Position numbers and translations under genes: made by a program
Part shown: piece by piece, positions 1 through 64,000 of the stretch
Layout of the letters: each line of letters begins with the position of its first letter
How positions within the stretch are numbered: position 1 is the first letter of the stretch
Assembly (NCBI GenBank): GCA_023078555.1
Contig: CM041200.1
Span: forward strand, 9,013,528 to 9,077,527
DNA: 64,000 nucleotides
Direction: 5' to 3'
From: Ulva prolifera
Lineage: Eukaryota; Chlorophyta; Ulvophyceae; Ulvales; Ulvaceae
Notes under the pieces: model-generated
Databases searched by the model: none
The model's input: only the letters and a program-made list of their open reading frames with translations
What the model was told of the DNA's origin: nothing

Positions 1-37
1 GTGGAAGCAGCAAACATGGCTTCTCGACGCTTGGCAT
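1..37 (-). CDS. M0: first codons of an M-type LRR gene, cut by the window edge
   Basis: Read on the minus strand, positions 37 to 1 give ATG and the opening residues MPSVEKPCLLLP. These match the first residues of exon 1 in M2, M3, M4, M5 and M6 (MPSLEKPC.LL.HGSER). The rest of the gene lies left of the window. It is head to head with P1, whose ATG is at 587, the same geometry as the M2/P2 and M4/P4 pairs. Family identity is clear from the match; whether the gene is intact cannot be seen. Confidence 0.7.
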   Translation of the reverse strand, partial: MPSVEKPCLLLP

Positions 38-586
38 GGGTATTTCGTCGCGAAAGAATGGTCACAACGTATCAAGCTGGGGAACACGAGTTCCGGATCG
101 ATGGGTATGCCTGTTTGCGATCAGCTGCAGGTAGCTGTTTTGCGCCTTCAAGGGGGGCAAGGCCAGGAAGAGCGTGGACCGAAGCCTGCGTACATGCGGA
201 CAGAGCCTACAAGCGCCTTCAGATCGCAGCCCAAATAGTACATCAGTCATTGTCAAGCCAAGCAAAAAAAGCTTACATGTGCACTTAATGTGTGCTTGAT
301 CTATCGGGTGGCATAGCTTTCGATGCTTGCGGGCGCGTGCATGGTCTGCATGAGCACGGATGCACTGCACACAGTCAGCTGTCGAGACTCCTCGAGGGCA
401 CTACACCAACCCCCTGTGGCTCTCACAACGCAACATATGTCTGATTCCGACTCTGGAGTGGTCATTGGCTGTATGCGTTCACTTGCGTGTTCAACGCGCC
501 TTCACCTTAAAGCTGCAACACTCAATTGGTCGTCTCGCACCGGCTGATCGCAACAAAATTGTGGTCCGCACACTGAGGCGAAAAGC
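38..586. promoter_or_regulatory. Divergent intergenic region shared by M0 and P1
   Basis: These 549 bp separate two oppositely transcribed start codons. The M2/P2 gap (544 bp) and M4/P4 gap (550 bp) are almost the same length, so the region probably duplicates with the pair and holds both promoters. No TATA box or initiator could be assigned with confidence. Confidence 0.4.
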
Positions 587-3358
587 ATGGCCAGCGTGGA
601 GAGTCCCTGCTTCCTTCTCACGCGTGAGGCACCCCGTTCAAGCGTGTACGCGTGCATTCCGGTAGACGCGTCCCTGGCCGGCCGTTCTTCAGTACTGGCA
701 ACTCTGATGCAATCTAGTGGGATTCAAGAGCTGCCGGATGCCGTGACTCTGGACAGTTTTCAGACCTGGTGTACCATGCCGCTGGAAGATACTGATGCTG
801 TGCCGGTTGAAGACCTTGCTTCCGCCGTTCAAGTGCGCTGCGACAGCTGCTCTGTCGTAATTTTTGCTCTATTCGGCATGAATTGGCCGACATTGTGGCA
901 TGTTTCAGGCTGGCGAAAAGCTGTGCGAAACAGGCGAGCCAGCCCTGGCAAAGCTGGCAGAACTGCTTGCGCACCGGGTCGCGAACGCATCCTGGAATAC
1001 AGACTGTGACCAGATGAAGCGAGTCCTGGGTCATCTCTCAACGGAATCGAGATGGCTTGTTTTCCAGCAGCTCCAGCTCTTGGACGGTGGAGCGTGGACA
1101 AAACTGCCACTGGAGCTGCAGCATGTGTGCTTTTGCCTCTAAGGTGACGCTTGTTCACCAGCTTCGCCATGATCAAGCAGCTTCGCACACACTGCTTGCT
1201 CAGTGGCGCCCCACACAAATGTCTTTCACCACACCACACCTCTGTCACTGACAGTCATGGGCATATCCCTGTGCAGCTCGTGGTTTGAGCTGTGGGCTGC
1301 ATATATGTATGACCAAAGCACGATTTCATCCCGTTGGTCTGGCTCACAGCCAGGATTGTTCACTTCAGCAGTAGCACAGATGCCAGTCAAGGCGCTGGTG
1401 TTCAGCGCGCAATCATGCATGCAACCTCGCCCGCATGCATCTGAAAATCACTCCCCCTCCGATCTGTTGGCGAGTTGAATCCACCCGGTGCCCTCCACGG
1501 CAGAGATCCTACACACACAGATCCCTTTCACAGAAGCGTCCGTGTTGCAAGTTGTTGAGTCAGTGCGACTCCTCATGACGCGTGCACGTGCATGCGGCAC
1601 ATGCAGGATTACCTCAATGCAAACTCAAGCACAGCCACAGGCTGGTCGCTGACAGTGCCGGGGGCCATGGTAGACGTTGCAAACGAGTCAGCCCACACAA
1701 GCCGCCCCTGCAAGGACACCCTCGCCCTGCTCTCCCGCATGGCCCCTACAGCACCCAGCCTGCATACCCTCCACGTGCCTGCCGCCATTGCCGACCCCAC
1801 CGCCGCAGCCCTGCTGTCCGCGGCCCTCCTCCACAACTCCGCCCTCTCCTCCCTCAGCGTCCCCAGCCTCGCGTGGCACGCGTCTGATGCGGCACGCCCG
1901 GCAGAGGCCATCTACCTTACCCTCCCCCGCCTCTCCCACCTCACCAGCCTCACCGCCTCCATCACCACTGCGCCAGCCCGAGATCCCGCAGCCACCGCAG
2001 CAACGATCCGTGCACTTGCGGCCGCGATCGCCACCCTCCCTGCGCTTGCATCTGTCACGCTTGCAAGCAACAGCACCGAGGGTGGACCGCCGCCGCAGCC
2101 GCCCACCAAGCGGCATGCGCACCGCTGCGGCGGCGTCATCGGCCGCGCCCCCACACCGCCCTCCCTCGACCCCGTCATCACGGCCCTCTCCACCCGCACC
2201 GCGCTCACCACCCTCTCGCTCCCGTGGCAGCTGATAGGCGCCGAGCCGCTCGGCGTCTCCAGGCTGTGCGGGGCCTTTGCTGCGCTGCGCGCCCTTCACA
2301 TCGTCTTCGATGACCCCAGACCCCCGTCGGTACATGCCATGTGGGCCGGGCAGTGGGATCACGACGTGCCGCCGCTGGACCTCGGGCCGCTGCCCGTGCT
2401 GCGCGTGCTGCGCGCTGAGGTAACGTGGCATGCGAGGTATGCCCACCCGGCGGCGGCCGTCATCGCGGCCGCGGCGCAGCAGCCCGCGCTGGAGCTCCTC
2501 GACATTCGCGGCTCTCCTGTCTTGGAATCCTGGGAGGCGGTGCGGCCGATAGAAACGCCGGCGGGCACAGTCAAAACGAGTCCGCACCTCCATGTCCGGC
2601 TGGATTCGGGCGTCTGCCTTAATGCCGGGAGATACCGCCCGGTAGCCCTGTTCAGCCTGTCGCAGCTTTGCAACCTTCATAGCCTCTCGTTCGCTTTAGC
2701 CAAGGTGCCCGCTACGAAAGTGGATCAAGACTCCCGATTGCACACACATCTCCAGTCCCTGACTGCCTTGAATTTGCTGCGGGAACTCGAGGTGGAGCGC
2801 TGCGTGGGGGTGGCCAGGGGGGCTGTGGCGGCTTCGCTGAGGACGATTCCCGTCAGCGCTCTGACTCAGCTGACGGCGCTGTCGATCCGAGCAGATGAGC
2901 GTGCGTCTGCGTCTGCGGAGATGTTCGGCGTCGTCGCCCAATTGCCGGGGCTCACCAACCTGCAGAAGCTGCGTGTGTTGGGGCTACGGCATGAGGCAGC
3001 AGACCGGGTCGAGGCATGCCTGGCGCCGCTGACAAACCTGACACAGCTCGAGGTGGAGATTGTGCCGATCGACGGCGCGGCGGTGCGGGGGTTCGCAGCG
3101 TGCGCAGCGCGCATGCCGCGGCTGCGTTTAGGGCGGATGACCTGGCCGAAGGACGCGTGCGTGGACTGGGTTAAGGGGCTGAGGGGGCTGCCGGGCTGGG
3201 GGCGGTACGAGTTTGAGATGCGTGCAGCGCTTCCGGCGTCGGAGGCGGGGGAGCACGAGGCAGTGCGGCAAGCCCTGACCGGTCGTGGCGCACGTGTGAC
3301 TCAGGGCTGTACACGAGTCGCCATCGACTTCGGCGCCCCAGGCAGCGCCTCTTGGTGA
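587..3358 (+). CDS. P1: three-exon LRR protein with BTB/SKP1-like N-terminal module, intact
   Basis: Exons are inferred at 587-832, 909-1124 and 1607-3358. Donors are GTGCG and GTGTG, acceptors are TTTCAG and ATGCAG, and all junctions are phase 0, giving about 737 residues. Residues 1-82 (start MASVESPCFLL) and 83-154 (AGEKLCETGEPALAKLAELL) have hydrophobic spacing reminiscent of a BTB or SKP1 fold; this is inferred, with no motif proving it. Exon 3 holds irregular leucine-rich repeats of the RNI type (LTSLTASI, LASVTLAS, LTQLTALSI, LRVLGL), a basic cluster near residue 320 (TKRHAHR) before the family signature PTPPSLDPV, and the C-terminal block GLRGLPGWGRYEFE then AVRQALTGRGARV. No signal peptide or membrane segment is evident, so it is probably intracellular. 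LRRs usually bind proteins; the partner is unknown. A cullin adaptor role is possible but unproven. Confidence 0.8.
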
Positions 3359-4039
3359 GACCCCATCCCACTGTCGTATGCTGAGATGTGGTGAATTTGT
3401 GCTGTAATTATGGAGCAGCTGCTGGTGGCCGGTCACGCATTTGCACTCATGAAGGGAACAGACCGTCTCAAGTGCCATGTGTATTTGATAAGATATGGCC
3501 TGGTTTCTTCGTTTATTTGCACACGCAGCTGACCCCCATCGTCCAGACACAGCTTACATGTTAACTAGAGATGTGCGTTCAATGTGATGCACAGGAACAT
3601 ATCCATCAGTGCACAGCCTGCAGATCACCAGATCCACAGGGCCGGGCCCAACACGTGAAATGCAACATGCCGAACGATCCCAGCCAGAATCTTGCCAAAA
3701 GTTTGAGGTGTAAACCCTTTCAAGAACTTCTGAGCAACAGCCGCTGACGCGCCAGTCTTGATAACCCCTCTTGACCGAACACTGCCGACCTCTGATGATG
3801 CCCTGTGCAGAGTACACGTACATGCCAACCAGCCTCAGTGACACAGCTGGTATCCCCTCGATCAGCAGCTTGTGGCACATGCATCTGGGCATCCGGCGAT
3901 CTGTACATTTTGACACCTCCCCCCCAACGCCTCCCCTCGCACACGCCTCAGTTACATCTGGTGGAAGAAGCACATGCAGCCCCAGGGCACACACGAGCAG
4001 GGTCACATCTGGTGAAAGATCGACGCACGGACACAGGGC
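3359..4039. other. Intergenic, no gene recognised
   Basis: This lies between the P1 stop and the retroposon copy at 4054. Short open frames occur on both strands, but none matches a family seen elsewhere in the window. The convergent M1 3' end follows. Confidence 0.5.
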
Positions 4040-4053
4040 ACACAGGATCAGGT

Positions 4054-4196
4054 GGGTGGGTGTGTGCTGGGCGGTCTGCGGATCTGTGTCGCTTGCTGCG
4101 CCGGTGATGGGTGAGATGCGCGTGGGTGTCTTGGTGTTTGCTTCGTCTGCTTGCTACTTTCGCGGTGCTGCCCGCCTTGCTGCCTTCGTCCTTGTA
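4054..4196 (+). mobile_element. Short retroposon (SINE-like), copy 1
   Basis: This 143-bp insertion is flanked by perfect 14-bp direct repeats ACACAGGATCAGGT at 4040-4053 and 4197-4210. It ends in the family tail CGTCCTTGTA, preceded by a GCGGTGCTGCC block. Related copies lie at 58691-58859 (reverse), 62375-62505 and about 46318-46400 (reverse). Long direct repeats and a fixed 3' end indicate target-primed retroposition. No open frame of note and no polymerase III box was seen, so it may be a 5'-truncated LINE tail instead. Confidence 0.7.
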
Positions 4197-4304
4197 ACAC
4201 AGGATCAGGTCAGTACAGTGGCATGGCTGTATACCCCATATCCCTTAACTACTGAGCAGTCCTAGGTGCCGATCCACCACCGCCGGTCAATTCTACCACC
4301 GCTC

Positions 4305-7300
4305 CTAGTCACCTGTAAGCTCACTGAAGCTGATGACCTCGAACTGCCCCTTGATGCGAGCAGCCCTCGCGATCAGCAGCTGCTTGACTGCCTCCAGTTC
4401 ACTCTCTGGGGTCACCTCGTTGCGGCATACACACTCATGGTATCCCCTGCTCGGCAAGTCGAGAAGGCCTTGACACCAGTCGACTGCAGCATATGGTTTT
4501 CACAACTCGCAGCCGGGTCGCACTCCTGGCCGTCACCAGATTTCAGGGTGGCTTTCCCCAGACTCTCCATTGCCGAGGTGAGCCTGGCAAACACTCGCAC
4601 GACCTCGGCCGTCATAGGCCACACCGCCAGGCGAAAGCACGTGAGGGTGGTCAGATCTGATCCTCGAGGAGCAAAGCACGCCTCCAGCTCCGCGGCGCCG
4701 CCGTGCTGGAACCCGTCGATGCGAACCGCCTGCAGCTGCGGCATCGCTGCAAAGCTGCGTGTCAGCACATGCAGCTGCATGTCGGCCGCAGCGGGCATGA
4801 TGAGGTGCAGCTTCGTCAGATGAGTGAACGACGCCAGCGGCTGCGAAACGACCGCGTCACACACCGACGACCGCAAAACGACCGAGTCGCGCACCGGTCC
4901 GCCCGCGGGTCGACCTCGCTCTGCTCGCCCGCGGGGCGACCTCGCTCTGCTCGCAGTGCCAATACAATTCCAGCTCCTGCAGCTGAGGTGGGGCACTCGT
5001 CAACTGCAGCAGCGGCAGCGCATTCTGCGCGCTGCCGAGCAACTCCTCACTGCTGTCCCCGAGCAGAAACAACAAGAGGGACGGCATGACAGCGAAACTG
5101 GACAGCCCGTCCAAAATCGCTCGTGCCAGTCCGGAGTCCAAGAACGCGGTGCGTGCGCTCACAGTGATCCCCCGGGGATGCGCGGGTGTGGCATCTGCTT
5201 GCCAGGGAAATTGTAGATTATCCGGCTCATCAGGTTCGTCAGGCGCCTCTGCTTGCCAGGGAAATTGTAGATTATCCGGCTCATCAGGTTCGTCAGGCGC
5301 CTCTGCTTGCCAGGGAAATTGTAGATTATCCGGCTCATCAGGTTCGTCAGGCGCCTCTGCTTGCCAGGGAAATTGTAGATTATCCGGCTCATCAGGTTCG
5401 TCAGGCGCCTCTGCTTGCCAGGGAAATTGTAGATTATCCGGCTCATCAGGTTCGTCAGGCGCCTCTGCTTGCCAGGGAAATTGTAGATTATCCGGCTCAT
5501 CAGGTTCGTCAGGCGCCTCTGCTTGCCAGGGAAATTGTAGATTATCCGGCTCATCAGGTTCGTCAGGCGCCTCTGCTTGCCAGGGAAATTGTAGATTATC
5601 CGGCTCATCAGGTTCGTCAGGCGCCTCTGCTTGCCAGGGAAATTGTAGATTATCCGGCTCATCAAGTTCGTCAGGCGCCTCTGCTTGCCAGGGAAATTGT
5701 AGATTATCCGGCTCATCAGGTTCGTCAGGCGCCTCTGCTTGCCAGGGAAATTGTAGATTATCCGGCTCATCAGGTTCGTCAGGCGCCTCTGATTGCCAGG
5801 GAAATTGTAGATTATCCGGCTCATCAGGTTCGTCAGGCGCCTCTGCTTGCCAGGCCAATTGTAGATTATCCGGCTCATCAGGTTCGTCAGGCGCCTCTGC
5901 TTGCCAGGGAAATTGTAGATTATCCGGCTCATCAGGTTCGTCAGGCGCCTCTGCTTGCCAGGAAATTTGTAGATTATCCGGCTCATCAAGTTCGTCAGGC
6001 GCCTCTGCTTGCCAGGGAAATTGTAGATTATCCGGCTCATCAGGTTCGTCAGGCGCCTCTTCTTGCCAGGGAAATTGTAGATTATCCGGCTCATCAGGTT
6101 CGTCAGGCGCCTCTGCTTGCCAGGGAAATTGTAGATTATCCGGCTCATCAGGTTCGTCAGGCGCCTCTGCTTGCCAGGCCAATTGTAGATTATCCGGCTC
6201 ATCAGGTTCGTCAGGCGCCTCTGCTTGCCAGGGAAATTGTAGATTATCCGGCTCGTCAGGTTCGTCAGGCGCCTCTGCTTGCCAGGGAAATTGTAGATTA
6301 TCCGGCTCATCAGGTTCGTCAGGCGCCTCTGCTTGCCAGGGAAATTGTAGATTATCCGGCTCATCAGGTTCGTCAGGCGCCTCTGCTTGCCAGGGAAATT
6401 GTAGATTATCCGGCTCATCAGGTTCGTCAGGCGCCTCTGCTTGCCAGGGAAATTGTAGATTATTCGGCTCATCAGGTTCGTCAGGCGCCTCTGCTTGCCA
6501 GGGAAATTGTAGATTATCCGGCTCATCAGGTTCGTCAGGCGCCTCTGCTTGCCAGGGAAATTGTAGATTATCCGGCTCATCAGGTTCGTCAGGCGCCTCT
6601 GCTTGCCAGGAAATTTGTAGATTATCCGGCTCATCAAGTTCGTCAGGCGCCTCTGCTTGCCAGGGAAATTGTAGATTATCCGGCTCATCAGGTTCGTCAG
6701 GCGCCTCTGCTTGCCAGGGAAATTGTAGATTATCCGGCTCATCAGGTTCGTCAGGCGCCTCTGCTTGCCAGGGAAATTGTAGATTATCCGGCTCATCAGG
6801 TTCGTCAGGCGCCTCTGCTTGCCAGGCCAATTGTAGATTATCCGGCTCATCAGGTTCGTCAGGCGCCTCTGCTTGCCAGGGAAATTGTAGATTATCCGGC
6901 TCGTCAGGTTCGTCAGGCGCCTCTGCTTGCCAGGGAAATTGTAGATTATCCGGCTCATCAGGTTCGTCAGGCGCCTCTGCTTGCCAGGGAAATTGTAGAT
7001 TATCCGGCTCATCAGGTTCGTCAGGCGCCTCTGCTTGCCAGGGAAATTGTAGATTATCCGGCTCATCAGGTTCGTCAGGCGCCTCTGCTTGCCAGGGAAA
7101 TTTTAGATTATTCGGCTCATCAGGTTCGTCAGGCGCCTCTGCTTGCCAGGGAAATTGTAGATTATCCGGCTCATCAGGTTCGTCAGGCGCCTCTGCTTGC
7201 CAGGGAAATTGTAGATTATCCGGCTCATCAGGTTCGTCAGGCGCCTCTGCTTGCCAGGGAAATTGTAGATTATCCGGCTCATCAGGTTCGTCAGGCGCCT

Positions 7301-7849
7301 TTGCTTGCCAGGGAAATTGTAGATTATCCGGCTCATCAGGTTCGTCAGGCGCCTCTGCTTGCCAGGAAAATTGTAGATTATCCGGCTCATCAGGTTCGTC
7401 AGGCGCCTCTGCTTGCCAGGGAAATTGTAGATTATCCGGCTCATCAGGTTCGTCAGGCGCCTCTGCTTGCTCTGGCCCGATGTTGATGGTCACATCTGTG
7501 AGCGCTGGATGGAACGCAGCGCTTGCAAAGATGCGCCGCAGCGATGCGGCGTCGACCTCACACGCATGCATATGGGGTACGTTGATGTACGCCAGCGTTT
7601 CCAGTGCCGGGCGGGGCGTGCTGCTCAGCAGTGCTGGGCACAGCGCATCACTGCGCGCCACCCTGGCTGTAGCAGACCTGTCATACCTCAGCACCAGCAG
7701 CGTGCGGACAGGGCCGCTGACGCCACTGCAGCACAGGGGCTGGCCGGTGCTGCGGCTGGGGATCGATAGAGTGAGGTTCGTGAAGGAGGGGGCGCTGGAG
7801 AGGGCCGCGATCACCGGGACGAGGGAGGGCCGTGCGATGACGTCACCTC
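4305..7849 (-). pseudogene. M1, 3' half: M-type LRR exon 3 split by transposon E0 and bearing a minisatellite
   Basis: The minus strand from 7849 starts at GGDVIARPSLVPVIAALS, which continues the family linker PGG.APTPPSLDPVIAALS seen intact in M3-M6. It then runs through LRR sequence matching M3 (ISGPFRTL, ALESLAY). At the point where M3 reads SFLFTWRAEA, about 42 copies of an 18-residue unit intervene, after which M3 homology resumes (GDSS.ELL.SAQNALPLLQ). Beyond about 4990 the frame changes: the next matching segment (VCDAVVSQPLASFTHLT) is in another frame, and the C-terminus (GLLDLPSRG, LEAVKQLLIARAARI, stop at 4305-4307) is in a third. The 5' half lies at 33449-34039. Exons 1-2 are missing altogether. 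It is a host pseudogene, probably dead since or before the insertion. Confidence 0.85.
5192..7469 (-). repeat. 54-bp coding minisatellite, about 42 tandem copies
   Basis: The unit is 54 bp, encoding an acidic 18-residue repeat AEAPDEPDEPDNLQFPWQ on the minus strand. Copies are nearly identical. Marker variants recur at fixed distance: the CAGGCCAATT variant begins at 5851, 6175 and 6823 (steps of 6 and 12 units) and the CAGGAAATTTG variant recurs 648 bp apart. A 12-unit block was therefore itself duplicated. Since 54 is a multiple of three and the unit has no stop in several frames, long open frames appear on both strands. Only the minus frame continues flanking LRR homology. Confidence 0.95.
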
Positions 7850-7868
7850 CCACTAGGAGAATGGTGAC
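7850..7868 (+). repeat. E0 terminal inverted repeat, left
   Basis: CCACTAGGAGAATGGTGAC, identical to the reverse complement of 33430-33448. Similarity stops right after 19 bp. Confidence 0.85.
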
Positions 7869-7972
7869 ATTCCGGGGCGGAACCGAAGGCGTTCCGCTGA
7901 CAGAGGAACGTTCCTACGAGGCTGTTGACCTTCCGCCCGCGTCCGTATGCTTCACAAGGAACGATCGTGGCG

Positions 7973-8058
7973 GAATGTCCTATGGCTTCCTTGGTGGCAG
8001 CGGAATGTCCTATGGCTTCCTTGGTGGCTGTGGAATGTCCTATGGCTTCCTCGGCAAC
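7973..8058 (+). repeat. Three 30-bp subterminal repeats of E0
   Basis: Three tandem units contain GGAATGTCCTATGGCTTCCT. They follow a run of GGAACG and TTCCG motifs (7868-7920). Subterminal repeats like these bind transposase accessory proteins in known CACTA elements; that role here is inference. Confidence 0.7.
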
Positions 8059-8119
8059 AGCGCTGACATGATTGTGTGCTCTTCCATAGCGCGAGACAGG
8101 CCAATCAGTCTCCGCAGAT

Positions 8120-9050
8120 GAAAAGCACTGGAAATCCATTGCGTACTGAGGCGAACGCAGCTGCGCACAAATGAAAACATTACAAACGAGCACATGGAAG
8201 AAGACAAACATCAAAGAAGCTGCGCCCATGTACGTCCAGCAGTCCGACTGCTCAGAGTTTGAGCTGGAACAAGTTTACAAAAGAGTTAACGGAGAAGACA
8301 TACATGCATGTACACCAAAGGATATTGAAAAGGATTGAGCACTCATGCCTGCATATCCGATGCCCACGGAAGACGAGGACGTGCCTGACAAGTTGGTGCT
8401 ACTCTCCTTTAGGTGGTCAAGCATGGACCGCGTTCAGAGGAGACAAATGGCGTGCTCCTGTCGCTGAGTGGTCAGTGTGGCACCGTCCATTCCGGTCTGA
8501 ATCGATGCAAGTGTGCCCAGTCAGCAACATCGTGGAATGGTCGGTGCCTCACCGACCATTACGGCCCAGTCAGCAACGTCGTGGAATGGTCGGTGCCTCA
8601 CCGACCATTACGGGGTCGAGTAATGCATGCGCTAGTCACCACTGCAGTGTCGATGGATAGCCCACGAGAATTGCATCTCGCCATCAACGATCTCTGGAGC
8701 GAGTATAGTACCAACGGAGCATCTTCCCACAGCAATGTAAGCCAATTCATATGAGCTATTATAAGCGTCTGGAGTCTCTCGTCGGCGTCGATATCGTCTC
8801 ATGATAATGCATTTCTAGTTTATTTATTATTTGTATCGACTCTCTTTGTATTTCTCTGGTACTGTCCTGACGTGCAGGGAGGCTAGCTGAAGGTTAACAG
8901 CATGTGGCACGAATAATGCTTGCGATTCATTTGTATAGCGTGGCATAACATGTCTGGCGTGGGTGGTGAGGGCGCTGTGGCCTGTCTTTAAGGCGATGGT
9001 CAGCCTGACCCTGGCGTGGCAGCACCCAGACATGAAGGGGGCAGAGGGCA
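8120..9050. other. E0 left arm, non-coding, with hairpin pair
   Basis: No gene is recognised. Two copies of a 33-bp unit at about 8530-8612 contain an imperfect palindrome, GGAATGGTCGGTGCC facing its complement. The unit resembles the hairpins of the right-arm array (31330-32200). A motif near 8274, TTTACAAAAGAGTTAACGG, recurs in variant form at about 30300 (reverse), 31259 and 32932, tying both arms to one element. Confidence 0.6.
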
Positions 9051-9059
9051 TAACAACAC

Positions 9060-9547
9060 AGAAACACCAAGTGCCACTGTGACTCAGCAACGATGGGCAG
9101 CATCACTGTCATCCCCGCAGCTCTGCGTGGGGGGGCGGAGGGCATAACAGCGCAGAAACACCAAGTGCCACTGTGCTGCGGCAGCGATGGGCAGCACCAC
9201 TGTCAACCCCGCTGCACTGCGTGGGGGGGCAGAGGGGGTAACAGCACAGAAGGACCAGGTGCCGCTGTGCTACGGCAACGATGGGCAGCACCACTGTCAA
9301 CCACGCTGCACTGCGTGGGGGGGGCAGAGGGGGTAACAGCACAGAAGGACCAGGTGCCGCTGTGCTACGGCAACGATGGGCAGCAACACTGTCAACCCCG
9401 CTACACTGCGTGGGAGGGCAGAAGGGGTAATTATAACAGCACAGAAACACCAGGCGCCACTGTGCTGCGGCAACGATGGGCAGCATCACTGTCATCCCCG
9501 CAGCACTGCGTGGGGGGGCGGAGGGTATAACAGCAAAGAAACACCAA
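9060..9547 (+). repeat. 95-bp tandem array, left part (about 5 copies)
   Basis: Each unit contains ACGATGGGCAGCA.CACTGTCA and a G-rich run GTGGGGGGGC. The array stops in mid-unit at ACACCAA, where E1 begins, and resumes in phase at 19353. It was one array before E1 inserted. Confidence 0.9.
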
Positions 9548-9868
9548 CGTCTACACAGGTGGTCGCCCATAAGGCATGGGCGACTCGTTATGCGGCCACT
9601 TATGGGCGACCGAACTGCCATGGATGAATCGAAAAAGGTGGTTAATTTTCGACCACCGCAGTATGTGTCAGAGTTTGCGGGCAAGATACATACATCAACA
9701 AGACTGCATACTTACTTTTATGTTGTACATAGCGCAGTCGCAAGCTGCATGTGTCGCTGTGGCTGTTCGGGCCATGTCCGCAGCAGCGACCATCACGTTC
9801 GCGCTAGATCTCTACTTCAAGTCCTCGTGGAACAGCGTGCAGATCCAAACGCAGCTGGTAGTAGCTAC

Positions 9869-10740
9869 TCAATTTATATCCCTGCGAAACCTCAAACTGC
9901 CTGAATCGCTGCACTGCGCTGGTATTACTGCCCCCTGGTCGCCACTGATTCTCCCGATGACAGGCAGTACACGAACGGGCGTTGCTGATTGATCCGGTGG
10001 CGCGATAGCGCAGTATGCAACTCCATAAAAAGCGTCATCCGCCCTGAGCCGATCGCCTCCGAATTTGTCGAGCGCGGTGCGCGCTTTGGCTACAATGCTG
10101 TTTTCGTCATGGGTTTTCTTCCGCTTGGGCCCAGCCGTCTTCACGATGCTCTTGAGTTGCTGTGCTCTGTTCGTGATTTTCGTGCTGAGTCCTTGCATGT
10201 TATTAGGCTCGGCAGGCTCCCCCTTCCGTGCCCACACCAGCCGGTCGCAACCAAACTGTTCTGCGTTCGGATCGCAGCAGAAGGCGCGCAACTTCCGGCT
10301 GACCCTTGGAGCTTGGTAGACGCAGCCGATCCAGCCACCGAATAAGGTTGATCTGAGACGTGCGTCTACTGCCAGGCAGCTTTGCATCTCGCACGCGTAG
10401 TTCTGTGAACGCAGCTCCGGTGGTCAGTGGGCGGTACACCAACATGGTTAGCCCGCTGCACAAAAGAAATATCCACATGCTGGGCCGCAGCGACGTCTTT
10501 CCTTGCATAACGTGGGTGAAGTGCTGCCGATATGCTCTGCTGTTGCTTCTTGCCGCAGCGGCCTTGTTGTCGTCTGGGGCATCCTCGCTGTCACTGAGGA
10601 AGAAGTTCAGATGCGTAGGCCTGTTCTGATTGGTGACCTACATCGGTTTCGCGTTGGGCGTATGAGACGGATGATCGCAAGGCATAGTGCACAACCTACT
10701 GCTCAACGTGCTGGAAGTCCAGCATAGTCTGATTTTTAAA
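9869..10740 (-). pseudogene. 3' remnant of an E2-type transposon gene
   Basis: The minus strand encodes NRPTHLNFFLSDSE, FLLCSGLTMLVYRP, FTELRVRDAK and, in another frame, GCDRLVWARKGE, DRLRADDAF.GVAYCAIA and ATPVRVLPVIG. These match in order the 316-codon frame at 21530-22480 of E2 (NRPSHLNFFLTDSE, FLLCTGLTMLVCRP, FTELRVGDSD, GCDRMVWSRIGE, DRLRSDDAYKGIAFCAIA). The copy is diverged, has at least one frameshift and lacks everything upstream. It lies the same way relative to the left end as in E2, showing that E1 and E2 descend from one family. Confidence 0.8.
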
Positions 10741-10829
10741 GCATGGATGATGCATGTCGGCTACTGCACCTGCCTTTGATGAGCACGAGCCATGTCCTGG
10801 TGGGTATAATAGGTGAGCTTCACTTTGGG

Positions 10830-12291
10830 GCTGTGCACGACTGGAAGCTTTCGTTGAAGACAATCCTGATGATTGCAGACCAAATGGTGCGCTGTCGATT
10901 GGGACATTTTGAGTTCCGGGCTGGCTGTGATGTGGTGAGAGCGATTGCGAGTACACCCAATGCATCATGAGAACGGCCGTGTGGATCTCAATCCTTTGTC
11001 TACAAACAGTATGCAAGCTCGGTCTGAAGACTGACAAGAGGCATTGCATACGTATGTCACGAGGTACATTTTTCTGTCATGCCGCCGTCGCCAATCACAG
11101 TTACAGGCATCAAATGATTGCAGCTATGCCGGATCGAGTACATCCATTCCAAGTCATTTATACACAGGTATGTGTGCGGTAGCACTTGAGGTTTTGCTTC
11201 TGGCGAATTGACAGGATCTATTCGGTCAAATGTGAAAAATGGTTTACTGATGCTCCACTAGAGCTGATTCCTTGTTGGCATTCAAGAGCAGAGGGCTCCT
11301 TGCAGAGATTTGAAGCCTGAGAACTTCCTCATGGCAACTGGGCAACGAACAAACCAAATAAATTGTATTGACTTTGGCCTGGCCAAGAGATATCGTGATA
11401 AGGAATGCCGTCATATTGCCTATCGTGAAAATTAGAGCTTGACAGGTACAGCCAGATATGCCAGTAGCAACACCCATCTTGGATGTGAGCAGAGTCGGCG
11501 AGACGATTTGGAATGCCTAGGCTTTGTTGTCATGTACTTATTGCGGGGTTCCTTGCCATGGCAGGTGCGTTTTTCGCCAGCCTGTTGGTGCCGGGCTCCA
11601 ATTCATCAGCACCAATCTAGGGGGACCTCCTTGGCGTGGAGAATGTCAGCGGTGTATCGTGGACTCACAATGCTTACAATACTTGCCATGCAGGGATTGC
11701 GGGCCCCAAACCGAAAGCAGAAGTACGAAAAGATCTGCTTTTCCAAGCTGCAGATCACTGTAGAGGACTTGTGTAAAGGCCATGATAAGGCATTCGTTCA
11801 CTACTTTGAACATGTGAGGCAGCTTTCATTTGAAGAGGCGCCAGACTACACGTGCGTGGCATGCTACATCACAGCTGCCATGTCCCTATCAGGTGTACAT
11901 TATTGACTGCATGCTAGATGTAGGTACCTGCGCCGGATTTTGAGGGACCTGTTCGTTGAAAAAGGGTGCGTACGCCAGGCTAGCATTGGCCTAAATTCTA
12001 CTCTGTTGCTCTAAAGTTCGTCAAAGACTTGGGTGTGAATTGCTTTGCTGCCACTTTTTTGCTGCCTTGCAACAGCAATGAGAACTTCTATGACTTTGGC
12101 CATATGTGTGCAGATTCTCATGGGACTACATTTTCGACTGGACTCTGAAGAGGGCTCAGCAGGTCGCTGGTCTCAGGTCCGTGTATGGTACAACATCTGA
12201 GTTGATACATTATAGCTCGAAGCTGCAAGAAGCCGATGGTTCGCAAGATGCACAGGAGGGTGCTAATAGTAGGCATTTAGAGAGTAGCTAA
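10830..12291 (+). pseudogene. 5'-truncated casein kinase 1 (CK1) gene captured in E1
   Basis: Spliced segments ending at 10886 and at 11124-11167, 11306-11564, 11694-11851, 11924-11965 and 12114-12291 encode [98 protein letters not shown] and FSWDYIFDWTLKR, all hallmark CK1 blocks (HRD catalytic loop, DFG, C-lobe). All five junctions keep frame with GT/AG ends. The N-lobe, with glycine loop and ATP-binding lysine, is absent; the upstream DNA is the transposon remnant. One in-frame TAG at 11433-11435 replaces the usual lysine before [10 protein letters not shown]. It cannot make an active kinase. Splicing signals are preserved, so capture was from genomic DNA, not by retrocopy. Confidence 0.9.
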
Positions 12292-13020
12292 AATGAAGTC
12301 GAATGCTTGTAGGTTTGTTAGCTGCCATCAAGATTGCCACCTGCACGGATCCCATCACATTTACAATGGCGAGTGCATGATCTACAGATCATGCCAGCAT
12401 ATGGGCTGCCAACAGTATGAGCATTACGTGTGCATGACTTGCTTGTGAATCGAGGACCCAGATTACTTGCATCTCCCAATATAAGTGGCAAATAATGAAA
12501 TGTTTTCGAAGAATTCGTTCATATGAGCGATCTTGATCCGGCCTGTCATCAGCAACGGTGGAATCCAGTCAGAAAGAAGCCGCGTTTGCTCGCAGCATCA
12601 TCAACAAGCTCCGCCGCTCTGTCATGACATCATAGTGGCCAATGTTCGCACAGAAGCAGCAATGAGCTCAGTACAGCAGCAGAACTCCGTGTGGGCTACA
12701 GGATGTAGACTAAAACATTGCACAACTACATCCTGCATTGTAACTTTATGATGTCCTGAATTGCAATTATTTCATGCTGTTGTAAAAGACACCTCAGACA
12801 GTCACAGTTCCAACTCTGTGCTAGACTTCAGCAGCAAATGCCCAAGCAGTGCCGGGTGGCTGAATCTGTGGATTTTACAGTCCACGGTGCATGCGGACAC
12901 CGCCCTGACAACAGGGTTGCCTGGTTGAACCAGATATTGCATCATATATGCCACTCGCCTATTCAGTCTTGACGACGTGTCCAAAGATGTTCAGCCCACC
13001 TGATCGCAGCAGCAGTAACG
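12292..13020. other. E1 interior, no gene recognised
   Basis: This follows the CK1 stop. No coding similarity, RNA gene or tandem structure was found; it may include the CK1 3' UTR captured with the gene. Confidence 0.4.
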
Positions 13021-13024
13021 CTGT

Positions 13025-13900
13025 TGTATTGATGATGTTGGTGCTAGAGATGGTGACCAAAAATTTCAAAAGATTGTACACACGAACCGCGACTGTACAG
13101 ACACAACCACTTCCAACATTGTGCCAGAAAACAGGCCTGTGGATGCGAGGCACGAGATCACAGGCAGCACAAGGCTTTCTGCGCCCCGGAGTCTCACCAA
13201 ACTACCACCAGGTACCTAATTCTTAAAGATTGGTGGGTGGTGGCCACAGGCCTGGCCATGCACGTGAGGACTGGCAGCATGTCATGCTCAGTTGGCCAGA
13301 AAGCAGGCCTGCGGATGCGAGGCACGAGATCACAGGCAGCACAAGGCTTCCTGCGCCCCGGAGTCTCACCGAACTACCACCAGGTACCTAATTCTTCAAG
13401 ATTGGTGGGTGGTGGCCACAGGCCTGGCCATGCACGTGAGGACTGGCAGCATGTCATGCTCAGTTGGCCAGAAAACAGGCCTGCGGATGCGTTTTCCACT
13501 GCAGACAGATGCGTTTTATGTGCACTAAGATTCAAAATTATTAATAAGCATGTCGCTAATGTATGGATGATGTTGGTGCTCATGATTGTGTCCAAAAATT
13601 TTGAAAGTTTGTGCACACGAAATGCGACTGTATAGACACAACCACCTCCAGCATTGTGCCAGAAAACAGGCCTGCGGATGCGAGGCACGAGATCACAGGC
13701 AGCACAAGGCTGTCTGCGCCCCGGAGTCTCACCAAACTACCACCAGGTACCTAATTCTTAAAGATTGGTGGGTGGTGGCCACAGGCCTGGCCATGCACGT
13801 GAGGACTGGCAGCATGTCATGCTCAGTTGGCCAGAAAACAGGCCTGCGGATGCGAGGCACGAGATCACAGGCAGCACAAGGCCGTTTGAACACACCAGAA
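13025..13900 (+). repeat. Tandem repeat, unit about 172 bp, in E1
   Basis: Units contain CAGGCCTGCGGATGCGAGGC and then ACTACCACCAGGTACCTAAT. They start near 13122, 13294, 13466, 13660 and 13835. A second module (GATGATGTTGGTGCT, at about 13030 and 13566) precedes two of them, giving a compound pattern. Open frames across it are by-products of the repeat. Confidence 0.75.
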
Positions 13901-14140
13901 ACACAAATAGGTGACCCAATAAGTATCGTAGACAATCTGAATGCTGATGTCCCACAGGTCTGGCCATGCAGATGAGGGATGGCTCTGTTTCTTGCGGATT
14001 GTGGGTGAAAATAGGCATGCGAAAGCCAGGCGCGAGATCACAGACACCGAAACCTCGCGTGACCCACCCGGACAGCAACAATTGTGTTCGCGAGCGCGAT
14101 GTGTCAGACCATCAGGAATGTCGTACGACGTGGGCTAGTC

Positions 14141-14420
14141 ATGTCTCCCGCTAACAAGGGGTCTCCCGGGTACCCAGCCGACACTAAATCATAGACACGA
14201 TGGGCCGGCCCGGCAGGCTCGAGCAGTTGCTCTGGGCAGGTCTGGCTCGTCCACTACAGACTATTCAGATGCTGCCTCCAGAACTGTTCAAGCATCGTTG
14301 TATGCCCATTTGATTGCTATTGATGCCTGGTATGGTGCTGGCAGCGATATCGATGCAACCATGCAAGTGACCGTTCACGTAGGCGTCAGGACTGTCGCTG
14401 CGTAAAGTCGCTGCCGTGCA
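14141..14420 (+). repeat. Left arm of a 3.2 kb foldback structure
   Basis: About 280 bp beginning CATGTCTCCCGCTAACA, matched in inverted orientation by 17056-17333 at roughly 90 percent by eye. Arms this long around about 2.6 kb suggest a foldback or Mutator-like non-autonomous element. The flanks show no clear 8-9 bp duplication, so the family is not settled. Confidence 0.75.
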
Positions 14421-15284
14421 TGAATTGATGCAACTCATGTAGCACACAGATTTAATGGCTAGGTTGTGTATCAGTGTGGTGCACAGCATACAAATCGTAT
14501 TTTGGGAGTACGGCTTCCTGTGAGCGCAGTTGACAGTACCTTCACATCACGGGCTGCATTGCAGCTTTCGACAGGGTTGGTACAGAATTTCACCCACATC
14601 TCATATCTATGGCGCGTTGCTTGCGCACTGAGGCTTTACACTGTACACGCATCGTATGCGTGATGCCATCGCAGCGGGTCATTCAACACGGACGTGCGTG
14701 AGGCTGCAGCCACGTTGTATCTGAGCACGCATGTCAAGGCGTGCATCAGGAAACGTGATGTGATGTTGCAATGGTGCCAAATTTACCACTACCACGGCTG
14801 CCTTACAGGCGATGTGTGCCTCGCAGCCCAATTCCTGCAGTAGCATCGCCGCTCATAGTCCCTTTCACTTTCTATTGCAGTGTATTTCATCGTCGTTTGT
14901 ATGCGAAACTATTGCACTGGTACAGGAAGAAAACGACAACACACCGTTTTCAAATGCCCTGCATCAAGGGCCGCAGAGGTATTACTGAAATAGCTAGCTG
15001 TCCATTTCATTGCACAAACACGAAGGTTCACACAGTATCCACACAAACAAGATTTGGAATCTGATCATCACTGAATCATCACTGCGGAATGAGAACATGC
15101 CTCAGCAACATGACTGCAATCATCAGCGGTGCATGTGCGATGCGCCTGTTATGTCTGAGTAGGATTCTACTACATAGGCAAAGGCACAGGAAAACGACCT
15201 CTGCAGGCTCATGGAGTTGTGCTCTGTGGCTGTGCAAATGCCACGGAGCTCCGACTCGGTGTGCCAGCCGAGACAAAGCCTAGG

Positions 15285-16258
15285 CCTATTATCATGCACT
15301 CAGCATGCAGCACCTGATGCTGAAACTTGGTACTCGTGGTGCCTGTCATATGTGCATCAGCATGCTTGACAATCAGAGCTGTATGTTCTGAAGTGCCAGA
15401 GTGGTCAGCTCGGGTGTGCTCCGTGAATGCCGCAGATGTGCCGTTCTGCGCGCCAGGCGAGACATAGCCTATTATCATGCACTCAGCATGCAGCACCTGA
15501 TGCTGAGACTCGGTACTCGTGGTGCCTGTCATATGTGCATCAGCATACTTGACAATCAGAGCTGTATGTTCTCAAGTGCCAGAGTGGTCAGCTCGGGTGT
15601 GCTGTGTGAATGCCGCAGATGTGCCGTTCTGCGCGCCAGGCGAGACATAGCCTATTATCATGCACTGAGCATTCAGCACCTGATGCTGAAACTTGGTACT
15701 CGTGGTGCCTGTCATATGTGCATCAGCATACTTGACAATCAGAGCTGTATGTTCTCAAGTGCCAGAGTGGTCAGCTCGGGTGTGCTGTGTGAATGCCGCA
15801 GATGTGCCGTTCTGCGCGCCAGGCGAGACATAGCCTACTATCATGCACTCAGCATGCAGCACCTGATGCTGAGACTCGGTACTCGGGGTGCCTGTCATAT
15901 GTGCATCAGCATACTTGACAATCAGAGCTGTATGTTCTCAAGTGCCAGAGTGGTCAGCTCGGGTGTGCTGTGTGAATGCCGCAGATGTGCCGTTCTGCGC
16001 GCCAGGCGAGACATAGCCTATTATCATGCACTGAGCATTCAGCACCTGATGCTGAAACTTGGTACTCGTGGTGCCTGTCATATGTGCATCAGCATACTTG
16101 ACAATCAGAGCTGTATGTTCTCAAGTGCCAGAGTGGTCAGCTCGGGTGTGCTGTGTGAATGCCGCAGATGTGCCGTTCTGCGCGCCAGGCGAGACATAGC
16201 CTACTATCATGCACTCAGCATGCAGCACCTGATGCTGAAACTCGGTACTCGTGGTCAC
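15285..16258 (+). repeat. 183-bp tandem array with 366-bp alternation
   Basis: ATCATGC marks recur at 15291, 15474, 15657, 15840, 16023 and 16206, exactly 183 bp apart. Two variants (CTCAGCATGCAG and CTGAGCATTCAG) alternate from the second unit, so the higher-order period is 366 bp. As 183 is 61 codons, a 295-codon frame (15401-16288) stays open, but nothing suggests it is translated. Confidence 0.9.
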
Positions 16259-16351
16259 ATGCAGACATGCTTGGGCTTCAAAACATGAAACAAGAATACC
16301 TTCACAGGCGGTACATGATTCTGGGCTCGCTCAGGTTGCAACACTTGGCAC

Positions 16352-16403
16352 CAGTGCTTACTGGTCATGACCAGTAAGCACTGGTCATGACCAGTGCTTA
16401 CTG
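16352..16403. repeat. Two overlapping 32-bp perfect palindromes
   Basis: 16352-16383 and 16372-16403 are each self-complementary, sharing the centre-type GGTCATGACC. They lie just before another perfect palindrome inside the foldback element. Confidence 0.85.
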
Positions 16404-16407
16404 CTAT

Positions 16408-16451
16408 AAGCTGCTACCCTCTCATTTGATCAAATGAGAGGGTAGCAGCTT
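16408..16451. repeat. 44-bp perfect palindrome without spacer
   Basis: The left half is AAGCTGCTACCCTCTCATTT and the right half is its exact complement around GATC. It could form a cruciform or mark a fold-back junction of replication or repair origin. Confidence 0.9.
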
Positions 16452-17055
16452 CGCCACGTATTCTATTGGAGAGCTGCGCAACAAGGTGCTCCTGCGTTTC
16501 TGTGGCAGGTGTTCTTGTGCAATGTGTGTCAGCTGCTGTGAGCAAGTGAATTTTGCAGAGTTCTTCCTAATACATGTCAGTCATTCCAGTTGCAACAAGT
16601 CAACGAAATCTCCGCGACAATTAGGTGCACTCTACAAACGGGCAAAGGACTGCAGCTCGCAGTGACATCGCTGAAGCGTCCACAGCCTTGGTGGGTCCAC
16701 CACAAGTGCAGCAAGTGGTATCTTATATTACTTAGACACTACAATTAACCTGTTGCAACTGCTCCAGCGAAGGCAGTTCAGATGCAGCTGCGTTCGCAGT
16801 GTTATGCACTGGGCTGGGATCGAATGACCCACTCATGTGAACAACGGCATCCATGGGCTAAAGAATCGCGCTCAGGATGTGACATACAAACTTTGGTGCA
16901 TAGCACCGGTCGAAAGCTTGCTCGTCCGGATAACGGAAGGTGGTAAAACGGGCGCACGTGAAGGTCGAGCTCCGAACATGAAACACACACTTCGCGCCGG
17001 TTGGCGGGAGAGAAGTTTATGATATGTCAACGATGCATTATCGGGAAGACAGTCA

Positions 17056-17333
17056 AGCGCGGCAGCGACTTTATGGAGCGACAGTCCTGACGCCTACGTG
17101 CACGGGCAATTGCAGGTTGCATCGATGCCGCTGCCAGCACCATACCCAGCATCAATAGCAATCACAATGTCATACCATGATGCTTGAAGAGTTCTGGAGG
17201 CAGCAGCTGTATAGTCTGTGGTGGACGAACCAGACCTGCCCAGAGCAACTGCTCGAGCCTGCCGGGCCGGCCCATCATGTACATGATTTAGTGTCGGCTG
17301 GGTACCCGGGAGACCCCCTGTTAGCGGGAGACA
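17056..17333 (-). repeat. Right arm of the 3.2 kb foldback structure
   Basis: Reverse-complement partner of 14141-14420. The outer end reads TGTTAGCGGGAGACAT. Confidence 0.75.
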
Positions 17334-19100
17334 TAACTGCGTGGGCATGCCCATGCCATGCAACGGCTGTGCAGGCGTGGCCACGCGTGGTGCAGGGGCA
17401 ATTCCAACGGTCATTCCCCGGCCGATCGATGCTGAACGGCCGGTGTAAATCAATAGAACGAACATGCTGCAGGTTTACGTATTCGTCGACCCCAATCTGC
17501 AATGACCGTGATGCAACTTATGTGTTGGCGCATCCACGCTGCGCTGGGCTCGCATCGTGGATACAACCATCTTCAGAAGGTGATCAAATATGAAACGTGT
17601 CTTGTAATGACTGTTGAGTAAAAAAGGAGGCTCACGGAATATCAGGCACGTAGCTACCTGTAGATGTCTGCCTTGTTACCGCATGCGCGGCTGACCACAG
17701 TTTTGGTGCAGGTCTACAACGGACAGCGTGGCCGATACAGCAACAAGATGATTGAACAGCACTTTTGAGTGACTTCAACGGCTGTCAATCAGTGCGCGCC
17801 CTTGTCTGTTGCTTTTCGCATAGGCTGATGCACCTGATTGTCTTGACAACATCCGTCAATTGCAGCGCCAGTAGGTCTCAAGGCATCAATGTGCGAGGTA
17901 CGCCGCATAGATATACACTTGGTCTGGTCGAGGGCAATGCAGATTTTACGCATCTAAACACAGGTACCGACGCATGTTGTGCCAGACGTTGGGTCGCGTA
18001 GCAGAGCAGCTGACCCCGTACTTGCTGCAGGAGATCAGAATTTGCCAGAGATTGTAAATTACCAGCCCGTCGGGCAAGGATTGCATGTGCGGTACCTCAT
18101 GTTTTGCAGGCCCCTGCAGCATGACCTTGATCACGCAGCTCATACAGTGCGTTGCAAATTGGACACAGAATCGAGCGTGATGCAGGATCAGACATCAAGA
18201 CAGCCCGAGGGTCCCAGATATTGGATGGGAGACTTTCTAGATGCCTGCGCCGTATGCTCGTGCCAGCATGCACTGCCTGCAATATGTGCTGGTGCCGGCT
18301 CTGTGCTAGCATGTCTCCTGCAGACGACACCATTTGTGCAGGAGTAATGGGTTGCAGCGAATACAATGTCAAGAAATGCCTTCATTGAACCAGGTAGGAC
18401 GCTCCAACTCTGCTGCTTGTTGCCAGGAGATGTCTATCTTTCATTCACATGTGTCATTAGCTTAGACAGGCCTAACCTTCGCCGATTGCAGAGTTGAGAT
18501 TCTACTCCTTTTTGAATGGATTCTATTTTGTTGATGCTGGTACGCCTCACCCGACTGCATACATGGTCTGCTACGAGTAGAGGACACATGGACATTGAAC
18601 GTGGATTGCTACAGGTTGATCATTTCACAGACTACCACCAAGCAAAGCCTGCCAGTGGTGCGACTGTCTGCCATAGATCCTGTGCATGCTTGTTGTTGCA
18701 GCCGGAGCGAGTTCAAGCAGGTTCAACTTGTTGGTTGTGCATGGATGATAGCATCCTCATGTCACGCTGATCAGGTGATCATTATAGGAGCAGGTCGAGT
18801 TCGTGAACGGTTAGTGGCAGCAGGTGCTGACACATGGCACCTTGAGTGCCAAGGTGAACAAGTCGACTTGAACTGGAGCGACCCTTTTTTCACTTCGTGT
18901 GTGCTGCATACGTGTGACCCTCCCCGGTGCTGTGAGCAGCGGCACCCATGGAAGGCTCCGGCTTCCATGTATCATCAGCTTAGCCACGAGTGGACAAGCT
19001 GGTGTACATGGCGGACTGATGCCCGCCATGGATGCCCTGCTGGCCACCGGGTTGAGGCACCTGTCACCACCATCAACCAACCGCATCACGTGGCCCCTGG
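17334..19100. other. E1 right interior, mostly unrecognised
   Basis: No full gene is recognised. On the minus strand about 18020-18215 reads SILCPICNALYEL and, in another frame, HEVPHMQSLPDGLVIYNL. This faintly recalls the first cysteine pair of a RING finger and the LP.N..L segment that often follows one. If real, it is a second captured host fragment with its centre missing; the call is weak. Confidence 0.25.
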
Positions 19101-19352
19101 TCCACCCATTGTACCAATCGAACCATGTGTGATGTCGAAACATTTCGACATCGTCTTTTCGAACACCGCGCATAAAAACGCTCATAAAACTTGCAACAAT
19201 TACCCAAAAGTCGCTCGTAATTTATGGGCCGTCGGACAGCCTCATAATTATGAGGAAAATGGGGGCGCATTTAAGCGCCTTTTGTATTGGCGGGCATATG
19301 GGCGGATAATGCATAATTATGACACCCGTATGGGCGACCACCTGTGTAGACG

Positions 19353-20392
19353 AAGTGCCACTGTGCTGCGGCAGCGATGGGCAGCACCACTGTCAACCCC
19401 GCTGCACTGCGTGGGGGGGCAGAGGGGGTAACAGCACAGAAACACCAGGTGCCACTGTGCTGCGGCAACGATGGGTAGCACCACTGTCAACCACGCTGCA
19501 CTGCGTGGGGGGGCAGAGGGGGTAACAGCACAGAAGGACCAGGTGCCGCTGTGCTACGGCAACGATGGGCAGCACCACTGTCAACCACGCTGCACTGCGT
19601 GGGGGGGGCAGAGGGGGTAACAGCACAGAAGGACCAGGTGCCGCTGTGCTACGGCAACGATGGGCAGCACCACTGTCAACCACGCTGCACTGCGTGGGGG
19701 GGCAGAGGGGGTAACAGCACAGAAGGACCAGGTGCCGCTGTGCTACGGCAACGATGGGCAGCACCACTGTCAACCACGCTGCACTGCGTGGGGGGGGCAG
19801 AGGGGGTAACAGCACAGAAGGACCAGGTGCCGCTGTGCTACGGCAACGATGGGCAGCACCACTGTCAACCACGCTGCACTGCGTGGGGGGGGCAGATGGG
19901 GTAACAGCACAGAAGGACCAGGTGCCGCTGTGCTACGGCAACGATGGGCAGCAACACTGTCAACCCCGCTACACTGCGTGGGAGGGCAGAAGGGGTAATT
20001 ATAACAGCACAGAAACACCAGGTGCCACTGTGCTGCGGCAACGATGGGCAGCAACACTGTCAACCCCGCTACACTGCGTGGGAGGGCAGAAGGGGTAATT
20101 ATAACAGCACAGAAACACCAGGCGCCACTGTGCTGCGGCAACGATGGGCAGCATCACTGTCATCCCCGCAGCACTGCGTGGGGGGGCGGAGGGTCTAACA
20201 GCACAGAAACACCAAGTGCCACTGTGCTGCGGCAGCGATGGGCAGCACCACTGTCAACCCCGCTGCACTGCGTGGGGGGGGCAGAGGGGGTAACAGCACA
20301 GAAACACCAGGTGCCACTGTGCTGCGGCAACGATGGGCAGCACCACTGTCAACCCCGCTGCACTGCGTGGGAGGGCAGAGGACGCACTTTTG
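19353..20392 (+). repeat. 95-bp tandem array, right part (about 11 copies)
   Basis: Continues the array at 9060-9547 in phase after E1 is removed. One stretch (about 20085-20200) is almost identical to 9420-9547, so blocks of units were duplicated before E1 landed. Confidence 0.9.
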
Positions 20393-21529
20393 CCGACATC
20401 CCAATACATTGCCGAGCCATTGCTGCTGTAGCATGCTGCGTCACAGCCATACTATGCGCCTCTGCCATATGAGAGGGGGGAGGCCACGCGACACATGATG
20501 CCCACGTCTACACAGGTCGTCGCTGATGCGTATGAGCGCCTCCGTATGAGCGGCAATATGAGCGTGAAATTCACCATGTTTGGGTCGAAACGCTGACCTG
20601 GAGAATGTGACATCATTGGAAGCATACCGAAATTCGGCTCGTGCGGTTGGATAGCCTTGCAATTTCATGGTCAAGGCCTGTACCTGGCCAGATTGCGTCG
20701 ATTGATGCAGAGTCCGTTGCCGAAAGCATGCAGGACTGCTCTGCGCGGGGACACTCGCGCTGACCGCTGGTAAAGGTGCTGGTGGAAATTATCACGACGA
20801 TCCCGACGTCTGCATTAGTGACTTTTACAAACGTCCAATTTGCTGATTATATGCGCATGCACCACGAGCATCGGTGATGGACCCAGCCGGTTCGCTCTTA
20901 TTCAGACTGGCTTTCGACTTGAAGACCACCATTCTAGGCACATGGATTGATCAATGATGAATGATGATGAAGGCATGATGGCCGAACCGCCTTCAGGTAA
21001 CCATGGCCGGTTACCGCGGGTCTGAGAGCGGTCTGTTTCGGCTCTGGCGCTTGAATGTGAGTGTGGCGCAGAGGGTGATCGGCGATGAACCAGGAATGCA
21101 GTCTGACGTATATGGAATAATAACAAAAGAGATCACGGGAGAAGTCAAACACTACACGCCTGTGGCCAGGCCCGCGCACAAAGCTGTACGGGTCTGTCTA
21201 TCATTCGATAATGTCCTCCCATCTGGGCGCGCACAGGTCAAGCCTGCACAGTCTACCATCTGGTGCATGTTTTGTGACAGCAGTTTGACGCCTCGTCCTC
21301 GTGGGCTGCATATCAAAGACTATCACGTCGTGATCATGTGCATCATGTGGAACCGACAGCGTCGGCGGTCTCACCGCCACCCCGTGAAGCATTACTTCCG
21401 ATACGATACACAGATACATGGTGTGTTATGCGATATGCGTTGACGACTCAGACTGTTGGTGTTGCCTGTCACCAGCGACGTGCCGATTGTGCACGACCAG
21501 GTGTAACCGGGTCTCACTTGCGTCAAATA

Positions 21530-24500
21530 TTACACCTCGTATCCGCGCGGCTGGGCAGTCAAATCCACCCGAAACTGGTAGTAGCTACTCAGTTTGTATC
21601 CCTGCGATCTCTCAAACTCGCGAAACCGCCTCCCTGCGACAGTTTTATCGCTCACCGGTCGCCACTGGTCCACTCGCTCTGTCCCAAGCACTGGTAGGAC
21701 TCTGACTGGTGTGGCAGTCTGACACGGTGCAGCGATCGCGCAAAACGCAATACCTTTGTATGCATCATCACTTCTTAGTCGATCTTTCCCGAAACCATCA
21801 AGTGCGCCTCGACATTTTGTGACTGCAGCTGCTTCTGCGGCGATGTCTGTATCCTTCCGTTTGCTACCTGGACGTACCGTTTTCCGTAGCTTCGATTCTT
21901 GTCCAGCCTCCGCAATTTTCTGATTCAGGTGTCTAATGTCCGCTGGGTATTCTGCTTCCCCAATCCGCGACCACACCATGCGGTCGCATCCGTAGAATTC
22001 GGCATTTGGGTCTGCCCTCTGCAGCAGACTACTTACAGAAGATTGATTTCGTCGTCTTTGTGGGCACAGCCGGTGTAACCATCTCAGGAGGTTGACTTGA
22101 GCCGTGCGCTCCTTCGGATTCGTGTCCGAGTCTCCCACCCGCAACTCGGTGAACCCAGACCCTGCTGCGTCCGGTCTGCATACCAGCATCGTAAGTCCTG
22201 TACATAATAGAAACACCCATTTAGTGGGTGGAAGGGAAGACTTCCCCTTTATGACGGCGTTGAATTGTTTGCGATAGTTGATGCTGTTCTGTCTGGCCTC
22301 GAGTTCCTTGTCTGTCGTCTCTTGCACTTCGCTGTCCGTCAGGAAAAAGTTCAAGTGGCTTGGTCTGTTCATGAAAGACACCTGCAAGCTCCGAATCTCC
22401 GAGATCCATTTTCGGCCGCCTTTTGGGCCTGTGGCAGTGGCCCCGTCGCATGTGCTGATGGCTACTGCATATCTCTGCACCCCATGAGGGGCTCCTGGTA
22501 CCTCTCGAAACGCACCTGCCGTAGGTGGGCACTGCCTGCGTCACTGTGGTTGTAGTACGTCACATTGATGTTCGGGCTGGTCACCAAACACAGCCTCAGA
22601 AGTGTCTGCTTCAAGCCTCGCGTTGTCCGAAGATTCTCTTCGACCTGCTGCCCCAGATACTTTTCCAAGCAGTACGGCAGTGACAGTAGCTCGGGCAACT
22701 CCAGTACCTGTTGTGCCGTATCGACGACAACCCCGTTTGTGATCGCAGTCTCTAGCCCAGCCCGCACCGGGGCACTCACCTCGCCCTCCTGAAGGCGCCT
22801 GATCGCTTCCATCCGAATGCTGTGACACCGTGCTTGTTGCCGTGTAGCCCCTTCGAGCCCGGCCGCCTCCGTTATAGCGGCGCACGGGCTCCCACGCAAT
22901 TGTCTTGCTGTCCCTCTCTGTGCCTCTGCCATTGCCAGGAGTACCTGCATGTGTAAGTGCGCGTAACACAGTCAACCATCCCCGTGGTCAACGCCTTTCA
23001 CTCAGTCTTGGCTAAAAACCGGCCGGGGTAGGGGAGGCGGGGTGGGGGGAACTACAAGGTAAAATAATCTGGTACGGAACGTGCTGCCGTTCCCGGTTCG
23101 GTGGACCCCTGCGACGTGGTCCAGTTGAATGTGTCGGACTATCGGCGCCGATTCTCTCTTCTGCATTGACCTTGGTGGATCTTTGTCTATGATCCTGTGC
23201 CGTGTTCCCTGTGCCGGGTCCTCGCTGTTGTGCAGCTCGGTCACAATGGAGGTGGCTGTGATTCTCCCAAACAATAAAGCATCCAATCCCGGGTTCATGT
23301 AGGCCTCGTGTAGAAGCGATTGCCATCTACTGGCATATATGGCATGCATTTTGCGCCAGGTTTGCGGTGCCATGTTTGTCATCTTCACTATTTTCTTTTG
23401 GTCTTTGTGTACAGTTTCGTATATGTTCGTGTTGTGCTCCTGCACATGTGAACTGTTCACGAGCGTCATGAATGTTTCCTGCACCATAGCTCATCCCGAC
23501 TGACGCTGGGGGGTGTTGTGTCTGACATCCCCTCGGCCTTGCCAGGGCTGTTGCGGTTCCGCTGCCGCAGTATAGCATGCCAGAGTACTGATCGTTGTGG
23601 ATTGCAGGGCAGGCACATGATTTTGTGTTCGCACCTGTAATCCGCCATGTGTCATCATTTTTTCTGATGCGTGTGACACGACCAGATGCGTCTTCAGTAC
23701 CCTTGCTTGTGTCAACGCTTCACTGCTGTCATGAAGTTGTTCCAAAAACTTGCGCATGATAGGGAGGAACACATGTCCGATGTGATCTTGAAGGCCATCT
23801 GCTTCCTGTTCAGTCCAGCCCACATACGAAAGGTTGTCTCTCAAGAGCAAAGCCCCCAACGCTGTCAGTCTGCATTCTATCCGACCTGAACTTCCTCCAT
23901 CATGCCCATAAAGTATGTAGGGGTGGCATTGCAGAGCTCATGGGCAACTATGGGGCTGGAGCCGGAGAGTTCTTACCGTGCCAATGCCAGTGGAGCCACC
24001 GTGTGTGCCGCGCCCGGCAGTCCGTCGACAACGTACGTTAACACAGCCTGAACACGATTCATTTCGGCACCTTGGAGCTTGCCGCCTCCCACTGTGTCGC
24101 TTGGTCCCACTAAGCCCCCCTTGAAGGCCAGGGGAAGGGAAGCAAAGGGTGGGACCACAAAGACGGCTACTTCGTCAAACAAATAATTAAGGCGATCGGT
24201 GAGCTCTGCTTTCGTGATTTTTCTCCCTAACTCCTTTCCAAGCCCGGCCAGTAGGGATATTATGCTCTGCACTTGTGAGAAATAGTCATTGTACACCAGC
24301 TTACGGATTTGACTGAGTGGGACAATTGTAGCGGTGTGGCATGGTGGGGGTCGCGGGAGCATGATACAACATAGCATGCAACATACTTTCAGTTGATCCA
24401 GCCCGAATCGCTTCATCACGCCTAGTGTCCAGTGATGCAGGTGGTCCACCCCCCACAACTCTGGGAGGGCGCCCCACTGAAACTGCGAGTCCCAGAATAT

Positions 24501-26676
24501 GCTCTGTAGTGCTGGGCTGGAGGCTTTTATGCCTGCACAACACGAGTGGTCAAGACTCAGACGTGGCACGCTTTATACGGTCCAGTTTGATCTGTCGCCG
24601 TATCCTTCGTTACTCGTTTTGTGGAACCCTTTGCTATGCCACAATTACAGATTTGTAGGCTTCCTGTGCCGGGACTTGCCTTGTCTTTTCATCTCTGCCT
24701 TTGACCCTGACTCTCGAATTGCTTCTGCTTCTCTGGGACTTCGGTGTTTGCGGTCTTCTGGGGAAAGCTCATGTGCTGCGAGGTCAAATTTGCATGTAGA
24801 GGTGTGGCATAGCAAACAGGCGGCATCTGTGCCTCCATTGACGCTGTCAAGCCTGAACCCGAATCGCTGCATCAGCCCCATTGTAGCTGCAGCCTCTACG
24901 GTGTCCATAATCAATGTACCCACCATTACGTCGCAATGGGCTGTCAGGTAGGGACCTCTTGAATCAAACGCCGGCTCGACACTGCTGTGACGTAACAATT
25001 CTTCTCTATCCTTGTGAAATTTCACCCATACCTGCATCAGATCAGGCACGCATGGTTGTAACATGCTGAGTGCATATGCCGTCCGGATACCATTCCCCTT
25101 CTTGGATCTGGACCATTCATCATCTCGGACCAACATTGGCGGGGGTAGCGCACTCCGCATTCTGGCTGCGTAGCCGTCCCTATATCTCTGAGCATCTCCT
25201 TCCACATCGCTGCGGTGGTGGCACTTATAGCGGCGTCGATGTCTGCCACGCGTACATGCTCTTGGCCTTTGGGCCTCTGTGCAAGTACCCATTCCTTCAC
25301 ATTTGGGACCATGCACAGTAGTTGTATCGCATTATGACGCAGACTGGCATCTACATTCATCGGCGCCACAAATATAGGGTACAGCTCACTGCAGCAACAC
25401 GCATTGGCTTATCTAGATCTGTCTCTATATGCTGCAGTCCCAGGCTACTGTTGACTCTGCCGGATAGGGTGTGGTCGATCATGCAGCACAGGCTTGTCAA
25501 ACCACTGTCCTTTTAAGAGAGGTCACCTTTTGGCAATCGGGCTGATCAGGGTCTTGTCAAAGAATATTGCCACTGCGAAAATGGGCCTTGTGGACTCTGC
25601 TAACCCTAGTCCGCCCTGCATCCGGGCATGAATCCGAGCCTGCACGTCGCCCCACCATCAGCTGTTTGTGGTGCATGACTGTAACTCATACAAAGCCCTG
25701 CCTTCTACGAGGGGAGCGGAACCTGTTTCGCTTGGCGTACAGCCGAGCCGTGCATGAAACTCACGACTCTGCCTGCCGTGTCAGCGTCGAGGGAGCCCTC
25801 AGAGGTACTGACTGGATCCATGCGTATGTTGCAGTTCTCGATGACAGGATTCTGAAGCGAGCAGCTCAACACTTCAGCGATTGGCCTGATGAACAATGGG
25901 ACCGGGGCCAGTTGCCTGAGTAATGCGTGATCTGATACAATAGGTACTTCCCTGGCTGTCATCTTGCATCGGTACTTGTCTGCTTTGTCATCCAGGTATT
26001 TATTCAGTGCTTCAACTGTATGGATCGTGGGCCGTCTCTCGTGCTCAGGTCGGGATGTCTGCCTTCTCAGCACTTCCAACAGGCGCACCCCCATGAAGTA
26101 ATTCCTTTGCTGTACTGCTGTGAGGTCTTTGAGCATCCATGCAATGATATCATTCGCTACCAACATATTCTCGACGTATGCAGGTATAGATGCATCTGTT
26201 GGTTGCTCTCCATCACTGTCGGGTTCGGAGTTGTCCTCACTCGTAGCGTCTGGAAGAGTAAAGGTTGGCCAACCTTCGTCTGATGTCTCCGTATTGCACT
26301 CAGGCTTGCACTCCGTTTCACATTCTGGTTCACCGAGATCCTGTCCGTAGAGACCCTTGTTGGTGCTTGGCTGGGCTGGGGCGAGGTGGGGCTTGGTGGT
26401 GTGATTGTATTCTGCTGGATCATGGGCTGTTTCTGCTTGAGGACCGTTGGGCAGTTTCAAAGGCTCTGCAGATCTGGTAGCCAGTCTGTTGGTAATGCTT
26501 GCAGCGGCCTGGTTGTTTGTCAATTTTGTAAGTACCCGTTCATTGTATGACCGGTCTGCTGTGGTCCGCTTCGTGATGAAACCCCTGCAGTGCCTTCTGT
26601 GTGCTGCTACCGCGCCTCTACATGGCGCCCCCACTATAGCCATCCCGCACGCGTCACACACAATAGCTGGCTGCAT
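21530..26676 (-). CDS. tnp2-like transposase candidate of E2, multi-exon
   Basis: The ATG at 26676 opens a frame with a C-x2-C...H-x3-H-C finger (CDACGMAI...AAHRRHC), then an acidic linker. Coding blocks follow downstream: VAIFFDKTLISPIAK (about 25580-25650), PIFVAPMNVDASLRHNAIQLL (about 25350), AFDSRGPYLTAHCD and GGTDAACLLC (24700-24960), GIKASSPALQSIFWDSQ and WGVDHLHHWTLGVMKRF (24370-24532), then SQIRKLVYNDYF, VRFERYQEPLMG and NRPSHLNFFLTDSE to the 316-codon 3' frame. The order FFDKT, then C.LC, then GIK.SP.L....D.(L/M)H...LGV.KR is typical of tnp2 (CACTA/EnSpm and Plavaka-like) transposases; the D in VDHLHH could be a catalytic acidic residue. Frame changes between blocks are mostly intron-like, but the one near 22480 could be a true frameshift. 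Splice sites are not resolved. Confidence 0.55.
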
Positions 26677-26747
26677 TCATCCAAATTTGAAACAGCAGCG
26701 GGGCGGATCGCTAGCGCACGGACTGGTAGATTACTCGTGCGGCCTGT

Positions 26748-27484
26748 TCACATCTGCAGTCCGGTCGGTAACTCTTCCAACTGAGTACTCGCCGGAGGGG
26801 GTGTCACAAGGCGTCTATAATCAACGTCGTGAATATGTACAGATGCTGTGCTTCTTGGTGCCCGTCGTAAACCGTCCTGCACGTTGAATCCGACGGGGAC
26901 GGTTGGTCTCCCCGTTTGATTCGAGCAGGCTTGGGCCTCGACCACGGACCACTTCTGTACAGCCTCCTTCATGTCCATCCGAGCGAGGGCGACCCCTTCT
27001 ATGTTCTCAGCTAATGCGTAGTCCACTAGCGTCAGTTGATTGGATCTCGAGAGAAGCCACGCCCCTGGATACATATCAAAGGGAAACCCGTTTTGACGGA
27101 TGCGCACGTCGGGGCTCACCGTACGAATTCCTTTAGACTGCACATCCCGACAAAACTCTAGAAAGATCAGGAATGTAGGGTCATGAGGCACTGACTCAAC
27201 CAGACGGATGAGGTCTGACACGGATCTGACATCACCCATAGCGCAGGCGGCAAAAAGTACAAGTGACGTCTGACGGCCTTGTGGTGAACACCGCCCCACA
27301 GAAGAAGACGTAAACGATCGTGATTTCCGTAGAAAACGCCAAAACCAACATGATATGCCGAGACGGACTTTAGCAGAGATGTGATGGGTACCCAGGAGAA
27401 CGCACACGCGACACCGGTGGCCATCGCCGTGAGTGCCCCGTAGTCACAAAACGAGTCAACGAAGGCTCCGCCTAACGCAGCCAT
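26748..27484 (-). CDS. Unrecognised open frames upstream of the E2 transposase
   Basis: Two overlapping minus frames look protein-like: MAALGGAFVDSFCDYGAL (27484 down to about 27250) and DVRSVSDLIRLVESVPHD.TFLIFLEFCRDV to GFPFDMYPGAWLL (about 27245 down to 26900). They may be consecutive exons of one small gene, or 5' exons of the transposase starting upstream of 26676. No domain is recognised. They fall inside E2, so they probably move with it; CACTA-type elements often carry a second gene. Confidence 0.35.
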
Positions 27485-28189
27485 GACGAAATCAGATCAG
27501 TACATGTCAACTTCCAAACCGCATCCTCATGGATAATCTTATTATGCCAATTCGTCGGTTGTGTGCGCTCCGGAAGATAAGAATTGCGCCCCTTTTGATC
27601 GTCAACGCTGCTGCACCACAGTGCAGAGGTACCATCGCTGCAGAGGATATATGTCTTCACAAGTACGTTTCTACTCGACAGGTGGATACAGTGTGGGTGA
27701 TTGTCATACCGTCTCTTCTCTTAGCACCGTTCATTATGACGAGAAAGGGGTACCTGGTACGCCATAGAGCGCGCCCCCCACCTTGCATATAGCGTCCATC
27801 ACATGGCATTTAAATGGCTGTGACTATGTCATGATAATCCATCAGTGCCAGATCGCGTTGACAGGCGTCGTCGGTAGTATCGTGGCGTAACAACGCAGGC
27901 AACTGTTGGCTGTCAAACGGCACGAACCTGCGGACGAAGCAGACTAATGTGAGGCCAATGCAGGTGATTGACTTTTGACAGTTACGAGAAACCGCCACTG
28001 ACGATCAAGAGGCAGAGACGACACATCTCAGCGCAAATGGATGGGAGAGACACAGAACATAATTTTGACCGATGATCAGTAAGGTAGTATGTTTCCTACT
28101 CGTATGCATTCAGGCTTCGGTCCAGTCACATCGGCTGTGCAGATCGTTTGTTTGTTCAGGCATCGACGGTTGACCAGGTCGCCCAGCTA

Positions 28190-28228
28190 CGTCTACACAG
28201 GTCGTCGCTCATATGCTACTCATAATTA
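28190..28228 (+). repeat. Extra CGTCTACAC transposon end inside E2
   Basis: These 39 bp match the inverted right end of E2 (29239-29277) with two mismatches, better than the true left end does. The pair 28190/29277 would enclose a 1.09 kb unit, but its flanks (TA and CA) do not match, whereas 20505/29277 is flanked by CA on both sides. It may be a nested copy that lost one end or a duplicated terminus. Confidence 0.65.
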
Positions 28229-28539
28229 GTAGTACTTGTGCAGGTCAGTTCATACATGGTTCGGCGTTTGGCATCGAGAGACCTGAGTATGACCTGTTTG
28301 TCCCATCAGCTACGACAATACGACAGCGTGCGTCGAGTCACTGACACATCAGGTACGTGTACCATTGCCAAGTGCAACTGCTACAACGCTGTATGGGTTG
28401 ACAAGGAACAATGCATACAGGTTACTTTCTTCAAGGGGGCTGCAGCCTGCCCGAACAACTTCAGACGAGCTCGAAACAGCAATTGCACGGACTCGGAGCC
28501 ATGGCAGGTAGGAGCCTCACAGCCTTGCACGCTTGCGGC

Positions 28540-28811
28540 ACAGCCCAGGCGGATGCCGCTTGGGCTGTGCCGATGACGCATATGCATGCACCACCAGTGA
28601 CAGCCCAGGCGGATGCCGCTTGGGCTGTGCCGATGACGCATATGCATGCACCACCAGTGACAGCCCAGGCGGATGCCGCTTGGGCTGTGCCGATGACGCA
28701 TATGCATGCACCACCAGTGACAGCCCAGGCGGATGCCGCTTGGGCTGTGCCGATGACGCATATGCATGCACCACCAGTGACAGCCCAGGCGGATGCCGCT
28801 TGGGCTGTGCA
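28540..28811 (+). repeat. 60-bp tandem repeat, about 4.5 identical copies
   Basis: Each unit holds CAGCCCAGGCGGATGCCGCT followed by TGGGCTG, a short hairpin, and then CATATGCATGCA. Copies are identical by eye, so amplification is recent. Open frames exist on both strands because 60 is a multiple of three; none is convincing. Confidence 0.9.
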
Positions 28812-29279
28812 ACATGAGGGGCTGACCACCTCCAATGCAGCTCGTACAGACGCAGCTCGCGTGCGCCGGGTGCAGTGAGCAGGGCCACGCAGATGGGCGG
28901 TGTGCCATGCGCCTGCAACAAGGCCACGAGTGGCTTTGCTGTTGGGCATGGCATACCGCCTGCTCTGGGTGGACTGCTGGCCACCAAGCTGCAGCCTGCA
29001 GTCACGTACATGACAGTGCATACCCCCCACAACTAGGGGTACTGCCCGGGCAAGCACACTTACACAAATGCACATGGTGCTATTCAAACTCGCACTGCTG
29101 GTACCGAAAATACAAAAGTTGTACATCTCGTGAAAAACAAACTCGCTCATATCGAAAACCTTCCGCTCATGTATATGCGGAAAATGGGGGGGTAAATAAG
29201 AGCCTGCGTAAGCGACCGTGCATGAGCGTGGACGCTTGTAATTATGAGTGGCATATGAGCGACGACCCGTGTAGACGCA

Positions 29280-31325
29280 CCCGCACAAACACGCATGCAC
29301 ACCCACATTGGTACAACGTTCAACGGTACGTACTGCAGCAGCGGTGCATATACTACATTTTTGCCCGACTTGTCTTGCATCGGAACCACTAAAACGATTT
29401 TATTACTTTACCACGTACATATGTATGGCTCATACTTCCGTTGTGTCTCTGCTTTCGGTGTTGCCAATCATCCGGGGTTCATGCTAGCGCCAGGAGGCAC
29501 CATGAGATCTGTGTAATGGTGGCCTGGGGCTGTTTGGGTTGCGTGCATGGCTGGGTCCACTAACGCCACACTCACCGCGATGCTGTTTTTGCATGCATGC
29601 GTGCATGCGATGTGTGGCGGTAACGCTCGCCATTCCAGGCGCGATCTCCATATGTGAGCTGTCAAAACCTAAACATTGCATCAGTGAGCATAAATGTATT
29701 ATCAATTCGTTGTGCTGTCTCAATGCGTTGGAGTGCAAGCCATGACATCCGTACTGCGTGTGCGGGCGCACCGACATGATCATTGCGGCGTATCTGGTTG
29801 AACAGAGCGCCTGATCAGTCATTCATGAAGTCTTCTACAATCTCTGTCTGTGGGTATTATTGTATAATGTGGTGTGAATCGTAGGCGGGTCTTTCACTCC
29901 CGGGCTGGCGTCTAATTGTTAGCAAGCAGCAGCCGCAGGCGTCATCGCCGCTGCTCAACTTCCGACATGCTCAATTGAAGTATGCTGCAAGGTGTGACGT
30001 TTGTATATGTCTGACGGCGCTGTCGTGGACATCACTTCCTTGCGAAGGCGCCGAAGACGCAGCTGATGTGCCGATATCGATGGTCGAGGCGCACACATTG
30101 TTCTGTTCGAGATGGCACCTGCCACCAGTTTAGAACTACTTCGTATATCATATATGCTGTAGCTGTATGCTGTAGCTTTGGATATGTTGTAGCTTCGGAT
30201 GTGCGATGGCGCCCGATCGCATGAACCACGTTCACCTTGCTTGCAGAGCAGCTGCTTGCAGTTGATTCGGATGAGATTCGGTTTCGGTGTTTGTTTTCTC
30301 CCGTTCACTCTTTTGTAACTTTTTGCTTGCAGAGCAGCTGCTTGAGGTGATTGCCGTCCGACTCCGTGTCTCAAACAAACTGACATTCTTAGAGTACGAG
30401 TAAGCAGTAATGTTACCTGGAGCCTATCTACGCTTGCTTCTCTGCTGCTCGATCGAGATCATTGTGGTGCGCCTGGCATTTGCGTGCACCATCGGTTGTT
30501 GACCAGGTGTGTTTTCGCAGGTCACGGGTATCAGCATCTTCCGGTATACCTACGTAGCCTACCTGAGGAACACACACTCACGTGGAAGTTATTTCGAGCC
30601 GGCCATGGGATCGTGACATCAAGCAAAATTGCATGGCATGGAGGTGGTGCGATCCTATACCAAGTGCTTCCATTGTGGAGAGCAAACATATGGAGTATGT
30701 TCTAGATTGACTATGGTTGGACAGTACCGAACACTCTCGCGAGACTTGCATAAATCTCGGCGAACAAAGTTTACATGCACAACTGCCATCGACAGTTACT
30801 TCGTGGCAACAAGCAGGCGCCCAAACATCGCATTTGTGTGTGCACACGTGCGTCCAAGTTTGACCTCGTTAGTACCCGCAGGGCGTCTATAAGCATGCAT
30901 GGGATCAAAACTGTAAGACAAGGCAGCCAAAGGATTAAGAGGACCGGAATATGTCGACAGCAGTGAGGGCTTAGAGAATTATCCGGCGCGTTCCTTGTTT
31001 GAGTGCGTTGTGTTGGGGTTGCAATCCTTCGAGTGTATACATGTATCATTTAGCTGCGTACGTGGTGCCTCCACGTGGTGTCCTGTCTCGCCTTGATAGC
31101 TGATGCACATTGCATTTCCCAAGAGGCACGCGGAATACATCTGCACCATCGTAAGTTCGTTTAGTGTTCTTCTGCATGCCTGCTAGAGCGGGCAGTCCCG
31201 CACCGTTCGTTTTCAAGAGTCCGCGAGAGCGGATGGTGGAGCACCGTCCATTCGTAGTTACAAAAGAGTGAACGAGAGAAAAACAACACTGAAATTCTTA
31301 GTCGCCACGCCGCGCATGGTTCGTC
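29280..31325. other. E0 right arm, no gene recognised
   Basis: This is DNA between E2 and the hairpin array. It includes a direct repeat TGCTTGCAGAGCAGCTGCTT near 30237 and 30328 and the dispersed GTTACAAAAGAGTGAACG motif. No coding similarity was seen. Confidence 0.5.
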
Positions 31326-31329
31326 ACAT

Positions 31330-32200
31330 GCATGACTACTGGAATGGTTGGTGCCCCACCAACCATTCCGGGGAGCCTGGATCATGACATGCATGACTGC
31401 CCGAATGGTTGGTGGCCCACCAACCATTCTTGTGCGTCGCGCCGTGCATGGATGCTTACATACATGACTGCCCGAATGGTTGGTGGCCCACCAACCATTC
31501 CGGGATGCCTGGATCATGACGTATGTCATGCATATGCATGACTGCCCGAATGGTTGGTGGCCCACCAACCATTCTTGTGCGCCGCGCCGTGCATGAATGC
31601 TTACATGCATGACTTCCCGAATGGTTGGTGGCCCACCAACCATTCTGGGGAGCCTGCATCGTGACATGCATGACTGCCCGAATGGTTGGTGGCCCACCAA
31701 CCATTCCGGGGAGCCTAGATCATGACATATGTCATGCATATGCATGACTGCCCGAATGGTTGGTGGCCCACCAACCATTCTTGTGCGCCGCGCCGTGCAT
31801 GGATGCTTACATGCATGACTTCCCGAATGGTTGGTGGCCCACCAACCATTCTGGGGAGCCTGCATCGTGACATGCATGACTGCCCGAATGGTTGGTGGCC
31901 CACCAACCATTCCGGGAAGCCGGATCATGACATATGTCATGCATATGCATGACTGCCCGAATGGTTGGTGGCCCACCAACCATTCCGGGGAGCCTGGATC
32001 ATGACATATGTCATGCATATGCATGACTGCCCGAATGGTTGGTGGCCCACCAACCATTCTTGTGCGCCGCCGTGCATGGATGCTTACATGCATGACTTCC
32101 CGAATGGTTGGTGGCCCACCAACCATTCCGGGGAGCCTGGATCATGACATGCATGACTGCCCGAATGGTTGGTGGCCCACCAACCATTCTCGTGCGCCGC
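31330..32200. repeat. Array of about 13 perfect hairpins (E0 right arm)
   Basis: GAATGGTTGGTGG and its exact complement, separated by one C, recur every 60-75 bp (for example near 31402, 31475, 31549, 31619, 31679). Links between them vary in length and share CATGCATGACT or GTGCGCCGCGCCGTGCATG. Spacing is irregular and the repeats are self-complementary. The related pair at 8530-8612 in the left arm suggests the hairpins belong to E0. Confidence 0.9.
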
Positions 32201-32237
32201 GCCCCACATTCCCTGACAGACGCATCTGATGTAGACG

Positions 32238-32558
32238 TTGTGCTACTGCAAAACAAACACATTGGGCAACAACATACCAGTGCGCGTGAACGAGCGCAAG
32301 CCACTGACACATCACCTATCCATGCAGTTGTCCAGAATCGGAGCGAGGACTGCTTACGGCGAGGGCACGATGAAGCCGGCCGCGCAGTGGGCACAAGAAG
32401 ACGGACTGTACGTGGCTGACTACGAGTACTTCAAGAAATTCATCCTTGGCGCACTAAAAACGGAGGGGACAGCGGAATCTCCGTTGCATCCCACCCATAA
32501 GAGGAGCCAGAAGGTTGGCCTCGCGTTGAAGACTACCCGGAAGAAGTATGTCGATTAG
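32238..32558 (+). CDS. Small hypothetical open frame in E0
   Basis: 106 codons. The later part (YVADYEYFKKFILGALK, then HKRSQKVGLALKTTRKKYV) has a protein-like mix with a basic C-terminus. It follows the hairpin array and is the only candidate gene of E0 itself. No family is recognised and it may be chance. Confidence 0.25.
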   Translation: MCYCKTNTLGNNIPVRVNERKPLTHHLSMQLSRIGARTAYGEGTMKPAAQWAQEDGLYVADYEYFKKFILGALKTEGTAESPLHPTHKRSQKVGLALKTTRKKYVD

Positions 32559-33059
32559 TTGTATACCAACGTGGGCTCGGAAAGAAACTGTACACATGCG
32601 GTGATCGTGATTAAATGTATGAGTGGAGTATATGACATGTTAGAGGTGGCACTACATGTGATCGTAGTATCATCGTTCCTTATGAACATGATGAGGGCAC
32701 CCAAGGTGACGAGATATCAATGTAAGCAATGTCTATGATATGCCTATGCAAGCCATGACCACCCCTGCCTACGAACTCGTGTGAACACATCAATAAATCT
32801 GTCTTGTTCCGGTATCACGGTGTACAGTTGATGACATGCTGCTTGTATATGCACTCGAAACTGCCTTTCCCGCAGGACCGTATGTCCTGTGCACTAATCG
32901 CGATTCTCTGTCGAAAACGTGGTACACATGTTACAATAGAGTGAATGGGAGAGAACAAACATTGAGACCGAGTTGCATCCGAATCAACGGCAACCTACAC
33001 GTGGCACGCATGTAAAGAAGGCCTTGATGACCTCACCACTTACGTAATCTGTCTCCAGC
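32559..33059. other. E0 right arm, no gene recognised
   Basis: AT-richer DNA without recognisable genes. It contains another GTTACAATAGAGTGAATGGG motif near 32931. Confidence 0.5.
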
Positions 33060-33429
33060 ACATCCGGGCAGAGATTAACCTCTCACGAACCATCCTGTTC
33101 TTCCAGGCTTCCGGGAGGCTTCCGCAAGGCTCTGCCGGAACGTTATCGGATCCGTAACCATTCCGAAATTTTAAGCATTCTTCCTCAAACAGTCCTCTGG
33201 AAGCATTGCGGATCCTTCGCACGTTCCGGCATCACTCCGGAAACGTTCCGGCGGAACCCCCACGTGGAGTGCCCGTTGAAACACCCCGTCCGGAACGCTC
33301 GCGGAACTTCCGTCCACAATCCGGGCTGCCTTCCGGGCGCTCCGCCAACGGTCCTTTCGCCGTTCCCGGGGCTCCGCCAGGCCTCCGCCACTCTTCCTCA
33401 AACCATCCTCGCACCTTCCTCACCACTAC
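33060..33429. repeat. E0 right subterminal region rich in TTCCG/CGGAA
   Basis: More than a dozen TTCCG or CGGAA motifs in both orientations occur within 370 bp directly inside the terminal repeat, mirroring the GGAACG/TTCCG run inside the left end. Confidence 0.65.
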
Positions 33430-33448
33430 GTCACCATTCTCCTAGTGG
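33430..33448 (-). repeat. E0 terminal inverted repeat, right
   Basis: Reverse complement of CCACTAGGAGAATGGTGAC at 7850-7868. Confidence 0.85.
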
Positions 33449-34039
33449 ATCCAGGGGACATGCATGCGGCGATCCTGCGCCGCTTCGCGGCCGGGCAGGC
33501 GCCGGGGCCTTCCGCGGTGGCGCAGTCTCCGCGCTGCCGTCGCCCGGGGCGACCTCGTGTTTGGTGTTCCTCGGGAGCCAGGCTGCGCAGGTGGAATGCA
33601 TGCAGGCGGGGCAATGCGGAGATGGCCGCTGCCAGGGCCTGGACGGCCTCCGCCGCCGCCTCTGCAGCTCCCTCTGTTAACGAGCGTGGCAGGCAGGGGG
33701 CGGAGAGGGTGAGGGAGGTGATTGCGGTGAGCTGCGGCAGCGCGCGGAATACGGTCGCGGCGGGGGGGGAGGGGCTGCAGGGCGCCCAGGACAGGCGGTC
33801 CATGTCCAGCTCCTCCAGGGCCGAGTGGTGGCGCAACATGGAGCACAGGAGGCAGGCTGACGCGGCATTAGGGATGTCACAATCGATTGAAAGAGAGGTC
33901 AAGCCAGGCAGTGTGGTGTCGGTGAAGAGGTCCGGAGCCGTAGGAAGTTGAGCACGTCGTCAGGGGGGTGGCCTTGCGGGAGCGTGAACGATCGGCGGTT
34001 GTCGCCGCGAGATGGGGACACCCACAGGTCACAGTACGC
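33449..34039 (-). pseudogene. M1, 5' half: start of M-type LRR exon 3
   Basis: Exon 3 starts after the acceptor CTGCAG with AYCDLWVS, as in M3, and runs through VLNFLRL, LTSLSIDCDIP, MLRHHSALEELDM and LPQLTAITSLTLSAPCLP to AKRRRIAACMSPG, where E0 interrupts it. One frameshift near 33910 separates the first 45 codons from the rest. Exons 1 and 2, expected at higher coordinates, are missing, and 390 bp further on the next gene (M2) already ends. The 3' half lies at 4305-7849. Confidence 0.85.
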
Positions 34040-34432
34040 CTGCAGACACCTGCCTGATGTTGATTGTTCAGTTCGTAGTCCCGATCATATGAGACAGTTC
34101 CGAATAGTCAGGTCTGATTTCTGGGTGGCAGCCCTGAAAAATCTGCAAAGCAACCCAACAATGTTTGACAGGTGCACCAGAGTGGCCACTGTGCCGTGGA
34201 ATTGGCAGGCTTCCAGGGGAGCTGCACTGTCTTGACTGTGATGTATTACTGTGCAGAAACCGCGATGCTACTTTCCAAAACCCCGGGACCCGGATCATGA
34301 AGCTGCGTTGCAAGGCGCACGATTCCGATTGCCGGGTACATCGTCTGTGTGACTTGCAACAATTCCACACTCTCGCCACGATGCCGTTCATACCTATAAC
34401 CATGGATGCATTTACAAAGGAACTACTGTGTA

Positions 34433-37049
34433 GTAGCAGAGCCGTTATCAAAGCTGATGTGGTTGCAAAAGTCATCGACAACGGCACCGCGGGCCACCAG
34501 CTGCTGCCTGACCGCCTCCACCTCCCCCTCGGGAGTCTCCTCATTGTGGCATTATAAGTCATACGTGCCCCGGCTGGGCAGCTCCAGCAGGCCCTGGAAC
34601 CAGTCCGTGTCAGCATAGTACTCCCTATCAGCTGCAGGGTTCAGATCCGAGCAGTCACATGAGATCAAACATGAACTATGCAGCTGCGGCATGGCACACA
34701 GCCCGAGCCCACGCCCGCACGAGGTCCGCCGTCACCGGCCGCACCCTGACGGAGAAGGATGTGAGCGAGGTCAGCGTCGCAAAGCACGCCTGAAACTCGT
34801 GCGCCCCCTCGTGCTTGACCTCCTCCAGAAACAGCGACCGCAGCTGCGGGAGCCCCTGCAGCTGCTTCGCCACCATGCTCATTGGCGAGCAGAGCTGCGC
34901 TGCCATGACAAGATGCAGCGATGTCAGCAGGCGAAGCGGCTGCAGCGGCTGTGCAATGATGGCGTGGCACAGCGCCTTGGTGTGCTGGTTGATGTCCGCG
35001 GGGTGCAAGTCCAAGCAGATCTCAAACGTCTCCAATGAAGTCAAGGTGGCTGGAGGCGGCAGCGCGGGCGCCACATGCTCGACCCCCTCAAGCAGCCGCG
35101 CCCCGCCCCGGCTATACAGATCAATGACCAGAGCGCGTGGTGACCCTGCGAGGCTGTGGAAGTGACACTGCAGCACCTTGGCCACCTCTTCCGTCATGCC
35201 GCGCTCGAGGCGCACATTGGCCATCGACTTGGCAGCGCCCATATACACTGCGAGCTCAAAGCCGCTACCAGAGCAGGTGTGCTCCCCGAAGCGGACATCC
35301 ACCGCCTCGAGGGCCGGGTGGAGCGCCGCGGCAGCGAGCATGCGCCGCAGTGACCCGCAGTCGTCGTAGCAGCCTGACGATGTGTTTCGGTACTGCAGGC
35401 GCGTCAGCGCCAGGAGGCGGACGCTACTGGTGGCGAGGAGCTCCAAGCCTGGTGGTGGCCCATTGTGCCCATCTGCGTCGACACGGTCGCTGCCTTCATA
35501 CGTCAGCTCCTGTAGCGTGAGGAACGGGCCGCGGATGCCGCTGCAGGGGAGGGGGCGGCCGAGCGCGGCGGACGGGATGTCAAACTTCAAGGAGCTGAGG
35601 AAAGGGGCGGTGGAGAGGGCCGCAATCACCGGGTCGAGGGAGGGCGGCGTGGGGGCGCGGCCGATGGGGCCCAGACATGCGGCGATCCTGCGCCGCTTGG
35701 GGGTCCGAGGCGCGCCGGCAGCTGCCGCAGGGTGGCTGGGAGTGCAGTGTGTGTCGTCGTGTGGGGTAGGTGCACTCGCCGTGCTGGTGAGGTGGAAGCT
35801 CACAAGCTGGAAGAGCCCTGAGATAGCTGCTGCCATGGCGCAGACGGCCTCGGCCGCCGCCCCCGCCTCCGCCTCTGTCAGGGAGGGCGGCACGCATGGC
35901 GCCGAGAGGGTGAGAGAGGTCAGGCGGGTGAGCTGCGGCAGCGCGGACAACACAATCGCGGCGGGGGGAGAGGGGCTGCAGGGCGCGAAGGAGAGGCGCG
36001 GCATGCATAGCGCTGCCAGCTTTGAGTGGTGGAACAGCACAAATCGTAGGAGATTGGCTGCCTCTGCGGAGGGGATGGCGCAGGGGAGGGAGAGGGAGTG
36101 CAGGCCGGGCAGGGCGGGGTCGGTGCGGGACAGGAGGTCCAGGAACCCGAGCACTGTGGCAGGGGGATGGTTCTCAGCCAAGGTCAAGGTGCAGGGCGTG
36201 CCCTGTTCGCGAGTCACTCACAGGTCGGAGTATGCCTGCACACACATGGCCAGAGTGCGATGTGCTGGCAGGTCCAGGGGCATCACACCGCGTCCTGGTT
36301 GCTGTCGGTGGCGAAACGCAGCTTCAGCATTATCCAGCAGCAAAGGCACTGGTGTCGGGCACTGCCATGCTCTTCAACGGATGCAAGCGTGTCGAGGAAC
36401 TAGACATCAGAAGCGGAGAACATCAAGAGTGCGGAGGACATCAAGCACAGCGTGTACAAATCAATCAGAAGCGAGGAATAGCTCGAAGAGCGTGGCTGTG
36501 ACGCTGTGAGGGCTGGACCACACCTGCTGCAAGCGCATGGGCCAAGACAGCACGACGGGTGCTGACAGCTCGCCAGCTTGACGAAACACCAGGTGCTGCA
36601 TATTCTTCCCAAGGCGCAGGATGGCAGACGAAACTTCCTTCGCTGCGTCAGAGCTCCAATCTGCGGCTTTGAGCTTGGCTGCAAGAGCTTCTGCCAACCG
36701 GGTACTGTTGTGTGCGGACAGCTTGTCGCTCACCTGCAAGAGACGAAGCTTTGGACAGGGCGTCACGTGTAGCTTCAATCATGCTTGATAGTTGCGTTCA
36801 CACCTGTAGAGCAAGGCTCAAATCTTCAAAAGCGAGCTGGGATGGGTCTTGTGTGGCAGTCGCGGCCCACGCTGCAAAGTCGTCGAGGGATATGCCTTCC
36901 GGCATCTCCACCAAGCCATCGAACTCCATAAGAGTCTCTATCACAGGCGACTTTGCAGCCAGCCCAGGGTCGACGGGTATGCAGACGTACACACTTGACC
37001 TTGCGGAGCCGTGCGGCAGAAGCAAACATGGCTTCTCGAGGCTGGGCAT
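34433..37049 (-). pseudogene. M2: M-type LRR gene with three disabling changes
   Basis: Exons are inferred at 36804-37049 (246 nt), 36524-36733 (210 nt) and 34433-36235. Exons 1-2 are open and give MPSLEKPCLLL to VSDKLSAHNSTRLAEALA. Exon 3 carries an in-frame TGA at 36218-36220 where paralogues have the Trp of AYSDLW, a one-base shift near 34690 (family RAV.AMPQL) and a TAA near 34553 in TYDL.CHNEE. Between these the LRR domain stays open for 513 codons, including PKRRRIAACLGP and PTPPSLDPVIAALS. The breaks therefore look recent, or a translation start inside exon 3 makes an LRR-only protein. It is divergent with P2. The 3' flank (TTTCTGGGTGGCAGCCCTG near 34110) matches that of M7. Confidence 0.8.
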
Positions 37050-37593
37050 CGATGCACTGCGGAGGAAAACTAGCGACGATGTTTAGATTTAGAGAATGCG
37101 AGAGATCTCGGCTCAGCGCAGATGCTCGACAGCGTTCATTCTTGTCGAGAGGGCTGAAGTACAGAGTGAACGATGGCCTGCAGAAGCTCTGTGGTTCCGA
37201 GGTCGACGTCGGAAATGGAACAATGCGAAGGTGAATGTCGTTGCACGATTGATTCATCGTTCACGATGCTGATGCATGGCTATGACGACGGTAGGTGCCC
37301 TATGGTAGTCCCGTCGAAAACGTTTCGAATCCTGTGCATGCGCGGCGTCGGTGAGAAGCACTGCTCGTGGACAGATCTCGACGATCCTTGACGGCAATGC
37401 CCCGCAGGCCTGCGGATGTCTTGTTGCAGCTGCCCTCTGATGCCTTGGGCGAGGTGTCATTTCAAACATGCGCCTGCCCGCGTTCGAATCTACTGGCGTC
37501 AGCTAAGTGTTCTGCGCTGCGATCGGATGGTGATCACTTCCCCCTGCCTCAACGCACCAGCCTTCGAGATGACTGTGTTGGAAAGTGTCAAGG
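37050..37593. promoter_or_regulatory. Divergent intergenic region between M2 and P2
   Basis: 544 bp. It shares blocks with the M4/P4 gap, for example GATGCTGATGCATGGC (37265 and 49318) and GTGCATGCGCGGC (about 37335 and 49391). Conservation may reflect recent duplication as much as function. Confidence 0.45.
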
Positions 37594-38487
37594 ATGGCTA
37601 GCGTGGAAATCCGCTGCTTTCTGATCGCGCAATGAGCACCCCGGTCTACGTGTACGCATGAATTCCGGTAGACGCCTTCTTGGCCTGCCGTTCCTCAGTG
37701 CTGGCCTTTCCAATGTAGTGGAGTGGTATCAATATGCTGCCGGAGGCATTGAATTTGGACGGCCTTCAGACCTGGGGTACGATGCGTCTGGACAATAGCC
37801 ATGGTGTGCCGGTTGAATACGCCGCGTCCGCTATTCAAGTGCGTTACGACGGCTGATCGTCGTTCAAGCTTAATGTATCTCGTTGATGCTGGCAATGCGG
37901 CGCGGATCAGGCTGGCGAGAAGATGTGCGACAAAGGCGAGGCCCTGGCAGAGCTGGCAGGAATGCCTGTGGCCACGTTCGCGGAGACGTCCAGGAAATGG
38001 AAAAATAATAAGTGGTCCGGTAGTCGATTGCCAACATCGTCCGGACTGGTTGTGTTTCAGCATATGCGCTCCTGCGGACACTGGCACACCCAGGTGCTGA
38101 CCAGCTTCGCTGTGATCAGCAGCTTCGGTATGATGAGCCGCTTCGCATCCTTGAGCAATGACCTGTTGTTCTGACTGTTGTCCCACGACGAACTCCATCT
38201 GCTGCTCTTGATGTTGTGCATACAATGGCCTTGGGAACATCGCCTCTGGAGATTGTGATGTAGACGCTGGGCCACATCGGCTGCACCAGAGCCACGAGCG
38301 GACCTGGATGACGTCCACACTGGTGCAACTGCAACAGCGTAGACACTGTCAGCAATGCTGAGACACACGCTGCAAACACACCGTAGGCACCTCTTCGTGC
38401 ACTCCCGAAGCGAACACCCCCCTCCTCTCGCACGTATACCCAGTGCCCTCCACGCCTCAGATCCAAATGATGGGGCCTTCCATGGCC

Positions 38488-38530
38488 CATGCATGATGCT
38501 GCGAAACACTGTTTCGCAGCATCATGCATG
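38488..38530. repeat. Hairpin with 20-bp perfect arms in P2
   Basis: CATGCATGATGCTGCGAAAC, then ACT, then its exact complement. It lies just before the exon 3 acceptor of P2 and includes sequence copied in inverted order. Confidence 0.8.
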
Positions 38531-39855
38531 CATACCACACATGCAGGAGTATCTCAACGCATGCGCAAGCGCAGCCACAGGCTGGTGACGCTGCGTCATG
38601 ATGGTGCTGTGCCGAGACATGTCGCGAGATCCTGCCGACACCGGCGAAACGCTCCGCGCCCTCACGGCGGCGATCGCCGCTGTCCCCGCCCTCGCAACTG
38701 CCACGCTAGAGAGCGCCAGCACCATGGTTGTGTCGCTGCAGCCGCCCCCAGAGCCGCGGTCCCTGAAGCGGGGCCGGGTCAGCGGGCTGCATCAGCTGCA
38801 TGACCGCTCCCTCCCTCGACCCCGTCGGCCCGGCCCTCTCCACCGCTCCCTCACCTCCCTCTTGCTCATGTGGCACTCGGCGGACGCAAAGAAGCCGCCA
38901 ATCTCCAGCCTCCCCTCCCTTCACATCACATTCGCCGGCCCCACACACTCCGGCTGACGTGGCCGCGGGGCCGCTGCCCCTCGGCCCGCTGCCCGTGCTG
39001 CGCGTGCTGCGTGCTGAGCTGACGCGGATCACAAGGCAAACTTTCCCGGCGGCGGCTGTCGTTACAGCCGTGGCGCAGCAAACTGCGCTGCAATTCCTGG
39101 ATGTCTGTAGACGTCCGAACGCGCGGGAGCCCTCTGCCCGCCCTCCATGGTCGACGGTGGGCGTAGTGAACATGAGCCCCCGCTTGCATCTCCGGCTGGA
39201 TTGGAAGAGCTGCTGGAAACCCAGCAAGGATTGTGCGGCGATCCTCTTGCGGCTGTGCAGCCTTCACTGCGTCACGGTGGGCAAGGGAGACGGAACAGCT
39301 GTGCGCCCAGGTGTAGACTTGGAGTCCAGGGGTAGACTTGGAGTCCAGGTGTAGGCGCACCGCCGTGTCTGAAACCGCTCACCACTCTGCACTCGCCTTG
39401 GAAGGTGGACGTGAAAAGCACCGCAGCAGCGCTGTGGGGGTCTGTTGTGTCTGCGCTGCTGGCGATGCCCGTCAGCGCGCTGACTCAGCCGACGGGGCTG
39501 TCGCTGTGCAAGTGCGTGGCATCCAGCTGCTTGGGCTCACCAGGCTGCAGCGGCTGCGTGTGGGGGGACTGCTCATGTGGATCGAGGAGGGGGCTGGCCC
39601 GGAGTCATTCCCGGCGCCACTGACAAACCTGACACAGCTCGACCTGGCGGTCGCGTCGTTTGGCGCTGCGGCATTGCGGGGGTGCTCAGCGTGTGCCGCG
39701 TATATGCCACACCTGCGTGCGGGGCAGATCTAGATGCAGGGTCACCCGGAGGAGGTGAGCGCGGCGTGGTTCGAAGGGCTGCGGGATCTACCGGGCTGGG
39801 GGCGGTACGAATTTGAGGTTGTGGTGAAACTTGAAGAAATGGTGGCGGAGCAGGT

Positions 39856-39878
39856 GGGGGGGGGGGGGGGGGGGGGGG
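39856..39878 (+). repeat. Run of 23 G
   Basis: Homopolymer inside the former C-terminal coding part of P2. Run length may be unreliable in assembly. Confidence 0.8.
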
Positions 39879-39970
39879 AGGCAGTGTGGCAGGAGTGGAT
39901 CGGGTGCGGCGCATGCGTGTCCGAGGGCTGCACAGACGTTGACATGGGGGATGGAGATAGTAGCTCCTGA

Positions 39971-40622
39971 TGTGAACGCAGCATAGAGTCTCACGTCGAC
40001 GTTGACTAATGCTAGTAGCATGTTGGAGCTACATACAATGTTGTGGGGCGGCTACATGCACCTGCTTGCGACGATGCCGTCATCGCTGTACATTGATATT
40101 TCACGTGTCATCTGTATATTTTGGGACAGGGTGCGATGGCAGCGTTTGGCTGCGCATCTCGCAGAGCCCCACTACCCACAATGAGCTGCGGCTGTCCAGA
40201 AGCCAGGTGCAATGTGTTACACGGCACCAAGCCGTGACAGGCGAGGCGGGCGGTGGCATGCACGCTAACCAGGATTTGATCAGAAGCATCCGGTGCAAAG
40301 ACTTTGGAACACTGCTTAGGACAAGGATCTGACAATGCTCAGCGCACGCTCATGCTAGACTGTAGGTCAGTGACGCGGCCGGTGTTACTTTTAACAGCAT
40401 ATGCATCGGGCTTTACAATGGATATCAAATGCCAGATGTGAACAGGTGTCCAGCAATGCATAAAACTCAGCTATCCCACAAGTGGAGCTCTAGATGTACT
40501 ACATCTGCTGCAACCACGCTGCATCGTCATGATCATCACATCGTGCACACATAATCAAAGGGGCTAGCCACAGCCTCTACAGGACGGAAGACCGGTCAGT
40601 CCATCTCTGCCGCTCAATGACA
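39971..40622. other. Convergent 3' intergenic region, no gene recognised
   Basis: Lies between the 3' ends of P2 and M3. Only short, unconvincing open frames occur. Confidence 0.5.
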
Positions 40623-43323
40623 TCACTGCTCCTCTTCACCTTTTCCCTCTACAAAACTGATTACCTTGAATTGCCCCTCGACGCGAGCACCCCTTGCGAT
40701 CAGCTGTTCCTTGACTGCCTCAAGCTCGCCGCCCGGGGTTAGCTCGTTTCTGCATAGAAACCCAAAGGTGCCCTTGCTCGGCAAGTCAAGCAGGCCTTGG
40801 CACCAGTCTACTGCAGCATGATGATAACCACTCGCATCACGGGTGGACTCCGGGCCATCACACGAATCTAGGAAGGCTTGCATCAGCCGCGGCCGTCCTG
40901 CAACGAGCCTGGCGAACGCTCGCACGACCTCGGCCGTCACAGGCCGCACTGCCAGATCCAACACCTCAAGGGCGGTAAGAGGTGCGAAGCACGCCTCGAC
41001 TTCAGCGGCGCTGCCGTGCCGGAATCCGAGGATGTTTACCGACCGCAACTGCGGCATTGCTGCAAGGCGCTTCGTCAGGGTATCCAGCTGCATGTCTGCC
41101 GCAGCAGGCATGCTGAGACTCAGGCCTGTCAGATGACTGAACGAAGCCAGGGGCTGTGAAACGAATGCATCACACACCCTTCGAGCCCGCGGATCGTACC
41201 GGCTTTGCTCACAGGGCCAGTAAAAGGTCAGATCCTGCAGTTGAGGCAGGGTGGCCATCGACTGCAGCACTGGCAAAGCATTGTGCGCGCTGTCAAGCAT
41301 CTGATCACTGCTATCACCTTTCACATGCATGCAGAAAGATGCCACGCCGGTGACACCGGCAAGCCCGAGCGACATTGCTCGTGCAAGCTCAGAGCTCATG
41401 CATGCCGCGCGCACAAACACAGCGACCTTCATCGGAGCGGCCTCTGCCCGCCATGTAAACAAGAACGAGTCTTCACGCGAAGGCCTATGCCGGGGCTGTG
41501 GGCCAACATCAATGCTGACACTGGCCAGCGCTGGATGGCATGCAGCATTCGCAAAGACGCTGCGAAGCGATGCGCCATCGACTTCAGCACCGTTGCATAT
41601 GTTGGAGTATGCCAGCGATTCCAGCGCCGCGAGGGGCGTTCGGCACAGCGGCGCGGGGCTCGGCGCATCTCCCCACTCCAATCCATGCGCTGCAGTGGTG
41701 TCATATTCCAGTTGCCGCAGCGTGCGGAACGGGCCGCTGATGCCACTGCTGCACAGGGGCTGCCGTGCGCTGCTGCCCGGCACTGAGAAGAAGAGGGCAG
41801 TGAGTGATGGGGCGGTGGAGAGGGCCGCGGTGATGGGGTCAAGGGACGGCGGCGTGGGGGCGCGGCCCCCCGGGGCCAGGCACGCAGCGATCCTGCGCCG
41901 CTTCAGGGGTGGGAGGGCGGCGGAGTCCTCGGGCCTCAGCGCTTCGCGGTCGCCCCGACGTTGGAGGGAGTGTGGGCGGCAGAGTTTGAACGTGTCCAGG
42001 CGGGGTAGCGCGGAGATGGCGGCCGCCATCGCCTGGATGGCCTCCACCGCCGCCTCTGCAGCCGCGGCGCTTGGGGCGGGCGGCAGGCAGGGGGCGGAGA
42101 GGGTGAGGGAGGTGATGGCGGTGAGCTGCGGCAGCGCGCGGAAGGCGATCGCAGCGGGGGGGGAGGAGCCACACGGCGCCCAGGGGAGGCGCAGCAGTTC
42201 CAGCTCCTCCAGGGCCGGGTGGTGGCGCAGCACGGCGCAGAGGAGGTCGGCTGCCTCTGCGGTGGGAATGTCGCATAGGACTGAGAGGAAGGCGAAGCCG
42301 GGCAGTGTGGGGTCGGTGGAGGCCAGGAGCCGCAGGAAGTTGAGCACGTCTGCAGGGGCATAGTGCTGCCGGAGAGTATACGATATGCGGCCGCCGCCGT
42401 GATTCGGGGACACCCACAGGTCGCAGTACGCCTGCAGACACCAGCCTCAGCTTGTGTTGCACACAGTTGCATCAAGGTGGGCGGCGACCGGACACTAGCT
42501 GGAACAGCACTTCGACGAGGCATGCCAGAGGATGCCAATAGTGGAGCATGGCATGACGGTCAATGGAGGTGCTTGAAGCACACCGCATGGCGGTCAGCCG
42601 CATGAACATCATGGTGTGCTGTCATGGCATGGAGCACGATCATCGGTAGCAAGGTCATCTTGGCACCAGATTGCACTGGAATGCATGGCTGAAAGTTGGT
42701 GCCGGTCTGGACTGTCGTGGCAAGCGGTGAAATACCGTCTGTAGCAGTGCATTTCGATACATGGTATCATCCCTTTGACAGCGTCGCACCTGCTGCAATG
42801 GCATGGGCCAGGAGAACATGGTCGATTCTCGGGACTCGGCCAGTCGCAAGGATTCATAGAGCAGCAGCTGCTGTATGTTCTTACTCATAGGAAGCAGAGC
42901 ACACATCATCGCGTTCGCATCCTCTGGGCAGGTCCAGGTCGTTGCAGCCAGCCTGACTGCAAGAGCCTTTGCCACCTGGGCAGTGTTCACAGACAACTTG
43001 TCGCCCACCTGCATGAGCTGTAGTTGTGCATGATACGACGCAACAACTGGAGACGTTTTTAGCTACACGGGCCACACTTGCATGGCTAAAGCTAGCTGAT
43101 TGAGGCTCAGCGTTGAGGGGTCTTGTGTGGAAACCTCAGCCCATGTTTCAAAGTCGTCCAGAGTTATCCCCTCGGGCAGATCTACAAAGCCCTCGAACTC
43201 CAAAAGGGTTTGCAGTACTGAAGATCGCATGGCCAGGTCTGGGTCAACAGGGATGCAGATATACGCTGTAGACCTCTCGGAGCCGTGCGGAACAAGCAAG
43301 CACGGCTTCTCGAGACTTGGCAT
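40623..43323 (-). CDS. M3: three-exon M-type LRR protein, intact
   Basis: Exons are inferred at 43078-43323 (246 nt), 42790-43008 (219 nt) and 40623-42431 (1809 nt), all phase 0, giving about 757 residues. The start at MPSLEKPCLLVPHGSERS is chosen by match to paralogues; an open frame extends 39 codons upstream. Residues 1-155 form the BTB/SKP1-like module (VDPDLAMRSSVLQTLLEFEGFVDLPEGITLDDFETWA, then VGDKLSVNTAQVAKALA). The LRR region holds LTAITSLTLSAPCLPP, LKRRRIAACLAPGG, PTPPSLDPITAALS, ISGPFRTLRQLEY and LTALEVLDLAVRPVTAEVVRAFA. The C-terminal block is GLLDLPSKGTF then LEAVKEQLIARGARV. This is the closest paralogue of M1 and shows the state before the minisatellite: one SFLFTWRAEA stretch. 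Probably an intracellular protein-binding factor; function unknown. Confidence 0.8.
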
Positions 43324-44514
43324 CTTCTTAAGACAGGACTGCCATCCAAGAAAGTACAGGCATGCTAGTTCGGGATTTCCCCGGAATTTTCGTGTGTAGC
43401 GTTGCAGCTGTTGGATTCTTTGGAACAGAGCGCTGCTCAACGTTCACATTTAGACTGTTTAGGGCAGCGATATGGAAGCCGAACTACCTTGAGGCCGGGA
43501 ACGACAATAGAAGTACTCGCAGAGCAGATGCTGGAACTCAGCGTTCACAGTGGCTACTGTCAACGCTGGACCGGTGACCGGATATCCGATATATTATCGA
43601 TGCGCCATGGCGCATCCGGTCACCAGTCGTCACGGGCAGCACTACACTGACAACCTTGGTTTTAGCTGGAGCGCCAAGGGGGTGCGCATTTTAGGACTTG
43701 CATGCTAGACAGAGACAGAAGGTTTCCAAAACGATCTGGTTTCTAAGCTCCTGGCTCCTGCGTAACCAGTGTGCTCCTGACTCCTGCGTGACCAGCGTGC
43801 TTAGAAACCAGGCAGCCACTGGTGGTCACCCGCATCTCGACATCACCAAGCCCAGTACCCTTTAGATCGCCTCAGGAGGTTTTCATTGGTCTATAGATGT
43901 TGAAACCGATTTCTAGAGCGTTCTGAGGTGCTCGCGTTCCCGGTGGACGTGCATGAGGCCCGAGTGCCTGCCCCCCTCATCACGACCTTACACCTGCGTA
44001 AATTGATTACAGAAGCGTGAATGGGCCAAGACAAACACAGCTAGGAAAAAATATCTCTTTCTTGCACCTGCACAACGGTCACTTGGAGAAACTCGCTTCC
44101 AGGAACGACATGCCAGATGATACTGCATGCTGCGGCTGCAGTGGATGTTCAACGTCTCTGCATTCTGCAGAGCTGCGAGCTGCGTAGCTTGTGTTGTGCA
44201 TGCTTGCCGCAGGATTGTGTGGAGCATGGACAGCCCACGGTCACTGGCCAAACGTAGTATTGTCCCTTTCTTGCTGTCACCACACCTGCACCTCAGCTGT
44301 AGCATAGGAAGCCCCAACGCACAACTTACAGTGGAATCGGCAACGGTCCCGGATGTTGATATCCAGATGGTGATATCGTCCTTGCTGTTGCTGGTCCCTG
44401 CACAGCTCCCTGCACATCTGCCTACGTCGCGGCGATCCGGCCATCGTAGCTGCTGTCTCTGCAGGGATATCAGCCTCATATTCTCGAATGCTCGGCGCAT
44501 CCCTCGCTCAAACA
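43324..44514. other. Region between M3 and the P3 remnant
   Basis: The expected divergent promoter and P3 exons 1-2 are replaced by other DNA. It contains an inverted repeat around GGTGACCGGAT (about 43573-43625), repeated CTCCTG.GTGACCAG.GTGC units near 43750, and a 188-codon minus frame (43988-44554) with no recognised family. Confidence 0.4.
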
Positions 44515-45830
44515 TGACCCCAATCGCCGCCCTCCCCGCCCTCGCATCTGTCACTCTCTCACGCAGTCACACGGGTGGTAAATCTCCGTGGCCGCCGCCC
44601 AACGTGCTACAAGCGGCACCGCGTCCCCACACCGCCCTCCCTCAACCCCGCGGCCCTCATCGCGGCCCTCTCCACCACGCCCTGCCTTACCTCCCTCGAG
44701 GGTGAGCTCACCCTCCCCTGGCAGCAGATGGGCGCAGACCAGCTGTCCACCTCCAGCCTCCGTGGCCCCTTTACGGCGCTCCGTTCCTTCCACATCATCA
44801 TCGAAAACTGCATGGCCACTGCCCCCCGCGATGAAATGGAAGTGCCGCCCGTAGACCTTGGGCCGCTGCCCATGCTGCGCGTGCTGCGTGCAGAGGTGCG
44901 GGTACAATTGATGCACACCAACGCAGCGGCGGCTGTCCTCGCGGCCGCGCTGCAGCAACCTGCACTGCAGCTACTGGACATACGTGGATCTCCTTTCCTT
45001 GACGCCCCTTCATGCCCCATAGGGTGTCCGGCGGGGCCAGCCGGCACGAGGCCGAGCCTCAGGGCCCCGCTGGACACAGAGGCCTGTCTCACCCGACGGC
45101 GCAGACGCGCCTCACCCCTCGCCAGCCTCCCACAGCCGTCGGGCCTACACACCCTCAAGCTGGCAGTCGGCAGATACTCCCCGCGGCCGCCGGGCGTGCA
45201 GCCGTGCCTGAAGCCCCTCACCGCTTTGCTCCCGCTCCGGGAGCTGGAGGTGGACACTGCTGCCGGAGAGCTGTGCGGGTCTGTGGCGGCTGTGCTGATG
45301 GCGATGCCTGTCAGCGCGCTGACTCAGCTGACGGCACTGTCGCTGTGCGCGGACGCTTGTGCATGCATCCCAGGAAGCGTGTGTCATCGCAGCGCAGCTG
45401 CTGGGCCTCACCAGGCTGCAGCGGCTGCAGCCTTCACGCAGCATGCATGTGGGGGGGCTGTGCATGCGGAATGGGGAGGCAGCTGGGTTGCAGGCGAGCC
45501 TCGCGCCATTGACAAGCCTGACACGACTCGAGGGGTCGGTCTCCCCGATCGACGCTGTGGTGGTGCGGGCGTTTGCAGCATGCGCAGCGCGCATGCCGCG
45601 CCTGTGTGCAGCGCGGATGACGTGGTGGGAGGTGGCACGTGCGGGGTGGTACGAGGGGGCTGCGGGAGCTGCCGAGCTGGGGGCGGTACGAATTCGAGCT
45701 CTGTGTTAGATTTGATGCAGAGGAGGTGAGGGAGTGCGAGGCTGTTCGGCAGGTGCTGATTGGGCGTGGCGCACGCGTGGCAGAGGAATGTACAGAAATA
45801 GACTCTGGGGATGGAGATAGTGCCTCCTGA
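44515..45830 (+). pseudogene. P3: 5'-truncated P-type LRR gene
   Basis: Homology starts abruptly at PIAALPALASVTLS, so exons 1-2 and the first part of exon 3 are gone. A shift follows within the first 30 codons. The frame 44575-45729 then reads HRVPTPPSLNPAALIAALS, LPWQQMGADQLSTSSLRG, LGPLPMLRVLRAEVRV and LTQLTALSLC. Near 45360 the frame moves (LLGLTRLQRLQ, AARMPRLCAARMTWW) and again near 45650 (LRELPSWGRYEFEL, VRQVLIGRGARV) before the stop. Clear pseudogene, most similar to P4. Confidence 0.85.
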
Positions 45831-46503
45831 TGCGAGTGCACTACATGGTCTTGAGTCAAGACTTTTAAGCGCCCGCATGGCACATTTGAACATAAATGCA
45901 TCGCCACATGGCCGCCTGAAGGCGGTCAAAAACAAGCAGGCCTGGCTGCATCTTTCCGGGGAGCTTGGTGCGCCGAGTGGCAGTCAGAAGCACACACGTG
46001 TTGAATGCCTGACCTGCTGAACCTCCCATCATCGTTCTACACGCTGTCGGGCTCTGACACTGGCCTCGGACATTCTACGTAACCGTCGCAATCAAAACCA
46101 AAGCATGGACAATGCTTACTGAATAGAATACAAGCGTTGCACTTTCACCTGATCTGAAAGAATTCGTATCGGTGTGACTCGCGGTGGCGATGTCACACTG
46201 GATTGAAAGAGGTGTGAAGCAAGGCAGTGTGGGATCGGTGAGCAAGACGAGCCTCAGGTATGCACATCATCAGCCTCTGCAAGGTGCAGGATAAGAGTGG
46301 CTGGATACACCCCCTGTGTATACCTGTGTTGCAAGGACAAAGCCAGAGAGACAGGCAGCACCGCAAGACACACCGGGGCACCACACTCGCACGCAGGCGG
46401 CAGAACTCAACACATCCGACAACTTGTGATTCGCATTGGAATCACTCCTTGCGAGTGTCCCCCCTATACAACGACCAAGCCTGAACAGTTTACGATGGTA
46501 CTA
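45831..46503. other. Convergent 3' intergenic region
   Basis: Lies between P3 and M4. It holds an older reverse copy of the short retroposon but no gene. Confidence 0.5.
46318..46400 (-). mobile_element. Short retroposon, older partial copy
   Basis: Read on the minus strand it gives TGCGGTGCTGCC...GGCTTTGTCCTTGCAACACA, matching the tail of copies at 4054 and 62375. It is diverged, with no target duplication visible. Confidence 0.6.
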
Positions 46504-49094
46504 CTAGAGCTCTTCCGCCGAGTCACCATCGAAGCTGATGTACTCAGGAAACTCGCTGACATCGGCACCGCGGTCGAGCAGCTGCTGCCGGACCGCCTCC
46601 AGCTCCCCCGGCGGCGTCGCGCTGTTGCAGCATGACAGTTCATACGACCCCCGGCTTGGCAGCTCCAGCAGGCCTCGGCACCAGTCCACGTCAGCATAGT
46701 ACTTCCGGTCCGCGGCGGAGCTCAGCGCCGGGCCGTCACACGATCGCAAACAGGAGTGACGCAGCTGCGGCATGGCGGAAACAGCGCCGGCCCACGCCCG
46801 CACGAGTTCCGCCGTCACCGGGCGGACACTCGCTTGGAACTGTGTCAGCGTTGTCAGTGGTGCAAAGCACGCTTGGAACTCGTGCGCTCCCCCATGCTGA
46901 AACCCTTCGATAAAAATCGACCGCAGCTGCACCGTACCCTGCATCTGCTTTGCCACCATGCTCAGTGGCTTGCAGAGCTGCGCAGGCATGACCATATGCA
47001 GCGATGTCAGCAGGCGAAGCGGCTGCAGCGACTGTGCAAGGATAGCGCAGCTCAGGGCTTCCGCCGGCTTCTCGATGTCGCCCGATTGCAAGTCCAGGCA
47101 GACCTCAAGCGTCTGGAGAGAACTGAACGTGGCTAGAGGCGGCACGATAGGCGCAACGTGCTCGACCCCCTCCAGCAGCCGCTCTCCGCCTCGGCTGTAC
47201 AAGTCGATGGTCAGTGCGGTTGCTGACGCCGTAAGGCTGTGAACGCTAGACTGTAGCACCTTGGACACCTCTTCCGTCATGCCGCGCTCGACGCACACGG
47301 ACACCCTCGTATCAGAAGCGCCAGCAAACACGGCGACCTTGCAGCCGCTCTGACTGCAATGGAATGGCGCCCCGAGGCGGACATCAACCGATTCGAGGGT
47401 GGGGTGGAGCGCTTTGGCGTTGAGCATGCGTCGCAGCGTTCCGATGTCGTCTGTGCACTCAGCCGATGTGTTTGTGTAATCGAGGCTCAACAGCGCCGGG
47501 AGGCGCACGCCGCTCGTATCGAGGACCTCCATGCCCGGGGGCGGCCGTTCGTTTTCGCCCGGGTCGACCCGGCCACTGGCGTGATACTGCAGCCACTTCA
47601 GCGTGCGGAACGCGCCGCGGATGCCGCTGCAGGGGAGAGGGCGGCCGAGGGCGGCAGATGGGATATCAAATCTCAGCGAGATGAGGGACAGGGCAGTGGA
47701 GAGGGCCGCGATGACGGGGTCGAGGGAGGGCGGTGTGGGGGCGCCACCTCCGGGGCCCATGCATGAGGCGATCCGGCGGCGCTTGGGGGACGGAGCTGTG
47801 CCAAAGGCTGCGCCACGCCGACTTGAGGCGCCCTTCGTGCCGCCGTGCTGGTGAAGCGCGCTAGCCGTGCTGGAGAGGTGGAAGAACTCAAGCTGGGGCA
47901 GCGCGGCGATGGCCGCTGCCATGGCCTGGACGGCCTCCGCCGCCGCTTCTGCGACTGCATCTGTTGGGGAGACTGGCAGGCAAGGGGCGGAGAGGGTTAG
48001 GGAAGTCAAGCCGGTGAGCTGCGGCAGCGTGCGGAAGACGGTAGCTGCGGGGGGTGAGGGGCTGCAGGGCGCCCAGGAGAGGCGCGGCATGTGTATATTT
48101 GCTAGCTTTGAGTGGTGCAGCAGCACACAGCAGAGGAGGTCGGCAGCCTCTGCGGTGGGGATGGCGCAGGGGAGGGAGAGGGAGGAGAGGCCGGGCAGTG
48201 CGGGGTCGGTGCGGGAGAGGAGATCCAGGAACCTGAGCACCGAGGCGGGGCGGTGGCGCTCAGAGATGGTGAAGGGGCTGGCCTTGTCGCCTTGTGACGG
48301 GGCCCTTGTTACCCACAGGTCGGAGTATGCCTGCACAAACAGGGCCAGATTGCGATCTTCTGGCCATCGCGGGGGCATCACATCGCACACCTGCAGCTGT
48401 GGGTGGCACAATGCAACTTCATCATTGCAAGGCGCTGCGGATATGGGTTTCAGGCAGTGTAATGTTACTTGACGGCAAGCGTGACTCAGAAACAGGACAG
48501 GACGGGTATGTATCAGAAGCGGAGAATAGTACGAACAGCAAGACGGTGAAGGTGTAAGGCCCCACCAGCTGCAAAAGCATGGGCCAAGAGAATATAACGT
48601 CGGCTGACAGCTTGCCGGCTTCACGGAACACCAGCTGCTGCATATTCCTCCCAAGACGCAGCAGTGCATACACTATTGCCTCCTTCGCTGTGCCAGAGCT
48701 CCAGTCTGTGCCTTTGAGCCTGGCTGCAAGGGCTGCTGCCAACTGTGTACTGTTGTGTGCGGACAGCTTGTCACTCACCTGCACGAGACGAGGTCACAGG
48801 CAGGTCGTCACCTGTCATTTTCATCACGTCAAACAGATTTATGCACACCTGTAGAGCAAGGCTGAGCTCTTCAAGAGAGAGTTGGGACGGGTCCTGCATG
48901 ATCATTGCGGCCCAGGCTGCAAAGTCTTCGAGGGAAACGCCTTCAGGCATCTCCACCAAGCCGTCAAATTCCATAAGCGTCTCGATCACAGGTGATTTCG
49001 TAGCCAAACCCGGGTCGACAGGTATGCAGACGTATACGTTCGACCTTTCGGAGCCGTGCGGAAGAAGGAAACATGGCTTCTCGAGGCTGGGCAT
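46504..49094 (-). CDS. M4: three-exon M-type LRR protein, intact
   Basis: Exons are inferred at 48849-49094 (246 nt), 48566-48778 (213 nt) and 46504-48330 (1827 nt), about 761 residues. Exon 3 could start 66 nt further upstream, adding LQVCDVMPPRWPEDRNLALFVQ in frame; a similar stretch precedes AYSDLW in M2 and M5, so that start deserves weight. The N-terminal module reads MPSLEKPCFLLPHGSERSNV, then VSDKLSAHNSTQLAAALAARL. LRR landmarks are LDLLSRTDPALPGLSSLSL, LTGLTSLTLSAPCLP, SPKRRRIASCMGPGG, PTPPSLDPVIAALS and LQPLRLLTSLHMVMP. The C-terminus is GLLELPSRGSYEL then LEAVRQQLLDRGADV. It is divergent with intact P4, 550 bp away. No membrane or secretion signal was seen. Confidence 0.82.
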
Positions 49095-49644
49095 CGATGA
49101 ACTGCGGCAGAAATATGGCAACAGTATTTATATTTGAGCATGTGAGAAGGTTCAGCTCAGTATATGTGCTTGTCGGCGTTGTTGCGTGCCACGAGGTCTG
49201 ACGTGCGCACGAAAGCTGGCGCGTAGAAACACTGTGGTTCCGGTTTCGACGTTGGAACCTGGACTATCAAGAAAGCGGCCATGTGAATGCTGTTGACTGT
49301 TGACTGGGAATGTTACGATGCTGATGCATGGCCTTGACCTCCGCAGGTGCCCTGTGATTGTTCCATCGAGCAAGCCATATTCGAATAGTGTGCATGCGCG
49401 GCATCCCTGACAAGCACTGCTCCTGGGCAGATCTCGATACCCCTTGATGGCACTGCCACGGCCCTTCATGATGGAGCGATACACGTCCGATGATTGCCGC
49501 ATTTTTTAAGTTCATAGAAGCGCTTGCACGCGCGTTCAGATCCAGCGACTTCAGCTGCGTGTTCAGAGCCGCGACGGGTTGCCGATCAGCTCATTCCAAA
49601 CAAACTCACCAATGTCTACATAACTTCCTTTTGAGGTGGACAGG
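49095..49644. promoter_or_regulatory. Divergent intergenic region between M4 and P4
   Basis: This 550 bp lies between two intact genes, so it is the best candidate for a working bidirectional promoter in the array. It shares GATGCTGATGCATGGC and GTGCATGCGCGGC with the M2/P2 gap. Confidence 0.5.
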
Positions 49645-52393
49645 ATGGCTAGCGTGGAGAGTCCCTGCTTTCTGCTCGCGCGAGGAGCACCCCGGTCAAG
49701 CGTGTACGCGTGCATCCCGGTGGATGCCTCCTTGGCATGCCAGTCGACTGTACTTGCGCATCTAATGCAATCAAGTGGCATTCAAGAGCTGCCGGAGGCC
49801 GTGACTGTAGACGATTTTCAAACCTGGTGTTCTATGCCGTTGAAAGACTCCAGTGACGTGACGCTTGTAGACCTCGCCTCCGCCATCCAAGTGCGCTGCA
49901 ACAGCTGATGATTCCCTTTCTCTACAACTGTGCTTCGTGATTGTTGTGGCAGTGTGGTATGATTCAGGTTGGCGAGAGAATGTGCGACCGAGGCGAGCCA
50001 GCCCTGGCCAAAGTAGCCGGATTCCTCGCGAACAGGATCGCGAAAACGTCGTGGAGTGAGCACCAGGGAGCTGGCCAGATGCAACAAGCTTTGACGCATC
50101 TGTCAACGCAATCGAGACGCCTTGTATTCCAGCAGCTCCAGCCATTGGATGATGGGACGTGGTCAAACCTGCCTCTGAATCTGCAGCATGTGCGTTCTTA
50201 TGGCAGAGTCTGATCACCAGTTTCGTTGTTCAAACAGCGCTGCAGGCGCTGTTTCAACAGTATTCGTCGAACGTCAAGATTGACGCCTCTCCTGATCTTG
50301 TGCGCGTCAAGCAGCTGCACGTCACTGGCAGCGTTCCCTCTGCATGCAAGACGACCTGTACAGGTTTGTTCATTGGGCCTGACCACACAGAACAAAGCCA
50401 TGATCATTCATGGTTATCTCCGGGAGACAGCCATGACGGTGAATGACAGCGGCAGCACAGACTCTGCTCATGCGAGCACATCAGTCGCTTCTTCACTTCT
50501 TCACACGCCAACCGCATCACCCTTCCAGTCCTGGCTTTCTTGATGACGCAACACGGTCCATGACTCACAGCCAAGCGCTCGAGATGCACAGTTTCTAGTG
50601 GTCTATCAAACGGCATGATTTGTCATCATGAACGCATGCCGTGCATGCAGGAGTATCTGCAAGTGAGTGCCTGTGCTGCCGCAGGCTGGTCGGTGACGGT
50701 GAACGGGGAGCCACAACGGGGACCAGTCCACCCAACCTACGCACACATTCCCACTCCCCCCTCCCAGGACACCCTCGCCCTCCTGTCCCGCATCACCCCC
50801 ACGGCCCCCGGCCTGCACACCCTCCGCGTCCATGCCCCCGTCGCCACCCCAGCCACTGCGACGCTGATCGCCCAAGCCCTCCTCCATCACTCCACCCTCT
50901 CCTCCCTCAGCGTCCCCAATCTCGCATGGGACGCAAGTGGAGCCACGCCCCCCGCCGAGACCATCTACCGCACCCTCCCCCGACTCTCCCACCTCACCAG
51001 CCTCACTGCCTCCATCACCAGTGAGCCGATCCGCGAACCCGACACCACAGCCACAGTCCGTGCCCTTGCGGCCGCAATCACCGCTCTCCCCGCCCTTGCA
51101 TCTGTCACGCTCAAGAGCGCCAGCACGGGAGGCAGATCGCCGTGGCCGCCATCCAGTGAGCTTCTTCAGTCCCACAAGCGGCGCCGGTGCGGGGGCCTCA
51201 TCGGCCGCACCCCCACACCGCCCTCTCTCGACCCCGTCGTCGCGGCCCTCTCCACCGCCCCCTCCCTCACAGCCCTCACCCTCCCCTGGCAGCAGAGGGA
51301 CGCAGACCAGCTGTCCACCTCCAGCCTCCGTGGCCCCTTTGCGGCGCTCCGTTGCTTACACGTAGTCTTCGACGAATGCATGGCTGCGGCGCCGAAGGCA
51401 GGTCTAGATGTGCAGCCCCTGGGCCTCGAGCCGCTGCCCATGCTGCGTGAACTGCGTGCTGAGGTGCGGGTTCGCGCGATGGAAACCAATGCGAGTGCTG
51501 CTGCGATCGTGGCCGCGTCGCACCAGCCCGCGCTGGAGCTCCTCGATATCCGCGGAGCTGCTTTCCCAGCCGCCGCGGAAGCCTCTGTGTGCCCCGCAGA
51601 GACGTCAGCGGGCGCAGCCGGCCTGAGGCCGCGCCTCACAGTTCGGCTGGACTTTGCAGTCTGTCTTTCCCCACAGAAAAACGGCGCGGCACCCCTCGCC
51701 CGCCTCACGCAGTTGTCCAATCTTCACAGCCTCACGCTGTCAATCGGCAAATACTTCACGCGTCCAGGCTCAGACACGGGCTCGGAGCAGTGTCTGAAGC
51801 CCCTCACCACCTTGCACTCGCTCCGGGAGCTGGAAGTGGAGAGTGCTGCAGGAGCGCTGAAAGAGGGTGCTGCGGCTGCCCTCGAGACGATGCCCGTCAG
51901 CGAGCTGACTCAGCTGACGGCGCTGTCGATTTGTGCGGGGGCGGCAGCCTATCCGCAAGCGCGTGGCATCGCCGCGCAGCTGCCGGGCCTCACCAGGCTG
52001 CGGCGGCTGCGTGTGGGGGGCCTGCGCATGCGGGATGAGGCGGCGGCTGGGTTCCAGGCGAGCCTCGCGCCACTGACAAACCTGACGCGGCTCGATCTGG
52101 TGGTTGCCCCGATCAACGTTGCTGCGGTGCGGGAGTTTGCTGCGTGTGCAGCGCGTATGCCGCGCCTGCGGGCAGGGCGGTTGGCATGGTCGGAGGAGGT
52201 GCGTGCCGGATGGTTTGAGGGGTTGCGGGAGCTGCCGGGCTGGGGGCGGTACGAATTCGAGGTTGGTGTGAGAACGGCGGCAAGAGAGGAGAGGGAGTGT
52301 GAGGTGGTGCGGCAGGCGCTGATCGGCCGTGGCGCGTGTGTGTCCGAGGGCTGTACAAACATTGACTTTGGGAATGGAGGTAGTGACTCCTGA
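49645..52393 (+). CDS. P4: three-exon P-type LRR protein, intact
   Basis: Exons are inferred at 49645-49890 (246 nt), 49968-50189 (222 nt) and 50651-52393 (1743 nt), about 736 residues. Donors are GTGCG and acceptors ATTCAG and ATGCAG. The N-terminal module is MASVESPCFLLARGAPRSSV and VGERMCDRGEPALAKVAGFL. Exon 3 has LRR blocks LTSLTASITSEP, LPALASVTLKSAS, SHKRRRCGGLIGRTPTPPSL, LPWQQRDADQLSTSSLRG, LTQLTALSICAG and LTNLTRLDLVVAPI, ending GLRELPGWGRYEFEV then VRQALIGRGACV. About 70 percent of exon 3 matches P1 by eye. Intron 2 holds a 130-bp segment that also occurs inverted in P5. Function unknown; assumed to be an intracellular LRR adaptor or receptor. Confidence 0.82.
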
Positions 52394-52817
52394 TGTAAGT
52401 TCACCACCTCGTCTCAAGCCGCCACGTGGTACGTTTGAGCGTAGGAGCCACAAGGTGTGTGCATGTGCAGCATGGATGCCGGCATGTAGGTGTCTTGTGC
52501 ATGCAAGCCATGGGGCTGTTTGCATGGGGGTGGTGTTGAGTTGCAGCAGTGTACTGGAATCGTCCTACAGCAGGGCTCGGCTTTACAGCAGCGATGACGT
52601 TGCTGTAATGTGCTGCTGTGGATTGCCTGCAGTGCGATCTCAATCCCCGCCTGGTTTCCTTTACACGTCCCTGACTTGCATCATAAGCATACTTTGCAAG
52701 GCACACGATGCCAAATGCTAGAGTCATCACCTGTGCGACTCAGAACGGATCCATTGCTTGCCAGTGCCCCCTCCTTGACTATAACCATGCGTGAGATATC
52801 AACAAACAAATCACTGT
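52394..52817. other. Convergent 3' intergenic region, no gene
   Basis: 424 bp between the stops of P4 and M5. Nothing recognised. Confidence 0.5.
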
Positions 52818-55422
52818 TCAGCAGTCGTTCTCGAAGCTGATGTGCCCGGGAAAGCCACTGACTCGGGCACCGCGGTCGACCAGCTGCTGCCTGACCGCCT
52901 CCAGCTCCCCCTTAGGTGTCTCCCCATTGTGGCATTGTATATCATACCTGCCCCGGCTGGGCAGATCCAGCAGCCCCCGGAACCAGTCCACATCAGCATA
53001 GAACTCGTTATCTGCCGCGGGGTTGAGGTCTGGAACATCACATGAATACAAGTTGGATTGAACGATCTGCGGCATGGCGGAAACAGTGTTGGCCCAAGCC
53101 CGCACGAAGTCCGCCGTCACCGGCCGGACGTTCACGCGCAAGTAGTCCAGGGCAGTCAAGGGCGCGACGCACGACCAGAGATCTGGGCCTCCTGCATGCT
53201 CAAATCCCCCGATGGCAAGCGTTTGCAGCTGGCCCATCTCGTGAAGCTGCTTCGCCACCAGGCTCAAGGGCATGCACACCTGTGGTGGCATGTCAATGCA
53301 CAGCGACGTCAACAGCCTCAGCGGCTGCAGCGGCTGTGCAATGATTGCGTGGCACAGCGCCTTGGTCTGGTCGTTAATGTCCGTGGGCTCCACGTCCACG
53401 CAGATGTCAAGCTCCTGCAGGGATGTGAAGGTGGCTAGAGGGGGCAGCGCGGTCGCCACATGCTCGACCCCCTCCAGCAGACGCTCACTGAATCGGCTGT
53501 GCAATTCGAGGGTCATTCTGTATGCTGACTCTGCGAGGCTGCGGAGGCCAGACTGCAGCACTTGGGCTACTGCTTCCGTCATGCCGCGCTCAACACACAC
53601 AGTCACATCATCTGGAGCAGTGGGGACGTGCACTGTTAATTCGAAGCCGCTGGTGGTGTTCTCACTGAACGGCTTCCCGAGCCGAATTTCGACCTCCTTG
53701 AGAGCCGGGTGAAGCGCCGCGGCGGCGAGCATGCGCCGCAGCGACCCGCAGTCCTCTCCGTGGTCTGGCGAGGCGTTGGCATAGTCAAGGCGTGTCAGCC
53801 CCGCGAGGCGCACGCCGCTCGTATCCAGGACCTCCATGCCCGGTGGCGGCCCCTCCGCTCCACCCCGGTCGACACGGTCGCTACTCTCGTACGTAAGCTG
53901 TTGTAGCGTGCAGAACTGGCCGTGGATACCGCTGCAGGGTAGAGGACCGCCGAGGGCGACAGATGGGATGGTGAAATTCAGGGCTGTGAGGGAGGGGGCG
54001 GTGGAGAGGGCCGCGATGACGGGGTCGAGGGAGGGCGGTGTGGCGGCGCCACCTCCGGGACACATGCATACGGCGATCTTGCGCCGTTTGAGGGCCGGAG
54101 ATTTACAAGCTGCTGTGGAGCGGCGACTTGATCTGCCATTTGTGGCGCTGTGTGGGGGAGGCGTGCTGGGCGTGCTGGAGAGGTGGAAGTGCGAGAGCCG
54201 GGGCAGCGCGGAGATGGCCGCTGCCATCGCCTGGACGGCCTCCACCACAGCCTCTGTGACTGCATCTGTCGGCGCGGTTGGAAGGAAGGAGGCGGAGAGG
54301 GTGAGGGAGGTGATGCCGGTGAGCTGCGGCAGAGCGCGGAAGACGATCGCGGCGGGGGGGAAGGGGCCGCAGGGTTCGCAGGAGAGACACGGCATGTATA
54401 TCGTCTCTAGCTTTGAGTGGTGTAGCAGCACGGAGCAGAGGCGGTGGGCTGCCTCTGCGGTGGGGATAGCACAGGGGAGGGAGAGGGAGGAGAGGCCGGG
54501 CAGGGCGGGGTCGGTGCGGGAGAGGAGGTCCAGGAAACTGAGCACCCAGGCGGGGGGGTGGCCCTCAGAGATGGTGAGTTCGCAAGTTGTCCTGTAGTGC
54601 GGGGGGATCGCCCACAGGTCGGAGTATGCCTGCACGCATAGGGCTAGTGGAAGACTATCTGGCAACCGCGAGGGCGTCACACCGCGCACAGAAAGCTGTG
54701 GGTGGCGGATTGCGGCATCAACTTGCATGAATGCGCATTGCCTGACGCATGCGGGTGTGGGTGTTGAAGACAGCTATCATGGTGTTGGACGGATACAAGC
54801 CTGGTTGAGCGACAGATGGGAAGTAGTATGATTTTGAAGGGATGGTCAGTGTCGAGAATGTGTCAGTCGAACGGCAATGGCTTCTCCGCACCTGCTGCAA
54901 AAGCCTGGGCCAAGAGAATATGGTGGGTGCAGACAGGTTGCCGGCTTCACGAAAAACCAAGTGCTGCACATTTTTCCCAAGGCGCAGCAAAGCATGCACT
55001 GCTGCCTCCTTTGATGCAGTAGAGCTCCAGTCGGTCGGTTTGAGCTTGGCTGCAAAAGCAGCTGCCAACTGGGTACTGTTGTGTGCGGACAGCTTGTCGC
55101 TCACCTGCAACAGGCGAGGTATCTCAGACATCTCATCACATGCAGCTTCAGTCGTGTCAAATAGGTGTGTGCACACCTTTAGCCCGAGGCTCAGCTCTTC
55201 AAGGGCGAGCTGGGACGGGTCTTGCGTGGCAATCGCTGCCCATGCTTCAAAGTCGTCGAGGGAGATGCCTTCCGGCATCTCCACCAGGCCTTCGAATTCC
55301 ATCAGCGTCTCTAGTACGGGAGACTTTGTCGCCAGACCAGTGTCAACGGGTATACAGACGTACACGTTTGACCTTTCGGAGCCATGCGGAAGAAGAAAAC
55401 ATGGCTTGTCTAGGCTAGGCAT
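52818..55422 (-). CDS. M5: three-exon M-type LRR protein, intact
   Basis: Exons are inferred at 55177-55422 (246 nt), 54892-55104 (213 nt) and 52818-54629 (1812 nt), about 756 residues. As in M4, exon 3 may begin 66 nt earlier (LSVRGVTPSRLPDSLPLALCVQ). The first intron (72 nt) happens to be open, so exons 1-2 could be read as one frame. Landmarks: MPSLDKPCFLLPHGSERSNV, VSDKLSAHNSTQLAAAFA, LDLLSRTDPALPGLSSLSL, LTGITSLTLSASFLP, LKRRKIAVCMCPGG, PPSLDPVIAALS, LQPLRLLTSLCIDMP, GLLDLPSRGRYDI and LEAVRQQLVDRGARV. It pairs with the decayed P5. Same unknown role as M3 and M4. Confidence 0.82.
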
Positions 55423-57037
55423 GAATGAAGATGCGCCAGAGATATAGCAACAGTATGACACTTTTAGAATTTGGGAAATCAGCTCAGTATGATTGCTTGT
55501 CGGTGTGCTTAATTGCCGAAACCTGACATGCAGAGTCAATGCTGGCTTGCAGAGGCACTTCGTCTTCTGATCTCGACACCGGTCGTCAGTTCTGGCTAAT
55601 ATAATGCAGTGAAGTGGTGTCAAGGAGCTGTCCGAGCCGTGACGCTGGATAGCTTTCAGACATGGTGTACTATGCCGCACGAAGCTACCGATGATGTGGC
55701 GATTGAAGACCTCGACTCCGCGATTCAAGTACGCAACGATATCTTCTGTCTCGGTGCGTCCGCGGAGTCCACTACCACTTGATCGGCATTGTTGTGTGGT
55801 TCAGGCTGGCGAGAAGATGTGTGCGAAAGGCGAGCCAGCACTGGCCAAGCTAGCAGGAATGCTTGCAGACAGCATCGTGAAGGCTTCCTGGAGTCAAAGC
55901 TCTGAAGCTGGCGAGATGCAACGCACATTGGGACAGTTCTCAACGCAGTCGAGATGCCTTGATTTCCAGCAGCTTCAGCTGTTGAATGGTGGAGCTTGGT
56001 CCGACCTGCCACTACATCTGCAGCACGTGCGCCTCTGATTTAGATACTGTTCACCAGCTGCGCCAGAATTAAGCAGACTCATAAGCTCTCTTCTATCGAA
56101 AAGCCCTCTGCACCTCATGAGTGCTGTGCCACTCCTAGGCTGATCTTGTGCACGAGCACGCTGCTCTCTAGGGAAGGTTGTTCAATCGCCGGACCCGAAC
56201 AGATGGATTACTGAAGAGACTTGATTTGTCTAAATCGCCCGGGTGACAGCCATGGCTGGTGTTTGTGTTTGTGGCGGCCAACAACAGCCATGGTCCTCGC
56301 CCTCGCGGCCGCCATCGCCGCCCTCCCCGCCCTCGCATCCGTCACACTGTCAAGCAGCAGCACGTCAAGCATGACTTCTCAGCTGCCGTCCGGGAAGCCA
56401 CCTCCGACCCTCAAGCGACGCCAGACCGACGGCTTCATCGGCCGCGCCCCCAAATCACCGTCCCTCGACCCCGTCATCGCGGCCCTCTCCACCGCCCCCT
56501 CCCTCACAGCCTTGACACTGCACTGGCAGCAAAAAGCCGCCGACCAGCTGTCCACCTCCAGCCTCCGCGGGCCCTTTGCGGCGCTCCACTGCCGTCACAT
56601 CGTGTTCGACGAATGCATGGTCGCTGCGCCCAAGAATCGTCTAGATGTGCAGCCCCTGGACCTCGGGCCTCTTCCCGCGCTGCGCGTGCTGCGTGCTGAG
56701 GTGCGGGTACGCGCCCTGCACACCACCGCAGCGGCTGCTGCGATCGCGGCCGTGGTGCACCAGCCCGCGCTGCAGCTCCTCGACATCCGCGGAGCTGCTG
56801 CTTCTCCGGACGCCGGGGGCGCCTCGGCGTGCCCGGAAAGGTCTTCCGCAACCGCAGCCGGCAGGGGCCGTGTCTGCGAGTTCGGCTGGAGTTGGAAGTG
56901 TCCTCTCGACAAGGCCCGGGCTGCACGGTGCCCCTCGCCAGCCTCTCGCAGCTATCCAATCTCCACAGCCTCACGCCGTCAATCAGGAAGGCCTTTTCGT
57001 GGCCAGGTCCAGGTCCAGGTCCAGGTCCACCTGGCTC

Positions 57038-57170
57038 CTGGATCCAGGACGTCTTGCATGCAGAGGGAACGCTGCCAGTGACGTGCGGCTGCTTGACGTG
57101 CACAAGGTCAGGAGAGGCATCAATCTTGACGTTCGACGAATACTGTTGAAACAGCGCCTGCAGCGCTGAT
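57038..57170 (-). repeat. Inverted copy of P-gene intron 2 sequence inside P5 exon 3
   Basis: CGTCTTGCATGCAGAGGGAA through AACAGCGCCTGCAGCGCTG is the near-perfect reverse complement of 50228-50362 in intron 2 of P4. It marks either a local inversion in P5 or a mobile segment. Confidence 0.75.
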
Positions 57171-57196
57171 TGAATCTCTAAGACACAATGCAAAAG

Positions 57197-57285
57197 TGGT
57201 GAGGAGCTGCAGACATTGCTGCAGACCTGTATAGATAGATGCCAGATACAGGCCTGCAGCAATGTCTGCAGCTCCTCACCACATT
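57197..57285. repeat. Hairpin with about 37-bp arms in P5
   Basis: GTGGTGAGGAGCTGCAGACA... on the left is matched by ...TGTCTGCAGCTCCTCACCAC on the right around a short loop GATAGATGCC. It directly follows the inverted intron segment and abuts resumed LRR coding sequence, so it looks like a rearrangement junction. Confidence 0.8.
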
Positions 57286-58194
57286 TTCTCGCTCCGGGAT
57301 CTGGAGGTGGAGCGCGCTGCAGGAGTGCTGAGAGGGGCCGTGGCGTCGGCGCTGTCTGCGATACCTGTCAGCACGCTGACTCAGCTGACGGCGCTGTCAT
57401 GGAGCGTGGAAACAGAGCAATCACCACAAGAGTGCAGCCTCGTCACGCAGGTGCTGTTGCTCACCCAGCTGCAGCGGCTGCGTGTGCGGGGGCTGCAGAA
57501 GGAGGCGGCGGCTGAGTTCGAGGCATGCATGGCGCCGCTGACCAAGCTCACGCAGCTGGAGCTGGTGGATGCGCCGGTCGAAGCCGCTGCGGCTCAGGGT
57601 TCTGTAGGGAAGTCGGCGTGCCCGCCGCGCCCAGGTTGCGGGCGTGGCCGGAGGGGGACATTCGTGCGCCCAGCTCCAGGGGCCGGGGGAGTGGCCGGGC
57701 TGGGGGAAGATAGAGCTGAGGAATGGTTTGGCCATGGCGGATATGGAGGGAAGATACTGCGAGGTCCTGTGGCAGGCGCATGTCTGGTGTGGCGCGCGAG
57801 TGTGAGGCGGCTGCCAGTGCGCAAGATTCCAGGGAGGGAAATAGAGTCTCCTGATGAGGGCATACTCCAGACTCCTTCCTTGACATTGGATATTATTCCT
57901 TCATGTTCAGGTTGACGAAGGAGCTGCACGTGGGACGCGGCGAACGTGCAGTTACACCTGTTGTCATCCTCCTCAGGTGCCGTGTGTGTCTGATGAGATC
58001 GGCCGTGATTCTGGTCTTGGATTGCGCGTGTGATGGAGCTCCACCACCCGAACACATCTGCCGGGGTGACCATGTCTTCTCCATCATCTGCACCAGTGTC
58101 ATATGGCCGGCAGTGCTGCCCGGCAGCACATGTGACTTCCTGCTGCGGACCCAGCGTATTGCGAATTGCACAGCAGTCCTCCGCCAAACACTGG

Positions 58195-58420
58195 CTTTGG
58201 GTCCAATGGGTTGAGGACGGATTAAAAGCTACCCCCTCCGTTTCAGGAGGTCGTGGGTTCGATTCTGCGTGCGCTTTGGGGAATCGAAACGGCCGTACGT
58301 GACCACCTCGCTTAGCACAGGAGGAGGCCCTGTGAGTTGCGTACGGTCGTCTGAGGGGGGTTTCCAGGTGGTTTACCCCTTCGGCATATGTGGTCCCGTT
58401 GATTCGGAGTTGTCAATGTC
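58195..58420 (+). repeat. Possible tRNA-related SINE remnant
   Basis: GTGGGTTCGATTCTG near 58248 fits a polymerase III B box, preceded by the complementary CCTCC...GGAGG arms of an anticodon-like stem. The loop length is wrong for a working tRNA and no clear A box or acceptor stem was found. A tRNA-derived SINE head is one reading; chance is another. Confidence 0.25.
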
Positions 58421-58690
58421 CAATAGGATACGGCTCAGTAAATTCAGATTTTACTTTACTTTACTGGCTACTCAGGGTGCTACCACACACATCAGAGTTA
58501 GGGGGACTGGCTCTGGTCACAATGTGTCGGCGTCTGAGATGGCCACGTTTGTCAAAGTGTTTGTACGTGTTCTTTGTTGCCTCGGTCACGGGCGGGATCT
58601 TGAATTCGTGGATACTATCCCGTAGTACGTTGGTGCGGCGCTGGCAGGAGCTGACGATAGCTGAAGCTAGCACCTAATAATAATTGTGTG

Positions 58691-58859
58691 TGTGTTACAA
58701 GGACAAAGCAAGCGAGGCAGGTAGCACCGCAAGCAAGAACCAGGGGAACCGCACACCACGCAGCAAGCCACACGAAGCTCACACCAAAACACCCACGCAA
58801 CGGCAGCACCCGCACCGGAAACAGCCACACAGCCACACAGCCACACACACACCTCATAC
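58691..58859 (-). mobile_element. Short retroposon, reverse copy
   Basis: Flanked by direct repeats TAATTGTGTG (58681-58690, 58860-58869). The minus strand ends in GCTTTGTCCTTGTAACAC as other copies do, and includes GGTGTGCGGTTCCCCTGGTT, shared with the 62375 copy. Confidence 0.7.
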
Positions 58860-59224
58860 TAATTGTGTGCGTATGCACAAGGGGCGCACAAGCAGTGCGG
58901 ATGCGGTATGTCAGGTGCACGAGGGCGGCTGCGGTGCCTGGAATCGTTCGGCACTGGCCGGCGGCAGCTGTGGGATGTCACTTGCATGCCATGCATTGCT
59001 GTGCAGTGTGCAGGGTGCTACCCGCATCTCCATCTTGAGTTAAAAAAAATCCCAGACCCAGGTCATACGCCATTTTGGCAGGGCGTGTGATAATGCGTGC
59101 TGCAGACAGAACTTGAGTGACCCGCATCTTCACGGGTCAGATGAAGACCCGTAATTGTTGTCAGGAAAAAAAATGATACATTTCGTCAGTTCGGCCCCCA
59201 CACTCATGGCCGCGCCTCACATAT

Positions 59225-61821
59225 CTACATGCGCACTGTTACGCCATAATCTGCAGGGTGTTGCGTTTCTCTGAAGCTGACAGGCTGCCAGTGCTCACCA
59301 ACATCGGCACCGCGCTCGATCAACTGCTTCCTGACACTCGCCTCCAGCTCCACGTCTGGCGTCGCCTCATTGGAGCATCGAAATTTGTACTTTCCCCAGC
59401 TTGGAAGCTCAAGTAAGCCCGTGAACCAGTCCGGGTCAGCATAGTCAAAGTCGTCTGCCGCAGGATTCAGGGACGGAAGGTCACAAGATGTCAGACCAGA
59501 TGAATGCAGATGCGGCATGGCACAAGCAGCCCGAGCCCACGCCCGCACGAGGTCCGCCGTCACCGGCCGCACTCCCACCTCAAAGAATGTGAGCGCAGTC
59601 AGCGGTGCGAAGCATGCTTCAAACTCATGCGCTGCCGCATGCGTGACTCCCGTAATGGACAGCCCCCGCAGCTGCACCATCCCCTGCAGCTGCTTCGCCA
59701 CCATGCTCAGCGGCGTGAGCAGCTCTTCTGGCATGGCGATATGCAGTGATGTCAGCAGCTTCAGGGGTTGCAGCGGCTGGTCAAGGACAGCATCGCACAG
59801 CTCCTCTGCCTCCTCATCAGCGTCCTCCGGTTGCAAGTTGAAGCTGACAGTGAGCGACTGCAGAGAAGTGAAAGTGGCGAGAGGCTGCAGGATGGGTGCC
59901 ACATGCTCGATACCTTCCAGCGGCTTCCCGTTATCCTCCTCGTATCGGCTGTTCAGGTAAATGCGCAACGCCTGAGCTGACCCTGCGAGGCTGGGGAGGC
60001 CAGACTGCAACATCTCAGCCACTTCCGTCATGCCGCACTCGACTCGCACAGACACCTCCTTCGGAGCGCAGTCCGCAATCAGCTCAAGCCTGAAACCAAT
60101 CTCCCTGCTCTCTCGCACGGGCTTCCCTAGGCGGAAATCGACCTCCTCGAGGGGCGGGTGGAGAGCCGCGGCGGCGAGAATGCGCCGCAACGACCCGATG
60201 TCATCACAGGAAACTGGCGACGTGTTTGTGTACTTGAGGCGTGTCAACGCCGGGAGGCGCACGCCACTCGTGTCGAGGGCCTCCATGCCCGGCGGCGGCC
60301 CCTCCTCCCCGCCCGCATCGATACGGTCACTACCCTCGTACTTCAGCTTTTGTAGAGTGCGGAACGGGCCGCGGATGCCACTGCAGGGGAGAGGGCAGCC
60401 GAGTGCGGCCGATGGGATGGTGAACTTCAGGGAGGTGAGGGAGGGGGCAGTGGAGAGAGCCGCGATGACGGGGTCGAGGGACGGGGGTCCGATGGCGCCA
60501 CCGCCGGGGCCCATGTAGGCGGCGATCCTGCGGCGCTTGGGAAGCGGAGGTGTGCCAGCGGCTGCGGCACGATGCCTTGACCTGCCGCTTGCGCCGGCGG
60601 CCACAGCAGGCGTGTTTGAATTTCCAGAGAGGTGGAACTTCACAAGTCGCGGCAGCGCGGAGATGGCCGCTGCCATGGCCTGGACGCACTCCGCTGCAGC
60701 CTCTGTAGCTGCCTCTGTTGGGGAGGGCGGCAGGCAGGCGGCGGAGAGGGTGAGAAAGAGAATGGCGGTGAGCTGCGGCAGAGTGCGGAAGACGGTTGCA
60801 GCGGGGGGGGAGGGGCCGCAGGGCGCAAAAGATAGGCATGGTAGATCAAGCCGGACCAGGGCCGAGTGGTGGCGCAGCACGGAGCAGAGGAGGTTGGCCG
60901 CCTCGGCGGTGGGGATGGCGCAGTGGAGGGAGAGGGAGGAGAGGCCGGGCAGGGTGGGGTCGGTGCGGGACAGGAGGTCCAGGTCTCTGAGCACCAAGGC
61001 GGGGGGATAGTCCGCAGACATGTCGAAGGCCTAGGGGCAATAGTTGAAGCCAAAATCTGGGGTCACCCACAGGTCAAAGTATGCCTGCACACATAGGGAC
61101 CTGTGTTAGGCTGCAAAGTAAGTTGCACCCAGTGGCACGTGGGGGTGATGAGGTGCAACTTGAGCATGGCCCGAAGCTGCGGGGAAACGGTTCGGGCACT
61201 GGCGTAGTGAACTATAGATGCAGGTTAGATTGATGGTCTAGTGCGCATGAGACGGAGACCATGGTGTGGTGAATATTCATCGCAGCCAATGTGTATGAGC
61301 TGCTCCGCACCTGCTGAAGAATCGTCGGCCAGGCATAGATGGATGTATTCAGGCAGGCGGCTTCACGGAACACTAGGTGCTGCATTTTCTTTCCCAGACT
61401 CAGCAAGACACGGAGCATCGCCTCCTTCGCCGCGGCAGACCTCCGATCTGCAGCCTTCAGCCTGATTGCAAGAGCTCCTGCCAACTCTTTGCAGTTGTGT
61501 GCGGACAGCGTATCACTCACCTGTCTGAAAGTTCTCACTTACGCAATTTAGCATTTCAGACGCTTGAAAGCACACCTGCAGAGCGAGGCTCAGCTCTTCC
61601 AGGGCGAGCTGGGATGGGTCTTCTGTGGCAATCGCGGCCCATGCTTCAAATTCATTAAGGGATATGCCTTCCGGCATCTCCACAAAGCCATCAAATTACA
61701 TGAGTGTCTCTATTACGGGCGACTTTGTCGCCAGACCAGGGTCAACTGGGATGCAGACATAGGCAGTCGACCTTTCGGAGCCGTGCTGAAGAAGCAAGCA
61801 TGGCCTCTCGAGGCTCGGCAT
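59225..61821 (-). pseudogene. M6: M-type LRR gene with two in-frame stops
   Basis: Exons are inferred at 61576-61821 (246 nt), 61311-61520 (210 nt) and 59225-61084 (1860 nt), all in phase. There is a TAA at 61696-61698 (codon 42, where paralogues have Glu of MEFDG) and a TAG at 61031-61033 (codon 18 of exon 3). Otherwise the frame is clean: 598 codons from MSADYPPALVLRDLDLLS to the stop, with LPKRRRIAAYMGPGG, PPSLDPVIAALS, GLLELPSWGKYKF and VRKQLIERGADV. It is either a very young pseudogene or an LRR-only protein starting inside exon 3. No P partner lies beyond its 5' end. Confidence 0.78.
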
Positions 61822-62862
61822 CGAACGCGGCAGAGATACAGCAGCAAGGCGATCGACTACTGAGCGGGTTAACTCATTTGCAGGTCCGCGTTCACGCAAA
61901 CGCTCAGCAAATTCTGACGCAGAAGCCTGGATCAGTACGATTTAGCTACGGATGCCTGAATACACGTGCGGGTACAGGCTTCTACAACAGGCCTACATGA
62001 ATGCCTGACAGAAAGTCGAGGTGACCACCTTCATTTGCCAGGCCTACATCTGCAGGTGGTCGGTTCTTGATCTATCGCGCGAAGTCCTGTTCGAAGTCGG
62101 CTGGTGCGTGGATGTCTCACAGAGATACACGGGGTCTCCTTCACGCACAGGAGCACAGCAGCACTGCTCACGCACTCTACACTGCCTGTGCCTACGGCAA
62201 CCGGCAGTAATTCGTGTGAGGCTGCTGCTGAGGAAGAAGCAGATGTTAACATCTTACATGTTTGCTGCATGTGTGCACATGTGTACAATACCAGAAGTCG
62301 GGCCATTAGATGGCAGAGCAGTGCCTGAAAGTGTCTGAGAGCACGGACCAACCAACACACAACAACAAACGAGTGTTTATGGGTGTGCGGCTGTGGCCGG
62401 CGCGGGTGGTGCGTGGGTGTGTGCTGCGTGTGGCTTGTTGCGTGGTGTGCGGTTCCCCTGGTTGCTGCTCGCGGTGCTACCTGCCTTGCTTGCTTTGTCC
62501 TTGTAACACAACAACAAACGAGTACACAAACCAGACAGTGAGTACATTCTAAAACACGGCCGCCAGGCTGTCTACCTAGGGTGTGCGCCACAGTTACTGC
62601 AGTGGCTTGGAGATTCTGCATGAGGCGACCGGAATGATACGGCTTTGTGGTGTTACTGCTGTGCGGGGAAATGGCGCCCCCTGCCTCTTTACTGTGATCA
62701 TTGCATCACACCCATTAGCAAGATCACAAGACCACTCCGAAAGCAGACGGTGACGCCCGCCGGAGCAGTGTTGGTCGTCCGGCTCGACCATTTGTAACAT
62801 TCCGGTCTAATTTCTGGGTGGCAGCCCTGGAACTGCTGCAAAGCGACCCAACACTAGCGCCG
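61822..62862. other. Intergenic region without P partner
   Basis: M6 has no divergent P gene here. The region holds the retroposon at 62375-62505 and the M7 3' flank, whose TTTCTGGGTGGCAGCCCTGG (about 62810) matches the M2 3' flank. Confidence 0.5.
62375..62505 (+). mobile_element. Short retroposon, young copy
   Basis: 131 bp flanked by perfect 18-bp direct repeats ACACAACAACAAACGAGT (62357-62374, 62506-62523). It ends TGCTTTGTCCTTGTA. The perfect repeats show recent insertion. Confidence 0.8.
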
Positions 62863-64000
62863 TCACCTGTGTCCCTCAACTGAACCACCGTTCCTACCAG
62901 AGTCGCGCCCCTTCTCGAAGCTGATGTAGTCAAAATATTCATCAACCACAGCACCGCGGTCGACCAGCTGCTGCCGGACAGACGCCTCCAGCTCCCCGTC
63001 CGGCGTATCGCCGATGAAGTCTATTGTGTACCTGCCCCAGCTGGGAAGCTCTAGCAGGCCTCGGCACCAGTCCGCGTCAGCGTGACCATCCGAGTCAAGC
63101 GCGGGATTCATTTTCGGACCATCACAAGAACTCAGACGAGATACTTGGAGCTGCGGCATGGCAGAAACAGCCCGAGCCCACGCCCCCACGAGGTCCGCCG
63201 TCACCGGCCGCACCTCCACCTGGAAGTCTGTGAGCGCAGTCAGCTGTGCAAAGCACGCTTCAAACTCATGCGCTCCCGCATGCGTGAATCCTGTGATGGA
63301 CAGCACCCGCAGCTGGCCCATCCCATGCAGTTGCTTTGCCACCATGCTCAACGGCATGCAAAACTGTGCTGGGATGCCTATGCCCAGTGATGTCAGCATC
63401 CCCAGCGGCTGCAGCGGCTGTGCCAGGAACGTGCTGCACATTTCCTTACCCTCCTCCCCGCTGTCCCCCAGCCACAACTTGACATTAAGCGCCTGCAGAG
63501 AGGTGAAAGTCGCTAGAAGCAGCAGGATCGGTGCAACACGCTCTGCCCCCTCAAACAATGGTCCGCCATCCTCCAAAGTCCCACCGTGCAGATGGCAACT
63601 CACGCCCGAGGCTGACGCTGCGAGGCCGGGGATGCTAGACTGCAGCGCCTTGGCCACCGCTTCTGACATGCGTCTCTCAACAAACACAGACACCACCTTT
63701 TCAAGGGTGTGTCTGTGCGAATGTTCGGTTTGCACGCGGAACCAAAAGCCGTTCAGCGCGCGCTCCTGGCGGGGCTTCCCGAGGCGGACTTCCACGTCCT
63801 CGAGGGCCGGGTGGAGTGCCGCGGCGGCGAGCATGCGCCGCAGCGACCCGCAGTCATCTCCGCACTCTGTCGCTATGTTCGTGTAGATGAGGCGCGTCAG
63901 CGCTGGGAGGCACACGCGGCTCGTGTCGAGGAGCTCCATGCCCGGGGGCGGCCCGTCGTCGCCGCCCGCATCGGCACCGTCGCAGGCCTCGTACGTCAGC
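62863..64000 (-). CDS. M7: M-type LRR gene, 3' part only
   Basis: The frame is open from the window end down to the stop at 62863 (about 379 codons). It shows GPPPGMELLDTSRVCLPALTRL, LRRMLAAAALHPALEDVEVRL, LLATFTSLQALNVKL, LQPLGMLTSLGIGIP and VRPVTADLVGAWARAVSAMPQL, ending GLLELPSWGRYTI then VRQQLVDRGAVV and a longer basic tail (EKGRDSGRNGGSVEGHR). No defect is visible in the part present. The first two exons and the start of exon 3 lie beyond the window. Confidence 0.75.
   Translation of the reverse strand, partial: LTYEACDGADAGGDDGPPPGMELLDTSRVCLPALTRLIYTNIATECGDDCGSLRRMLAAAALHPALEDVEVRLGKPRQERALNGFWFRVQTEHSHRHTLEKVVSVFVERRMSEAVAKALQSSIPGLAASASGVSCHLHGGTLEDGGPLFEGAERVAPILLLLATFTSLQALNVKLWLGDSGEEGKEMCSTFLAQPLQPLGMLTSLGIGIPAQFCMPLSMVAKQLHGMGQLRVLSITGFTHAGAHEFEACFAQLTALTDFQVEVRPVTADLVGAWARAVSAMPQLQVSRLSSCDGPKMNPALDSDGHADADWCRGLLELPSWGRYTIDFIGDTPDGELEASVRQQLVDRGAVVDEYFDYISFEKGRDSGRNGGSVEGHR

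What the first reader, a model, noticed from the sequence alone, without database searches (positions are those of the whole stretch)
4305..34039. One LRR gene split by a 25.6 kb nested transposon
The 5' half (33449-34039) ends at CMSPG and the 3' half (4305-7849) begins GGDVIARPSL. Paralogues read straight through PGG here. Both halves lie on the minus strand in the right order, and 19-bp perfect inverted repeats lie exactly at both breakpoints. Unrelated breaks would not be expected to meet at the same codon. A CACTA-like element this large, made of nested parts, is unusual.
Basis: partly seen in the sequence, partly recalled or inferred. Interest (0 to 1): 0.88.

Follow-up and report, generated by a model that had tools for sequence, protein, structure and literature searches.

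The report
LRR gene split by nested transposons
In an unnamed eukaryote, perhaps a green alga, a decayed leucine-rich-repeat gene was cut in two by a CACTA-like jumping element that holds further jumping elements; it is a clear example of a known kind of event, not a new kind.

Summary
A leucine-rich-repeat (LRR) gene on the minus strand is split at one codon. Trees of each half place it with the same paralogue, 40623-42413 (support 98/95 and 100/100). The 19-bp perfect inverted repeats sit at both breakpoints (7850-7868, 33430-33448).

"One 25.6-kb CACTA-like element" needs correcting. An outer CACTA-like shell of about 7.0 kb has CACTAGG ends, CGGAA/TTCCG repeats in both terminal 350 bp, and a palindrome seen only in the shell. 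It holds a 94-bp satellite and two elements of another terminal family (CGTCTACACAGG, 2-bp duplications). Element A (9548-19352) split the satellite and carries a casein-kinase-I fragment and a long-inverted-repeat element. Element B (20505-29277) carries the only long transposase-like gene. No transposase was recognised in the shell.

The outer target duplication is TCC with two bases unexplained, or TC with one. The host gene also has frame changes and a 42-copy minisatellite, so it is a pseudogene.

Passages I saw describe giant nested EnSpm/KDZ elements in a brown alga, a 20.5-kb CACTA element in a soybean gene, and CACTA elements with captured satellites and gene fragments. This is a new member of a known kind. 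Whether the 25.6 kb moved as one unit stays open.

The parts
33450..34021 (-). 5' half of the LRR pseudogene (frame change near 33923)
   Evidence: tblastn with g42 residues 1-183; tree with g42 98/95
4299..7850 (-). 3' half of the same LRR pseudogene, swollen by a 54-bp x 42 minisatellite at 5194-7470
   Evidence: tblastn with g42 residues 189-596; tandem repeats; tree with g42 100/100
7850..7868 (+). left terminal inverted repeat of the outer element O (19 bp, perfect)
33430..33448 (-). right terminal inverted repeat of O
7848..7850 (+). left copy of candidate 3-bp target duplication TCC (pairs with 33450-33452; 33448-33449 then remain as two unexplained bases; alternative: 2-bp TC with one extra base)
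33450..33452 (+). right copy of candidate target duplication TCC
7869..8218 (.). left subterminal region of O: 6 CGGAA/TTCCG (2 of them in a 30-bp tandem repeat), 16 GGAA/TTCC
33080..33429 (.). right subterminal region of O: 12 CGGAA/TTCCG, 18 GGAA/TTCC
8466..8613 (.). left-shell palindromes of the type GAATGGTCGGTG..CACCGACCATT
31294..32203 (.). right-shell array of palindromes GAATGGTTGGTGGCCCACCAACCATTC (13 copies)
9037..9547 (.). 94-bp satellite, left part, ending in AA next to element A
19353..20381 (.). 94-bp satellite, right part, resuming in phase with AA directly after element A
9548..19352 (.). nested element A (9805 bp): 24-bp perfect inverted repeats CGTCTACACAGGTGGTCGCCCATA, 2-bp duplication AA
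9813..10850 (-). decayed C-terminal transposase-like piece in A, about 40% identical to that of B
10845..12147 (+). casein kinase I gene fragment; gaps between its blocks read as introns; one in-frame stop
14137..17338 (.). third-level element inside A: about 287-bp inverted repeats (about 91% alike), 7 of 9 flanking bases shared; holds a 183-bp tandem array
20505..29277 (.). nested element B (8773 bp): same terminal family, first 20 bp with 1 mismatch, 2-bp duplication CA
21533..26676 (-). multi-exon transposase-like gene of B; motifs D (25564), D (24908), C(2)C (24818), H(4)H (23694), E (23421) assigned by eye
28190..28228 (.). extra copy of the right-end type of the A/B family, inverted relative to 29277; could instead mark a separate 1.09-kb element 28190-29277

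Best explanation
A non-autonomous CACTA/EnSpm-like DNA transposon (the outer element, O) inserted by cut-and-paste into the reading frame of an LRR gene, at a proline-glycine-glycine run, and duplicated 3 bp (TCC) or 2 bp (TC) of target. A transposase supplied from elsewhere would have acted on the CACTAGG ends and the subterminal repeats. Two elements of another family (A and B), which work like Plavaka/EnSpm elements, lie inside O, one of them inserted into O's own 94-bp satellite; most likely they arrived after O, raising it from about 7.0 kb to 25.6 kb. A carries a piece of a casein kinase I gene, apparently taken as genomic DNA. The LRR gene is dead and has other lesions. Shown here: the split gene, the terminal repeats, A inside the satellite, the subterminal enrichment, the kinase fragment. 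Inferred: the order of insertions, mobilisation in trans, the superfamily resemblance.
For: Exact junction and one closest paralogue for both halves by tree. 19-bp perfect repeats at both breakpoints only. Ends CAC..GTG with a candidate 3-bp duplication. CGGAA/TTCCG 6 and 12 in the two terminal 350-bp stretches against a mean of 0.50 and a maximum of 4 in 755 overlapping flanking windows; 0 of 1000 shuffles reached either count. AATGGTNGGTG 2+2 times in the left shell, 13+13 in the right shell, 0 in A, B, both satellite parts, both flanks and the stretch 20382-20504. A interrupts the satellite in phase with AA on both sides. GC 0.531 for O against 0.589 and 0.603 for the flanks. 17 of 18 shell ORFs of 90 aa or more, stop to stop (list), gave no transposase in Pfam.
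Against: The target duplication is not clean: one or two bases at the right end are unexplained. Pfam gave no transposase for 8 separate ORFs of the A/B transposase region or for two hand-joined versions, so B's gene is called transposase-like from motifs read by eye. The CGGAA motif was chosen from a k-mer listing in the same call, so its test is post hoc, and 2 of the 6 left copies lie in a 30-bp tandem repeat. The palindromes lie 0.6-2.2 kb from the ends, further in than usual for subterminal repeats (recalled). By bit score the 5' half is marginally closer to g48 than to g42. No second copy of O and no empty allele could be examined. The order of insertions is not shown.
Confidence: 0.62

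Rival explanations
1. The whole 25.6-kb composite (O already holding A and B) jumped as one giant unit into the LRR gene, so the nested cargo is itself mobile. This shares everything with the best explanation except the order.
For: In Ectocarpus nested insertions in giant elements are generally fixed among copies, from which the authors infer movement after nesting (PMC12477816, passages). O's 19-bp ends are still perfect.
Against: Nothing in the window dates A and B against O's insertion. Growth in place needs no transposition of a 25.6-kb unit.
Confidence: 0.26
2. The two halves are remnants of two different LRR paralogues in this cluster, and the meeting of the breaks is accidental or an assembly join.
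For: The cluster holds many related genes, and by bit score the 5' half is marginally closer to g48 than to g42 (213 versus 208).
Against: Trees of each half put it with g42. The junction is exact to the codon and the 19-bp repeats abut it on both sides. No reads were available to test the assembly.
Confidence: 0.04
3. The transposase-like gene in B is O's own, and the CGTCTACACAGG repeats are internal repeats of O, so O is one large autonomous element.
For: The exons lie inside O, and by eye their motifs follow the order reported for the CACTA-related clade (PMC12730594, passages).
Against: A, bounded by the same repeats, splits the satellite with a 2-bp duplication and holds a divergent piece (about 40%) of the same gene in the same orientation near its left end (0.27 kb from it; 1.03 kb in B). 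That ties the gene to the CGTCTACACAGG family.
Confidence: 0.08

Closest known systems
Giant EnSpm and KDZ transposons of the brown alga Ectocarpus (PMC12477816; passages seen)
   Same: Generally over 10 kb, nested insertions of unrelated elements, additional genes in many families, transposase gene frequently predicted to be pseudogenised.
   Different: Different organism; many copies there, one copy seen here; largest EnSpm there 15.2 kb (KDZ 30.3 kb); no transposase recognised in the outer shell here.
Tgmt*, 20.5-kb CACTA element in a soybean F3'H gene (PMC2613891; abstract and passages seen)
   Same: Large CACTA element within a host gene, 3-bp duplication, asymmetric subterminal repeats.
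   Different: Inserted in an intron; carries its own transposase gene; nesting not mentioned in the passages seen.
CACTA elements of Chenopodium with captured gene fragments and satellite arrays (PMC8978399; abstract and passages seen)
   Same: Captured gene pieces and satellite arrays inside CACTA elements.
   Different: Here the kinase piece lies in a nested element, not in the outer shell.
CMCT clade: EnSpm/CACTA, Plavaka and relatives (PMC12730594; passages seen)
   Same: B's gene has, by eye, D..D..C(2)C..H(4)H..E; 2-bp duplications, as in PlavakaA.
   Different: Termini CGTCT..AGACG rather than TGT..ACA or CATCA..TGATG; no Pfam match.
EnSpm-Plavaka elements of the green alga Auxenochlorella (PMC12636532; one passage seen)
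   Same: Same broad group reported in a green alga.

Membership tests
CACTA/EnSpm (outer element O) | Termini 5'-CAC(TA)..(TA)GTG-3' | tested here: met
   CACTAGGAGAATGGTGAC at both ends, 18 of 18 identical from the CAC on
CACTA/EnSpm (outer element O) | 3-bp target site duplication | tested here: inconclusive
   TCC on both sides, but two bases (GA) remain at the right end; or TC with one base left
CACTA/EnSpm (outer element O) | Closely spaced direct and inverted subterminal repeats | tested here: met
   CGGAA/TTCCG enriched at both ends, in both orientations; motif chosen post hoc
CACTA/EnSpm (outer element O) | Tnp2-type transposase (not required of non-autonomous members) | tested here: not met
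   17 of 18 shell ORFs of 90 aa or more gave no transposase in Pfam. So O is described as CACTA-like and non-autonomous, not as a proven member
CMCT clade, Plavaka-like (elements A and B) | DDE triad with C(2)C and H(3-4)H between second D and E | tested here: inconclusive
   Motifs in the right order, assigned by eye on a hand-drawn exon model; no profile match
CMCT clade, Plavaka-like (elements A and B) | 2-5 bp target duplication | tested here: met
   A: AA within the satellite; B: CA
CMCT clade, Plavaka-like (elements A and B) | 5'-CA..TG-3' termini in most cases | tested here: not met
   Termini are 5'-CGT..ACG-3'; so A and B are said to work like this clade, not filed as members
Mutator-like (element 14137-17338) | Long inverted repeats and 9-bp duplication (recalled) | tested here: inconclusive
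   About 287-bp repeats; flanks ACGTGGGCT and GCGTGGGCA, 7 of 9 alike
LRR protein (host gene) | Repeated beta-alpha units of an LRR horseshoe | tested here: met
   Model of g42 (mean pLDDT 72.1, pTM 0.67, 6 sequences) alternates strands and helices; best Foldseek hit is ribonuclease inhibitor 2bex, E 1.9e-07, but TM-scores are only about 0.2-0.4; Pfam LRR hits of the paralogues are below cut-off or absent

The most novel reading that the evidence does not exclude
Elements A and B belong to a so-far unnamed CACTA-related lineage with 5'-CGTCT..AGACG-3' termini and 2-bp duplications, and the 25.6-kb outer element still moves as one unit with these elements and their kinase piece aboard.
Probability: 0.12. 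Interest if true: 0.45.

Novelty: new member of a known kind. Interest (0 to 1): 0.22.

Why it matters
It is a readable case of layered transposition into a gene of an LRR cluster: gene, CACTA-like shell, two elements of a second family, and one long-inverted-repeat element, with a host kinase piece riding in a nested element. If other copies share the nesting, it would bear on whether giant nested elements still move.

Tried and rejected
Searches that found nothing: the 19-bp end in viral contigs, 0 exact matches; relatives of two transposase-region ORFs in viral contigs and of one of them in genome contigs; relatives of one LRR protein (g42) in viral contigs and genome contigs; Rfam at gathering scores and tRNA scan of the window, 0 hits each. 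These collections are viral or prokaryotic, so the misses say little about a eukaryote.

Pfam on 8 separate ORFs of the A/B transposase region (two repeated, one) and on two hand-joined versions, and PDB by sequence, gave no credible transposase match. Weak hits were taken as chance: DUF1028 0.2, Thr_dehydrat_C 0.27, ferredoxin 0.66 and a DUF1989 protein 1.7. Pfam hits in tandem arrays were taken as repeat artefacts: on 15392-16285 seven families, best InvH 4.5e-06; on 31164-32141 DUF4087 0.00026 and Astro_capsid_N 0.0081, the latter also 0.27 on 32014-32430. Three other shell ORFs had single hits between 0.022 and 0.12. One of the 18 shell ORFs, 8930-9202, was not scanned.

The kinase ORF 11439-11906 alone gave no Pfam hit (11436-11903 likewise); the stretch upstream did (Pkinase 6.2e-07, below the gathering score), and the joined pieces matched casein kinase I (5.7e-56).

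In one search the first piece of the 3' half was translated in a wrong frame; the tree was repeated in the right frame and that one is cited. In one search one exon of the joined transposase was off frame; the queries use the right frame. A separate element 28190-29277 was left open: B's left end and 29277 share a 2-bp duplication, while 28190 and 29277 share a longer repeat but flanks TA and CA.

Literature searches: (9 searches). One search (four terms together) returned 0 papers. Six papers were opened for passages, none read whole; Comparative genomics of Chlamydomonas (PMC8226300) has no EnSpm, Plavaka or KDZ in its held main text.

Full report
What was checked. No whole genome is held for this window, so everything rests on the window, libraries and papers.

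The split gene is real. To the right, on the minus strand, lie four long uninterrupted paralogues (g42, g48, g54, g61), one that changes frame near its C-terminus (g36) and one partial (g63). With g42 (40623-42413) as query, residues 1-183 fall on 34021-33447 and residues 189-596 on 7829-4299, and no match of the six queries lies wholly between the repeats. Alignments of g36, g48, g54 and g61 run 58-100 bases past the left breakpoint, which I take as run-over. At the break the 5' half reads CCT GGA and the 3' half GGA GGT, where the five paralogues shown read PGG or PIG. Trees of each half place it with g42: 98/95 for the 5' half (6 rows), 100/100 for the 3' half (7 rows), and 100/99 for the first piece of the 3' half alone (6 rows). 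By raw bit score the 5' half is marginally closer to g48 (213) than to g42 (208). The protein is LRR-like: its model alternates strands and helices and the best Foldseek hit is ribonuclease inhibitor, with low TM-scores. Pfam sees LRR only below its cut-offs, or not at all.

The gene is a pseudogene for other reasons too. The frame changes near 33923, between 4917 and 4864 (at a 26-bp tandem duplication) and near 4493. The 3' half has swollen by 42 copies of a 54-bp unit (5194-7470, 98% matches).

The ends. CCACTAGGAGAATGGTGAC occurs twice, at the breakpoints, and 0 of 100 shuffles gave two matches. On the plus strand the flanks are ACCTCC|CACTAGG and CCTAGTG|GA|TCC|AGGGG. TCC is thus a candidate 3-bp duplication with two bases left over; TC is the 2-bp alternative with one left over. 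The terminal 350 bp on each side are rich in CGGAA/TTCCG (6 and 12) against a mean of 0.50 and a maximum of 4 in 755 overlapping flanking windows; 0 of 1000 shuffles reached either count. The motif was picked from a k-mer listing in the same call, so the test is post hoc, and 2 of the 6 left copies lie in a 30-bp tandem repeat. AATGGTNGGTG occurs in the left shell (2+2 on the two strands) and the right shell (13+13) and in no other zone counted, which ties the two shells together.

The layers. CGTCTACACAGGTSGTCGC occurs five times at up to 3 mismatches, against 0.03 expected. Two of them bound element A (9548-19352): 24 bp perfect, with AA on both sides. A 94-bp satellite ends directly before A and resumes in phase directly after it, so A is an insertion into that satellite. 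Two others bound element B (20505-29277), with CA on both sides; a fifth, at 28190, is an extra right-end copy, and a separate small element 28190-29277 is not excluded. Without A and B the outer element would be 7015 bp.

Contents. B holds a multi-exon minus-strand gene (21533-26676). On an exon model drawn by hand, FFDKT, MDTVE, CLLC, HLVVSH and YETVH follow in the order (D, D, C(2)C, H(3-4)H, E) that PMC12730594 gives for the CMCT clade (passages). This is by eye; Pfam and PDB sequence searches gave no credible match. A holds a decayed piece of a related C-terminus at about 40% identity, and a casein kinase I fragment at 10845-12147 with gaps that read as introns and one in-frame stop. Inside A lies a further element (14137-17338) with about 287-bp inverted repeats and 7 of 9 flanking bases shared, perhaps Mutator-like (recalled criterion). 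No transposase was recognised in 17 of 18 shell ORFs of 90 aa or more.

Mechanism. Most likely a non-autonomous CACTA-like element inserted into the reading frame through a transposase supplied in trans, and A and B later inserted into it. The order is inferred. The alternative, that the whole 25.6 kb moved as one unit, cannot be excluded from one copy; in Ectocarpus nested insertions in giant elements are generally fixed among copies, from which the authors infer continued transposition (PMC12477816, passages).

Known or new. A large CACTA element in a gene (PMC2613891), captured satellites and gene fragments in CACTA elements (PMC8978399), giant nested EnSpm/KDZ elements in a brown alga (PMC12477816) and EnSpm-Plavaka elements in a green alga (PMC12636532) are in print. 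I file this as a new member of a known kind. The one feature with no match in the passages I saw is the 5'-CGTCT..AGACG-3' terminus of A and B; my searches were few and do not show that it is undescribed.

Noticed in passing
5194-7470: A 54-bp unit repeated 42 times, in frame, inside the 3' half of the LRR pseudogene; the unit resembles a single-copy stretch of paralogue g42 near residues 309-325.
   Followed up: partly
34435-36217: The neighbouring LRR gene g36 also changes frame: its C-terminal part continues in another frame at about 34701-34435.
   Followed up: no
1592-3358 and 50615-52393: LRR-like ORFs also lie on the plus strand; the two tested have the stronger, still sub-cutoff, Pfam LRR hits.
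   Followed up: no
28540-28810: A 60-bp minisatellite, 4.5 copies with 100% matches, inside element B near its right end.
   Followed up: no
30256-30319 and 32930-32993: A 64-nt inverted repeat (84%) in the right shell of the outer element, without a clear duplication; possibly another old nested element.
   Followed up: partly
9037-9546 and 19355-20381: The satellite stretches on the two sides of A are up to 97% alike over 300 nt, while the transposase-like pieces in A and B are only about 40% identical in protein.
   Followed up: no
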